Assembly (NCBI GenBank): GCA_029339195.1
Contig: JAPTJF010000014.1
Span: forward strand, 248,001-312,000
DNA length: 64,000 bases
Origin: Micractinium sp. NFX-FRZ
Taxonomy: Eukaryota; Chlorophyta; Trebouxiophyceae; Chlorellales; Chlorellaceae
Direction: 5' to 3'
Shown here: positions 1 through 64,000 of the stretch, one piece after another
How the letters are laid out: each line of letters begins with the position of its first letter
Numbering within the stretch: position 1 is the first letter of the stretch
The notes under the pieces: model-generated
What the model was told of the DNA's origin: nothing
The model's input: only the letters and a program-made list of their open reading frames with translations
Databases searched by the model: none
Made by a program: the position numbers and the translations under genes

Positions 1-2637
1 TGAGCGAGCAGTACCCGCAGCTTGCGGAGAAGGGTGCCTTCTCGCCTTCCCAGGTCTACACCGCCGCCGACATACGGGAGGTGGTGGAGCATGCCCGCCT
101 GAGGGGCATCCGAGTCATACTGGAGCTGGACACACCTGGTGAGCGAGCAGGCCCACTTTTAAACACCGAAAGCATGAAAAAACAGTCAGTCAAACTGCAT
201 GCTTGAGCTCCTGCGAGGCAGGCTCTTAGCTTGCAGCATAGGGCCCCTGGCGAGGGTGCAGCGCATGGATGGTGCGTGCTCTGTGGGAACTCCAGCCTTG
301 ATGGCAACTGCGGCGGCTGTAGCTTAGAGCCTTCCTGCACTGCCGGCTCCTGTGTGCCGCACACAAGTGCCTCTCTCCCACTTCTGCGAGGCTGAACGCT
401 GACTGCTGCCGCTGTCGCTGGTCCTGCATGCAGCCCACACCAAGAGCTGGGGCAAGAGCATGCCCCAGCTGCTCACCGAGTGCTACTTCCGGGGCAGGAA
501 GACGAAGAGGCTCGGTCCACTCAACCCCATCCGCAACGAAACGTGGGTGCCCCCCACCACCACATGCCCGCATGCCAGCCTGGCCCTTTAACACCCACGT
601 GCGCTTCACAGCCGTGCCGCTGCAACTCCCTCTGCCTGCTCCCCTTGCAACTTCCCGCTGCATCCCTCTGTGCCTGCAGCTACGAGGTGGTGGGCCGCCT
701 GCTTCAGGAGCTGGCCACCCTCTCCCCTGATCCCTTGCTCCATCTTGGCGGAGATGAGGTCGACCACACCTGCTGGGTGGTGAGTGGGGAGTGAGCAGGG
801 TGGTTGCCCTGCTGCTGCTTTGTGGCTGCCTCACCCGGCATGCAAGAACCACCGCCCGTGCAGCTCGCGCTGCTGCCGGCCCCTGCATGCATCCCGGCGG
901 CGTGCTTGCTGCCACGATCGTACGTGATGTGCAAAGCGCCGAGCATCCGATTTGTACGGATCGAGTCGAAGGGTCCATTCTGCCCTTGGACCCTGCCTGC
1001 AGAGCAACCCGGAGATCAACTCATTCATGGATGCCGTGGGTTTTGGCGAGGACTATGCCAGGCTGGAGGGGTACTGGATGGACCAGGTGAGCTGCCATGG
1101 TACTGCAGCATGCTGCCGGAAGATGGGTGACGCATGTAGGAGGCGCGGCGTACATGCCGTGCTGTGCTTGGGCGGAGTCGAAGGGGCCGGGGAAGGTGTG
1201 CGTGCTGGCCATGCTGTGCTGTGTGCGCTGGGCCGCCCTTGCGCTGTGGGCCTGCCGCCATGCCCTACCATGCCTCTTGGTGGAAAGCAGTGCAGACCAG
1301 GCCAGGCGCCCTCGTCGCCTCCCCCCCTCCTTCCCCTTTTCGGCGTGCAGAAAGTGGCGATGGCATCAGAGGCCAACAAGACCGGCATTGTGTGGCAGGA
1401 GGCCTTTGACCACGGCGTCCTGCCACCACCTGCCACCTGGATCCACGTGTGGAAGTTCGAGACAGAGACGGGCAAGCCATGGACCGAGAAGCTGCGGGTG
1501 GGTGCGGTGCTCTGCTCTGCGCCTTGACTTCCCCCAGCCTGCGCGCCTACGCCGCACTGCATCGCAGCACTGTCTTGCTCGACACAAGTGTGCTGAACCT
1601 GCCAGCCAGGCGCAGCAGGCCCTCGCACTGACCATCGGACCGCCCCCGCCCCACATGGTGCACGCCCCCTTGTAGGAAGTTACCGCCACGGGGCACGCCG
1701 CCCTCCTCTCCAGCCCCTGGTACCTCCTGGACGACTGCTCCAAATCTGACGTGAGCGACACCTGGCAGCAGCACGCGGCTTGGTTTCCTAACAGGTTCCT
1801 GTTGGCTCGCCCACCTCCCGCCAGCGATGCCTGCGCTGCCTCGTGCTGTGCTGCCAATGCACCCGCCCCGAGGAGCCGCCATCACCTGCAGCACCCGTAC
1901 CTCTTGTGTTCGAGTCGAAACTCTTCCCTCCTCTACGCCCAATCCTCTACGCCCAATCCTGGCACAGGACTGGAGGGAGCACTTCGAGGCCGAGCCCCTG
2001 GCCTTTAAGGGCACTGCTGAACAGGTGAGAAGCAGGGGGGCTAAGCATGGGCAGCACACGGGTGGCAAGGCATCCCACCTGTGTGGCAATGCCGTAGGCG
2101 CTGACCTGGCGCTGATGCGGGGAGCAGGTGGGGCGGCACTCCTGTGTCAAGCAGTGCCGTGTTGGGCAGCGTTGCATGCTAGAGGGGCGGGCGCCTTGAG
2201 GGAATCCCTGCTGCGGAGAGGCAGGCAGCATGGTTGCCACTCTGGAGGATCCGGCAGCTCTGCCAGGTCAGCAAGTTTGGTCGCCAGGCGGGCAGGCTGG
2301 GGGAGGGGCCCACTCGTCTCCTGCTGATGCCTGACAGCATTCCACCCACCCTCCCTGCTGGGAACGCACTGGGAGCCAAGAGGGTTCTTCCCTGCCTCTG
2401 CAGAAAGCGCTGGTGATGGGGGGCGAGACGTGTGCCTGGGAGTTCCCAGACGCTGCGAGCTCCCTGAGCCGAGTCTGGCCCTGCGCCGCTGCGGCGGCAG
2501 AGCGCCTGTGGTCCTCGCCCACCACCGCCAACGCGGCAGGCGCAGAGGGCAGGCTGGGCGAGGTGGGGTGCCGCATGAAGGCGCGTGGCATCCCTGCGCA
2601 GGACATGGGCCTGGGAGCGCCCTGCCCCGCCAGCTGA
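1..2637 (+). CDS. GH20 beta-hexosaminidase, 5' end outside window
   Basis: Removes terminal N-acetylhexosamine from glycans or chitin oligomers. The gene is cut at the left edge. Visible exons are about 1-138, 434-542, 680-779, 1003-1086, 1351-1497, 1676-1750, 1968-2024 and 2404-2637, all with GT-AG introns. The key GH20 signature is [12 protein letters not shown] near 743-778; its Asp-Glu pair is the substrate-assisted catalytic pair of the family. Exon 1 ends in RVILELDTP and exon 2 opens AHTKSWG, the conserved 'DTPGHT.SW' type segment. Later exons carry GIVWQEAFD and IHVWK, then GGETCAWEF and [10 protein letters not shown], the usual end of the GH20 barrel. The protein stops soon after the barrel. 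N-terminal domain, signal peptide and promoter lie outside. Family assignment is firm; substrate is inferred. Confidence 0.93.
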
Positions 2638-3290
2638 GCTGCCACGTGCACAAGCCTGCCAAATGGTTCGCCCTACGGCCTGCACCCAGCAGCAACGCTT
2701 CCAGCAAGCCCGCCCCAAGACCGCCCTGCAATTTGTTTTAGCCTACCCACCTCGTCCCCTTTCAGCACAAGTCGTCATGCTCTCAGCACAACTGGCATCT
2801 CTCTCGGGCGGCACGCGCTAGAGATGAAGGGAGCCACACAGCTTACGTATCTGTATTTTGATTCCTTTGAGCTGAAACTTTGGCTTCAACACCCTATCCA
2901 ACTATGCGTCTCTCCAAGAGGCTAGCCGCATATGCATGCCTTGCACGTCTTAAAATGAAAATGCCAAGTGTAAACCCCAATGCACGCGGGCACAGCAGAA
3001 GAAGCATGACAGTCGCTAGTGGAGGGGAAGTGGGGAGAGACGTGGGGAATTGGGGTGGGTGTATAATATGAGTTGCAAAGGGCGCACCTGTGCGCTAGGC
3101 AGGTGGAGCAAAACAGAAAGAGAGGTGTGTTATCACGACTGTAACCGATGCTGAAGGATGTGCAGTCATCAAAAGGCGTTAGAACAATAGACAAGATGCA
3201 GTGCGCTGAAGGAGCAGAGGGTGCTATAATTAGAGGATTGCAGGGGGGCTTTGAGTGACAGTGATGAGCTCTTGAATGATCACAGCATGA
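2638..3290. other. convergent intergenic gap with candidate poly(A) signal
   Basis: This gap separates the hexosaminidase and the oxidoreductase, which converge here. On the plus strand TGTAA occurs at 2969-2973, about 330 bp after the hexosaminidase stop, and is the likely poly(A) signal. The part around 2820-3240 is less GC-rich than the coding regions. No ORF with family resemblance was seen. Confidence 0.55.
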
Positions 3291-6200
3291 TCACAGCATG
3301 GCGGCCACGGCGGCTGCAGCAGCCAGCGCCAGGGTCGCCAGCAGCGGTGCGGCGCCGCCCCGGGTGCTGGTTCCGCTCGTGGGGCCGGCTGGTGGGGTGG
3401 GGACGGCGCTGGGCGCAGCAGCTGGGCTGGGCGCAGCGGCAGGGTCGGGTGCGGCTCCGGCGGGGGCGTCGGCGGCAGACGCAGCGGTGACGGTGCCTGG
3501 CTTGGAGAAGACGCCGAGAGGGTCGTAGGCAGCCTTGATGGCCTGCAGGCGGGGCGTGTTGCTCCCAAAGAACGCCTGCTCGTGCTCGGCCAGAGCGATG
3601 GGCTGATAGTTGACCTGCGGGCGTGGCCAGTCGACACAGGGGAGTGTTGAAATAAAGGAGAAGGTCAAAGGGTGCGGGTCAGTGGGGGTGGGGAGCAGGG
3701 CGGCACGTGCAGGGACGACGCACATACATATGTACGTACGCATGGGGCGGGCGTTCATTTCAAGGCAGTTGCGGAGCGGCTGTGGTGTAACCACTAGTAT
3801 CCTGCTGGTCAGGCACTCACGTACGCGGCCTCCGGAGTGCTCAGGAAAGGCTTGATGGTGCTGCATGGGGCGTGGGCAGCAGGGGGTGCGCAGACGCAGG
3901 GCAGGCAGTTGGGGTGGGCAGCTGGGGGCGGGACAGGCACCAAAGGGTGGCGAGGCAGGCAGGCAGGTGAAGTGGGCACCAGGGGGCGGGGCGGGCGAAC
4001 GGGAGCGAGAAGAGAGCAGGCCAGGTGGTGGGCAGGGAGGGACCATGAGGCCCTGGCCCCTGCTGCTGAGCCGGACCCGCCATGCTGGCCATCCATTAAA
4101 GGCAGCATGGGGTCGGTGGTTGAGCCAGCCCAGCCCCACCCCCGCTTGACCTGCGGCAGCCGTCCAGCGCTCTGCACACGATCCGCTGCCTGCCAGCCAG
4201 CCAGCAGCAGCAGCTGGGCACCTGCGCACCCACCTCCGCCCAGAAGACACTCAACGCTATGACGCCTTGGGAACCTGCCACTCCCTTCTACAACGCGGCA
4301 TGCGACCACATACCTCGCTGGCGCCGTGGCCCGCTGTGCAAGCCCAACCCAGGCACATGTGCGCAGCCCCCACGGGGCTCCCAAACCCAGCCTTCATGCA
4401 CAGCCCCCTCTTGCAGCCCATTCTGGAAGGGGGTCTCACGTGAGGACTTGGTTGGAGAGGTTGGCAGGGACTGCCAGCACGATGGCCAGGTCAGGCAGGA
4501 AGGTCGCCACGAGGTCGGAGGGCACACTCACGACGCCATCAATGATAAAGTACCTGCGCTCGAACAACAACCAGGATGCAAGTTATTGGCCAGCGTGTCG
4601 AGCCGAGGACGCAAGCGCGCGCTGCTGCCAAGGTCTGGCGGAGCAGCCCTGAGCGTTTCGACACTGCGCTACGCAGCCAGCCATGCAAGGCAGTCGCGAC
4701 TTGGGACCATGAAAATGAGGGCACTGAACCCAGCTCGGCGGCTCACTTGTCGCGGTGGGGGAAGGCGGTGGCATCGGGCGCCTTCTCGTTGTACGCGCCT
4801 CCCAGCACGTGCCCGGAGATGGACAGCAGGCACTCGACCGACCCTGCTGGGTTTGCTGTGCAGGCGTCATCCATCTTCTTGGCCAGCTGCACCAGGGCCT
4901 GCAGCAGCGGTTGGCAGGAAAGAAGGGGGCGGAGGTGCAGTTAGCGGGGACAGAGGCGGACCGGTTGGCAGGGCCTGCAGCAGCAGTTGGCAGGGCAAAG
5001 ATAGATTGGGAGGTGTGACAAGTCACGCCTTGTGCACAAGGTTACACAGTCACTGCAATGGATCACCCATGCTCTGTGCCGGCATGCATGCCTCCAAATT
5101 GTGGATGATTGGCGATCACACATAATGGACAGCACGGCTCTGATGACACAGCCTCCGACGTCACCCACGCATTGGGCCGGAAAGCGTTGCTCTGTCGACG
5201 AAGGCACCGACGTCCGCCACCGCTCACCCGCACGCCCTCCTCCGACATGATTCCAGACAGGCGGGACTGGCTGTAGTGCCACACGCTGTAGGAGGGGCCG
5301 CCCACGACCTGCAGCCCGTCCTGCCCTGCCATCAGCTTCTTCATGAATGCCAGGTTGGCGGGGGTGGCGGTGAAGTTGCTGGCATCGCCCCAGGGGGTGA
5401 TGCCGGCAGGGGCCCAGGTGGGCACCACCTGTGGGGCGTAGCAGTGCAAGGGGGGCACCATGGCATGTCATCATCGAGCTGCATTTTGAGCATCCGCGCC
5501 AGGTTGGCACGAGGAGCAGGGGGTTGCAGATAGAGGACCAGGGGGCCAGGCAGTTACGCGGGAGCTGAGCGGGCACCGATCAAGCAGGCACACAGCGCGA
5601 AGGCAGCGATCAGGCTGTGAGCGGGTATGTGAGACAGGCCCTGCTGCCGCATGCTGGCGTGTCCACGCCGGCTGCGTAGTCCCCCGGCCAAAGGGGTGTG
5701 TGCACGTGGCCACCTTGCGTGCCAGCCAGGCCGGGGGCAAGAGACGGCAAGCAGGCCGCGGTGAGAGCGCACCGCCCTTCCCTGCTCATCACAGCAGCGG
5801 CACTTCAGGTCACCTTCTGCGCCGCCAGGTCGTAGTAGGAGGGGAAAGGTTCCAGTACGTTCTCCTTGGACGGGCCCTCCGGGTCAAGGTTGGCCAGCAG
5901 GCCAGCCGCCTCCAGCACCTGCAGCCCCTCTGCCGGCTCTCCGAGGAAAACGCCCTGCAACAGGAAGGGTGTTTCCCAAGACGAGAAAACGTCGTCAGGG
6001 TGGTGGGAACGGCGTCACGGTTGGGGAGACGGGCTAGGAAGGCGGTGGGCAGGCAGGGGCAGATGAGCAGGCGCCCCTTGGCTCGCTGCTGAGCCAGACA
6101 GGCCGGCCCGCCTGCCAGCCACCCTGCGACTGCCTTGCCAGCCGCCTGCCAACACGCCTTCCCTGGGCCCACCCACGCCCCTGCTGCTGCTGCGCCCAGC

Positions 6201-8722
6201 AGGGCCGAGGAACAAGATCAAGCAGCAGCACAATGCGCCCGTGAGTGGTATGCCAGCAGGGCGCCCTTGGCGCGCCTACTCACCGAGAGGGAGAACTTGG
6301 CAAAAGAGAGGTCGTAAATCAGGCCCACACGCTTGTCCAGGGTGGGCAGAGCCTGCAGCATGACAAGAGGACGTGCTCTTGTAACTGATTGGTTGCTGAG
6401 TTGAAAACCAAAGCCAGGGCGGAGGCAGGCAAGGAGTGGGGGGATCACACCGTGGGGGGCGGGCGTGAGGACCGCAGCGGTTGGGGCGGGTCGCGCGTAT
6501 CGGGCCGCACCTGGGCAGAGTGGGAGTGGACTTGTGCAGGGGGTGGTCGCATGCAGCCGGGCTGCGCGCTGACGTGGCATTGCCATCAGGGCACCCACCT
6601 TTTGGAAGGCCATGAAGGCGGCCACGGTGCTTTCCACGCCAGGCACGTACTCGATCTGCGGCAGCGGCGTTGGTGGCGGGAAGGGCGAGGTGTGGAGGGC
6701 TGCCGCAGGGCGGGGCAGGCAGCAAGAGGGGTGCCGGCCTCGCTGGTGCCTCCTACACGCTTCATTTAATTGCACACCAGTAGCATATTCGTCCTGCTTT
6801 TCCTTTCCTTTATTCCCCTGACATACCAGTGGGCCAGGCCACAATGACCGACCCCACACCCGCCCAGCACACACCCAATGCCCCTGCCCCCCGCCCCACC
6901 CCACCTGCAAATAGCTCATGCGGCCCTCATTGGGCAGGATGGTGATGCTGTAGGTGAAGGATGTGACGATGGCAAAGGTGCCGCCCCCGCCGCCGCAAGA
7001 AGCCCACAGCAGATCGGGGTGGCTGGCTGCGGGGTGGGGCGGGAGGGGAGCAGGGGGGCGGAGGCGGGGGTATAAGAGGCGTCGGATGGTGGGCACTGGT
7101 GAGGGGCATCAGAAGGGGGTGCCGGCAACCCTTGATGTACATGCTGTTTGCCTTGGACCTCTCCTGCTGCAGGCAGGCTTGCGGGCCGGCCCAGGCCCTT
7201 GATCCCACTCAACTAACAAACCGCATGCAGGGCCAGCAAGGCTTCATGACATGCCATGCAGGAGTGCGGCAGCATGGGGCGGTGGCAGGGCTGAACAAAT
7301 GCGGCGGCCTCTGCTCTGGCCTTGGGACCACAGCCAAAAATCCTGCTAGCCCCTCGGCATGTCCCTCGGGGGCGTCCGTTGCCCATAGCTGTCAAACCAG
7401 CAAGCCAGCCAGCGTGCCAGCCAGCCGCTGCCCCCCTCCTTGACGCCCACCCCCAACCCCCACCCCCGCCCCACGCACTGGCGTTGGCCTGCACGATGCT
7501 GCCGTCTGCCAGCACAGCCTCCAGCCCCACCACGTTATCGCACCCCAGGCCCAGGTAGCGACCCAGCATGCCAAAACCGCCGCCCAGGTTGAACCCTGCG
7601 GGCCAGGCCAGAAGGGCACAAAGGATGCTGGGGTGAAGGGCATGGGAAAGCTGCCGAGGATTTAAAATGAGTACAGCCCAAAGGTGCGGGGGTCAGGAAG
7701 CCGACAGGAATGCAAGCCAAAAGGCACCATTCAGTCAGCTACCAGGCATGGGGGAGAAGGGGAGGGCGTGGTGGAGTACGTGCCGCGGTGAGGAGGCAGC
7801 AGTGCAGCAGGCTGTGCGGGGCAAGCCCTTTGCAATGGTAGCACGCACCCGAGGTGCCCACGAATGAGCAGACGCCGGTCGTGATTGCGGCGCCAGTGAT
7901 GTTGGTGTTGTGCAACGAGCTGAGCGTCATCACGTTGCTGCTGCCGGCGCCCACCTGCACAGCAGAGGCGGGGGACGGCACGTGGTTTGCAGGCAGGTTG
8001 GAGCGATGGGCACTTCAAGCTGCAACTGAATAAAGCAGTGCTATACAAAACAAGGTATACGGCTGCTTAAGCATGTGGCACTGACAGAGACGCACAGCCG
8101 CCAGCCCAACGAGCCGCCATGCACCCGCCTCACCGTGAACAGCTTCTTGTCGGCGCTCAGGCTGGTGGCAGTCATGCTGGTCAGGTCGATCATGAGGTAG
8201 CCGTCCTGCGCGGATGCGCCCTGGAAGCCCTGGCGCCCGGCGGCGGGCGTCACTTTGACGCCCCACGCGTGGGCACACTTGACCGCCTCGGATACCTCGG
8301 TGACGCTGGTGGCGTAGAATACGGCCGCAGGGGAGCGCACCACACGCGCGTTAAAGGTCCTGCACAACGGGGGTTGGGCCAGCTGGGGGTGTCAGCGGCA
8401 GCTTCCAGCGGCGGTGGCTGCGGCTGGGCGGCGGCGGCGGCGGCGGGACCCAAAAGCATCAACAGACACCAGTGTGCGGCGGCACGCGCCTGCGGGCGCC
8501 ATCATATTCCGGGTCCTCAGGGAAGACGACGCTGGCATTGATCGCCAGCAGGCACTGCCGGAACAAAGGCTCAATGAAAACCGCGGAGCAGTCGGGCCCA
8601 CAGACGTCGCCTGCTGGGCTAGCGGCTGCCCAGGCTGGCGTGCTGCATGCTGCCAGTGCTATCAAAAGCGCCACAACCAGGCAGGAGCGGTGGTTGGGGC
8701 TGGTGGCAGAAACGTCCGCCAT
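3291..8722 (-). CDS. secreted BBE-like FAD-linked oxidoreductase
   Basis: Thirteen exons (8722-8490, 8359-8134, 7954-7849, 7595-7479, 7026-6905, 6655-6599, 6352-6284, 5954-5814, 5428-5228, 4898-4747, 4553-4440, 3860-3821, 3614-3291) give 633 residues in one frame. The start is the ATG at 8722, which opens a signal peptide with hydrophobic core LVVALLIALAA. The FAD-binding (PCMH) domain shows VTPAAGRQGFQG, GVCSFVG, LGGGFGMLGRYLGL and DLLWASCGGGGGTFAIVTSF. The C-terminal BBE segment is VNYQPIALAEHEQAFFGSN through YDPLGVF. A low-complexity Ala/Pro/Thr stretch and a short hydrophobic end (LLATLALAAAAAVAAML) suggest a GPI-anchor or membrane-anchor signal. BBE family enzymes oxidise alcohols, sugars or alkaloids; the substrate here is unknown. 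The first intron has a GC donor. The usual covalent-FAD His appears absent while the Cys is kept. Confidence 0.88.
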
Positions 8723-10177
8723 TTTGCGACCGGCGTGGACGGAGGGCACAAACAGGGCTACAGAGGGTGGCGGACGCCTTGCGTAGGACGGGACGCCAAT
8801 AAGCACGAACAACCTGTGGTAAGTGCCTGCAGGCCGGAGATCCGACCACACACGTCCTGGCAGCGTCCTGGGACCACCATCAGCCCTGGGGGGGCAGTCC
8901 GCCCCTGGCACCAACAGAATTTCTCCGCTTTCAACCCAAAACACCGAACAATCGGTAGATCTTCGGTGGCGCAGCCACACACTGTATACCATGATGGGCC
9001 TACATGGTCGGCCTGCGACCACCTGCCGCCGCTGCGAGCTCAGTGGGGACATCCCCACCGTCGACGGAAGGGGCCTGGTTTCAGATTACCAACAGCATTA
9101 AGTGCCGCTCAGCGGCTACAATGCCATTGATAGCCCCCAGACCGCGCATTGCAACAGGGCCGCCGGCTCATGTTCACCCATGCCGCCTCCGGCTGCAGCA
9201 CAGCCCCGGCACTGACTGCCGCCTGCCGGCACCACGGCCCGGGGCGTGAGACCAATGTGCGCGCAGGAGTTCGCAAGCGCCACATGCAATCCCCATCATG
9301 GCAGAGCGGCGTGCTCTGTTGGGGCACGGCACGTGCCAGTGTTGCACTATTGCCGCTGTGCCGCCCCGCCTGTGAGTGCCGGCACCAACCGCCCCCTGCC
9401 GGTGAACTCAGGCATGGACAGTGTGTGCGCATGCTGCCGGCAGGATGACCACGAGCAGACCCTCGGCAGCGCAAACATGCCTTATGGATGGGCAACGTTG
9501 CGCCCGTGTGACTGCAATGCAGTGATGTCATGGGGCCACCGCCATGGCTGCGGCCAGCGACAGCATGTCAACCTTGACATCAGGACCTGATCTGACAAGG
9601 ACCTTGGTTGGGGCCAGGGTGGCTGCCCAAATGCAAACGATGCACATGTTGCGTCTTGTATGCGCCCTGCCAACCTCAATTAGAACAACACTGAGCTGGT
9701 GGGTGCGGGGACACGGCGCCTAGATGGCAGACCGCTTGTATTGCGTCCAATGTACCTTGGGCAGCGGTTTGGGCATGCGGCGCTGGGCATGCTGCGACCC
9801 CTGCCGTCCCGCCCTGGCCCCTGCACCCCTGCTCTGCCATTCCACCCAAGCTTCCTCCCACATGGACATCAGATGTCAGAGGCTGTCTGCAGCAATCAGG
9901 GGCCGCTGGGCATGCTGCGGCCCCTGCTGTCATGTGAACACCCTGCCGCTACCCCCCCTGCTCGTCAACTCTCCCAATCACAATATATTCCGTGCACAAC
10001 AGCGCTCGAAGACTGCTGGACCCACGTGTGTGATTCAAAGTGCCCACCAAGCGAGCCTTGGCGCCAAGCCGCAGCTGCTTAGGTTGATCCAGCAGGAGGA
10101 GAGGGCTGACAAGGAGCTAGTCGCCTCTGGCCGGAACTGAGAGGCCTGCGGATCCTTCAGGGCAGCTGGGCGCCTCC
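8723..10177. other. divergent intergenic region, no gene recognised
   Basis: About 1.45 kb lies between the oxidoreductase start (minus) and MSH4 start (plus), so both promoters should be here. No ORF on either strand resembles a known family. A short imperfect tandem copy is visible: GCTGGGCATGCTGCG followed by a C-rich stretch occurs near 9782 and again near 9905. Confidence 0.4.
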
Positions 10178-13100
10178 ATGTCCTCGGAGGCGGCCCAGCA
10201 GGCGCCCCTGGGTGGCCTGGAGGGTGGGGAACACGGCGCACTGGTGGCTGCAGTGATCGACAATCGTGCTGGCGAGGTGGGGGTGGCAGTCTTGGAGGCG
10301 GGCGGCGGCACGCTGCTGCTGGCGCAGCACGTCGAGGCCACCCGCACCTTTGTGCACACACTGTGAGTCGCCTCCACATCTTGCTGCAGGCACCAGTTCG
10401 TGCCTGCCTCTCACGCACAGCAAATTGCTGCCCAGGAGCAACTCCAGGCTGCTGCTCGTTCTGTATCTGCCCCGCTCAACTGCCAGCCGACACGCCCCCC
10501 TCCCTGCTCGCCGCAGGAGCCTGCTGGCTCAGCACGCGCCACAGCGCCTGCTGGTGGTGGCTCAGGCGCAGGACACGGGCGTGGCCAAGGCCACACAGAC
10601 ACAGTTTGAGCAGGTGGGTGTTGGGGAGCATGCACACGTGCGCTGCCGGCGGCGCCCCGCGGCACCCACCGCCCGCCCTGGCCGCCGCTTAAAGGCAGAC
10701 TGCCCACCCCGCGTGCGTGTCTGCCTGGCTGCCTGCCTGCAGGTGCCGCTGCCGCGTGGAGCCTGGGATGACAGCGCCGGCTATGTGGCCCTCACCCGCT
10801 ATGCCACGCCCGAGGCGCGGGCGTCGCTGGAGGCAGGGATGCTGCAGGCAGCACCCAACGGCTACCTTGCGCATGCGGCGGCGGGCGCGCTGCTCAAGTG
10901 GGTGCTGGAAGCTCAGGGTTTGTCCCCCCGGAGGCTGCATGTTGTTGTGGGTGCTGGGTGCTGAGTCACATCTAGTGCTAAGCATTTGCTGTTCAAGAAC
11001 TGCTCGACAATAATTGGGTACACCGGCAGTTCACAGCGGTCACCGTCACCGGCAGCAACAGGTCGCCAACAGCATGTGGAGCCACATGCACGCTTGTGCC
11101 CAATAGCTGCAAGCGGATTCCTGGTCCTAGCAGCTCTCCCCAGGTCATATGATTGACCCCCCCGGGTGCCCGCCCCTCCCCCCACTCAGCTACCTCGCGC
11201 AAGGTGACAACGGTCTCGGGCTGGTGCTGGCCGCTGCCAGCCTGGCGGTGCGCCACGTGGGCAGCGGCGACGCCCACATGGCGATTGATGCCGCCACTGT
11301 GGCAGCCCTGGAGCTGATCCACCCCATACGGGTGGGGACCTGCTCCACGCAGCTCAGCGGATTCACACTCTTCAGGTGGGTGCTGGGCACGGGAGGAGCA
11401 CGTAGCAGGGACAGGCTGTACTGGCAGGCTTCAGGAGCGTGCGCTGTGCATGGGGGTGTGGTGTCCGGCATAAACGGGTCAAAGCTGCAGTGATCGTTAG
11501 GCACGCAACCAGCACCGGTCCAAGCTTCCCAATGGGGGCTGCGGGGCGGCACATGCTGGCTTCGCTGCCTGCTCTGAACACATGTCGCTCAGTCTCCGCA
11601 TAATCCTGCCAGCTCAGCACTCAACCCAGCATGGTGCTGCCAGCTCAGCAGTCAGCCGTCTCACGATCAAGCGCCTTCTCTGCCTGCCCAGCAGGGTCCT
11701 AAACCGCACCAAGACGCGCTGCGGCTCACGCCTGCTGCGGGCCAACCTTCTGCAGCCGCTACGCGATGTGGCCACGCTCAATGCACGGTGCGCGCGCCAC
11801 CTGCACATGCGCGACAGCAGGGCGGGACCAGCTGGCCTCCTGCCTGTCCAGCAGATCTGTCCCTGCTGCAGCTGGCAGGCACCTCGCTCCCTGCTCCCGT
11901 GGGGTTCCCAGTGCCTGGGTGCTGGTGCCGGTCTCTGCCGCCACCCTCACAGGCCCCGCTCTCTGCATGCGCATGCCAACCCTGCCTGCCCGCCCTCGCC
12001 CGCTGCCGCAGGTATGACTGCGTGGAGGAGCTCCTGGGGGATGATGAAATGGCCTTCAATGTGTCTGCCTGCCTGGCGCAGCTGCCGCCTGACCTGGACA
12101 AGTGAGTGAACGCGTGAAGCTTCTGAAGGGCGTTGATGCTCCCCGCACGTGGGCTGGGCAGCCAGGCAGCTGTGGCACAGCTCGCAAAAGGAACTGTCTG
12201 CTCAAACTTGGCGGCCCCCGGCTTGGAGTTGTACCCACCCTGCACAATTGTACCCGCCCTGCCCCGCCCCGCAGGATGTGCGGCAGCCTGTGCCTGCGCC
12301 CCGCCAAGAGCGACCTGGGCACCCTGCGCCGCATCGCCGCCATGATACAGGCGTGTGGGAGGGGGTTAAGGGAGGGAGGGAGGGCAAGTGCCAGGGAGCG
12401 GCTGCCCATATGAACATGTTGTGCAGGCACCATGCGCCATAGCCCGACACGGCAGCCGCAAACCGACAGGACTCCCTCTGCCAGTGGTGCTTGCCGCGAG
12501 ATGCTGCACACACTGCTGTCACCCTGCCCTCCCCCTCTCCATGCTGGCATTCATCCTGCTGCGCCAGGCGCTGGGCGTGCTGGCCCAGCTGCACTCCGCA
12601 CACACTATAACATTCCCCGCTACCCCTCGCTTCTCTACAGCTCCCAGTCGCTCTTCCTCAGCACATACTGTGCACTCCACGCTGCTCCCTCCCCACACTC
12701 CTATCCCCAGCAGAGCTTCATCCTTCTGCGCGAGGCACTGGGCGTGCTGCCCCAGCTGGCATCCGCTCTGGCGGGCGCGCGCTGCGAGGTGCTGCGTGCG
12801 GTGGGCGGTGCCGCTGGGCACGGTGCCTGGGGCGAGCTGCGTGCCGAGCTGGAGGCGGTGCTGGAGGAAGACGTGGCATCTTCCAAGAACACGTTCCTCA
12901 ACAGGTGAGCTGCTCCTGGATGCATCTCAGCATGGGAAAATAGTGGGACAGGAAGCTGCTTGAAAGAATGTTGGCTGAGCCGGTGCATCCTCCCGGTGAT
13001 CAGCCAAGCGCTTTGAGCGCAGCAGAGGCTGGTGCCAGCATGCAACGGGCAGGGCGAGTGGCCGCCTGGCGCAGCTGGAAAGGTCCTGCTGATAACTGCC

Positions 13101-16100
13101 AACAGCATGGATGCCTGCTGTGCTGTGTTGTGATGTGCTGTGCTGTGCTGCGCTGTGCCCTGCAGGACGCAGCAGTGCTTTGCTGTGAAGAAGGGCGTGG
13201 ACGGGTTCCTGGATGTGGCTCGCCAGACCTTCTGCCGCGTCACTGAGCAGGCGAGTGTGTGGTCCAGGGCATGGGTGGGCGCAAGGGGGAGGTGGTGCAG
13301 GATGCCAGAGAGGCTGCGCAACAAGAGCTGCAACTAATGGAGTCAGCAGCGCAGGGATTCGTCAACTGGTCGGGCCAGTGTGTTGCCCAGGTGTGCCACC
13401 GTGCATCCTGACCCACTGTCTACCCTGGGCTGGAAACTCCCTCGGTCCATTTTATGCCCACCCTGCCCGCCACCCCGCCTCCCCCTCTCTTCTGTCTCCA
13501 CAGGTGCACGAGCTTGCAGGGCAGCTGCGGGAGCAGCACCGCCTGCCAGACATGCAGGTGCGGTACACCGCCAAGCGAGGCTTCCACCTCCAGCTGGGCG
13601 GTGGTGCCGGCGGCGGCCCCGGCGGGCGCGGCGGGCGTGGCGGGCGCGGCGGCGGCGGCGGTGGGCGGCAGAAGCACCCGCGGCACCTTGAAGAGGATGG
13701 CACCAAGGAGGGGAGCGCCTGGGAGGAGGATGGCAGCGGCAGGCCGGAGCCCAGCGTGCAGCAAGGGCAGGAGGCATCGGCAGCGCATGGCGGCGGCGTT
13801 CGCGGCGGCGGGCAGGCGGGCGCAGTTGTGCGCATGCCCCCTGGGTTTGTGGTGCTGCAGCGGTCGGCGCGGGCGGTGCAGGCCACTACCAATGAGCTAA
13901 ACGCGCTCAACTCTCGCCTGAGGGACGCCTCCAATGACTGCCTGGTGCTGACGGAGCAGGTAGGCTGGTGCCGCTGGCTGGGACGGGATGAGGTGGTCTC
14001 GAAGGCTTAGGGTATTGTTGTGGGTCGGCAGGGAGGGGCACCTGGCACTGTGGATAACACTCCCACAAGCAGGCCGCTAGCACAGGCATATGCCAACCGA
14101 TCCCCCAGCTGCCCTGCCCCGCCCTGCCCCGCACTGCTCTCTCCACCCGTTCGTCTCAGACGTCCACCAGGCCTGCCTATTTTGTCTGCCTGCCTCCGCC
14201 TGCCAGACCCACGCTGCCACCTCGCCCACCCTGCCTCCCCCTGCCACCCCGCCCCAGGTGCTGGAGGGCCTCTCCTCACGCGTGGTCTCCACCTACCTGC
14301 CCCTGCTGCACCGCCTGGTGGACGCCATCTCCCTGCTCGACATGCTGGCTGGCTTCAGCCTGGTTGCCAGCGGCAGCGGCAGCAGCAGTGGCAAGGGGGG
14401 CAAGGGCGGGGCGCTGGCCGCCACAACCAGCTCAGTGCGGCAGTATGTGAGGCCCGTGCTCACAGAGGGTGGGCCTATAGCGCTGGTGGAGGCGAGGCAC
14501 CCGGTGCTGGATTGTTTGGACGAGGCGTACCAGCCCAACGACACGTTCCTGGCGCTCAACTCCTCGTTCCACGTCATCACGGGTCAGTGGGGGGCGGGAC
14601 AGGAGCGGGGATGGGCAGGCTGTTGGCAGAGGGTGGTTGCCGGTTGCTGCCGACGTGTAAAGTGGAGGCTTCTGAGAGGCTGTGATCTGGGCCCTGCGGC
14701 GGGGGCATGGAGCAGCGTGTCATCGGGGAGGCAGGCAGGGTGGCCGCTGCCCTCCCTGAGCACACTGTGGCACGCCTCCCCTGCCACACGTGCTCAGCTG
14801 CTCGCAACGCCCCCGCATCTTGTGTGGCTGATGGCGCCCAAGACTGCCTGCCCCTCGCTGCCCATGCGCCAACATGAGCGGCAACTCTACCAACCTGTGC
14901 CAGGCGGCCGCACTATCTGTCAGTGCCTTCCCACTGCCATTCATGCCTTGCCTGCAGGCCCCTTCATCAGCGGCAAATCCACTTACCTGCGCCAGTTTGC
15001 TGCGACATCCCACCTGCCTCCCCACTGCTGTTCATCCGCCTGCAGGCCCCAACATGAGCGGCAAGTCCACCTACCTGCGCCAGGTGGCGCTGTGCGTGGT
15101 GGCCGCCCAGGTCGGCGCCTACGTGCCCGCCGCCTTTGCCAGCCTGCCGCCGCGCGACCGCCTGCTGTCCCGGCTGGGAACAGGGGACTCACTGGAGACC
15201 TGCTCATCGTCCTTCATGGTGGAGATGCAGGTGGGGCGTGGCCCGTGGTGGGAGGGTGGGTGGGGGGTGGGGGGTGCCTGGCTGAGGGGAGGTGGAGCCG
15301 TGTGTGGGTTTGTGCTGGCCGTGGTGAGTGCGGTGGGGCGGAAGGGGGGTATAGGGAGGAGGGTCCTTGGACACCTGCATACTACGTGCGGGTCCTGGCT
15401 GCGATCAGGTGGGTGTGGCAATTGAAACACGGGCTTGCGGTGTTGATGTGGTGTGGTGTGGGCACACTGGAGGAGGTATCCTAGCAGCTGGGGGGACCCA
15501 GTCACCTCCCCACCGTCTGGCAATTCTCCTGCCTTCCTTGCACTCCTTAAACCCCCCTCTCCCCACCTCCCTCTCCTCCTGTCCCCCCACCCTCTTGACT
15601 CTGCCTCTCCACGGCAGGAGGTGGCCTACATCCTGGGCGCCGCCACCCCCAACAGCCTGGTGCTCATCGACGAACTGGGGCGGGCCACCAGCACCGCAGA
15701 CGGCGTGGGCATCGCCTGGGCGGTATCTGAATGCCTCATCGGGGTGGGGGTGCCCACCCTGTTTGCCACCCACTTTGCTCAGCTGACTGAGCTGGCGGCC
15801 CTGTACCCAGCGGCCAAAGCGTGGCACTTTGACGTGGGTGACGTGGCGGGGCGCCGTGCGCTGGATTTCTCGTGGAGGCTCCAGACGGGCGCCAGCGGGG
15901 CGGGGCATTACGGGCTGCTGCTGGCCGGGGCGGTGGGCTTCCCGCCGGAGGTGGTGGCGGCGGCAGAGGAGGTGGTGCAAGGTGGGTGCAGAGCGGGTTG
16001 GTGGCGCGGGCATGGGGCAAGGAGGGGCAAGCGCAGCAGGGGGCGTGTCATGCTCTGCACGCTTGCGCCCGTGCACACCATCATGCAAGCAGCAACAGTT

Positions 16101-16546
16101 GTGGTCGCTACCCTGGGTACCCTCCCGCTTGCTGCGATTGCTGTGTGTGATGCCACACTGCTCTACAGCACGGGGGCTGCGCTATGTTGACTCACCCTCT
16201 TCTTCCTTGCCCGCCGCCCTTCCCATCCCTCCCCTACCCTGCAGCCCTAGACGCCAGCGAGGAGCAGCGGGTGTGCGCCTATGCCACACCCGGCTCAGCT
16301 GAGCTGGAAACTGTGTATGACATAGTCCAGAAGCTGGCCTGTGTGGCACAAAGCTTTGCTGCCAGCGGGGGCGGGGGCGGTGGCGATGCAGATGGAGGCG
16401 GAGCGGAAGACGCTGGCGGCGTGGCAGGGGAGCGCGAGAGGGAGCGAGGGGTGCGTGCGCTGCAGAGGCAGCTGAAGGCTCTGCAGCTGGAGGCGCGGGA
16501 GGCTCTGGCTGCGGTGCGGGAGGAGCAGGGGCCGCCGGCGCTGTGA
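10178..16546 (+). CDS. MSH4: MutS homolog 4, meiotic crossover factor
   Basis: MSH4 pairs with MSH5 as a sliding clamp that stabilises Holliday-junction intermediates in meiosis; it does not take part in mismatch repair. Fourteen exons join in frame to 932 residues: 10178-10362, 10516-10613, 10743-10917, 11204-11375, 11695-11787, 12012-12101, 12274-12352, 12716-12904, 13165-13250, 13504-13959, 14258-14582, 15046-15230, 15618-15981, 16245-16546. Walker A is [13 protein letters not shown] (about 650-662). Walker B is [10 protein letters not shown] with Asp-Glu near 729-730. TLFATHF carries the switch His. [20 protein letters not shown] and [15 protein letters not shown] match MSH4 rather than MSH2, MSH5 or MSH6, and the mismatch-binding N-terminal domain is missing, as expected. 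Oddities: an RGG-rich insert at about 421-500, a GC donor after 13250, and decoy copies of exons 8 and 12 in the preceding introns. Exon 7/8 could also join as 12350/12711, still in frame. Confidence 0.94.
12550..12766 (+). repeat. duplicated 5' edge of MSH4 exon 8
   Basis: The start of exon 8 (from 12717, coding [14 protein letters not shown]) has an imperfect copy at 12550-12600 in the intron before it, which would read [17 protein letters not shown]. The offset is 167 bp. The copy lacks an obvious AG just before it, so it probably is not spliced in. Confidence 0.85.
14862..15094 (+). repeat. triplicated Walker A exon edge in MSH4
   Basis: Three imperfect copies of the first 40-50 bp of exon 12 lie in tandem. 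Copy A is near 14862-14912 and reads [10 protein letters not shown]. Copy B starts at 14958 and reads [13 protein letters not shown] after its own CTGCAG acceptor. Copy C, from 15046, is the real exon, [16 protein letters not shown]. Spacing is about 92 and 88 bp. Only C runs on into the full exon with a donor at 15231. Reading through B puts C out of frame. Confidence 0.92.
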
Positions 16547-16659
16547 GCGGCGCAGCGCAGCGCACCACAGCGCCGCCGGCTGTGACAGCGGTGCCGTGCT
16601 GCGGTGCTGGCTGGCACCTGGACAGCTGCTGGTGATGCTATCTTGCATTTACATAAAGC

Positions 16660-16664
16660 TGTAA
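16660..16664 (+). terminator. candidate MSH4 poly(A) signal TGTAA
   Basis: TGTAA lies 114 bp after the MSH4 stop and only 3 bp before the glucuronokinase ATG. Cleavage 10-20 bp downstream would fall inside the next coding region. Confidence 0.5.
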
Positions 16665-16667
16665 ATT

Positions 16668-18716
16668 ATGAGTGTCACGGCCCTTGCAGACGGCAGCCTA
16701 CGCTCCCGCGTGAGCGCGAGAGTGGGCCTTCTCGGTAACCCGAGCGACGGCTTTGGCGGGGCCGTGATCGCCTTCAGCCTGGCGAATTTTGCTGCCGAGG
16801 TGCGGCGGGAAGCCTGATGGAACCACACCTGACACCCTGGCCCGCCTCCCGCCCGCCGCCCGCTCACCGCCCCCTGCGCGCACCCACAGGGCAGGTCACG
16901 CTCACCCCCTCGCCCACCCTGCGCTTTCTGCCCAACCCGGAGTGCGACCCCCAAGAGTTCGAGGGTCTTCAGGGCCTGGTTAGCCACATCCGCAGCTGCG
17001 GTGAGGGGCCCGGCCTGTGGGGCCTGTTCAATGCGCCAATGCATGCACAGCAAGCTGCCAGCGTGTGCCGCCACACTTAGCCCCCATCACACCTACTGTG
17101 TCTCCCTTCCCAAATGTCCCGCCTAAGGAGCGGTGAGCCAACCTGACCACACCTCTATTGTCAGGCAACTGAGGCGGCGTGCGCACCCTGCAGACCTCCC
17201 TTCCAAGGGGGTGCGTCTGCATTAGCAGAGGCTGGCCGTTCCCACCTTGCTTGTAACTCCTCCACCCGCTTGCAGGCTACTATGGCGGCGTGCGCATCCT
17301 GCAGGCCATGTGCAAGCGCTTCTGGGAGCGCTGCCAGCAGGGCGGCATCCAGCTGGCGCCAGCCGGGCCCTTCTCTCTCTCCTACACAACCGACATACCC
17401 CGACAGGCAAGCCAGCTGGGCTGTGTGAGGGCCCTGTTTCGGGTTGCGAGCTGCGCAGCTCATGTGCCGTGTTATTCAGACCTGCCCAGCCCCACCCACC
17501 ATATTTGCAACCCTGGCGTCTAGACCCACGGTGCCTCCCGCTGTCCCGCACCAATTGCCTCCCTCCCTGCCTGCCACAGAGCGGCCTCAGCGGCTCCTCC
17601 GCCCTGGCCTGCGCCACGCTCAACTGCCTGCTGCGGCACTACGGGGCAGAGGGTCAGGTGCCCGTGGTGGTGAGGCCCCAGCTAATTTTGGAGGCGGAGC
17701 AGGAGCTGGGGATCACTGCAGGGCTGCAGGACCGCGTTGCGCAGGTGGGGTGGGGTTGGGTGGGGTTGAGGTGGAGTGGGCAGACGGGCGAGTGGGTCCT
17801 TGCCATGCTGCCCGCCGGCTTCCGTGCATGCTTGCTTTCCCGCCTGCTCTTCTACCGCCCAGTGGGCCCTCCATCCCTCCCGCCCACACCCTCTCCTGCC
17901 CCTCTTGTGATCCCCAGGTGTACGGCGGCCTGCTGCACATGGATTTTGACCCAGCATACATGCAAGCCCGCGGGCACGGTCGCTACCAGACTCTCCACCC
18001 CGCCCTGCTGCCGCCCCTGCACCTCATCTACCCCGCCGCCCCACCCGACGCCGGCAAGGACAGCGGCGTCGTGCACTCCGATGTAAAGCAGCGCTGGCTG
18101 GCGGGAGATGAGGAGGCCAGGTGCGGTTGGTGGAGCATACATGCAGGGTGTACCACGACTGAGCCCTGTTGCCTGTGTGTGCGTGTGTTCTGGCTCAAGC
18201 GCCACAGCGACTCGCTTGCCAATGGGGCGGAGCTACAAGTGCACCGCATTTCAAGTTTTGAATTTCGATCCATCTGGTCCCGTTGACTGCTCCGTGTGCT
18301 TCTCATGCCAAATGCCGACCTGCTGACACCCACTGAAGCAATCCATGCTGCGCTGCAGGGAGGCGATGGCGCAGATTGCGGTGCTGGCGGGGCAGGGCAG
18401 GGAGGCCCTGCTGGCGCACAACTACCGCCAGCTGGCGGAGCTGATGCGCCAAAACTTCCGGCTGCGGCGGCGCCTGTATGGGGACGCTGTGGTTGGGGCT
18501 GGCAGCCTGGCAATGGTTGAGGCTGCAGAGTCGGTGGGTGCTGCAGCCAAGCTGACGGGCAGCGGAGGTGCGGTGGTGGCACTGTGCCCCGAGGATGTGG
18601 ACAGCGGCAGCGAGGAAAGTGGGGAGCAGGCGGAGCGGCTGCGGGCGGCGTGCCGGCAGAGAGGCCTGCGGTGTGTGCGTGTGCAAGTGGGGCCGCAGCT
18701 TCACGCGTGTGGATGA
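16668..18716 (+). CDS. GLCAK: glucuronokinase (GHMP kinase)
   Basis: Phosphorylates D-glucuronate at C1 with ATP. The product is turned into UDP-glucuronate, a precursor of cell-wall sugars, in the plant salvage route from myo-inositol. Six exons (16668-16799, 16895-17000, 17276-17406, 17580-17744, 17918-18120, 18359-18716) give 364 residues, the usual length. Diagnostic stretches shared with plant glucuronokinases are ARVGLLGNPSDGFGG, GYYGGVRILQAMCK, SLSYTTDIPRQSGLSGSSA (the GHMP ATP-binding loop), ELGITAGLQDRVAQVYGG and AAKLTGSGGAVVALCPE. The start is the first ATG; an in-frame TAA sits 3 bp upstream of it. The third intron begins with GC. A decoy copy of the exon 3 start lies 111 bp upstream of that exon. 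The start lies just 121 bp after the MSH4 stop. Confidence 0.95.
17163..17310 (+). repeat. duplicated 5' edge of glucuronokinase exon 3
   Basis: The acceptor and first 30 bp of exon 3 (from 17276) recur at 17163-17195. The copy keeps the AG acceptor and the block GGCGGCGTGCGCA, but has a TGA where the exon codes Tyr, so its use would truncate the protein. Confidence 0.85.
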
Positions 18717-19001
18717 GCTGTGCCATTGCCAAGATGCAGGGCTGCCCGTCAAATTTAATGCACCCACAGACAGATTGCGGGTTCAAGATGGGATGGCAGT
18801 GCTCACCCTGGTGCCCGGTTCCGCCTGTTGTGCCTTTGAATTACACGGTAGCGACTCCCTTGAAAGGGGTTGGGGAAGCAACCAGGCACAGCCAAGTCAA
18901 GCACTGATGGGGCACGTGGTGGTAGGAAGACAGTAACACGAGCTGACTGGATGCAGGGGCTACTAGGCTCATCAAGCTGCCGCTGCTGCCAGTGCTGCCA
19001 G

Positions 19002-19033
<32 letters not shown>

Positions 19034-19057
19034 CAGCCTCAGCCTCAGGCGCAGCGC
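18717..19057. other. convergent gap with CTG microsatellite and minus-strand TGTAA
   Basis: The glucuronokinase and the DUF4504-like gene converge here. TTACA at 18841-18845 is TGTAA on the minus strand, about 210 bp past the DUF4504-like stop. A run of CTG triplets lies at about 19005-19030. No gene seen. Confidence 0.5.
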
Positions 19058-20390
19058 TCACAGCGCCACGGGGCGGGGCGGCTGCGACACGATGCTCAGC
19101 TGCAGCCGCTGCCACGTGACCAGCCGCCCCCCGGGCGCAGCGCTCGCAGCGCGGTGCGCACCCTCCAGCCTGGCTCGCCACGCCTGCCGGCACGCCTCCC
19201 ACTCTGGCTCCCCTGCCAGCTCAGCAGGCACTGAAAAGCCTAGCAGCGGCTGCCCCTCCAGCTGCGGCACGCCAGGTGGCAGCGCTGCCAGCTGGCAGGC
19301 CACAGTGTGCAGGCACAGGCTGCCGCTGGACAGGCCTCGGCTGGCTGCCTGGGCGCCCTCCAGGTTGTGGCAGAGGTAGAGGGCGGGGTATCCCAGCAGG
19401 AAGCCGCTGGCAGTGGGCGGGACCACGTGCCGCCAGCCGGGGATGCTCTTTGCCTGCACCACCACCGGCAGCGGTGCGACGCCCCTGCTGCCTGCGCTGC
19501 CGCCCCTGCTGGTGTTGCTGCCGTTGCTGCAGCCAGCTCCTTGCTGCTGCTGCTGCTGCTGCTGCTGCCGCTCCACCGCTGCCAACAGGCCCGCCCGCAG
19601 CGCCTGTAGAGCGGCGGCGGCCGTGGTTGCGTCGCCCGCCGCTGCCCAGTGCGCATGTGGCCCCTCGAATGCAACAAACATGACCGGCGGGGGCTGCTGC
19701 TGCTGCTGGGAGTCGCCCTTGCTGCCTGCCGGAGCTGCCCCACCGACAGCCCCTGCCTGCTCTTCAGCTGCTGCTGGCAGCAGGTTATCCCCGCCTGCTG
19801 ATTTTGCAGCGCCTCCCCCTGCCAGGTCAGCGCCCTCCCCTGCCACCTCAGCGCGTCCCCCTGCCAGCTGAGCACCCAGGTCTGGCAGCGCCTGCGGCCG
19901 CACCAGATAGCAGCAGTCGTTGAGCACAGCCACGCAGCACTGCTGTGCCGCCTCACCCAGGCGCAGCGCCGCAGCCACCGCAGCCGCCGCTGCTGCCAGC
20001 TGCTCGGCTGGCAGGGCTCCGTAGTCGAGCATGAAAGCGGGGCGGAGGCCGGTCAGGACAGCCAGGATATCACGGAAGAGGCGGGGGCAGGCGGCCCGCA
20101 GCTGCCGGCCGGCGCCCGCCGCCTGCTGCCAAGTGGTGGGGGGGGAGGGAGGGCGGTGAGGGGAGGGGAGCGTCAGAGAGGCACGGGGCGACCCAACTGC
20201 GAGCAGCAGTGCAGGCAAATGCCGGCGCAGCGCGGCGCAGCAGACGGCAGGAGAGCGGGCGGGCGGGGCGGCAGGTGGGCAGGCGGTGCACAGTAGGGTG
20301 CCGGAGGCTGCCAGCACCCACCTTGGCAAGACCTTCATACGCAGCCCGCACCGCTGATGCCGCTGCTGTATCCGCTGATGCCGCCGCCAT
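19058..20390 (-). CDS. UPF0739/DUF4504-like protein (C1orf74 family)
   Basis: Two exons, 20390-20322 and 20125-19058, give 378 residues. Exon 1 is only 23 codons. The conserved-looking parts are RDILAVLTGLRPAFMLDYG near residues 40-60, LNDCCYLVRP, GFLLGYPALYLCHN and GQPLLGFSVP near the C-terminus. From memory these resemble the animal C1orf74/UPF0739 family of unknown function. The middle is low-complexity with Gln runs coded by CAG repeats and short tandem LAGG/LTWQGE-like units. No signal peptide or membrane span was seen. The start codon lies 13 bp after the stop of the upstream BLOC1S1-like gene, so the two may share one transcript. Family is moderately sure; function unknown. Confidence 0.65.
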
Positions 20391-20403
20391 GCCCGTGCCG
20401 CTC

Positions 20404-21094
20404 CTACCTGCCGCCCTGCGCGCCCGCGCCTGCCCCCGCGCCGCCCGCCCGCCGCTGCGCCTGCTGTGCCTGCTGCGCCGCCTGGATGCGCCCCAGGGTC
20501 GAGCTGATCTCTGAAATCTCTCCTTCAATCACCGAAAGGAACTGCTCCAAATCTCCAAAAAGCAGCGCCTGCTTCTCTAGGTCTTGCACCGCCTTGCCCA
20601 GAGTGGCAACGTCTTTGTCTGCCGACACCGCTGCCTTGCGCAGAGCCTTGAGCTCTCCACCCACCCGCTCCTGCCGGTGAAAGACCGCCTCGGCGCCTGC
20701 GTTCTGCTCGCGTGCCGCCGCTGTCGCAAGCTCCGCTGCTCCACGCTTGGCGGCTGCGGTGGCACGGGCTGCAGGGAAGGGAGAGTGGCGCGAAGCGTGG
20801 GTCACTTCGTCGGGCGATTGGGACTGATGGAGAGTCACGAGTGGGACTAGCACGCTTCAGTGCTTCCCCGACACCACTATGCTGCACTTGCAAGCCTCCA
20901 ACGCATCATCTACATCACAAACTTGGCGTTGGGACGGCTTCGACGTGCCAGGGCGGGTGCGCCTTTGGGCACAGTTATTGGCAGCGAGCGAATATACTAT
21001 GGCAGAGAAATGCATTTCCCGCCACCATCTCACCCGAGTCCCTGCTCAGCTCCGCCTGCCTCGCTCTGTAGGCTGCAAGTGCGTCCGCAAACAT
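20404..21094 (-). CDS. BLOC1S1: BLOC-1 subunit 1 (GCN5L1)-like coiled-coil protein
   Basis: Two exons, 21094-21034 and 20768-20404, give 141 residues, close to the usual size of 125-150. The N-terminal AYRARQAELSRD and ARATAAAKRGAAELATAA match the basic helix and Ala-rich helix of BLOC1S1. The C-terminal LLFGDLEQFLSVIEGEISEI matches the family's 'IGDVENWARSIELDM' signature region. The rest is predicted coiled coil. In animals and plants the protein belongs to BLOC-1/BORC-type complexes in endosome-lysosome trafficking, and has also been tied to mitochondrial protein acetylation. The tail is Ala/Gly/Gln low-complexity. It stops 13 bp before the DUF4504-like start. Assignment rests on motif resemblance, not on a search. 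Confidence 0.68.
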
Positions 21095-21750
21095 GGGCGG
21101 CCGGGCGCTGCCGGCTGCCGCCCGCAGGCGTCCGCCGCTGCCGCCTGCTGCTGCTGGCCTCGGGTCCGCCGGCTGCGCTGCAATCCGTTCACTCCCGAAA
21201 ATCGGATGGACCACCTGCGCCGCTACCGCGCTGCTAGCGAGCCGACAAAGACACCACAGCGCCAACCACCTCCTTCAGCGTCAATCGCTGCACAACACAA
21301 CTTGGAGACGAGGCGAAAATGCATATGCAGCTAGCAGAGGAGTCTGGAACTGCTCTGTACGTGTTAGGGTTTCCAGGCTCCGTCTCCTCGTCATTCAGCT
21401 GTACAATTTACCGCCTGGTGATGTTGTGACCAGAGACTAGACGAGTGCGAAAGAAGAATGCCGCAATGGGGATGAGGGCGTCCCCGCCCCAACCTTGGTG
21501 CCGCCATCCCCCCGTCGCGGGCGGGGCGCTCAACTTGTTGCCGTGCCCAGCTACTCCTCCCCTGTTGCACAAACACATCATTCAGCATTTTACAAGAAAT
21601 GAAATGCGGGTGCAGTCACAAGCTTGAGGCATTCACAGTGGGGCAGAGGGTCGACAGACGGGAGCACAGAACAACGAGGGATGGCAGGGCAACAAGAAGA
21701 CAGGCATGCGTTTGTTTGATGTCGGCCTGGGGCACGGCCAGCGCTCTTTG

Positions 21751-21755
21751 TTACA
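21751..21755 (-). terminator. candidate poly(A) signal TGTAA for plastid-type gene A
   Basis: TTACA on the plus strand reads TGTAA on the minus strand, 15 bp after the stop at 21771. A second use further on is possible. Confidence 0.5.
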
Positions 21756-21770
21756 TGCTTTGCCCCAGAC

Positions 21771-23316
21771 TCACGACGTGGCCGCTGCCGCTGGAGCCAC
21801 CGCCTCAGCTTCCGCCTGGATGCCCTCCAGCTTCCCCAGCAGCTCCTCCCTGCCTGCCGCCCCCTCCGGCTGCCGCTTCACGTCTGCCAGCATGCGCGAG
21901 AGCAGGGAGAAGAAGTAGCGGTCGTTCATGGACAGCCGCTCTGCTGACTCGGGCGCGGCCAGGACCTGCAGGGGAGTGGAGGACGCAGGGAGAGGCAGGA
22001 TTTGGAGGCAGGAATGAGGCAGGATGAAGGATTAGCGCTCGCGGGTCAGCATACGTCGCTAAGGAGATGTGGGTGCAACCAGCGCCTGCAATGGGCGAGG
22101 GGACCAGGGCGGGTGAGTGGACGGGGAGGTGGGCCGCAGGGCAACAGGCAGGCCAAGCTGAGCTGGCAAGCGCGAACAAGGGCTCCACATGCTTGGCACA
22201 GGACAATTGTAGGGCAGCAGGTTGCAGTGTGCAGGCGGAAGAGCGTGATGCATGCACCCCGCGGCAGCCATCTTCCCGCCCGCAGGCGTCCCTCCAAAGC
22301 CCACCTGCGCCCGCTGCTCCGCGCCCTCCGCCGCCAGCAGCCGGTTGAGCAGCTGGATCTCCGGGCGCAGCGTGGCCTGCTTGGCTTCAAACGCCGCCTT
22401 CAGGGCAGCTTCCAGCCGCGCCACCACGTCGCCCTCACCCTCCTTCTTTGCCTGGGGTGATTCCAGGAAGAAAGCAGGGGGAGTGGGAGGGCGTGGGGCA
22501 CAGCCCAGGTTGAGGATACGGGGAGGCTACACAATGGGCCACTGCCGGCAATATAGCCAGCAGAAGCCCCACTGGGTGGAGAGGGCGGATGAGCCGGTGT
22601 GCAGCGGCCGCGCTGCTGCCGGCACGTGCCCGCATCCCGTGAATTGTGCTGCGGCTATGTGGCATGAGGGCTTCCCCAACCCGGCCGCCAGGCAGTGCCG
22701 AGAACCAGAGCGCCAGCCCCGCATGCCCCTGCCAGCCATGCCCCCTGGGCCCTCCAGCCTTCCGCCCCGCTCACCATGGTGAGGTACGTGTTGGCGGTCC
22801 AGAAGAACTGCGGGGGGAGGGAAGCACAGGCAAGTAAGGTCATTGAGAAGTGCTCCGCACTTGTGGCTGCCAAACAGCTGGGCCCGTCCTCCCACCGCTC
22901 CGCCCCTCACTCCTCACCTGCTCATCCAAGCTGTCCACATAAGCGACCGCCACCTCAGCAGGGTCATCCGACTGCAGCAGCTTGGCCAGCATGTCGGTAG
23001 CTGCCAGCTGCTGCTGTCGGGAATCCCTGATTGTGTCCTGCATGCGGTGCGCAGTGCTCGAGGTGCCATCACCCGAGCTGCCGCGGCTGCCATCGCCGCT
23101 GCCCTTGCGCCCCTTGCGGCTCGAGCGGCACACCCAGGAAGCTGGCTGCCGCAGTTGTTGGGGGCGTAGGAGGCGTGGTGCTGAGCCTGTGTGCTGCTGC
23201 CTGCGCTGGCCAGCACGCTGGGGGCCTGCAGGAAGCGCAGAGCGGCGCGGCGTGGGCGGCGGCCCCTCACAGAACCCAGGGAGTGGCGGTGTCGCGCGCT
23301 GGCGGCGTACATACAT
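21771..23316 (-). CDS. conserved plastid-type protein A, function unknown
   Basis: Four exons (23316-22918, 22807-22775, 22451-22305, 21965-21771) give 257 residues. The first about 60 residues are rich in Arg, Pro, Ser and Gln and end near WVCRSS, which looks like a chloroplast transit peptide. The mature part is mostly helical: MLAKLLQSDDPAEVAVAYVD, FFWTANTYLTM (an 11-codon exon), AKQATLRPEIQLLNRLL and MNDRYFFSLLSRMLADVKR. The 'RPEIQLLN' helix recalls a plant chloroplast family of unknown function (At4g37920-like), from memory only. Its exon 3 is exactly 147 bp and phase 0, as in the next gene upstream, which is a diverged paralog. No enzyme motif seen. Confidence 0.72.
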
Positions 23317-24210
23317 ATCGAACTCTCACCATAGCTCAGGGCGCAGCGCTGCGCACAGCAGCCCGTCGCGGCCGACATATCTTTGTTGTCTATCCAACCC
23401 TTTCCCCACCCAGCAAGCCGTGATATGTTAGACGGTCCACTTCAGGTTGCTGATCACGCGGATTGTCAACCCCTTCTGAGAGAACACATCCTGACGCTGA
23501 GGTGCCGCCAGCGGGAGCGCTCTTGCCCACCAGCTGCTTGGGTGCTAGGTTACAAAGGCAATGCACACGTCATGCATAGGTACACTTGTTTGCTTCGAGT
23601 ACACATTTGTAATGCTGGGTATGGTGCGGGGCGCTAGGAGGATGAAGGGAGGTTGGAGGCGCGGGGCCGCAGGGGGACGTTCGTTTGGGGGCCGCGGCTC
23701 TGGAAGGTGCCTGCTGGCTGGGCGGGGAGATGAGGATCGAGCCTCGAGAGAACATGTTGAGAGAGGAAGGACAAAGGGCTGCTGTTTGGGAGGATGCCAG
23801 GGACGCGGGGGGCGGTTGCGTACAAGGGGGGGCGCTGAGAAGCAAGATATTGTGTTGGCATGAGGGAGGTGGGGGACCACAGGGCGGAGCAGGGGAGAAA
23901 AGAATAGGGGTGGGGTTGTATCACATCGCAACATGAGGCGGACGGGGCCCCAGGCATAGTAGGGGCAAAGGAGGTTCGACGGCGGCGGTGCGGCGGTGGC
24001 ATGCATGCTTGCGCTAATTCGTCTCGGGAGGTGGCCGGGAAAAGAAGACAGGGTGAAGACAGCCTTTTTATCATATGCTTGTAAGGTCGGTTTTTGTATG
24101 CTGCAAGCGGCGCAGGGCGGCTGGGGGGCACGAGCAGGTCGGCTGCCCGGTACCCTCTCACGGGCGGGGGCGGGGGGCAGGCAGGTGGGTGCTCGCGCGC
24201 GTTTCGGCGC

Positions 24211-25953
24211 TCAGGCGTTGGGCGCGGCGTCGGCGGACGCACGCTCCTGCGCCTCGTAACGGATGCAGGCCAGCTTGGCCAGGCGCTGCGCCTTCTGCCC
24301 CTCCAGGAATGAGTCGCCCCCAAACGTGGTTTGCTCAGCACAGCGTGACGCCTCCCTGTCTAGCAGGCTGAAGAACAGGCCGCCGTGGCTGGTGAGGGCG
24401 GCCGCCGCCGCGGCGGGGCGCAGCAGCGCCGCCCGCTCCTCCGCCGTCCACGCGTTCATCAGGCGCTGTGGTGGGCGAGTGGGGGGCGCAGGCGGGGCGG
24501 CACAGGTGAGAACATGTTCCAGCAGGGTGTGTGGGCATGATTGGGAGGGTATGTGCCGCAGGCTGGGTGTGCCAAGAAAGAGGTGGGCTGACAGACTGCG
24601 GCCCAGAGCGCGCATGACACAGCGGCTTCACAGGTGCAGCTGCCAGCACGCCGGCCCGCCAGCCTCAACCGCAGTACCGCCGCCTTTCCACCTTGAACAG
24701 GATCAGCGCCGGCTGCTGTGGCGCCAGCCTGGCCCGCATGTCAGGGGCAAAAACAACGCTTGCACTTATGCCCGCAACCACGCTGACCACGTTCAGCTCT
24801 GCGCCACGTGCTGCCTGCCTGGCCCGCGCCGAGGAGCGCAGCAGCATTGCTCCCACCCCGCAGCAGCCCTGCCAACCAGGCCGGCACAGGCAGCACCCAC
24901 GGTCACACACCTTGAGGAGGTTGAGCTCCGGCTCGTGTGCCGCCGCCTGCGCCTCGGAGGCCGCGTTCCACGCCCCGTCCAGCAGCACCATTGCGTCGTA
25001 CGCTGCCTGGTCCTCCTGCAGCGAGTCCCTCGGGATGCTGCGGAACACCTTCATGCCCTGCACAGCACAGGTGCACAGTGGAGGGGGGGGCAGGGATCAG
25101 CACCACACCGTCATACGCTGCCATGCCGTCCCGCGGAGAGTTTCCAAGCGCTGCCGAGCAGCGCGCGCATGCCGTGCAGAGGGATGGACGGGCGGCCAGA
25201 GGTGTGAGGAGGAGCGCGCATGGTGCGTGCGTGTGTGGGAAGGGGACGGGACCGCAAGGGGACCGGCGCTGCATGCATGCATGCTACCGCCAGGCAGCAG
25301 AGCTCACGCCGTCCCCTCCCACGCCCGCCCTCCCTCACCATGGTCCAGCATTTGCGGATTGTCAGGAACAGCCGCTCGTCCAGCTCGCCTGCCCGGCTGG
25401 CAGCCAGTACCGTTGCATCATCCGATACGATCATTGCCCGCACCAGCTGCGTGGCCCGCAGGTTGGCTGGATCCACAGCCAGGATGGCCAGGATTGGATC
25501 TAGCAGCTGGCTGTAGGCAGCCATGCGTGCGTATGCGTCGTTTGCAGTGCGCGGGTCGCTGGCGCGGCCGCCCTGCCAGCCCGCGGCGCCGGCGCCCGCG
25601 CGTGGGGCAGCAGGACGCCGGCGGCGGGAGCGCGGGGCTGCTGCCGCTGGGAAGCCCCGCGGGGCTGCTGCTGCTGGGAGGTGCTGTGGGGCTGCAGAGC
25701 TGCGCAGGCCTGCACAGGGAAGGGCGCAGTTAATGGAAGCATGAGTAAGGGAAGCCAACGGGCCAGCTACGGGGCGCCTGGCAGCTTGGCGTCGGCGGCG
25801 CGGCGACGGCCGCAACCCTAGGCGCCAAACCCCTTGTTGCCCCTCCCTGTGCGTGGTGACCAGCAGTCTACAGCCCCACTCCCTGCCGGGCAGCTCACCG
25901 GCGGTCTGAACGCTAAGAGTCCGGTGCAAGCCAAGCTGTGTCGTGCTCGCCAT
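24211..25953 (-). CDS. conserved plastid-type protein B, paralog of A
   Basis: Five exons (25953-25899, 25709-25339, 25057-24911, 24814-24692, 24465-24211) give 316 residues. MASTTQLGLHRTLSVQTAG followed by Ala/Pro/Arg-rich sequence looks like a transit peptide. Mature helices: AYSQLLDPILAILAV, ATQLVRAMIVSDDA, LDERLFLTIRKCWTM, then AAAHEPELNLLK and GGLFFSLLDREASR. These line up in order with protein A (LDEQFFWTANTYLTM, LRPEIQLLN, RYFFSLLSRM). Both genes have a 147-bp exon 3 that starts after a Met in phase 0. Exon 4's acceptor is the least certain; it could lie elsewhere in an Ala-rich stretch. Function unknown. Confidence 0.68.
25057..25145 (-). repeat. degenerate copy of exon 3 sequence upstream of it
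   Basis: In the intron before exon 3 of gene B, about 25090-25145 (minus strand) reads SPRDGMAAYDGVVL. This resembles IPRDSLQEDQAAYDAMVL inside the exon. More decayed than the other exon-edge copies. Confidence 0.5.
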
Positions 25954-26687
25954 GCTGTCTGCGCGCTGAGTGTGTTTGGAGGAAGCACGGGAGTGGAAAC
26001 AAAGGACGAGGGAGAGCGTTGAAACACAAAGATTCAGTGAATCGCGCAGCACGGTCGCCAGCACGGTCGCCAGACTTCAAATGTTGGGCGCAGTGGATAT
26101 TTAAATATGCATCAAAGTGCGCCTAACCGCCCACTCCTTCAAAGGGCGGTTTCGATCACCCAACGTTGCGAGTGGCGCGGGGTGGGAGAGGGCGGAGGCG
26201 CGCGCCACCACGACAGCCGCTGTCCACACAGCCGGCTCATTTTCCATTTCTCAACGACATACTCGCAAGCGATCCACACATGGTTATCCGATGTTTGCAT
26301 GCTTCCCGAGACTCTTGTGCGCCACGCTGAGCTGGCGCTTTACGTTGGGTGCTTTATGCTGGCGCTTTCTCTTGTTTGCTATGCTGGTGCAGCCCATTTC
26401 GCATTTCTTGCGAGCCCATGTTAAATAAATTCTGCGATGTACCCGGACACCATCATGCACTGTAGCGAGAACCCTAGCGGACCTCCCTGAAGCGTGCAAG
26501 TGCATCCTGATCAAGCGACAGGGACGCCACTTATAATTTGGCTGCATGCCAAAGCTATCCGCCCAAGGCTGGCGGTTTGCGCGCTGCCACGGCGGACTAG
26601 GTGCTGAGCGCCCACACATGCATGGAGCGATTGATGCATCGGCCTGAGCTCTCACAAACAAAGCCCGTCACAAGTTTCCTCGCAGTC
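25954..26687. other. divergent promoter region, AT-richer
   Basis: The gap between plastid-type gene B (minus) and the YchJ-like gene (plus) is 734 bp. It contains a 12-bp AT palindrome, ATATTTAAATAT, at 26097-26108, about 145 bp upstream of gene B and the only TATA-like element noticed. A nearby tandem CAGCACGGTCGC repeat lies at 26046-26070. No ORF of note. Confidence 0.4.
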
Positions 26688-28372
26688 ATGCAGCGAGTGC
26701 AGGCGCCAACTTCGGGCAGTGCGGCTCTGCTGCGCCCACCACCGGCCAGGCTGTTCTGCCGTGCATTTGTCTCAGGAGCAGCGGTACACGCTCCTGGAGC
26801 AGCCGCACGGCAGTCGCTGCAAGCGGCGCCGGCAGCGGCACAGCGGCAGCGGCGGCAGGTGGCAGTGGCGGCGGGCTTCGGCGGGTTTGGCAAGCCCCAG
26901 GAGAAGAAGCTGAGCAAGCAGAAGGCGTGCCCCTGTGGCAGCGGTCTAGCATTCAAGGTGCGAAGCCGCGAGTGAGAGGCGGGCTGTCAGTGCGCAGTCG
27001 GTGGGTCTGGCAACTGCTTCTCTGGCGTGGGCGCCACCTGCGCAGGCAGAGTGGCGTGTTCAAGACGTACTGCTGCACTTGTTACGTACCTGGCAATGCA
27101 AACACCTGAGTGTGCAGAAGCATGTAGGGACGAGGACAGGCAGCAGAGAGTTTGGAGGGGCCCTGCAGGGGCGTGCCACCCCGACAGTGCTGCGCTTCCA
27201 CGCACACCGCGCGCCTTCCCCTGCCTGCTGCTGTAGGACTGCTGCCAGCCCATCCACGAGGGCAAGCTGCCCGACACCCCCGAGCAGCTCATGCGCTCGC
27301 GTTTCACCGCATACGTCAAGGGTGCGGTGCTGCTGAAGCGTGGGGCAGGCTGCTCACCCAGCAGCGACGCCATGCCCCTGCACAGCCTGCTCACCCGCCC
27401 CTGCAGGCGTCCCCGTTGCACCTCACTGTAACCTGCTGCGCTCTGCTGTTGTTTGCCCGGATACACTCGCCTGAACCGCTGTCCTGCAGGCAACTGGCGC
27501 TACGTGGTGGACACCACCCACCCTGAAAACCCGCTGCTGACGGATGCCGCAGCGCAGGCGGGGCAGCCCACCCTGAAGGACGACGTGATGGCGACCTGCG
27601 AGAAGCTGGGCTTCGAGGTGAAGCACACCTGCCGTGCCGGCAGCTGGTTGTGTAGCACTCCCCTGGGTGTGGGTTGGAGAGGGGCGGGGCGAGGCGGGCC
27701 GGGGCGCCAGCGCCGTGCAGCCTCCCCGCGCAGCCGCCGCTGTGCCGGGCGGGGCCCTGTGCGCCATAGTGACTATTTGCATGCCTTCTGTTGCACAGCA
27801 GCTGTTGGCCACAGGCATGCTGTGCTGCACACCCACACCACCCCATCATGGCACCTCCCCCGCCTCCCGCTTCCGCCCGCAGAAGCTCAAGATCCTGAGC
27901 GTGGAGCCCGGCAAGGACGAGGATGAGGGGTATGTGACCTTCCAGGTGAGAGGGCAGGCTTCCTATCTGGTAACCATCGGTCATGTGTAACAACAGTCGT
28001 TGGGAAATGGGCAGCGGCACTCAGTTGGAGAGCATGGGGTGGGCGCATGCCGGTCGCAGCCGCTGCGCTTGATGAGACATGCGGTTGCGTGGAATGTGCC
28101 CACATTTGACATCTGACACGTGGCTGGATGGCCTGCATCCCGGCCTGTCCTCTTCCTGACCCGCCACCTCATCTGCTCCCCTGGCCGCCCTGCCTCCCCG
28201 CCAGGCCTGGTTCAAGAATGTGCAGCAAATGGGGCAGCGCGCGCAGGGGTGGCACACGCAGACGTTTGTGGAGCGCTCTCGCTTCCTGAGGGACAGCGGG
28301 CGCTGGCTCTATGGTGAGATCTCAGAGGGGGGAGGCCTGCTGGGTGCTGGCCGTGCTGCTGCCACATTCCGC

Positions 28373-28404
<32 letters not shown>

Positions 28405-28721
28405 ATGATGTTGCTGCTGCTGATGATGCGATACACGACTCCTGAGGGTCGCTGGCCGCTGGCGCGCCATGGTAGGCGGGTGCATGGCGCCCCGCTCCAT
28501 GCGGGTGCTCCGGCTGCTGCACGGCTGCACGGCTGCCCCATGCTGCTGCTACGCTGCTGCTGCTGGCTGCGAGGCCGGCGCTGCTGTGGATCATGGTGCT
28601 GCCACAAAGCCCGCTGCTGTCCCGCCACTCCTCGGCGGTGCCCACTGGCATGCACCAACAGTCGCCGGCCGCCCCATTGCTGCCCTGTGCAGTCGACGGC
28701 GAGCAGGAGTGGAAGCAGTAG
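26688..28721 (+). CDS. YchJ/UPF0225-like SEC-C zinc protein, plastid-targeted
   Basis: Six exons (26688-26957, 27237-27321, 27490-27617, 27883-27945, 28205-28313, 28693-28721) give 227 residues. After an Ala/Arg/Gln-rich leader of about 60 residues typical of organelle targeting comes KACPCGSGLAFKDCCQPIHEG, the SEC-C zinc motif (C-P-C-G-S-G ... C-C). It is followed by PDTPEQLMRSRFTAYVKGNW and YVVDTTHPEN, diagnostic of the bacterial YchJ family. The C-terminal half (EGYVTFQAWF, FVERSRFLRDSGRWLYVDGE) matches the NTF2-like YchJ core. Biochemical role is not known. The bacterial affinity suggests plastid ancestry, which is an inference. The last exon is just 29 bp. TGTAA follows at 28772-28776. 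Confidence 0.9.
28366..28435 (+). repeat. CTG/ATG microsatellite in last YchJ-like intron
   Basis: A run of CTG triplets passes into GAT/ATG triplets and back to CTG. More CTG triplets are scattered up to 28580. It lies in an intron, so it should not affect the protein. Confidence 0.85.
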
Positions 28722-28771
28722 TGAGGAGCAGCGTCCTGGGCGTTGCTGATGGAAGGGTGCGACCATCTGCC

Positions 28772-28776
28772 TGTAA
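28772..28776 (+). terminator. candidate poly(A) signal TGTAA for the YchJ-like gene
   Basis: TGTAA lies 50 bp after the stop codon at 28721, a typical spacing for green algae. Confidence 0.6.
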
Positions 28777-29582
28777 ATGCACCCCTCCGCTCGTAACAGC
28801 AGATCAGAGCGGGGCGAGAGTCGCCGCCTGCACGCTCAGCTGGGGCGCTGGTGATTAAGATGTGAATAGGGCATCAAGATATATGCCTGCATGTTCAAGC
28901 GCCGCTTGTCGACACAGCAAGAGTGAAGCAGATCACACAGATGGGAAGCGCATCTGCATCCAAATTGGAGATTCCCATGCCAGGCACAGCGGCGGCGGAG
29001 ATGGTGAAGAATATAGGCGTGCATGCATGCTGCGCGGCCCTGCTCTGCCTGTTTCACCCCGGGCGGTTCTGAGACGATTTCGGGCAGCGGCCTGCGGAAC
29101 GTGATAGCAACAGCAGGGTTCAGGGCGCGGCGGCGGCGGGCTGCGCACTGGCCAGTGGGCAACTCTCCTGTCGGCTATATTATTCAAACGAGTTGAGAGG
29201 TTGCGAAGCGACAGCGGCCGCTCAGGTGGGCTTCACCACTGCTGCGCACGAAGCGTGGCCCGCAGCCTGCGTGTGTTGCTGTAGCGCGACCCACGCGACG
29301 GTGCATTAGCTGGCTGGTGGCACGGCAAGCCACCCGGCCTGGCACTGCCGATTGGACCCTGCGGGCGCCTGGAGCAGGGACCACCCTCGAGCCCGCCCTG
29401 CCGCTCGACCAGCAGCACCCTGCTTTGCCGAAGCATCACACTGACCATGCCTATGCCCTGTCCTGCAGGTCCTACTAAATAGTTACTGGAAGGGTACAGG
29501 ATCTGAGGTGCCTGCCCCTTGCCCGCACACCCAGCACTACAACCCGCTGCCATCTTGACGGCACCCTGACGGACGCGCCAGC
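28777..29582. other. intergenic, antiporter promoter region
   Basis: About 0.8 kb separates the YchJ-like poly(A) signal and the antiporter ATG. I see no gene-like ORF or RNA gene. The antiporter start context (CGCCAGC before ATG, G after) is typical of a GC-rich alga. Confidence 0.4.
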
Positions 29583-31121
29583 ATGGCGGCAGGCGCCCAG
29601 CAGGCGCTCACCACCCAGCTGGTGGACGTGCTGCAGAGCCAGTGGTCTGATGAAACATTTACCAGCTACTACGACCAGGGCTGGTGCCTCAACCAGAATG
29701 TCACCTACAGCCACCGTGTGGACGCTGAAGGTGTGCGGGCAGCCGGGCAGGGTGGCGGCGGTGGCTGGGTGGGCAAGCGGAGGCGCGCTCTGCATGCACC
29801 GTGCTGCTGCCGTGGCTGGCCATGTCCAAGTGCGCTGACTATACGCTGCGGGGGAGTCAGGGGATGCTGCTGCCCAAATTGGTGGCACCGGTGTCTGGGC
29901 GTGGCACTGCCCCCTCCCAACACGCCTCCTCCATTCGCACCGCACCCGCCCCGCACGTCTGGCCCCTCCTGCAACTCTGTCCACTTCAAACAGTACCTAC
30001 CCTCCCCTCTTCATCCCTCCCTCCCCTTCGTTGCAGACAATTTCAACTTTTGCTCCGTGCCCCTGAGCGGCTCCGATGCCTTCCTCTTTGCCGCCCTGGC
30101 CCTCCTGGTGGGGTCGGTGTGCATGGGCAAGCTGCAGTCCGTGTGGGTGCTCATCGTGGGTGAGTTGCTTGCTGCATGCTCTCTTTGTTGAGTGCGTGGT
30201 TTGCAGCGTGTACGCCTGCCAGTGCTGTCAGCTGGGCGCGCACTGTGGGGCAGCCGACGCCGGCCTGCTGCCACTGCACGTGTGCCTGCTGTGCCCATAC
30301 CCAGCTGCCAGTGCCTGCCGACGGCGCCTGCTTGCTGCTCGAAACCTTGAACCAATCACGTTGTTGTGCTGCAGGCGGCTGCCTGGGCATCCTGAACTAC
30401 GAGGTAAACCTGTACCGCCTGAGCAACGCCATCTCCCTGTGGCTGGGTATCCAGCCCCCCGACCTCTTCTTCTACGCATTCCTCCCGCCCCTGCTGGTGG
30501 ATGCCGCCCTGCGCCTCGACTGGTACCGCTTCTCAAAGGTGGGGCGGGGTGGGCGGGGCAGCACATGCGGGTTTGCTGGCCCTGCTGGCAGGCGCAAGGC
30601 AGCGGCTTGGTGCGTTTTTCCCGAGTGCATGCTGAGCAGAGTGGGAAGCAGGCCTCAGACGCCCTTCCTTTCCGGGCCCCCCGACACGCGTTAGCCCCAC
30701 ACCTCTCCCCCTGCTCAACTCCTCTTGCCCCCTCCCCCCCGCTGCAGCTGTGGCCCCACATTGTTCTGCTGGCGTATGGCATGGTGCTCATCAATGCCCT
30801 GGTCCTGGCGCCCTTCATCCTCTTTGTGCTCGGCTTCTCCAGCCGCGGGTGGGACTGGATCCACGGCGCCGTGCTGGCTGCCATGCTGGCGCCCACCGAT
30901 GCGGTGGCAGGTGGGTGCTGGGCGTATGAAACGCGTGTTTAGGCTATAGACGTTACCAGGCATGGGAACTTGTGCCCGCTGCTGGCGGGGCCATTGCGTG
31001 CATGTGCTTCTGTGCTGCGTGCCCTGCACCCGTCCGCCTCTGCCTGCCTGCCCCTCCCGCCCCACATGCACGCACAGTGACGGCCACCCACAAGGTGCCA
31101 CTGTTGCAGAAATTGCCATGA

Positions 31122-31153
<32 letters not shown>

Positions 31154-33972
31154 GCCCCCGGTCTGCCTTTCTGCCATGCCTGCAGTGACGGCCATCCTCA
31201 AGCGCCGTGTTTGCAGCTGGATTGAACTGCCTATCCCTGCCTGCCTGCCTGCCTGCCTCGCCCCCTCGCCTGCAGTGACGGCCATCCTCAAGGCGGGCGG
31301 CGGCCCCGAGGGCATGGTGGTGCTGATGGAGGGGGAGGCGCTGCTGAACGATGCCTCGGCGGTGACGCTCTACACCGGTGGGTTGGTAGCTGGGGTGTGG
31401 GCAAGGCGGCCAGAGTGCGCAGGTGGATGGAGCCGGAGAGTTGGGCGGGCGGGCAGCAGAGCGCGGCACGCACGCCGCACCTCCCTCGATTTGTATCGTG
31501 CTGCCATCCCTCAGCGCCCCGCCTCCCGGCTCGCACTCACGCCTGGCCTCCCACCCACCTGCTGCCCACCACTCCCATTCTGATTGATGGAATCTTCCAC
31601 TCCCCTCCTGTGAGCAGTCTTCCTGCACATCCTCAAGGCATCCTCCCCGGACGACATGCCCTCGGTGCCCTCCCAGATCTGGCCCATCATCCGGGACATC
31701 CTCAAGTGAGGGAGGGAGGGAGGGAAGGAAGGGCAGGTGGCAGGGAGCAGAGGAGCATTTGGGAAAAGTCGGGAGGGGCAGGTGGCATCCGGGACGTACT
31801 CAAGTGAGGGAGGGAGGGAGGGAGGGGCGGGTGGCAGGGAGCAGAGGACCAGTTGGGAGGTCAAAGGAGGGGCAGGCGGTATGTGGGACATGGGGACATG
31901 GGGAGTGGGAGGGAGGGGCAGGGGCCAAGGAGGCAGAGGGTCATTTGAGAAGCTGCAAAACTGGTGAGAGGCCGGCGCAGTAGATCCCAGACGGGCCGGC
32001 ACCGAGAGCTGTTGCCCTCGCTTACCGTGCAGGCTGACGGGTATCGGCATGGGCGTGGGCCTGGCTTTTGCCTGGGCGCTGGGCTACCTGCTCAAGCTGC
32101 TGCGCTGGCGGGGGGCGCGCCCGTACATCGAGTCCCTCGTCGTGCTGGCCACCGCTTACCTGGCATTTTACGTGGCACAGGCGAGAGGGACGCATTGAGG
32201 GGTTGGTCAAGTGGCAGACGGAGGGGGGTGCCCAGACATCAAGGACCTGGCGGTGCTGGCCACTGTGTATCTGGCCTTGCCTGTGGCCCAGGTCAAAGGC
32301 TGCATTAGGACGGGAATCAGAGCCCGGCTTGGGCTTGCACTGAGTGACTTACTAGTAGTGCTGGCCTCACTGTGTATTGATGTTTGAATGGCCGGCCTGG
32401 GGTACTAAGCCCCGCTCTCCTCCCTCTACCTGCCACTGTTTTGTTGTTGCTGCAGAGCCCCGCCAAGGGGTCGGGCGTGATTGCGGTATGCTTGTTTGGC
32501 CTGTATGGCAGCGCCAGCGGCCACTGGGGCATGCTGGCCACGGATGCAGGTGAGGAGGGGGGAAGCGAGCCGTGGGCTATCAAGAGGGCAGGGCAGGGCA
32601 GCAGGGGCAGCAGTGGGCAGCAGAAGGCAAGGGCAAGGCAGCGCAGGGTGGCGCAGGGCAGGGCAGAGCAGGGCAGGGCAGGGCAGGCTCCTGACTTGGC
32701 TGTTAGTGTCTTCAAGGGCTGCAGACCTGCACACCGCCCAGACTGCCGGCGCCGCGCGACACTGCCCTTCACCCACACTGCCCCTGCTGTGCCCCTTCCC
32801 GTGCAGAGAGCGGCATTCACGAGGCCGTCTGGGACACCGTTGCGTTTGCAGGTGCGGTGGGTTGGGCGATGTTCCGGCGCTGCGCCCTCGTACTTGCACA
32901 CTCCACCTGGTGCCCCCAGGCTCAAATGCACCTGCACCTGCCCTCCCGCCTTGCCTGCCCGCCCCGCAATGAACCCTCATCTCAAACCCCACCATGCCGC
33001 CTCACCGCGTCACTTTGTCCCACCACTTCTCCACTTCTTTCCTTCCTGGCCTGCCCTCCTGCAGCCAACGCGCTGGTCTTCTTCTGGAGCGGCATCTCCT
33101 CCGTCAACTTTGTCGCCAGGTGCGTGAGTGTCAAAGTCGTGGGGGGCAGCAGGTGCGCCCGGCTGGCACGGCTGGCCTGCCCGCCTGCTCGTCGCCTCTT
33201 TCATGTTCACTGCCAGGTGAAGGCAGGCAACCCCAGCTAGACACAGCAGGGCCAGCCGCAGCACGTGCCCCTCCAACCTTTGCTGCCCTTGGCCTGCTTT
33301 CCCAACGTTGCCACCCCTTCTTCGCTTGGCCCACCCACTAATATAACCTGCCCCCCTCCCCCTCCCGCGCCTCCCACCCTGCAACAACCACGGCACACCT
33401 CGGCAGGCCTCCCGCTACAGTGCCCTTCCGATCACACCCTGCCACGTTGGTGCCCAATCCTCTCCCTTGCAGGTCCGCCTCCCAGCTGAACAAGAGCGCC
33501 TGGAACTACGGCGCCATCCCCATAATCTTCATCTTCATGTATGCCTTCAGAGGTGAGCCACGGCGACAATTGAAAAGACCTACCGGTAGTTCGATGAAGG
33601 GACTGTGACAGCTGCGCCTGCAACGACCGCACTGCTGGTCTTCAGCACGCGCCTTGCTGCCTGGCAGAGTTGCTGGCGAGGGGTTGCGCGGATTTCATAA
33701 ACGTCGCTGCCTCGCACCCTGCCGCCCGCATGGGCAGCTCACCGCGACCACTGTGCCTCCGCACCCCCGGTCTCCCCGCCAACAGGTGCCTGCATGGTCG
33801 CCTTCAAACCCATTTTCAAGCTGCTGGGAACCAGTGAGTGCCGCTCCTGATCGGCTGCCTTCAAGGGCAGAGGCTGCCTGCCCCTGGCGTGCACAAGTAC
33901 ACCCCGTACTCTCACCCATGCGACAAGTACAGGGCGGGCATTGCCAGCAACCTCTCTCTCAATCTCACTGCG

Positions 33973-34043
<71 letters not shown>

Positions 34044-37000
34044 TGCCCCCTCACGTGTGCTGCCTCCTGACCCCCGCCCCACCTGCAGAGGTGTCCCTCC
34101 CAGAGTGCGCATTCTCCACGGTGGCCGGCCTGCGCGGCTCCCTCACACTCATTATGGCGGCAGACTTCATAATCCACTCCGACTTCTACAGCGGGGGGCC
34201 CGTGGGTGCGAGGGCGGGGGCTGTGGGTGAGGGTGGGTGGCTGTCGCCTGTGGGCGAGCATTGGCCAGGGTGCCCCCTTCTGCCCCCCTTCTTCGGCTGC
34301 CCGCCCACTGGCACCCACCCACTGTGTTTTACTTTCACTCACCCCCTTCATCTCCGCCTGCCCCTGCCCCCCCGCAGCCGAGGCCAACTTTGACGTTGTG
34401 CTGTGGGCCAGCGCCTTTGTGCTCCTCTCCCTCCTCATCAACGCGCCCCTGATTGCGCCCGTCATGCGCTGGACAGGCCTCAGGTGCGCCGGGCTGGCCC
34501 AAGCGGGGGCTGGGGTGAACGGGGGTGGGCAGGGCGGGCCTGCCTGGGTGAATGTCGGGGGGAGCGCTCCCACAGGGCCAGCGAGCCACGCTCTGCTGCC
34601 TTACACCCGGCCTGGCCCACTGCGTGCTGCCTGTTGCTGGCCGGGAGGGAGTCCCTGAACCTTTGCAGCAGAAAGTAAGGTACAGCTCGAAGGGCTGAGT
34701 AGACGAGCCCAGCAGGAAAGGAAGCACTGGGAACCTGCTCGCTGCCAGTTCTACCCCCCTGCCCCTGTGCTGCCCCACCTCCACCACCCACCCCATCCAA
34801 ATGCATCTTGATTGCTGCGCCCAGCCCCTCCTTTACGCCCCCCTGCCCCCTGCCCCGCAGCCGCATCTCCCCAGAGAAGGTGCGGGGGCGGCGGCGTGCG
34901 CTGGAGGAGCTGCACACCTTCACCGCCCAGTCTATCGACGACCTGAAGCAGCAGCAGGACGGGGAGTTCCTGCAGGGTGAGCCTCCTCTGTTTGTTCGGT
35001 TTCCCGTGACGCGCTGGCTGGGTGCTGGGTGAGGTTCTGTTTATGTGGTTGTCTGTGTTTTGTTCAACCGGCGGGTGGGTGAGGTTCTGCCCGACCTGCC
35101 CCATCAGTGTGCGCGATTGCAACCTGGTTTACAGCATGTGTGGTAAGAAACTACCAGCCCTGGGCTGCTACACACAATGTCATGCAGGCGCCAACTGGGA
35201 CCTTGTGGCCACGTTCGTTGACCAGAGCTCGCGCCTCAAGGGCTTTGTGCCCAAGCAGCGTGGCGGCAAGGCGGGCAACAAGCGGGTGGCCGAAAGCGAG
35301 GTGCCAGAGGCGGCACCTGCGGTGCCTGCGGCTGCAGCTGCGGCTGCGTCGGCGGCCGGGACGCAGGCAGCAGCGGGAGACTCGATGGGGTCCCGCAAGG
35401 GCAGCCACAACCGGGTGTCTTTCCGGCTGGAGGCAGATGCCGATGATTACGAGGTGCCCTTCATGCCTCACAGGTGGGGCGGGGCGTGTGGGTGGGAGGC
35501 GGCGCGTGCCGGGCAGGCGGGCTGATGGTGGGGGTGGGCGTGGAAGTACGGATGGCATGTGGCAGGTGCAGCAGCGCCCACCCCTGCTTCCCTGTGGCTG
35601 GCAGGGCGAGCGGGAGCACTCCTTGTCTGCTCCTTGCCTGCTTGCTTGGCCCACGTGCCGCCAGCCGGGCTCCACCCTGATCTAGGGTTTAGGGTATCCT
35701 AAAACCGTAAAACCCTAAACCCACCTTGGCCTTCCCTCCCATGCAGCCGCGGCGCTGTCCCCGCCCCCACAACCCGCCCCCACGACGAGATTGCCCACAC
35801 CCTCAACCTGCCGGCTCTCCAGGCGGCCGCACGCGGCGGCGGCGGCAGCCTGCGCGGCAGCTTCTACGACGCCTCCTCAGCCACCGAGGTTGCGGCCGCT
35901 GCGGCGGCCACGGCGGCTGCGGCTGCCGTGAAGCGAGCCCTGGGCGGTGGGCCTGCTGGGCCTGCTGGGCCACGTGGTCCACCCACAGAGGGAGGCTCCA
36001 CGGTCCTGGTGGAGGACGATGAGGTGGAGATGCTGTTCAGCCGGGGGGAGGGAGATGGGGAGGCACCCGGCGCTGTCTCCACCGAGTTTGACTCGCGCTG
36101 GCAGCTGTCGCTGGACCGGCGCTCGGCTGCGGTGCAGGGCGCCCCTGCTGATGCCGCCACCGCCGCCGCTGCTGCCGGTCCCGGCGGCGACAGCAGCAAG
36201 TGGACGGCGGAAGAGATGCAGCGGCAGCTTGCGGCCACGGCTGCGCAGCGGGCAGCTGCCATGGTGCGCCGCCAGATCAGCTCGGTGGCTGCCTCGCGCG
36301 CGGCTGCCGCTGGTGCTGGCAGCTCCCGGGACCTCCTGGGCCGGCTGCAGAGCATGGATGTGGGCGGGCGTGAGGGGGCAGGCGCCGCCCTGGATGCACC
36401 CTCCCTGTCCGTGCTGCGGGATGCCGCCGTCGCCCAGCCCGCGGCGCAGCCAGCGGTGCGGCCGCCGGCGCCGCAGCAGGGCGTGTCTGCTGCGCTTCTG
36501 TCACGAGCCCCGTCCAAGCAGATCAGCAGGCACCTCAAATATGGTGGGCGCTTGAGCCCCGAGGGTGGCCCCTCTGATGCTGCTGAGCACGCTGTGCGCG
36601 ACCTGGAGGCCGGCCAGGGCGCAGCAGCGGCGACGGGGCAGGGAGACGAGGGGTCACCCAAGGCGGGCAGCGCCAGCGAGGATGGCGGCGAGGCGGAGGC
36701 ACTGCACGAGCTGCGCCTGCGGGTGCTCACAGGAGTGAAGCGGCACTTCAGGGCCAAGCGCCTGGCGGGGCTGCTGTCCCCCGATGGACTTCGCGTCGCC
36801 ATGTGAGGGGGCGTGGGTGGGCGGGCCGCCAAGGCTGGGGGGCATTGGTGGGCGGCTGGGGTGATGGTATGGCCTGTGCCACGGTGGCTGAGCATGCTGA
36901 GGAGGGTCCGCCAGTGCGCCGCTGCAGCTGTGGCGCTCCCCTAAGCTACACTGCCAGCTAAACGGTCCTACATACTGTGTGTGTATGTGACGCCCCCATA

Positions 37001-40000
37001 CCACACTGCAGCTACGCCTGTGACAGGGCGATTGAGCACGCCGAGGAGCACCCCAGCGAGCCCCTCCAGCTGTGGCAGTTCCTGAACCAGGAGATCCGGT
37101 GAGCTGGCAGCTGAGCTGGCAGGGCGGGAGGCGCTGAGTTGGCTTGGTGATGGGGGACGGTGACTGCCTCACTGCCTGCCTGCTGGCGCCCTTTGCAACT
37201 GCTCCCGCACTGGAGCGCCAACTCCCTGGCGGGCCTTGCTGCCCCGCCTAGCTACCTGCCTGACAACCCCATGCTTCCCCACTCTCCAGCCTGCCGCCTC
37301 GCCTGCCTGCTCAATCCCCTGCTTTCTCTTCTCCTCTCAATCATCCGCCTCCTCATGTGCTCCCGCCTCCCCTCCCTCCTGCAGCGGCAACTGGCTCGTC
37401 TACTCCCTGGCCTCCCTGCTGGCCGGCACGCTGCGCCTGCACCGCGCCTCGCCCTCCTGGTGGCGCCGAGCCTCCGCCCTGCCCTTCCGCCTGTTCACGG
37501 GAGTCCTGCGCAAGAAGCTGGGGAGGTGAGCGGGCGGTATGAAGGGCAGCTATGCACGTGCGGGTGCGGGCTGTGTTGCACAGAACAGGCCGGGGGGACA
37601 GGTGGGGGCGCCGGCGCCAAATCGGGCGGAGCCGTGGCCGCTTGTGGGCTGGACTGATTGCCATGCCACTCCCAGCTGGGCTTGCCCAAGTGCTGGCCCC
37701 CTCTGTCGCGCACCGCCCAGCGCCCAACCCTGAACCCTGCCCCACATCCCCGCACGATTGGTTTCACAACATCCCCACGTGTGCTGCAGCAAGATGCTGA
37801 TTGCTTGTGAGGCAACGGTGGAGCTCTACATGGGCCTGGCCGCCAGCCCCCAGATGCAGGTGTGCGACGTAACAACATCACAACGGCGCCAACGGAAGGG
37901 CGGGGCAGCCACGAGCGGGGGCAGGGTGCATATGCATTGGGCCCTCATCTACCGACATCACGGTTCACGTTTCTTGTGACCCTGCTAAACGTGACACGTG
38001 CGTTCTTGTGTCCGCTCGCCCGCAGTGGGTGTACTTTGGCGAGGACGTGCCTGTTGAGCTTCTGGAAGAGGTGCAGGGGCAGCTGCTGGGCGCCTACGAG
38101 TTCATCCAGGACAGGGAGGCCGAGGCGCCGGCGCAGTACCGCGCAGTACAGGTGTGCGTTGGGAGGGTTGTTTGAGGGCGTGGGGTGGGGTGGTGAAGTT
38201 GAGGCCATACCCAGGCTTGATGCGAAGGGGACAGCCGCCGGAAGTGTCATCCCGCAGATGTAACGCCAGCAGCGCACCTTCACCGCCGACCTCTGCCTTC
38301 CCCCCACCCCCTCCTTTGATGTACTTCAGTCGTACCGCGCCGCCATGGCGGTCCTCCGCCAGCAGCGCACCTTCACCGCCGACCTGTACGAGCGGGGAGC
38401 GGTGGACGAGGACGAGCGGGAGGCGCTGGCGGCGGCGGTGGATGCTGCCATGCGGCACCTGGACATGACGGGTGGGTGGGCGTGGTGGGCGGGTGGATGG
38501 GTGGATGCGGGCATGGCCCTGCATGCAGGTGCATGTGGGGGCCTGCCATTGAACGGTGTGGCGCACGGAGCAGAGCAAAGGGTGTGAGGAGGGTGCCTCA
38601 GCAGCAGCTTGGAACTTTCCCCGACGCTTGCTCCCCGCTTGGCCGCCCACCACCTCACCCCGAACCGTGGCCGCCCCGCCCGCCCCGCCCGCCCCCGCTG
38701 CAGGCCCCATCTGGCGCCCCCCCGTGCCTGAGCAGGTGCTGCGCAGCCTGGACATTTTCAAGGCAGCGCCGCCAGAGCTTACCGACGCCCTGCTGCGCCA
38801 GTCCAAGATGAAGGGTGATTGCCGCCCTTGCTCGCTACGCCCCGCCTGGAGCACCCCGCCACCCCGCCTGCCCAGCTCTGTTGTCTGCCGTGGCACCCTT
38901 GCCCCCTGCCCTCCCTCGCCCCCCGCCCCGCCCTATTGTGTTTCGCTCTTCAATGCCCACCTTCCCCCCCCCGCCTGCAGAGTACCGACCCCAGGAGCGG
39001 GTGTGGGCCTCTGAGGAGCCACAGGGCGGCCTGTTCGTGGTCCTGTCTGGAGTGGTGAAGGAGGAATATGCCGGGGCCGACGGCGGCGCCGGCGCCTCCC
39101 AGCTTCGGGTAAGGAGAGGCGGGGCGGGGGGGGCACGGTGGGGCGGGGTAGGGCAACCTGGCCTTCTCGTTGTGAGGCTTGCATGGGTGTGGAGGCTGCG
39201 TCGCAGGCCCAGCGCTGTCCTTGCAGCTAGTAACCACCTCTGCCCATGCGCCCCTGTCTGATGCGATTGTCACCTCCTTCCTTCCATCGCCCCCCCTCTT
39301 CCCAGGGTGTGGGCTCCATCTTCGGCGACTTTGCCGGCCTCTGCGGCGGCGGCCGCCTGCCCGGCCGCGAGCTGGTGGCGGCGGTGGGCAACAGCTTTGG
39401 GCGGGGCCCCCTGGTCTGCCACCTCCCGCCCGCCGCCCTCGACACCCTGCACACCAGGTGTGGCGGGAAGGTTGCCACCGGTGCCGGTCTGGCCCCGCTC
39501 GCTGTCAATCCTTGCAGCTGTTGGCAGGCACGAGGCAGGGGTGCCTACCTGGCCGGCCTGTCAACCCCATTTCCCGTACTAGCATCCAGCACACTCTAAC
39601 TCAGCAGGGCCTCTGCGCTGTCCTGCCGCCCCGTACCGCAGGGCTGCGGCTGGCGACGCGGCAGCGGCTGCGCTGGAGGCGGAGCTGCTGCGTGTGGCGG
39701 CCATGCACATGCTGCAGCACATGCAGGGCGATGTGCAGGGCGTGGTCGGGTGAGGGGGGCACCAAGGCTGGGGGGCCACCAAGGCACCCGCCCAGGGGCC
39801 AGGGGTCAGTGCAGCCAGCGGGACTTTGTGGATCTGGCATTGGCTCCCATGTGCACCTCACTTGTGCATGCGCCCTCCACCCATCGCCCCCGCCACGCTC
39901 CCGCCCTCCCCCCTCCCCCACCCCACCTCCACTGCCCACCGTGCCCCTTCCCCTCCCCTCCCCCTCTCCAGGTCCTATTTGGAGCGGTACCGCCCGCTGG

Positions 40001-40731
40001 GCAAGTACAGCGCTGCCGATGCCCAGAACCGCCAGCTGCCCGAGCGGGTGGCACGCTACACAGCGCAAGGTGGGGCATGACCCTTCCTGGCCCTTCCCGG
40101 GGAGCGCGCTAGGCTGCTGGGGCACAAGCTGAGGGGCAGGGCTGTCGTGCTGCAGATGGGCTGTGGGCAAGCTGTAACATGCGACTTGCGTGTGCCGTGT
40201 GCTGTGGTGAACTCCCCCTCTGTTTGCCCGCCCGCCCGCAGTGCTGCTGGACCTCCTGCAAACCATCCCCACGGCGCCGTTGGTGCACCTGGCTGCGGGC
40301 GAGCAGTACCGGCAGGGCGCGCACGTGGTGCTGCTGCAGGCAAGCGCATGCATTGTGCCAAGAAAGCCGCAGCACCCCCACCTGCAGCAGCGCCACACAC
40401 CAGGGTGCTCTCACTGCAGCGGTCTTGAACCCGGCAAGCTGCGCAGTCAGGCCGCAAGGCCAGCCGTGTAGCCTACGGGTGTGCAGCCCCCTGCGTCTTA
40501 CCCCATTGAACAGCCTGCCGACCAGCCTCCTGCCTCGTGCTCCCCCTGTTGCAGGGCTCCCTGGTCCCCGAGGCAGCAGCTGGAGAAGATCTACAGGCGC
40601 CCGCCGTGCTGCCCTACATCACCTCCCACCGCTTCAGCTTTGCCCAGGCCCGGGCGGCCCAGGAGCAGCACCCCGCCTGGCGCGCCGGCAGCGGCGGCGC
40701 CAAGCTGCTTGTGGCCAGCAGCAGCAGCTAA
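29583..40731 (+). CDS. CPA1 Na+/H+ antiporter with long tail (SOS1/NHX-like)
   Basis: Twenty-nine exons join in frame to 1458 residues. They end at 29730, 30159, 30538, 30910, 31377, 31705, 32180, 32549, 32851, 33119, 33552, 33833, 34205, 34483, 34975, 35473, 36802, 37098, 37525, 37859, 38151, 38471, 38814, 39108, 39457, 39749, 40069, 40339, 40731. About 12 membrane spans fill residues 55-485. APTDAVAVTAILKAGG and EGEALLNDASAVTLY carry the Asn-Asp ion-binding pair (near 224-225) of electroneutral Na+/H+ exchangers. VAGLRGSLTLIMA matches the conserved 'GGLRG' helix. An Ala/Gly-rich spacer (about 628-950) leads to helices, then PIWRPPVPEQVLRSLDIF, GGLFVVLSGVVKEEY and GSIFGDFAGLCGG, a cyclic-nucleotide-binding-like beta roll (about 1170-1330) as in plant SOS1. 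No S1-S4 voltage sensor is seen. Likely exports Na+ at the plasma membrane; location is inferred. Introns 7 and 28 have GC donors. Confidence 0.92.
31078..31310 (+). repeat. triplicated 5' edge of antiporter exon 5
   Basis: The acceptor and first 20 bp of exon 5, CAG|TGACGGCCATCCTCAAG, occur three times. They begin at 31078 (two changes), 31186 (identical over the block) and 31276 (real exon). Spacings are 108 and 90 bp. The stretches between are TGCC-repeat rich (31122-31154, 31234-31258). All three have an AG acceptor in the same phase. Confidence 0.93.
31688..31900 (+). repeat. duplicated 3' edge and donor of antiporter exon 6
   Basis: The exon end and donor, CATCCGGGACATCCTCAA|GTGAGGG at 31688, recur as CATCCGGGACGTACTCAA|GTGAGGG at 31786. 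The offset is 98 bp. The intron sequence after it (GGTGGCAGGGAGCAGAGGA) is repeated too, so a unit of roughly 100 bp was copied. Confidence 0.92.
32126..32385 (+). repeat. repeated 3' edge of antiporter exon 7
   Basis: The exon end coding SLVVLATAYLAFYVAQ (to 32180) recurs at 32238-32292 (would read DLAVLATVYLALPVAQ) and, more decayed, at 32340-32380. The exon uses a GC donor. The first copy has a GT after its CAG, so it could compete as a splice site. Confidence 0.85.
33973..34043 (+). repeat. 71-bp poly-C homopolymer in antiporter intron 12
   Basis: An unbroken run of about 71 cytosines ends 45 bp before the acceptor of exon 13, so it forms an extreme polypyrimidine tract. The exact length may be an assembly or sequencing estimate. 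Confidence 0.9.
35681..35722. repeat. inverted TTTAGGG telomere-like motif in antiporter intron 16
   Basis: TAGGGTTTAGGGT is followed after about 15 bp by AAACCCTAAACCC, so plant-type telomere units face each other head to head. It lies inside the intron between exons 16 and 17, far from any chromosome end signal in this window. Confidence 0.85.
38264..38385 (+). repeat. 29-bp exon 22 segment copied into antiporter intron 21
   Basis: A 29-bp stretch beginning CGCCAGCAGCGCACCTTCAC at 38357 in exon 22 recurs without change at 38264. The offset is 93 bp. The flanks have diverged, and the copy has no proper acceptor. Confidence 0.93.
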
Positions 40732-41190
40732 CAGTGGGCCGGGAGCGCGTCTCCTGGCGCCCACTAGCCTTCCTCAAGAGGCAAGGGTTGGGCCAGGAAG
40801 GGTGCCTTGTGCGGCCCTTCTGCTCACTCTCTCAACCCCTCTGTGTTGGTCTTGGTCTACACTGGACTTTAAATTCGGCTTTCAGTTTGTTTCGGGGATG
40901 CCCAGCCACCATCCATGCAGGGGTGTTTCTTTAGAGCTAGCTTCAAACCCCCGGAGGGTTTCTTTCGTTGGCGTCGCATGATGTGCTCTCATGAATGTGG
41001 CCGCTGCCGCTGTGTGACCATCTAGCATTGCTAAACTTTTCGAAATATTACATTGTGCACAAGAGGGCTGCTGGGAAGTATGATAATTGCAAGCAAATAC
41101 AAAAGGACAGGTCGTAGACAGGAGATCATGAATTTAGATTGTACGAAGTGGGGAAGGCAACTCAAGCACTGCTTTTGGGCACGGCTAAAG
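40732..41190. other. convergent gap with minus-strand TGTAA
   Basis: The antiporter and S1 protease converge here. TTACA at 41048-41052 is TGTAA for the protease, about 140 bp past its stop. No clear signal was found for the antiporter. No gene seen. Confidence 0.5.
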
Positions 41191-43957
41191 TCACCTGTCT
41201 GCCGGCTGCGGGCCTTGCGCAGGCCCGGGAGCTGGCTCTTTGCTGGGCGCTGCTGCTGCGGCTGTCGCTGCTGCTTCTTCCACTGCTTCGGCTGCTGGCT
41301 GCTCATCTGGCGCAGGGGCGCCGGCCTCTGCTTCAGCTGGCATGGGCGGAGGCGGGCGAGGCTTCCGGCGGGTAGGTGAGGGGGGCGGTAGGGGAGGGTC
41401 CAGCTCAGCGAGCTGCTCATCAATCCACTGCCTGCGGAGGGCAGGGCGGAACAAGAACAAACACAAAGCGTGAAACAAAGAGCGTCAGTGACAGCGCCCA
41501 CAGCAGGGAACACCAAACCGTGGCTGGCTGTGCTGTGCTGTGCTGTGCTGTACAGGGGGACTCGAAAACCCGCCTGCCCTCCTCCTGGCCAGCGTGCCCT
41601 CCCTGCTCCCTTGCAGCTGATCGAGCTCGCCTGTAGTGCGGAATGAAGGTGAACACGCCGGGCATGCCGGGCAGGGCGCAGGTGGGGAAAGAGAATGACG
41701 TGATGCCCAGCTGGACGTCCTCCGCCGCGCTGCGCCCCGTCAGCAGCAGCGGGCCTCCCGAGTCGCCGAAACAGATGTTGCGCTGCGACTGGAGGCCTGC
41801 AAATAACACCCCGGTTGGGCATGGAGATGTGCTCAGACAGGGTGCAGGGGCAGGGGCTGTGAGGGTAGGCAGGCGGACGTCAATTGGTGTCTGCATGCGC
41901 AGCTGCCGGGCCCACTGTCACGGGACGCAGTGGTCATGCCCCTGCTGTGCCAGCTGGCGACCATACCATGCCAGGCAAGTGCGTGTCACACCTCGCCCAC
42001 CTGCACACATGTGGCCCGCCCCCAGCAGGGAGGGGGCTGCCCCTGCATAGCTCCACTGCTGCCGGCACAGCTCCCGGCTCACAACAGGCAACGCCAGGTC
42101 CTGCACGGGTGGATGAGGTGAGGTACCGGTAGGCAGTACGTTACGTGAAGGGCGCTACCGGAACAGCTGCCGGCTCTGAGCAGGCAGCGCCGCGTCCCGC
42201 AGGGGTGGCCCATGGGAGTGAAGGGGCCGGCGCTCGTAGGCGGGGCCACCCGCCAGCCTGTTGCTGCCACCCACCCGGCCCCCCTGCCCAGCCACCCCGG
42301 CCCACCTGCAGGCTGTATGCTGGCTGGCTGTTGTCAGAGTCTGTGGAGCCCCACCCCACAGCATGCAGCTCAGTCGCGTCCTTTGGGTAGGGGGTGGTCT
42401 CTGCAGCAGAAGGGCAGGGGGCAAAGGGAATCATTTTTCAGCACGTGTGGGCCTGAGTGTGGGAACCTTGCCAAGTGCATGCAGACAGTCGCCGGGACTT
42501 TCGGGGTAGCGTGTGCTCTTTGTGGCGCAGCAAGGGGCGAGAGGTGGGGCCAGAAGCAGTGAGGGAAGCAACCGTGGGCAGGGCAGAAGCTTAAGGGTGG
42601 GGCTCATAGGAACGTTCTGTGGGCAGCGCCTGCCCCCAGCAGCGCAGCCCCACCCTTCCCCACGCTGCCCTGCCCCGGAAACTGCCCTTCCCATCCGGGC
42701 CTGCCAGCCTGGCCTGACCTGGAGCACCGCCCTGGCACCCCCACCCACCATTGGCCAGCGGCACAAGCGGGAAGGCCTCCGAGGCTGGTTCATCAAGCTG
42801 GATCAGGGCGATATCGTTGGGAGAGGTGGGCTGGTCCTCAGGAAGCTGAACGTATCCAGGGTGCGTCACAATGCGCGATGCCCGGCGCAGCTCAAACGGA
42901 TGCTGCACAGCAGTACAACATCCAGTGGGTCAGATAGTTGATGGTGAGGGGTGGTCGGCAGCCAGGGGCCGACAGCTAGCAGCAGCTGCGGGGCTTGCAG
43001 CAAGGGCGCTGCAAGTGGTGGGGGTGGCAGCTGGGGACAGCCAGCGCGGCAACAGCTGGCAGCAGCTGGGGGCAGCTTGCTGAGCAAGGGGGGGGGCGAG
43101 GCCACGCATGCACGCTGGGCACTGGGGTCCCGCCCAGCGGGCGTGCACAGCAGCAGTTGGAAGCCCTGCAGGCACGGCACATGAGCGGGGGAGACGGCGC
43201 ACGAGTGCCTGGCCGCAGAAGCACCAGCTGCCGCTCACCGACACCGCGGCCCCCTCCGTCTGCAGTGCCACTTGTCGCTCACAAACCCACCTTCAATGCC
43301 TCGTCTGTCAGAGGGTTGAAGGCTCCAATGCGCAGGAACACGTTTCCGTTGCCAGGCCGAGCTAGCGCCACGCACTACAGACCCAGCAGCAGTGGCAGCA
43401 GCAAGGGTCGGGGGCGGCATTGGGGCGACGGCATTGGGGCGGGCAGAGCAGGGGTGGGGCACGACCCGCACACAGCGGCAATGACCTGCACGCGTCACAG
43501 GGCAAAACTTCCGTGCCGTGTCTCCAGGACCGGGCCTTTCCGTGCCTAATGCATGGCCGCTGCATCACGAGCTCACATGTCCGGCTGTGAGGACGACGGA
43601 GCGGGAGATGAGGGTGCCGCCACACCCCGCCAGCAGACCCAGCTTGTCATCGAGCAAGAAGTGGATGCGCACAGCATACGCGTATCTGCTTTCCTCTCGT
43701 GCCCGCCGACCGCCCACCAGCAGTTGTCGGGGGATCACTCTGCATCAGGGAGAGAGCTGGAATTAGGAGCCAGAGCCACAGCCGGCCGCCCCGCCTGCCC
43801 CCGAGTGCCTGGTACCGGCGCACCTGGCTGCCCTTCCGGTCGCTCTCGCCCCCTCGACGATCGCTGAGTGGAACAGAAGCAGAAGCAGGAGCAGCAGGGG
43901 GAGGGGCTGCTGCGGGCGGCGGCAGCCGCCCACATGCCGCTGCAGATGCAGCAGCAT
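41191..43957 (-). CDS. secreted S1 (chymotrypsin-fold) serine protease, triad intact
   Basis: Eight exons (43957-43824, 43739-43577, 43374-43291, 42902-42749, 42400-42306, 42100-42001, 41796-41631, 41431-41191) give 378 residues. An N-terminal poly-Leu core (PLPLLLLLLLLFHSAIVEG) is a signal peptide. LLVGGRRA is the activation site equivalent of 'IVGG'. Catalytic His99 lies in LTAGHC, with the intron falling between His and Cys. Asp157 lies in SPNDIALIQL and Ser256 in CFGDSGGPLL. Residue 250, at the trypsin 189 position, is Asn rather than Asp, so cleavage specificity is not clearly tryptic. MCAG and PGVFTFIPHYRQWID are the usual C-terminal landmarks. A Pro/Ala/Glu-rich tail of about 70 residues follows the domain. 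The last intron has a GC donor. It is divergent from the pseudoprotease, 256 bp away. Confidence 0.93.
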
Positions 43958-44213
43958 CTTGGAAGTCAACCGCTGCGGCTAGCGCGCCATCCTCTGGTCG
44001 GCTCTTCTTGAACCGCTTTGAGCCCCAAAGAAGATGATGGACCGTCTGTGGTAGGCTGTCGGTGGCTGCTGTATCGGCCCAACCGCACGCCCAGCTTTCC
44101 ACCCCGTCTCGCGGCTCGCTTGCTACCACCACCTACCTAAACACATCGTGGATTGTTCAGATCTTCGTTACCGGCTCTCTGTGGCGATCCGAAAGCCGCG
44201 GGCAGTGTGCGGC
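43958..44213. promoter_or_regulatory. shared upstream region of the S1 protease pair
   Basis: Only 256 bp separate the start codons of the minus-strand protease and the plus-strand pseudoprotease. It must hold both promoters and 5' UTRs, which suggests co-regulation. No TATA box or known motif was recognised. Confidence 0.55.
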
Positions 44214-45988
44214 ATGCGCCTTGCCGCTGCGAGCCTGCTGGCGCTATGTTTGCTCGCCAGGTAGAACCGAGCAGCCAAGATCTGATGATCAGCGACCTGA
44301 CGCCGTCCAGCCTGCAGATGGCGACCCACATGTGCACGCCCCGTCCGCTGCCGCCGCTGCTCACCGCACTCCTGGGCTCCCCTCTCCCGCCCCTATCCCG
44401 CAGGCTGGCAGCCGGTGTCCCCAGGCAAGCACGCACTGTCGCCGACACACCCCCCTTCATAGCTCTCATCAACGATAAGGAGTCGCCGCTGTGCACGGGC
44501 GCGCTCGTGTCGCCCCACGCAGTGCTCACTTCCGCGAGCTGCGTGGCGGGCGCCGACCCCCGCTTCGTCTTCTTGGGAACCCACAACATCTTTCTGGACA
44601 GCTTCAGGCGAGCTTATTTATGACGTCATCAGTCATAGGGATGCTGAGGGAGCCTGCAGCTCATGCCGTGGCCCTCCTAGGTTAATCAACACTTGTTGCT
44701 TGCGCTTGCGCCCTACTCCCGCCTCCCTCCTGCCGGCGCCATGTCCCAGCTGGACCCCTGCCTCTCGTGCACCCCTGCCCTTGCGATCTACAGGAGGGAG
44801 GACGAGTACGAAATCAGGAAGGTGGCCACGGTGGTGGTGCACCCAGACTTTGTGCCCTCGGATGTGCAGCAAAACAACCTGGCGCTGCTAGTGCTGAGCA
44901 AGGCCAGCCGGCATGAACCGGTGGCGCTGGCGCAAGGTGAGGCGGTGCCATGCTTACGGGTCCATTGGGTGGGTGGGTGCCATGTGTCCCCTGCTTCCAG
45001 TGCCGGGCCAGAGCCGGCGTCACGCCGGCATGAGCCTGCGGTACTGCAAGCGAGTTGCACCCACGCAGCATTGGGCCAGCTATCCGGCCCTCCATTGCCT
45101 GCGGTGCGTCCCCACCCGTCCCAGCCCTGTGCCCACGCCTCTTCTGGATTGCCCTCTTTAGCCCGTCTCCCTCAACCCTGCCGCCCCCCACTGCAGAAGG
45201 CTTTTCCTTACCCGCTGTGTATGCCCCACCGCCCCCGCTGCGTAACCCCTGCCTGCCCATTCGTTGACTGCTGCAGAAGACTTTGCTTACCCGCTCAACG
45301 CCACCGCGGTGCAAGCACTGGGGTACGGCAGCCTCAGCGCCGACGGTTTCTTCCCCCAGCTCCATGCCGACGCCCTCACCCTGCTGCCAGAGGACGAGTG
45401 CAGCGGGCTGCAGACGGCGTACGGCCGCTGGTGGGCGTCGGCAAACCTAGAAGCTGATGCCGCCATCCAGGCATGCACAGGCGAGCATTGTTGTGGGAAG
45501 CGTGGCGCTGGCTGCGTGGATTTGGCTGGCTGGTTGTGATGTGCACGGTGCTGTGTGTTCAGTGCTGCATGGTGTTGTGGGGCACTCAACTCCAGGAAGA
45601 CTGGGCAACCACAGCGTGGCCAGCAGAGGTGAGTCGCAGCAGAGCCTCTCACATACGAAAGCCGCACCCAGCGCCAGACTCCCATCCAACCTCCTTGCAA
45701 CCTCTGCCTCTGCGCCTTTGCTGCCGTGCAGGCCTGAGCCACAGCTTCCGAGCGTGCGCCACCGGCAACGCGGGCGGCCCGCTGCTGCTGCCCCGCGGCG
45801 CCAGCGGGGGCGGCCCGCTGCAGCTGGGGCTGCTGACCAGCGGCTTTGCCTGCAGCACAGACCCTGCAGTGGCCAGCGCCAGCAGCCCTGCGCTGTACAC
45901 GTGGCTGCCACGGTACGCGGACTGGCTGGAAGAGCAGCTGGGGGCTGCAGCCAAGGAGGCGGAGCAGGCAGCGGAGGCAGGGCAGTGA
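44214..45988 (+). CDS. S1 serine protease homolog with all three catalytic residues lost
   Basis: Five exons (44214-44260, 44404-44607, 44794-44936, 45277-45480, 45732-45988) give 284 residues. MRLAAASLLALCLLA is a signal peptide. The S1 fold is recognisable: LCTGALVSPHAVLTSASCV, VVVHPDFV, LALLVL, CATGNAGGPLLL, LYTWLPRYADWLEEQL. The catalytic His is Ser61 (TSASC for TAAHC), Asp is Asn112 (QNNLALL for NDIALL) and Ser is Ala213 (GNAGGP for GDSGGP). It therefore cannot hydrolyse peptides by the normal mechanism. It likely acts as a binding protein or decoy, as serine protease homologs do elsewhere. The IVGG activation site is also missing. The frame is fully open, so this is not simply a decayed gene. 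Two introns have GC donors. Confidence 0.9.
45193..45310 (+). repeat. duplicated 5' edge of pseudoprotease exon 4
   Basis: The acceptor and first 25 bp of exon 4 (CTGCAG|AAGACTTTGCTTACC at 45271) recur at 45191 as CTGCAG|AAGGCTTTTCCTTACC. The offset is 80 bp. The copy keeps the AG but shifts frame by one base. Confidence 0.88.
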
Positions 45989-46950
45989 CCATGGGTGCAC
46001 ATGTTGGGACCCTCGGGCAGAGCGGCACTCGCAAACCTTTCTGGCCAACTAACGAATGCTGCACCCTCATGTTGCCTTGTCTTGCCTTGCCTTGCCTTGT
46101 CGGCGTTGTAAACCAACGCAGAAGCAAGTGGGTGCAGCCTGAGCGGGGCGCGCCGGGCAGCATGGAAAGGATGGGAGAATGGGGAGCGCGCACAGCAACA
46201 GGTCGGCAGGCCCGCTGGGGACAGAAGAAGATTGTGTGTAATGGGTAATGCAAATAGCAAATGCAAGAAGTGTGAGCGCTGGGCGTGCAAGCCAGCAATG
46301 CAGCTGCCGTTGAAGGTCGAGCCGCAAGGCGGTCACACCTGTGCCCGTGGTGCAGAGGGGGTATACAAGGGACATGATTGTTTGGTAGCAGCCCAAGAGT
46401 GCTGACAGCTGGTCAAAGTCGGCCTTATGGTGCTGCTGAGCCCCGAGTGGTAATGCCGCTCCTGCATGTGTTGCATGCCGATGTGGCACCAGCATGCAAC
46501 ACATGCATGCGGCGCTGAGGGGCGCGTGGCGCTGTGCCTTGCTGCACAGAACGCACTCATTGCCGCAGGCCTGTCACTCCCGTTCTCGTCAAGCAAAAAC
46601 TGGACCTACCGCTCGCCACCGCCTGTTGGGTTGGTGCGCCACTGCCCCGCCAAACGCTTCTCCGGTGGGGCCGCGGAGGTTGCCGCGCTGCGACGGGTGA
46701 GAGAGGACCGAGAAGCTTATTTGATTCGCAAGCACTCATGCATGCAAAGCGGTTTAGCCGCTGCCTGCTCCCTTGCCGCCGCCTTGGCGTCGCCGCCACC
46801 GCCACCACTAGATGCCCGCTCCCCTGCCGCAGGCCACCTTTCTACGTGAGGCCTCACTCCGCAGCGCTGCCCCCATCACGTTTGGCTCCGGTGGCCTGAT
46901 TCGGTTGAACTTAAGCTATCCAGCAGCGCAGTAAACGCTCTCACCTCAGC
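45989..46950. other. intergenic with TGTAA and a perfect hairpin
   Basis: TGTAA at 46107-46111, 119 bp past the pseudoprotease stop, is its likely poly(A) signal; a CCTTG repeat (46075-46100) sits just before it. A perfect inverted repeat lies at 46463-46507. No ORF resembles a gene. Confidence 0.5.
46463..46507. repeat. perfect 16-bp inverted repeat with 13-bp loop
   Basis: TGCATGTGTTGCATGC (46463-46478) is exactly complementary to GCATGCAACACATGCA (46492-46507). It lies about 440 bp upstream of the MYND gene. It could be a cruciform or RNA hairpin, an operator-like dyad, or a small mobile-element end. Confidence 0.9.
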
Positions 46951-49900
46951 ATGTCCGCCAACGTCAGCACCCAACTCGACGCTGTGCTAGCAGCGCTGGG
47001 CGCACACGGGCGGCGGCCAAACGTCATCAGCCTAGCTCTATCCACTGCCCAGTTTGACCAGGCGTCAGTGCGGGCGGTCCTAGTGGCAGGGGAGCTCACG
47101 CCGCAGCAGAAGAGCCGCTTGCACAAGTGAGGGAGTGGGCCCCCTTCTGCCTCCTGCGTGCCCGCCTCCTGCCTGCCTGCCTGGCTTGGAAACAAGCAGA
47201 AGAACAGTCATGCTCTTAGCTCCGCGGCCTTTGAACCAATCAACCATTCAATTCTGGTGGTGTTGTGCTTGATCGTGTACCATGCAGGCAGTTTGCGCAG
47301 TTGGGGGCCCGCTTGGCGGCGCTTGAGCGGCACTGCCAGTCCGCCGGCAGTGAGGCGCTGCTTTCAGTGGCCTGCGGCATCCTGTACCACGCAGCCCGGC
47401 TGGGCCACGCCAGCGGCTGCCGCGGCCGCGACGCACAGCAGCTGGGTGCAGCCATGGCGCTGCTGCTGGGTGCTGGGCGGCCAGCGGTCGAGCGGGCGCT
47501 GCGCAGCGGCAGCGCGGTGGATGCTGCCAGCCTGGCAGGGCTGCAACTCAATGCAGCATACATGGTGCTCAATCTGCTGGCTGAGTCACCAGACCCCGCC
47601 TGCGTGGCACATGCCTCCTCCACGCTGTTCAGGCCTGGCCCCACGGTGGCCTGGCTGGGGACCACCACCCGGGCGCTGTGGGCAGCGCTGGAACAAGACG
47701 GCATGGGTGAGATGGGTGTGTGTGAACGCATGGCATGCAGGCAAGCCCATGCCCTGCTGATGCACGCCATGCAGGACCAACGCTGCTGTGCTGCGTGTGG
47801 AGTGAAGCGGCGCTGTAGGCTCCCCACCTTGCCTGAGACCTGGGACACCGCTGCCCACCAAATTCAAACTCTGGGCATATTACGTACACGATAGGCCGGC
47901 AGGTGCACTGCCTGTGGTCATTGCCACTCCTGCCTGACACACCCACCTGGCCCTCCTCTCTTGCTTGCTTCAGGGGACCGCCTGGGCTTTGTTGGCTCAC
48001 ACGCAGCCGTCTGCCTGAGGCTGTTCTACCCACGCCCTGCCGGCGCCTTCAGCGGGGTGCAGGCAGCAGTGCTGGCCGATGCTGGCCTTCAGCGGCAGCT
48101 GGTCAGCCTGCTGCGCAAGTACAGCCTGCGGGCTGCGGCGGCGGTGCTGGTGCCGGCTGAGGCAGCTGCAATCATGCCAGGCTGGCAGCTGCCAGCCGAG
48201 CGTGAGGAGCCGCGGTCCAACAGCTGGCGCCAGCTCACGAACACCCTCCAGGCGTTCCGCACGTCAGCCCTGGAGGCGGAAGCTGACCGGCAGCTGGAGC
48301 AGCCCGCTGAGCTGGCAGCAGTGCGCCACCTGGCGGTTTGCCTGGCTGAGGGGCTCCCGCTGGCCCGCCCAGACGGCGTGCTGGAGGTCACGTTCACAAA
48401 CGGGTGGCGCATAGTCACGCGCCTGCTGCAGACGAACCTGTGGTCGCTCCAGACCTGGTGCCAGCACGAGGGGCAGGAGCAGCTGGGTCGGCAGCAGGCT
48501 GCGGCGACGCTGCGGGAGGGTTCGTGGGACATGCTGCGCGTGCTGCCGCGCCTGCTGGCAGCCATGCGCGTCACGGCGCGCACCACACCACAGCTGGAGG
48601 CCACCCTGGGCAGCTGCTGCTTCCTGGAGGCCCTGCTCATCAAAGCGGCCCACATGGGCAGTGTGGACAGCGCGCGGCAGGCGGAGCAGCTGCTGGCGGC
48701 CGCCGACGCTGCGCTGGGCCTGCTGCCCCTGCTGCACCAGCTGTCCCAGCAGCGGCAGGCGGCGGGCCGGCGGACAGATGCCCACGAGGCGGGCTTGGCA
48801 CGCCAGTGCCTGGCGCTGTGGGCCCAGACCAGTGCAGCGTTGGAGGCCGCAGTGGAGGCCGCTTACGGCAGTGCTGATGACGAGGCTGATGACAGCGGCA
48901 GTGGTGAGCTGGCGCCGCTTTTTGCTGGCAGCCCGGCAGAGCGCGCCGCAGCCGCCCACGCAGCCCGCAGCCTGCAGCTGTCCTCCTTCCGCCTGGTCCA
49001 CTTTATGGCGACGGCAGTGGAGCCAGAGTGGCTGGGGGCCGTGTGGACTCGCGGCGGCCTGCCGGAGCTGTACAGCACGTGCGTAGAGCTGTCCTGTACG
49101 ACCCTCATGGTGGCCGATGGCGAGCGTTTTCATTCGATCCCTGATGGGGTGGTGGAGGGCGCCGCAGAGGACAGGTGGGCATATTGTTGTGGTGCGTGTG
49201 CGCAAGAATGAGAGGGCGGCAGGCACCTTGGTTCAAAGGGGAGGTCAGCCGCGCCTGCCCTTGTGCCTTCCCGTGCGTGGCATTGCCACACTGCACCTTC
49301 TAACAACATTCCGCCCCACCCGTCTGCTGCAGGCAGCGGGAGGTGTTTGTGGCCGCGCGCTGGGCGGCCGCACACCAGGTGTTCTCAGCGCTGGAGCCTG
49401 CAATCGCCACCACTGGCAAGGCAATGCTGCAGGCCTGCGCTACAGAGATTGTGATTGCTGGGCAGGACGCCCTTGCTGCCCTTCTCACCGACCAGCAGCT
49501 GCAGCCGCTGCTGCAGATTGTGGAAGCCGCGGTGAGATGGCGGCCAGGACAGCGCTTGCACGGATAGGAAATGGTGTATCTGTCCTGGAGCTCATGCCAC
49601 GCACTGATCAACACGCAACATGCCTGCCATACTGCAAATGCACATGAGCCCTCCTGGCAGCCCCGAGCCCTGGAATAATACTCGCCCACCCGCTTACCCC
49701 ATGCCTCTTGCGCCCCCCTGGCTGTGTGTGCAGGTGGAGGGCGAGCACAGCGAGAGCGCGCTGCAGCCTGGAGCTCTCCTGGCAGGCGCAGTCACGTCGG
49801 TGCACTGCATGGCAGCGCTCCTGTCTGGCAGGGTGGTGGCCGCCTTTCTGGCTGTGCCTGACGACGCCTTGTGGCGAAGCAACCCCGGCATGGTGAGCCG

Positions 49901-50924
49901 CAGCAGCCTGCTGCGTTCCTTTCCGCATCAAGTTGTGTTTGATCCAAGTGCGGTTGCGTGTGTTGCTGGTGTGCACGATCCCGCTGCATCCCCCCGAAAG
50001 GGTCCTAGGTTGCGTCGCTGGTGGGCCTGCTGCCTCTTGCAAGCATGGCGCCGCTCTTTTGGCTTGCGCCGCCACCATACATACATAGGGAGGGAAGATC
50101 GGCTGCATGCAATCGAGCTGCCACTGGGACCTCTCCTATATTCCCCAACTGCATGCAGGTCACCAGTTGTCGGGAGGCTGTCTGCACAATGGCTGCTTGC
50201 AAACCCTAGCCTGACACGAACCTCTTTCACAACCACCTAAAAACCTGGGATTTTCCACTAGTTACTGTCTATGTGGGGGGGGTGAGCACCAGCCTGCAGT
50301 GCAACGCCCATTCAACAGAACCCTAGCACTAAGCCAAATATAACGCCCAACTGCTCGCAGGTTGTCCGCTATCTGGATGCCGTTACCACAGGGCTGCTGC
50401 ACTTCTCAGAGCGGGTCGCAGACATTGCTGCCCACTTGGCCGACAGCTGTGGCACTGCCAACCCTGGCGGCAGCGACAGTGGTGCTGGCAGTGCTGCTGC
50501 CAGCGCCAGCGCCAGCAGTGCCAGCAGTGCCCATGTGGGCAGGCAGCTCAGTGAGCTGGCAGCGGCGATCAGCAGCGGCTTGCATGCCTTTGAGAACGCG
50601 GCTCTGCTGGAGCCTGCCATGGCAGTGCTCAGGGAGCAGGTGCTGCCCAGCGCTGAGGAGGCTGCAGGGCTGCTGCGCCAGCACTGGCAGCAGGCGGAGC
50701 AGCAGGCGGCGCTGCAGCTGGAGCTGGCACAGGCGGCGGCCACCCGCAGCTGCGCCTACCTGCGCTGCGCCAACCTGGGAGCCGAGTGTAGCAAGCGGTG
50801 CGGCGGGTGCAGAGTGGCACGGTACTGCAGTACCGCCTGCTCGCACGCCGACTGGCGGGCGGGGCACAAGCGCGTGTGCAAGGCGCTGGCGGCAGAGCGG
50901 CAGCGTGAGTCGGCACGGGGGTAG
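46951..50924 (+). CDS. MYND-type zinc-finger protein, helical repeat body
   Basis: Six exons (46951-47126, 47288-47706, 47974-49174, 49333-49531, 49734-49892, 50361-50924) give 905 residues. The first 800 or so are Ala/Leu/Gln-rich helices with no catalytic motif, perhaps an armadillo/HEAT-like scaffold. The C-terminus holds a MYND zinc finger: CAYLRCANLGAEC, then CGGCRVARYCSTACSHADW and HKRVC, with the Cys/His ligand pattern of the family. MYND fingers bind proline-rich peptide partners. Such Ala/Leu-rich MYND proteins are, from general knowledge, numerous in chlorellacean genomes. Specific function unknown. The first exon holds SANVSTQLDAVLAALGA and starts at the only ATG in reach. Confidence 0.85.
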
Positions 50925-51397
50925 GGGCCCAAAGCCTGCGCCTAATGGCACTGCACCACCCTCCCCTCGACTCGACCACTGCCACATTGCAGTATACCTC
51001 CTGTTACATCAACTCACGAGAGTTACAATGGCAGTCGTATGCATGACACATGGCTTGGCCCTGTGCGAGAGAGGGTGGAGAGAGGTCGAGGCCAGGCGGC
51101 AGACAGGCGGCAGAGCTCACCGGCGGCACCGCAGGACGGTGGAGACCTGGTGCAAACTCCCACTGACCTGCCTTTGGCTTCTGTATTCGTACGTTCTTTT
51201 ATCACGCATGTGCGTCTTTGAAACGTACTAGCTGGCGTTGTTTTTGCTGCGCTGTGCATGATGCCAGCGCATCTGCCTCTGGAGGAACTGGCCAGCGGGC
51301 CGACACATAGCGGACGCTCAGCCCAGTCCTCCGCATTCGCCTTCCATATCTCCTTGCCTGGCTGAGGACCCCTACTTTTCGACACTGCGCCGCCACT

Positions 51398-53093
51398 ATG
51401 CGGAAGGGTGTGCTGCTCGCCGTCCTCTTGGCGTGCTCCCTCGCGGCGTGAGTTGCGAGCGCCGGAGCTCGAACTTGCAGCATGCAGAAGCTTAAGGCAG
51501 CCGCGGCGTGCACGCCCGGGCACTAAGAGGCCAGCGGTGGGGCACCCACACGGCAGGGTTCCGCCCCCCGCCGGTGGGCGGACTGGACGAGCGCACGCGC
51601 TCTTTTGCCAGTCTGCCTGCCCCGCCCTGCCCCCTGTCCCCTGCCGGCGCTCCACCAATGCCCGGGGTCCCTTTGAGCTGCTGCTGCCCTCTATTCAGCG
51701 CTCACGAAGCCCCGCCCGCCTGCCCCGCTTCCCCGTATGCAGGCGCGCCCAGGACGAGCCAGGCGACCCACCCCTCGACACCCCCAGCAGCCCGGGCGAC
51801 CCTGACGGCTCACTTGTCACCCTCCCTGGCCCGGGAGACTCTCCTGATGGTGATACCACCACCACCACTGACCCCACAGACCCGCCCCTCGACCAAGAGG
51901 ATCCCCCAGTACTCGATGACACCCCCCCAGGTGACGGCGACGGCACAGAGGTGATCCCCATCATGCTCCCCATCCACATCAGGCCCGCCAAGGGCCAGTG
52001 CGCCCAGCCCAAGGTCACCGGCCCCTGCCGCGCCTACCAGCGGCGCTGGTGGTACAACGGCAAGGCCGGCAAGTGCGAGCGATTTTTGTACGGTGAGCTG
52101 AGGGGGGAGCAGCGGCGGCTGGACGGGCTTTGTGGAAGCGGAGCGTGGCAGCGCGGGCTGAGGGTCAGGAGAAGGGGCCCTCAAGGGCGGTGAAGCGGTG
52201 CAGAGATCATGTATGCCTGCCGGCTGGTAACAGCCTGGATCATCGCCCTCCTCCACAGCCTACATCCTGCCACCTACTTCTCCTGGCTTTGCAGGCGGCT
52301 GCCAAGGCAACCAAAACAACTTTGCGCTCAAGGCTGGCTGCGAGCGCGTGTGCGGGTGAGTGCGCGCAGTGCCAACCGGGCGCAGGTCAAACACTGCTTG
52401 CCGGGAGCGAGGCGTGGGCTGGCGCCAGCAGCAGTGACGCCCACCGAGCGGCACCAGTCTGTTGGCCTGCAGATGGATCAGCGGATCGGCTGTTGCGCCC
52501 ATGCTCCATGCTCCACCACGTGTGTGTGCATGACCCCCTGGATGCTCCAGCATCGCACACTCACTCCAGTCCAGCATTCCAAGGAACCCCTCGTGACACA
52601 CCGCTCTCTGCCACCACCCCTCCCCTTGCGCCCCCTCCGCTCGCAGCAAGCCCCCCCGCCGCCCCAGCGCCTGCGCCCAGCCCAAGAAGGTGGGCCCCTG
52701 CAGGGCCCGCCTGCCCCGCTTCTTCTTCGACAAAGCCACCAACACCTGCAAGCGCTTCTGGTGAGCGGGCCAGCAGGCCAGGGCAGGCAGGCAGGTAGCC
52801 ACCAGCTGTGAGCGGCTCTGGGATTGGGCTGCCCTATCTGAGGAGCGCGTGAGGAGCGCCTTCGCAGCTGCGGCGCTTCTATGGCAGGCTGCGCACCGGC
52901 TGCGTGCCCCATGCAGGCGGCCCCAGCTGCCACGTTTGTTGCGCTGGTTTGCAGCGGCCTGCACCCCCTCTCCCTGTGGACCCCCCTTCACTGCACACGC
53001 TCTCTCCCTCAATCAACCTGCAGGTACGGCGGCTGCAGCGGCAACTCCAACCGCTTCCTGGCCAAGCGCGCCTGCGAGAAGGCCTGCATGTGA
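51398..53093 (+). CDS. secreted double Kunitz/BPTI-domain protein
   Basis: Five exons (51398-51447, 51743-52092, 52295-52355, 52647-52760, 53024-53093) give 214 residues. MRKGVLLAVLLACSLAA is a signal peptide. An acidic Asp/Pro/Thr/Gly-rich stalk (about 18-95) follows. Domain 1 Cys residues are 103, 112, 128, 136, 149 and 153; domain 2 are 163, 172, 188, 196, 209 and 213. Both show the 9-16-8-13-4 spacing of bovine BPTI. GPCRA in each places Arg at the P1 position (113 and 173), which predicts inhibition of trypsin-like proteases. FLYGGCQGN and FWYGGCSGN match the core of the fold. The domains are split by introns at the YGGC position in both, which suggests internal duplication. Kunitz domains are mainly animal; origin here is open. 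Confidence 0.93.
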
Positions 53094-53911
53094 GTCCTGT
53101 GTGCTGTGCCTGCTGCCCGGCCCCGCTTTAAAATCTCAGCTCCGCGCATGCCTGCGCAGCCAAAGGCTGCGGCGACAGCTGCGTGCCGCCGCCATGCAGC
53201 TCCTGTTGATCTATGTATGACAGCGAGCATGACGGAGTGATCTTATGCAGGGTGGCCGTAGTGCCCTCCAGGTCACACGGGGTGTGCACACAAGAAGCTG
53301 GGCAAGCAGCACGTGCGTTTTCCCATCACGTCCGCATCCCTTCCCCAACCCACACACCTGCAGCAAGCGCAGGGTCTGAGGCAGCTGCTGCACCGCCGGC
53401 CAAGCAGTGCCCTTCACGGGGCCACGTGCACCAGCAAGCCAGCACCCACAGCCAGCGGCCAAGCAGATGCAGTGGTTGCTAACAGTGAGCAAGGGCTTTC
53501 CTCTCAGTTGTGGCTGGCTGCCCAACCCACCTCCCCTTCCTGCCCCCACCGTGACCTTGGTGACCGCTCCCCTTCCCTTGCGTGACTGATTGTCGATTGA
53601 AGACAACAAGTTGAAAAACATAGAGTTGAGTTTATGATAAGTTTGCTTTTGAGTATCTGAACCCTTCCTTTCGACCCTCCTCTGGACTCAAATGCCGAAT
53701 CTCCGCCTTCAAGCACTGATCTCCTCCCTTTTGCCCTGTGGGGCTCCCGGCTGCCTGCCCCACCTGATTCCCATCTCTCCTGGAAAGTGGTTTCTTTTTT
53801 CGTGGCCCCTTTTCGCAGACTGTGCAACGACTGATGTTACTCTCGCACCCCCTGTGATCCACATGCAATGTAAGCGCAATTGCACACACGCACACACCAC
53901 AAAAGGGCATG
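53094..53911. other. convergent gap, AT-richer in the middle
   Basis: The Kunitz gene and the methyltransferase converge here. TGTAA occurs at about 53870, far from the Kunitz stop. The part 53590-53690 is noticeably AT-rich. Nothing else recognised. Confidence 0.4.
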
Positions 53912-55330
53912 CTATCCCACAGCAGGGCGCATCACAAATATGCGTGAAGCACCCAGGGGGCACGCAGTGGCAGCTGCGGCGGCGCTCCTGCCCTCGCCCC
54001 CGGCCCAGCCATCCGCCCACCGCTCCTGCCGGCGCACCACCTCGAGCCCCGCAGCTGCCGCCAGGTGCAGCAGCTCCGCTGGCGCCACCTCACGCAGCGC
54101 CCACTCCTCCTCGCACTGCCAGAGAGATGATGTGCCTGCTGCGCCTGCTGCGCCTGCTGTGCTTGCTGCGCCTGCTGCGCCTGCTGTGCCTGCTGTGCTT
54201 GCTGCGCCTGCCTCTCTGCCGCCTCCGTCATCGGCAGCTGCCTCCTGCTCCCTTGCCGCCGCAGCCGCCGCAGCTGCCGCCTCTGGGGTGGTGTAGCGCT
54301 CCAGCCGGAAGCGCTGCCGCCAGACGATGCCGCCGTCTGCCGCTGCCTGCCGCTCCTGGCGCAGGCACGTGCGCAGGAAGGGCCCCACGAGTGCCGCCTG
54401 CCCAGGAGTGGCTCGCAGGTGGTCGGCATCAAGAAGGTTGATCACTGCATAAGCCGAGGTGGGCCGCGCACGCAGGCAGCCTGCGATGCCGCGTAGGCAG
54501 ACCAGCTGGTCAGCTGTTGTGGTCAGGTGGTGGAAACTGCCAGCAGAAACGACTGCCAGGCTGCACCGCCCGCGCAGGGCCGCCACTGCCGGCGCCGCTG
54601 CCAGCGCTGCCGCATCGGCGGCGTGCCAGGCCAGGCCGACGCTCGCATCGCCGCCTCCGCTGCCGCTGCCGCCGCCGCCCTCTGTGCGCTGCTCTTGTGC
54701 CTGAGCCTCTGCCTTGGTGCGCGCCGCTGCCAGCATCTCAGAGCTGCTGTCCACGCCCAGAATCTGCAGACGTGAGCCGGGCGGGCGGCCGGCCCATGCC
54801 GCCCACCGCGCCGCCAGCGCCAGCGCCACGCGCCCGCTCCCACAGCAAACGTCGAGCACGTGCAGCGTGGCTGCAGCCGGGCTTGCATATGCCTCGCCAG
54901 CAGCACCGCCTGAGCCGCATGTGGCACCAGCACCGGCACTGCCAGCACTGCCAGGGCTGCCGCTGTCGGCGTTGGCAGCGCTGTCGGCGCTGGCAGCTGC
55001 GAGCTCCGTCAGCAGCGGCCAGTACATGCCGTCCACGTCAGCACCCACTTCAAACTCTGGTGGTAGTCCCTGCAAGTGTGTGGGATACTGGCGGCTCAGA
55101 GGATACTGAGGATAGCTCGATAGGGGGTCGAGGAGGGCGGGCAGGTGACCACCCACACTGCCTCTTTCACCACCCCACCACCGCCGGGCAAGAGGCACAC
55201 CTCCCTCTCGGCCATTGTCACACCACCTCCATATACAGTGCACTACCATCTCCATGAATACGACTTAGCACCCACTCACCTGGACCATGAGGTCGTAAAA
55301 GGCGGCAAACCCGGGCACGCTGTAGCTCTC
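53912..55330 (-). CDS. class I SAM-dependent methyltransferase, 5' end unresolved
   Basis: Two exons are clear: 55330-55280 (ESYSVPGFAAFYDLMVQ) and 55069-53912 (386 codons with stop). LHVLDVCCGSGRVALALA is motif I of the Rossmann-fold SAM pocket, and ILGVDSSSEML with its Asp is motif II. LAVVSAGSFHHL and YAVINLLDADHL follow as later strands. Near the C-terminus a tandem Ala/Gly/Ser/Thr stretch (EAGAASTAGTAGAAG) is coded by a CTG-rich repeat at about 54130-54210. The real start lies upstream in another exon. One in-phase candidate is an ATG near 55598 with a GTAGGG donor, but this is a guess. Substrate unknown. A copy of the 55330 exon edge lies 100 bp upstream. Confidence 0.8.
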
Positions 55331-55445
55331 CTGCAGCTGAAGAGATGCACAGGTGTGGCGCTGGGCGGTACACCACGCGCACAGGGGTGTGTGTGCGATC
55401 TGGTTGAGGGCACGGCACGCTGTAGCTCCCCCTGCGCGGGTGCAG
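55311..55445 (-). repeat. duplicated 5' edge of methyltransferase exon
   Basis: On the minus strand the exon start GAGAGCTACAGCGTGCC (from 55330) recurs as GGGAGCTACAGCGTGCC about 100 bp upstream (near 55430), after a GCGCAG acceptor-like end. Confidence 0.82.
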
Positions 55446-56278
55446 AGTGCGTGGTATGCACGTGTGGGTGGTCCCGTGCAGCCAGGGGTGGGTCGAATTG
55501 GTGCAGTTGTGCCCAAAAGCACTGCAGATCCCCTACAGCCAGAAGTGTGTAGCTGATGCCGAGGAGCTGGGCAAGATTGAGTGGCTGGCAGGGCATGCTG
55601 GGGACGTGTGGGGTGTGGTGAAGACGGCGGCGGCCGGCTTGAGCAGCCCAGGACCTCGGCGGGCGGCAACACAGCATAATCACTGTGGTGTGCACCGCCT
55701 CAATGTATTAAAGTGGCGCCTTCAAGGCTTGGCTGAGCCCTGGCGGGACTCGCGAGCGGAACTCGCCTGTGGCGTGGGATTCATTGTGGCACGCAGACTT
55801 GTGCGTCGACAAAACGCATATAGAGTCAGGATGTGCGGTGGCGACCACAAGCCGCTTTCCTGGAGAAGAGCAGGGCGGGAGCGGCAGATCGTGCACAGCG
55901 TGGCGGCCAGCGGCAGCCATGGCGCCGGCACAAATGAGACGCTGCCATGCCTGGTCCTGCCCTTCTACAGCTCAGTGCTTGGGAGCAATGCAGTCGAAGT
56001 CTTCACTCGCCTTGCCAGAGCAGCAGTGCTCCACACGCTAGGCGCTACAAGAGCTTGGGACGAGAAGCATCTGCTGGAGCATCCATGCAGAGTAATATAA
56101 TTCAAGAAACAAATTGCAGTGCACGCTACATGAATTGAAGAGAATATCTATTGTACATAAACACAGTGGGGCACGTCGGCAGGCTCATCAAGCCCACTCT
56201 GCCGCTCGCTCATGTTGACATCAAGAGCATGCGCCTCAGTGCCGCCCATTGGGCACTCACGCTCAGCCAGACTGCACG
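55445..56278. other. unassigned stretch between methyltransferase and Popeye-like gene
   Basis: It should contain the missing 5' exon and promoter of the methyltransferase and the 3' UTR of the Popeye-like gene. No convincing ORF; the last 200 bp are AT-richer. Confidence 0.4.
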
Positions 56279-59200
56279 CTAGCCATCGCCATTGCTGGCA
56301 TCCCGCAGATCCCGCTCATAATTGAGCACGCTCGTTCTCTGCCCTGGCCAGCCAGAGGAGGCACGCCGTGCAGCTGCAGGAGGCACCTGCCCGCCTGCCT
56401 GTCGCTGGCTGCCCGCTCGCGAGGCGCTCCTGCCGCTTGGGGGCAGCAGCCGGTTTTGGCTGCCTTGCGCCTGCAGCTCCACTCCCTGGCTGTTGCCTGC
56501 GCTGATCCCTCCACGGCTCTCAACATCGTACTGGCTCAGCCAAAGGCCGGAACCTCCTGCTGCCGCTCCGCCTGCTCCGCCGCCGCTGCTGGCTGCGCTG
56601 TGCAAGGGGCGCAGGCCGTGAGGGCTGCCGGCGTTGACTGCCCGGCAGATGGCCCCCGCCCCAAGCTCCAGAGGGCTGCCAACGGCCTCTGCGGGCTGGC
56701 CACTGGCACGGCCGCCATCGGCTGCAGTGCGCACGCGTGCCAGCAGCGAGTGAAGGCCCGGAGAGCCGCTGCGCGCGCTGCCACCACCGTGGCGGCTGCC
56801 GCTGGCGCTGGGGTTGCTGCCGCCCACGCCGCCGCCGTGGTTTGGGATTGCGGCTGCGGCAATGTCCACGCTTTTAGAGCGCTGCGGCAGGCCCAGGCTG
56901 CGCGCCTTGGGTGTGCCCCCCAGACTTCCCCCCACGCTGCGGCTGCCGCTGCGACCGTCGGTGGAGTGCCGGCGCGGCGAAGCCACCACCTCCTGCACAA
57001 TCTCCTCCACAGTCGTGGCGTCGATGCGCCTCAGGCTCTGCATTTGCGACAGGTACTCCCACGCCAGCCGCCCGCCGTGAGCGCTGGCCTCGTTTGCCTC
57101 CAGGGCGCTCCAACCGCTGGCGCTGCCCTCCTGCTTGATGGCTGCCGTCGCCTTGGCCGTCTTGAGGGCGATCAGACGGTTGCGGGCCTGCAGGTGAGAG
57201 GGCAGGGAAGGAGGGCAGGGTAGGAGGGTGCAGTGAGGAAGGGTGGGTGGCGGCAGTGTATGGATGGGGAGGTGGAGGAGGCAGCACTGCCCGGCGGGGC
57301 AGGCTGCGTACGAGCTTTGCCTGTACGCGGAAGACTGCAGGGCAGGGTTGGCAGCACGCAGTGCGAGGCCAGGCCTGCCCATCCGGCCGGGTAGGGCAGG
57401 CCTGTCGAGCAGGGCAGGGCAGGCAGGCATGAGGGCAGGACAAGCAAGGCAGCCAAGCGCAGGCAGGGAGGGCAGGCAAGCAGGCAGTCAAGCGCAGGCA
57501 GGCAATCAAGCGCAGGCAGGCAGGCAGGCAGGCGGTGGGTCGGCGCACCATGATCCCTGTGATGGGCAGCTGGTTGTGGCGCAGGCCGGGGGGCGGGAAG
57601 GGGTGGAAGCTGCGGCGCAGCCAGCGCCAGATGCCCAGCACAGACCCCTTTTGCGACTCGTAGCTGCGCAGCTCGGCGGTGAAGTCGCGGCTGCGCCCGC
57701 CTGCAGCAGTGGGGAACAGCAGGCGGCATGGGGGTCACAGGGAGGGGGGGTCAGTTATTGTGGAGCAGAAGGCGCTTAGGGAGAGGGTCTCATGGAAGGA
57801 GGTCGCTTAACAGGAACGAATGGGATCATGCAATGCAGCAAGACGGGAAAGTGAGGTGGCCCGTCTCCTCACACCCAAATTGCACGCTTGCCCACCCAGC
57901 CCCGCTAGCCTGCATCGCAGCTCAACCACCCGCCCACCTTCACCAACCGACTTGACATAAGCACACGGCGCCAACACACACCAGCACACGTCCTGAGTGC
58001 ACCTTACCGCCCTCCTCACCATACAGCACGTACTCCGAACTCCAGCTCCCCATCTGCTACCGCCCTACCAGCACGCCCCCCCACCCCCACCCCCACCCCC
58101 ACCCCCCACTCATCCACTTGTTGATAAGCGAAGGCACGGGCCCTGCTCACCATTCAGCACACACTCCGACTCCTGCTCCCCCCATCCACGCTCCTATAAA
58201 ACCTGCCTGCTGCCGCCATGCCAACAAAACCACCCACCCCCCGCCCTGCTCACCGTACAGCACATACTCCGACTCCAGCTCCCCCGTCGCGCACAGCAGC
58301 GGCTGCGCCTGGTGGCTTCGGTTGCCGTAGTACAAACCTAGCTGGCACAGAGCAAAGGAGCGCCAGAAGCTGCCCACTGCAGGTGTAACGGAAGGGCCCA
58401 GGGGGCGGCAGGCGTGACGAGACTTGGCGACAGGCTGGCGCAGTGCACCGCAAACCCTGCAGGCTGACGGTGCGCGCCCCGGGCTGCACCGGAGCCTGCA
58501 TCGTCATGCTGATGTGAACAGGGTGCACCTGCGGGCGCGGTGCGGGTGGCCACGGCCCGCCGTTTGCCTCCTTACTGCGCTGCAGTCCCCACCCAACCCT
58601 GTCGAGAATCAACCAAAGGGGGGGGCGCACCTGCGGGCGCGGTGCGGGTGGCCATGGCCGTCAGATCCTCGGCGCTCCAGCTGTAGAGCAGGCAGTCGGT
58701 GGTTGCCTCCACGCACAGCAGGTGCGCCTCGGTCTTCTCAAAATGGATGTAGATGCCAAACAGGTTGAGCAGGTCTGCACAGCAGGAGAACAGGGATTGC
58801 CAATCAAGTTATGCAAGTACCTTCCACACTAGTTGAGCAGGCGTGCACAAAGAGTGGGTGGGTCAGTAGGGTGGGTGCCCTGCAATTTGCCCCCTGCTGG
58901 CCCCCTCCCCTCGGAGCCCCATCCAGAGATGCTAAAGCACAGCAGCTACATGCCGATCCGCTCCCACAACCCCTGCCATCACCACTCCGCCCCGCCTCCA
59001 GCCCCGCCCGGGACCCCCCCCTGCCACTCCCCGCCGCCCTCCCGCCACGCACTCTGGTCGAAGCAGCAGCCGCTGTACTGCAGGCGGGGCGGCTCTTGGA
59101 TGCCGTGGTAGGCATGCTGCAGTGAGGCCAGCCCCTCCACCAGCACATAGAAGCGCAGGTGTGCCTCGTGCGCTGCAATGATGGGCTGCCCCGCCTTGAC

Positions 59201-60856
59201 CCGCTGCCAGCTGCCATACTTGAGCACCTGTGGACGGTGGAGGCCAGGGAGACAGCCGCTGTCAGCGGGAGCCGGAAGCAGGGGAGGTTGCGAGGACACA
59301 AGCATGGTAAGGGGGCATGGCAGGGAGCACGGTAGGCTGTAGAGGACTGAGAATGGGCTGGGCGGCAAGCAGGGAAGGGAGTGGACCTGGTAGTGGGGTT
59401 AGGGTTGACAGAGCGCGGGTCAGGGGTGGCAGCGGGAGGGGTGAGCAACAGCTGAGCTGAGTGAGGTAGGCAAACACAACGCAACTCTCGGGCAGCCACT
59501 GTGTGCGCTGGGGTGGGGGCCGCAGCAACCGCGCTGGCTGCATGCCCAACAATGTGTGGCAGCTGGCGTGAGGTGCAGGGTCAGCCCCCACAGCCCTGGC
59601 GCGCCTTGCCTGCTTGAACTCGAGGCGCCCCATGCCGCTGCGCCGGTAGAAGAAGCGCCTGCGGCAGCAAAGGAGAGGGTGGGGCAGCGGGCAGGTTAAT
59701 GGGGTGGCTGCCGGCCTTGCTTCCTGTCCTGCGCCCCTCCCACTCGCACGATCTTGACAGCTGAACGCACTACCCCCGCTGCTGCTGCCCCTCCCATGCA
59801 TGCCTTGCCATTGACTAGCCCACCACGGCTGTGCAGCTGCTCCTGCAACTCACCACCTCTGCCACTCTCTACATCCGCAGCTCGCCACAGCTGCTGCCCA
59901 TCCTCCCACAGAACTTGATGCGTCCACGTCCACATCACTTGCACCCACGTGCCACTGCCCCCCAACTGCCCCACCCTCCTCTGCTGCCCACCACCAGCTC
60001 CAGCTGCTGCCCTGCAAGCCTGTGCACACACTCACCACAGCTGCTCCTCATCCTCTGATTTGAACTTGATCCGCCGCTCGTCCCAGAGCAGGCGTGTGAG
60101 GGAGAAGCCGTGGAAGAGGAGGCAGAGGCAGGCCCAGGTGAGGGTGTCTGCTGCCAGGCCGCCGGTGGGCTCCATGGAGGGCCACTTGGGCAGGCCCAGA
60201 GAGGCAGCTGCAGAGGCCAGCGGGGGAGGCCAGGAGGCACCCTGTCTTGGGCGTCTGCTGCACACATTTGCTGCTGCAGCTGTCTGCTGCAGGCCGCCAG
60301 TGGTCCCCGAGGAGTAGGCCACCGGGGCAGGCCCAGCCAGGGAGCCATGTGGGGCCAGGCAGAGGCGCACAGGGCACAGCAGCAGGCATGCAGCAGCAGG
60401 GCAACCGAGGCGTCAGCCGTCCCCACACGTCCCACGACTCGTGCTGGCCCCCATGCAAAAAGTGAGCGACAATGGAGCAGGAGGCGCTCACAAATGAGTA
60501 GCCATAGGTAGGCGAGGCACAGGAAGAGGCGGATCAGGAGGACGTCTGACACTGCAAGGCAAAGACAGAGGAGGCATGAGGGGGACGCCCACGTAAGCGG
60601 GCACGGTGCTCTGGTGGCCTGGGCACCATAGGGCTCTCAGTGCACGCGTCTGCAACAATGCCGGATTAGCAGTGCGCTTGTCGCAGTGGCATGGCGTTAA
60701 GGACGGCGCCGCACCTCTGCCGTTGCACCGCACCCACCACCAGGGCCATGCGGGGCTGCCTCATGCGCATCACCACCCCTGCTCACCGAGGGCCGCCAAA
60801 AAGAAGGAGGCATTGGCCAGCTGTCCTGCTGGGCCGCTTGGGAGGAAGACGGTCAT
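56279..60856 (-). CDS. Popeye-domain-like membrane protein
   Basis: Nine exons (60856-60787, 60551-60492, 60207-60036, 59658-59610, 59227-59053, 58774-58631, 58376-58254, 57700-57549, 57187-56279) give 617 residues. QLANASFFLAALVSDVLLIR and LFLCLAYLWLLI, then LTWACLCLLFHGFSL, form the short N-terminal membrane bundle. LLWDERRIKFKSEDEEQLWR and MGRLEFKQVLKYGSWQRVKA, FYVLVEGLASLQHAYHG and VEATTDCLLYSWSAEDL match, in order, the 'RPVKFS.ELEDLY', 'GEVRTLETG', 'LLLSGRVRVSYEG' and 'TDCRYVSW' regions of Popeye (POPDC) proteins, a cAMP-binding fold. The Popeye phosphate-binding 'DSPEW ... FQVT' is not conserved; NLLNLFGIYIHF stands there. A 300-residue Ser/Gly-rich tail follows. Intron 4 has a GC donor. 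Assignment is by motif order from memory. Confidence 0.68.
57424..57540. repeat. GGCA-rich tandem repeat in Popeye-like intron 8
   Basis: Repeated GCAGGCAGG units and two copies of CAAGCGCAGGCAGGCA fill about 115 bp of the intron. Confidence 0.8.
58017..58286 (-). repeat. triplicated 3' edge of Popeye-like exon 7
   Basis: On the plus strand CACCGTACAGCACATACTCC (58251, exon end plus donor) recurs at 58148 and 58017 with a few changes each. Spacing is 103 and 131 bp. Each copy keeps GTGAG or GTGAGC on the sense strand, so each has a usable donor. Between them a CCCCCA repeat (58075-58108) would be G-quadruplex-forming in the sense RNA. Confidence 0.92.
58525..58665 (-). repeat. duplicated 3' edge of Popeye-like exon 6
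   Basis: The exon end and donor at 58627 (plus strand GCACCTGCGGGCGCGGTGCG...) recur at 58525. 28 bp are identical before the first change. The offset is 102 bp. Confidence 0.93.
59886..60340 (-). repeat. copies of both edges of Popeye-like exon 3
   Basis: The 3' edge (CACAGCTGCTCCTCATCC at 60036, plus strand) has a copy at 59886. The 5' part (coding LGLPKWPSMEPTGGLAAD) has a decayed copy at about 60270-60335, which would read LGLPRWPTPRGPLAA. So both flanking introns carry exon-derived sequence. Confidence 0.78.
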
Positions 60857-62315
60857 AAGCAGGTGCAGCTTCGTGAGGAGAGGCGTACGCCAGTGCAGCT
60901 GCCGCCGCCGCCGCCGGCGCACGTGGCTCGACGTCCACGGACGGCACGTAACCCAACGCGGTGCGCCACGACCTGCACACCATCGAAGGGAATTACTTGT
61001 TGAACACTACAGACTTTGCCCACGGCAGCCGCCGGCACATGGTTTTGTAAACGCCGCTGCACACTCACTGAAGGTCAAAGTAAACTAACTATGCAGCTCA
61101 TTGCATTTCCGGAGGGGAGCAATGTTGCAGAGCGCGAGCAGGAAGTGAACAGGCGTCCCGCTTTATGCTGCGGCGTGCTGTGGCTGTGGCTGGGCTCATG
61201 CACCTGCATTCTGGCTCAATCACATTTGAGCGCATACCCGGCAATCACATATCTGCAGGCACTGCAGAGGCTGCATCGCCACCAATTTGTGTTTGTTTGT
61301 CGCCCTCACGTTGCAGCGAAGCCCACCAGGCCCAAAACGATCTCCTGTGGGTGCAGAGAAGCTAGGTGGTCCGCCGCATCAGAGCGCACTTGGCCGAGCG
61401 GGGGTGGGAGCTCTGTATGCTGCGCCGGCGAGGAGGCCGGGCGGAGTGCGCTCTAGCAGCCACATGTTCAACAACTGGGCCTGGCAGCCGACACTAGCCA
61501 TCAAGGTCGGCACATCAGTCGGTTGCAAGAACAAGACCGGACAATCTTGATTCAAGTGGCAGGGAGGCAAGGGGCGGCAGCGGTGCACTTGCAGCGGTGC
61601 ACCTGGAGCAGGCATGCTGTAGGGGCAGCACTCGGGTGCAGCACCAATCCCAACACCCTCCTGTTTCAGAATCCCCTGACCACAGCTGATTTACCAGTCA
61701 AGAGAGCAGTGTATAAACAGCAAGCAGGGGAAAACAGCACGCGGTGGCGGAAAACATGGCAGCGGGGTTGGGCCACTGCATGGGCGCGCCGGAGGGGGGC
61801 GGAGCGGCGGGCGGCTCGCAGCAAAGCCGTGCGCGTTGGGTCTGCTTTGCTTCTGGTGTTGCTCGGCGTGGGCGCTTCTGCATGGTCCCGTGCAGCCTGT
61901 GCATGCCATGTGCCAGGGGTACTGGGCCTTCTGCGTACCGGATGGAATTGCGCCACCTGAGGGTATCCCAGCAACCTGAAGTCTGACGGATCAGTGTTGA
62001 AAGTGTTTGACAGCCTTGTGGCACAGTCTGCTAGCAGGTGCCCTGCCAAGGAAGTCCGCCAGCCGCAGACCGAATGTATGGTTGTTGTTATTCGAGCTAT
62101 TGACCTGCTGGCAGCTCCTGGCCGGCTCCTGGCCACCAGCGTAGACTTGTGACCAGGTGGACAAGAAGGAGGGGGGTCGGCCGCCTCGCTCCATGCCTCT
62201 CGCATGGTATGCACCGCCTAGTTAGACCGCAGACGTGCCGCTTACACGCGTGGTAGTATACTGGACCGCGGCACGGCTTGTTCCCGCGACCGAACTGCAG
62301 GCACCTGTAGGCGCT
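60857..62315. other. divergent intergenic region, nothing recognised
   Basis: About 1.46 kb lies between the Popeye-like gene and the metalloprotease, which diverge. I saw no tRNA, mobile element or gene-like ORF. It should contain both promoters. Confidence 0.4.
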
Positions 62316-64000
62316 ATGCGACCGGGGTGGAGCTGTCTGTGTGGCGCGCAGGCGGCGCGCTTGACGCTTCTGCTTGCAGCCACTGCTGTTGTGCTGCGTC
62401 CTACGGCTGCAGCGCCCGCCGGCGTGTCGGCGGCAGCCTCTGGCTTTGCAGCTGCGGCGCGTGGTGTGGGGCGTGGCGGCCAGCTGCAGGTGGCAGATTT
62501 GCAGCTGGAGGGTGAAGTGAAGGCATCCACGTTGGATCTGGAGCGTGTAGAGGTGTGGAAGAGCGACGCGCAGATCATCATCCATGGCCCAGGCGGCAGC
62601 AAGCGCGTGGAGGTGAGGCCTGGCGATGGGAGGGGGCAGTATAAATAAAGAGAAAATGCAGCAATTAAATCATTGTGGGCGTGCCACCCTTACTGTGCAA
62701 GCATCTGCCCCACGATAATACTGCCTGTGCTGGAGGCGCCCCCTGCTGCTTTGCCACCGAAGCCCCTCTCGTTTGTGTTGCCCCTGCAGCGCCCGCCCTC
62801 CACCGCCTACTTCCGCGGCACCGTGGCTGGCGACCCTTACTCTCACCCCTGCTGGCAATTGGCGAAGACGGGCGCAGCCGTGGCATGGCGCTCAGCGGCA
62901 CCACAGCGCATGCCCTGGGCAAGGGGCGCGGCGCCGGGCGCCTGCAGTCCCGCCGCGTGACTAGTTCGGAAGGCGTGGCGGCTGCAGCTGCGGCACGCGC
63001 GGAAAGCCCCTTCGTTTGTGGCACTATTGGAACTATGCAGCTAAACCGTCTGCCAGTGAACGCCAGCGTGCCAAGGCGCCGCCTCCAGCAGGTGGGCAAG
63101 GCTGGAGGGCATCAATGCCCGGCGTGCTGCCCATTGCGTCACGAACAGCCGCGCCGGCGTCTGCCTTGCACCGTGTGTCGATGGGGTGCCCTACTGTGCG
63201 TGCCATTGCCCGCATTACTGCACACGGACACCCGCTGTCCAAGCCCTCTCGCGCCGCCCCGCTTAGCACCCAAAGGAACACATGGTAGCGTGCTCATGCC
63301 ACGGGCCACAAATGGCCGGAGCGTGAGCTACACAACCTCAGAATCGGTTGTTGCCTGACTTGCATCCCTTCCTTGCACACCCTCTGCCTGCCTGCTCCAG
63401 TTTGTGCAAGAACCCTTGGTGGCCACAATAGCCGTGGACACGGATTGGGAGCTGTACCAGCTGTTCAAAGACACGGCAGCGCTAGTGGACTATGTGGGGG
63501 ACGTGTTGGGTTGTGAGTGTTGCGCTGCGATGCACTGGGTTGTACCGCTTAAGCCGTGCTATTCCACGTTGGATTGTGCAGTGTTGTGCAATGCTACAAG
63601 CATGCACAAACTGACCGATGTGCGATAGTGATGCATGTGTGGAGCTGAAATTGGTGGAATGTTTCTGGCCTCGGTTGCATTGGCAAGGGCATTCCATACA
63701 TGTTGCACCACGTGGGCCATGCGGGTGTTGGGCCTGACTCGCTGCCCTGCATGCCACCCCAACATGTCCCCCACACAGACACTGATTTGGTGTACTCGCG
63801 CGAGATAGGGGTGGACATACGGATAGGTAGGTACATGCCCGGGGGGAATAGGCGGCCAAGGAGGGAGGCAACCGCCAGCCCTTACGGGGCGGCCGCAGGC
63901 ATGCAAGGCACGGCGGGCAACTGTTGAAGTGGTGTTGGCAGGTGCAACAATGATGCTGGAAGGTGATGCAGAGATGTTGGCAGGTGCTTGGGGAGGAGGG
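62316..64000 (+). CDS. M12B/reprolysin-like secreted metalloprotease, 3' cut, frameshift
   Basis: Exons 62316-62612, 62790-63091, 63401-63509 and 63779-63826 are visible; the gene runs off the right edge. The start ATG opens a signal peptide (AARLTLLLAATAVVL). The propeptide shows STAYFRGTVAGDPYS, then in the next reading frame LLAIGEDGRSRGMALSGTTA. VATIAVDTDWELYQLFKD and LVDYVGDVL, then LVYSREIGVDIRIG, are the start of an M12B catalytic domain. The zinc site HExxH would lie beyond 64000. Exon 2 is 302 bp where 303 would keep frame: one base seems missing in the CCCC run at about 62846-62849. This could be a sequencing error or a real lesion. Confidence 0.75.

Follow-up and report, generated by a model that had tools for sequence, protein, structure and literature searches.

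Why do the edges of exons recur, splice sites included, in the introns next to them? The question is raised by a 64,000-nucleotide stretch of DNA from the green alga Micractinium sp. NFX-FRZ (here called the window), in which a sequence-only reading had described such copies at about twelve junctions in six genes. The gene models on which we followed this up are purely computational predictions, made with a splice-aware HMM of our own. They place 119 introns in the window, of which 113 were kept for testing. The main set, comprising the window and twenty 10-kb stretches, holds 424 introns and 848 exon edges after exclusion of introns that contain N or adjoin a predicted exon shorter than 20 bp; an extra set of 19 additional loci, selected non-randomly, contributes 194 edges. 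The control was an intron swap, with introns drawn from other loci and 2,000 swaps per window junction. Among the window genes, Pfam matches above cut-off were obtained for the Na+/H+ exchanger, trypsin and GHMP kinase, and MSH4 has Pfam support for MutS; the Popeye match falls slightly under its cut-off (27.2 vs 28.1 bits). The MSH4 edges align with proteins of relatives, exon 8 in three of the five aligned and exon 12 in four of five, a count that leaves out protein P0122, which ends short of exon 12.

We tested 13 window junctions, which correspond to our reading of the earlier list: MSH4 exons 8 and 12, glucuronokinase, antiporter exons 5, 6, 7 and 23 (previously numbered 22), the trypsin-like gene, the methyltransferase part and four edges of the Popeye gene. 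Every one outscored all 2,000 swapped introns (p≤0.0005), which bears out the recurrence; the copy sizes of 20-50 bp, the orientation and the range of ages described for them also hold (Table 1). Three of these junctions are weak: antiporter exon 6 (score 26 vs a swap maximum of 25), antiporter exon 7 (score 32, 71% identity) and the methyltransferase (15 exact bases, score 30). An additional weak edge adjoins intron 36803-37011 (74%). The offsets had been put at 80-180 bp; those of the nearest window copies are 88-167 and those of the farther ones 180-234. The antiporter exon 23 copy begins 27 bp within the predicted exon; several young copies, at 38152, L013:7480, L024:1153, L021:7190 and L023:710, begin 15-40 bp within theirs.

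Table 1 Exon edges and their intronic copies in the window (offsets in bp; percentages are identities).
Feature	Position	Strand	Source	Offset	Remarks
MSH4 exon 8 5' edge, intronic copy	12550..12599	+		167	88%
MSH4 exon 8, source edge	12714..12904	+			Aligns to M. conductrix, M. tetrahymenae and Trebouxia MSH4
MSH4 exon 12 5' edge, farther copy	14866..14908	+		180	86%
MSH4 exon 12 acceptor and exon edge, nearer copy	14950..14995	+		88	Homology extends into pyrimidine tract
MSH4 exon 12, source edge	15046..15230	+			13 protein letters not shown
Glucuronokinase (GHMP kinase) exon 5' edge, copy	17162..17196	+		111	84%; with CAG
Antiporter exon 5 5' edge, farther copy	31078..31095	+		198	89%
Antiporter exon 5 acceptor and edge, copy	31178..31202	+		90	Exact, 25 bp
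Antiporter exon 6 3' edge and donor, copy	31786..31823	+	31688-31725	98
94-bp tandem repeat	31688..31891	+			Encloses antiporter exon 6 3'-edge copy
Antiporter exon 7 3' edge, copy	32236..32291	+		111	71%; decayed
Antiporter exon 23 5' region, copy	38264..38292	+	38357-38385	93	Exact, 29 bp
Trypsin-like exon 5' edge and flanking intron, copy	42154..42208	-	42058-42112	96	80%
Methyltransferase-part exon 5' edge, copy	55414..55428	-		100	Exact, 15 bp; weak
Popeye-like exon 3' edge and donor, far copy	58007..58051	-	58243-58285	234
Popeye-like exon 3' edge and donor, near copy	58140..58182	-	58243-58285	103
Popeye-like exon 3' edge, copy	58529..58557	-	Exon 58631-58774	102	97%
Popeye-like exon 3' edge, copy	59886..59931	-	Exon 60036-60207	150	77%; decayed
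Popeye-like exon 5' edge, copy	60284..60344	-	Exon 60036-60207	137	79%; decayed

Edge copying in this 66-Mb algal genome is real and is not peculiar to the window. Across the main set a same-orientation copy stands in the adjoining intron of 56 of 848 edges, against a swap expectation of 0.55, and a reverse-complement copy at one; the 19 extra loci gave direct copies at 18 of 194 edges (0.18 expected) and reverse copies at none. The excess over control introns extends beyond the window: about one exon edge in fourteen has such a copy, often with its splice site, some 100 bases off. Matches are spread unevenly between loci (χ2 38.7 on 20 df), one 10-kb stretch, L020, being the richest.

The copies keep to their own side of the exon. 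As had been noted, they lie upstream of 5' edges and downstream of 3' edges: the own-side intron holds a copy for 53 of 722 edges and, counting exons of 90 bp or more, the opposite-side intron for 0 of 476. The latter is a weak test, since most exons are too long for a copy to land beyond them at a 100-bp offset. The next-but-one intron holds one for 2 of 618 edges. Taking 30-bp exon windows by distance from the junction, 46 of 836 matched at 0-30 bp, 7 of 746 at 30-60 bp and 1 of 561 at 60-90 bp; intron windows set against the remainder of their own intron matched in 41 of 2,994 cases, arrays included. Spacing is narrow, with a nearest-copy distance of 70-150 bp at 48 of 60 edges (mean 103, SD 19, over the 40 edges with at least 80% identity and an offset of 60-160 bp), and is almost uncorrelated with copied length (r=0.10). 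Offsets show no frame bias (27, 21 and 22 by remainder modulo 3), so frame selection is rejected, and no convincing helical phasing, the best of 20 periods tried giving a Rayleigh p of about 0.02 at 11.4 bases. Composition as a driver was also set aside: the first 80 intron bases are more GC-skewed beside donor-side copies (0.345 vs 0.207, p 0.005), a difference absent on the acceptor side, and these were among 28 uncorrected comparisons of which some others also gave p<0.05.

We judge recurrent local tandem duplication of units across existing splice junctions to be the best reading of these data, and one with a somewhat better than even chance of being correct. The unit would typically measure about 70-150 bp and consist of 20-50 bp of exon edge with the adjoining intron end, duplicated head to tail, so that at an acceptor edge the extra copy would come to lie upstream of the real acceptor and at a donor edge downstream of the real donor. 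The outer original splice site presumably remains in use, in which case the protein would be unchanged and the extra unit would turn into intron. Recurring events would build arrays and lengthen the intron, and each copy would then decay almost neutrally, its exon-derived part probably staying recognisable longest because the partner of that part is held by coding selection. Fill-in of staggered breaks and replication slippage are candidate DNA events. The outcome looks like longer introns furnished with putative decoy splice sites.

Full units are plain in some arrays, for instance near-identical units of about 107 bp at L020 1163-1777 and 113-bp units at L016 4132-4710. The arrays repeat an existing splice site with its flanking intron, and no new intron was noticed in passing. 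Among the 58 testable nearest copies, homology over the rest of the unit is significant (p<0.05) for 16, and for 9 of the 26 with at least 88% exon identity; with best-scoring instead of nearest copies the figures are 12 of 58 and 7 of 26. The proposed local tandem duplication stands as far as local, same-orientation recurrence goes, and as tandem structure for a subset only, these arrays included. The edge-only majority would have arisen as full units too, and here lies a point against the preferred reading: when tandem duplication was simulated with neutral decay at the same rate throughout, 91% of the young group (90-94% in another simulation) should retain rest-of-unit homology. The young copies that begin inside their predicted exons tell against it as well. 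With so few full-unit matches (16 of 58), the possibility that nothing but the exon edge was copied has to be taken seriously.

Intron length bears on both. Introns with 0, 1 and 2 or more copies have median lengths of 238, 331 and 473.5 bp; longer introns may just hold more copies, and size-biased baselines lie at 279-338. Edge-only single-copy introns show 74 bp of excess length (CI 23-100; 64, CI 13.5-90.5, on a stricter baseline), an excess consistent with just the copied piece (mean 35) and smaller than the spacing (108). When added lengths were fitted to 38 single-copy cases, zero was rejected (KS p 0.0006); 60 bp gave p 0.23, 90 bp 0.08, 104 bp 0.01 and 130 bp 0.0001.

The edge-only rival holds that repair of an intron break, by synthesis-dependent annealing or a polymerase-theta type of pathway, used a short piece of nearby exon as template and added filler, the exon edge being all that was ever copied. 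We regard it as unlikely, and as the alternative that survives best. It would account for the 17 of 26 copies that combine at least 88% exon identity with no rest-of-unit homology, and for the excess length just described. Among the 24 copies whose identity is 90% or more, 17 have both gap and outer flank within the 95% null (1.5 kb of surroundings, same orientation), and eight such stretches match themselves only, plus, for five, the source exon. Pace et al. describe nearby copies that show microhomology, deletion and 1-68 nt of filler (PMC2671141). Against it stand the near absence of reverse-complement copies (1/848, 0/194), the lack of copies across the exon (0/476, weak as that test is), a spacing almost independent of copied length and the occurrence of full-unit arrays at similar spacing; moreover, an addition of 30 bp fits the single-copy introns poorly (KS p 0.007), 60 bp being the best of those tried.

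Tandem duplication might instead be blind to junctions and act everywhere, only exon-containing events staying visible because one partner is constant. This we also consider improbable, and place next in order. It accounts for part of the exon-edge excess without any junction mechanism, and it gains from faster non-coding divergence: at 3-fold or 5-fold rates, simulated rest-of-unit homology falls to 39% or 32% in young copies and 16% or 13% in old ones (49-58% and 8-15% in a separate 3-fold simulation), which comes near the observed 9/26 and 7/32. One list of 68 local repeats comprises 50 exon or junction, 15 intron-intron, 2 intergenic and 1 mixed; a looser rule gives 53 exon-intron, 52 intron-intron, 11 exon-exon and 6 intergenic, the near equality of the first two favouring blindness to junctions, with many of the intron-intron repeats being copies of copies in L020. 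Junction-blind duplication at equal rates would yield 24.4 interior and 33.2 intergenic repeats (about 58) per 45 junction copies, and 16.0, 10.5 or 7.3 in total if non-coding sequence diverged 3-, 5- or 8-fold faster. Outside copy-bearing introns, at offsets of 60-160 bp, we observed 6 interior (intron-intron) and 1 intergenic, hence 7; five of the interior ones lie in L020, where we set them aside by eye as copies of exon edges whose host introns were absent from our match set, and 1 + 1 are left. The simulations cover acceptor edges only, with age range, indel rate, unit lengths and the 45 junction copies chosen by us; entering the 60 edges matched would raise the expectation. In Auxenochlorella, which we take to be related, reported heterozygosity is 4.02% in introns vs 3.44% at 4-fold sites (PMC12636532), and since the intronic value barely exceeds the other, large rate factors are unlikely there. 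Copies appear to be born, or retained, in excess at junctions.

That the copies have a function, as alternative exons or splice sites or as decoys kept by selection, is very improbable. The splice dinucleotide (AG or GT/GC) is intact in 36 of the 50 junction-reaching copies, and at no less than 85% exon identity the median site scores (acceptors 5.2, n=13; donors 4.7, n=9) resemble those of true sites (6.9 and 5.1) more than random AG and GT (-1.7 and 0.5). Yet neutral decay alone would leave about 37.7 dinucleotides intact. The length that inclusion would add is divisible by 3 for 17 of 50 copies, and 24 of 50 would introduce a stop. The copies look close to neutral in other respects: they differ from their exons by 0-29%, 18 of 20 gaps span 1-2 bases, and the 291 substitutions are spread over codon positions 1, 2 and 3 (84, 87 and 120), the surplus at position 3 (41%) being explicable by silent change in the exon or by mild constraint. 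A coding or other function is unsupported by this spread and by the neutral dinucleotide retention, although among the young acceptor copies AG survives in 5 of 8 (7.4 expected). Compensation for weak splice sites found no support either, true sites beside copies being no weaker (p=0.18 and 0.34). It is scarcely credible that the pattern stems from faulty assembly or from insertion of a transposon or introner: the assembly is a draft and the L020 array contains one 100-N gap, but the copies diverge from their exons to varying degrees, the stretches searched have unique flanks, and a search for window 30000-34000 found no second haplotype, which would also have served to polarise events.

Returning to recurrent tandem duplication across junctions, we tentatively suggest a wider reading, which may well prove wrong: junctions could be mutational hot spots, about 100 bp being duplicated there again and again by a process tied to the boundary, of which strand exposure during transcription, where intron ends are strongly GC-skewed, would be one example. 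Introns would then grow stepwise from their ends while splicing reliably ignores near-identical decoys about 100 bases off. Relatives of Chlamydomonas have conspicuously long introns, and a report on them describes the length driver as probably ancient and its advantage as unknown (PMC8226300). If true, stepwise growth from splice junctions would offer a testable mechanism of intron length, at least in this other algal lineage, and the pattern supplies many natural tests of how the spliceosome chooses between a true site and a near-identical decoy some 100 bases from it. A literature search at the level of titles and abstract openings, with most subscription journals outside its coverage, found no published description of the junction-copy pattern.

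Several known systems resemble it in part. Introners also reshape introns, in green algae among others, but they insert copies in many genes (PMC9860276), whereas the copies here are local; the eight stretches searched, with simple repeats and common words skipped, gave no sign of introner-type spread. The repair-mediated duplications of Pace et al. (2009) share short local copying with filler or microhomology, and a few of their donors include exon parts (exon or partial exon in only 8 of 824); one of their exon copies is inverted, their average separation is 1.2 kb, cases within 50 bp having been removed, and inverted copies seem from that one case to be allowed (PMC2671141), whereas the algal copies are direct, lie about 100 bp away and derive from exon edges. 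Schimmel et al. (2021) describe small head-to-tail, same-orientation duplications that arise by fill-in at breaks with complementary overhangs followed by end joining (PMC8355091); splice junctions go unmentioned in the part of that account drawn on here, and for the alga it offers a candidate mechanism only. In the Rogers model, introns are gained by tandem duplication of an AGGT-containing exon (PMC4974935), with cases in Drosophila (PMC2891723). There, too, splicing silences the extra copy of a tandem duplication, but the unit is coding and the intron new, whereas the algal arrays include an existing intron end. There is also the potato RdRp gene (Ma, Lan and Niu 2016), in which a tandem duplication across an intron-exon boundary, carrying a putative branch site, pyrimidine tract, acceptor and exon edge, made a new intron, with a further 83-bp duplication within the first intron (PMC4974935). 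The potato gene is a single case with a new intron; in the alga, where no new intron was noticed, duplication across the boundary is recurrent, affects donors as well as acceptors and extends to arrays.

Exon edges, with their splice sites, had been proposed from the sequence alone to recur in adjacent introns, and these copies are real: each of 13/13 tested junctions outscored 2,000 swapped introns, drawn from other loci. Genes were modeled with a home-made splice-aware gene finder, for whose training we used the window together with twenty stretches of 10 kb, located on other contigs of the assembly (66 Mb, 838 contigs). It converged on a CAG/GTGAG-like donor and a CTGCAG/G acceptor, and predicted 119 introns in nine gene models in the window, including some fusion-like ones (MSH4 with glucuronokinase; a methyltransferase with a Popeye-like gene). 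When 45-bp exon-only edges were aligned with their own adjoining introns (Smith-Waterman score of 30 taken as a match), copies were found at 56/848 edges of 424 introns, whereas swapped introns gave an expectation of 0.55 and the reverse complement had 1; with 60-bp edges, 60 edges and 57/424 introns had matches, 79 copies altogether. Nineteen further loci, taken from similarity searches and so not a random sample, had copies at 18/194 edges (0.18 expected; reverse, 0). The sequence examined amounts to ~0.32 Mb of the 66 Mb, and score thresholds and simulation settings were our own choice.

The copied exon pieces mostly lie near the junction: matched windows fell from 46/836 at 0-30 bp to 7/746 at 30-60 bp and 1/561 at 60-90 bp. 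Placement follows the side of the edge, with copies in the same-side intron for 53/722 edges, in the next-but-one intron for 2/618, and in the opposite-side intron for 0/476 (exons of at least 90 bp only). The nearest copy is 70-150 bp away in 48/60 edges (mean offset 103, SD 19; n=40 with identity of at least 80%, within 60-160 bp), spacing scarcely depends on how much was copied (r 0.10), and identity to the exon ranges from 71% to 100%. In stretch L020, a gene we take to be importin-like has copies at four successive splice edges; one array there consists of near-identical units of ~77 intron and 30 exon bases each.

Features of the window and of stretches L016 and L020 (window coordinates unless prefixed)
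Feature	Position	Remarks
Intergenic repeat	9781-9931	123-bp spacing, typical
71-C run	33973-34043	Within antiporter intron; real or assembly feature, both possible
Trypsin-like gene, first of two neighbours	41333-43935	Pfam check
Trypsin-like gene, second of two neighbours	44285-53379	By eye; model beginning with it ends in two apparent Kunitz-type inhibitor domains (by eye)
Unit array	L016:4132-4710	113-bp units
Importin-like gene	L020:560-2400	100-N assembly gap within one array
Dispersed repeat	L020:3280-3386	Many of the matches listed end 3' around query 3376-3379; their 5' ends vary
Dispersed repeat	L020:5552-5656	

The 9781-9931 repeat may lie inside an unpredicted intron or untranslated region, and the ends of the L020:3280-3386 matches would be as in truncated retroposons.

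The tandem duplication suggested by the sequence-only reading holds for some arrays, where the whole unit (exon edge plus adjoining intron end) is repeated, but in most pairs such repetition is undetectable. Homology over the intronic rest of the unit was found for 16/58 testable nearest copies and 9/26 at exon identity of at least 88%, whereas simulations of tandem duplication in which all parts evolve at one neutral rate predicted it in 91% of young and 55% of old pairs. This leaves two possibilities: divergence is several times faster in the intronic parts, or the exon edge alone was copied in some events. The excess length of introns with a single edge-only copy, 74 bp (CI 23-100), could be explained by the copied piece (35) and is less than the spacing (108). 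This evidence is not decisive, and longer introns could by themselves contain more copies. A junction-spanning unit is favoured, because spacing is nearly independent of copied length, orientation is strict, placement is own-side and host introns are longer.

The copies resemble non-coding debris evolving almost neutrally. The 291 copy-exon substitutions fall 84/87/120 on codon positions 1/2/3 (107 synonymous, 184 not), a modest third-position excess that could stem from silent change in the exon, and 18/20 gaps are of 1-2 bases. Of 50 copies that reach the junction, 36 retain an intact splice dinucleotide; decay at the pace of the exon part would leave ~37.7. At MSH4 exon 8, the exon encodes E and P, common to 3/3 relatives aligned there, and the intronic copy Q and A. 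Among MSH4 proteins, the nearest come from M. conductrix, at 70% identity, and from M. tetrahymenae, at 75% across 62% of the query; the window's YchJ-like protein is 86% identical to one from Micractinium sp. CCAP 211/92 and 79% to one from M. conductrix. On these grounds the source is probably a green alga of the Chlorellaceae close to Micractinium.

Birth or retention of copies is likely, though not proven, to be biased toward junctions. Scaled to 45 junction copies, the tandem-duplication simulation predicted 24.4 interior repeats if all rates were equal, 6.3 if non-coding DNA diverged three times as fast and 4.4 if five times as fast; the corresponding numbers of intergenic repeats were 33.2, 9.7 and 6.1. 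Outside copy-bearing introns we saw 6 interior repeats and 1 intergenic; all but one of the interior repeats are copies of exon edges in L020, and setting these five aside leaves 1 and 1. With them kept in, the count would be matched by an eight-fold rate, at which 7.3 are expected, but in Auxenochlorella heterozygosity in introns is close to that at 4-fold sites (PMC12636532), which counts against large rate factors. Per 30-bp window, matches are rarer in introns (41/2,994) than at exon edges (46/836). Under a looser repeat rule, intron-intron repeats are about as numerous as exon-intron ones, many being copies of copies. Intron ends are strongly GC-skewed (+0.41 directly after donors, -0.43 before acceptors), a skew that, we speculate, might expose single strands in transcription. 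The average of the 424 predicted introns, from the window and stretches L009-L028, is G-rich for ~80 bases past the donor and C-rich for ~100 bases ahead of the acceptor.

Within our limited literature coverage we found no account of such dense junction copying. That breaks with complementary overhangs give rise to a class of small tandem duplications is established (PMC8355091). The closest known case is the potato RdRp gene, where a single boundary-crossing tandem duplication created a new intron (PMC4974935); what is unusual in this alga is the density and placement of the copies.
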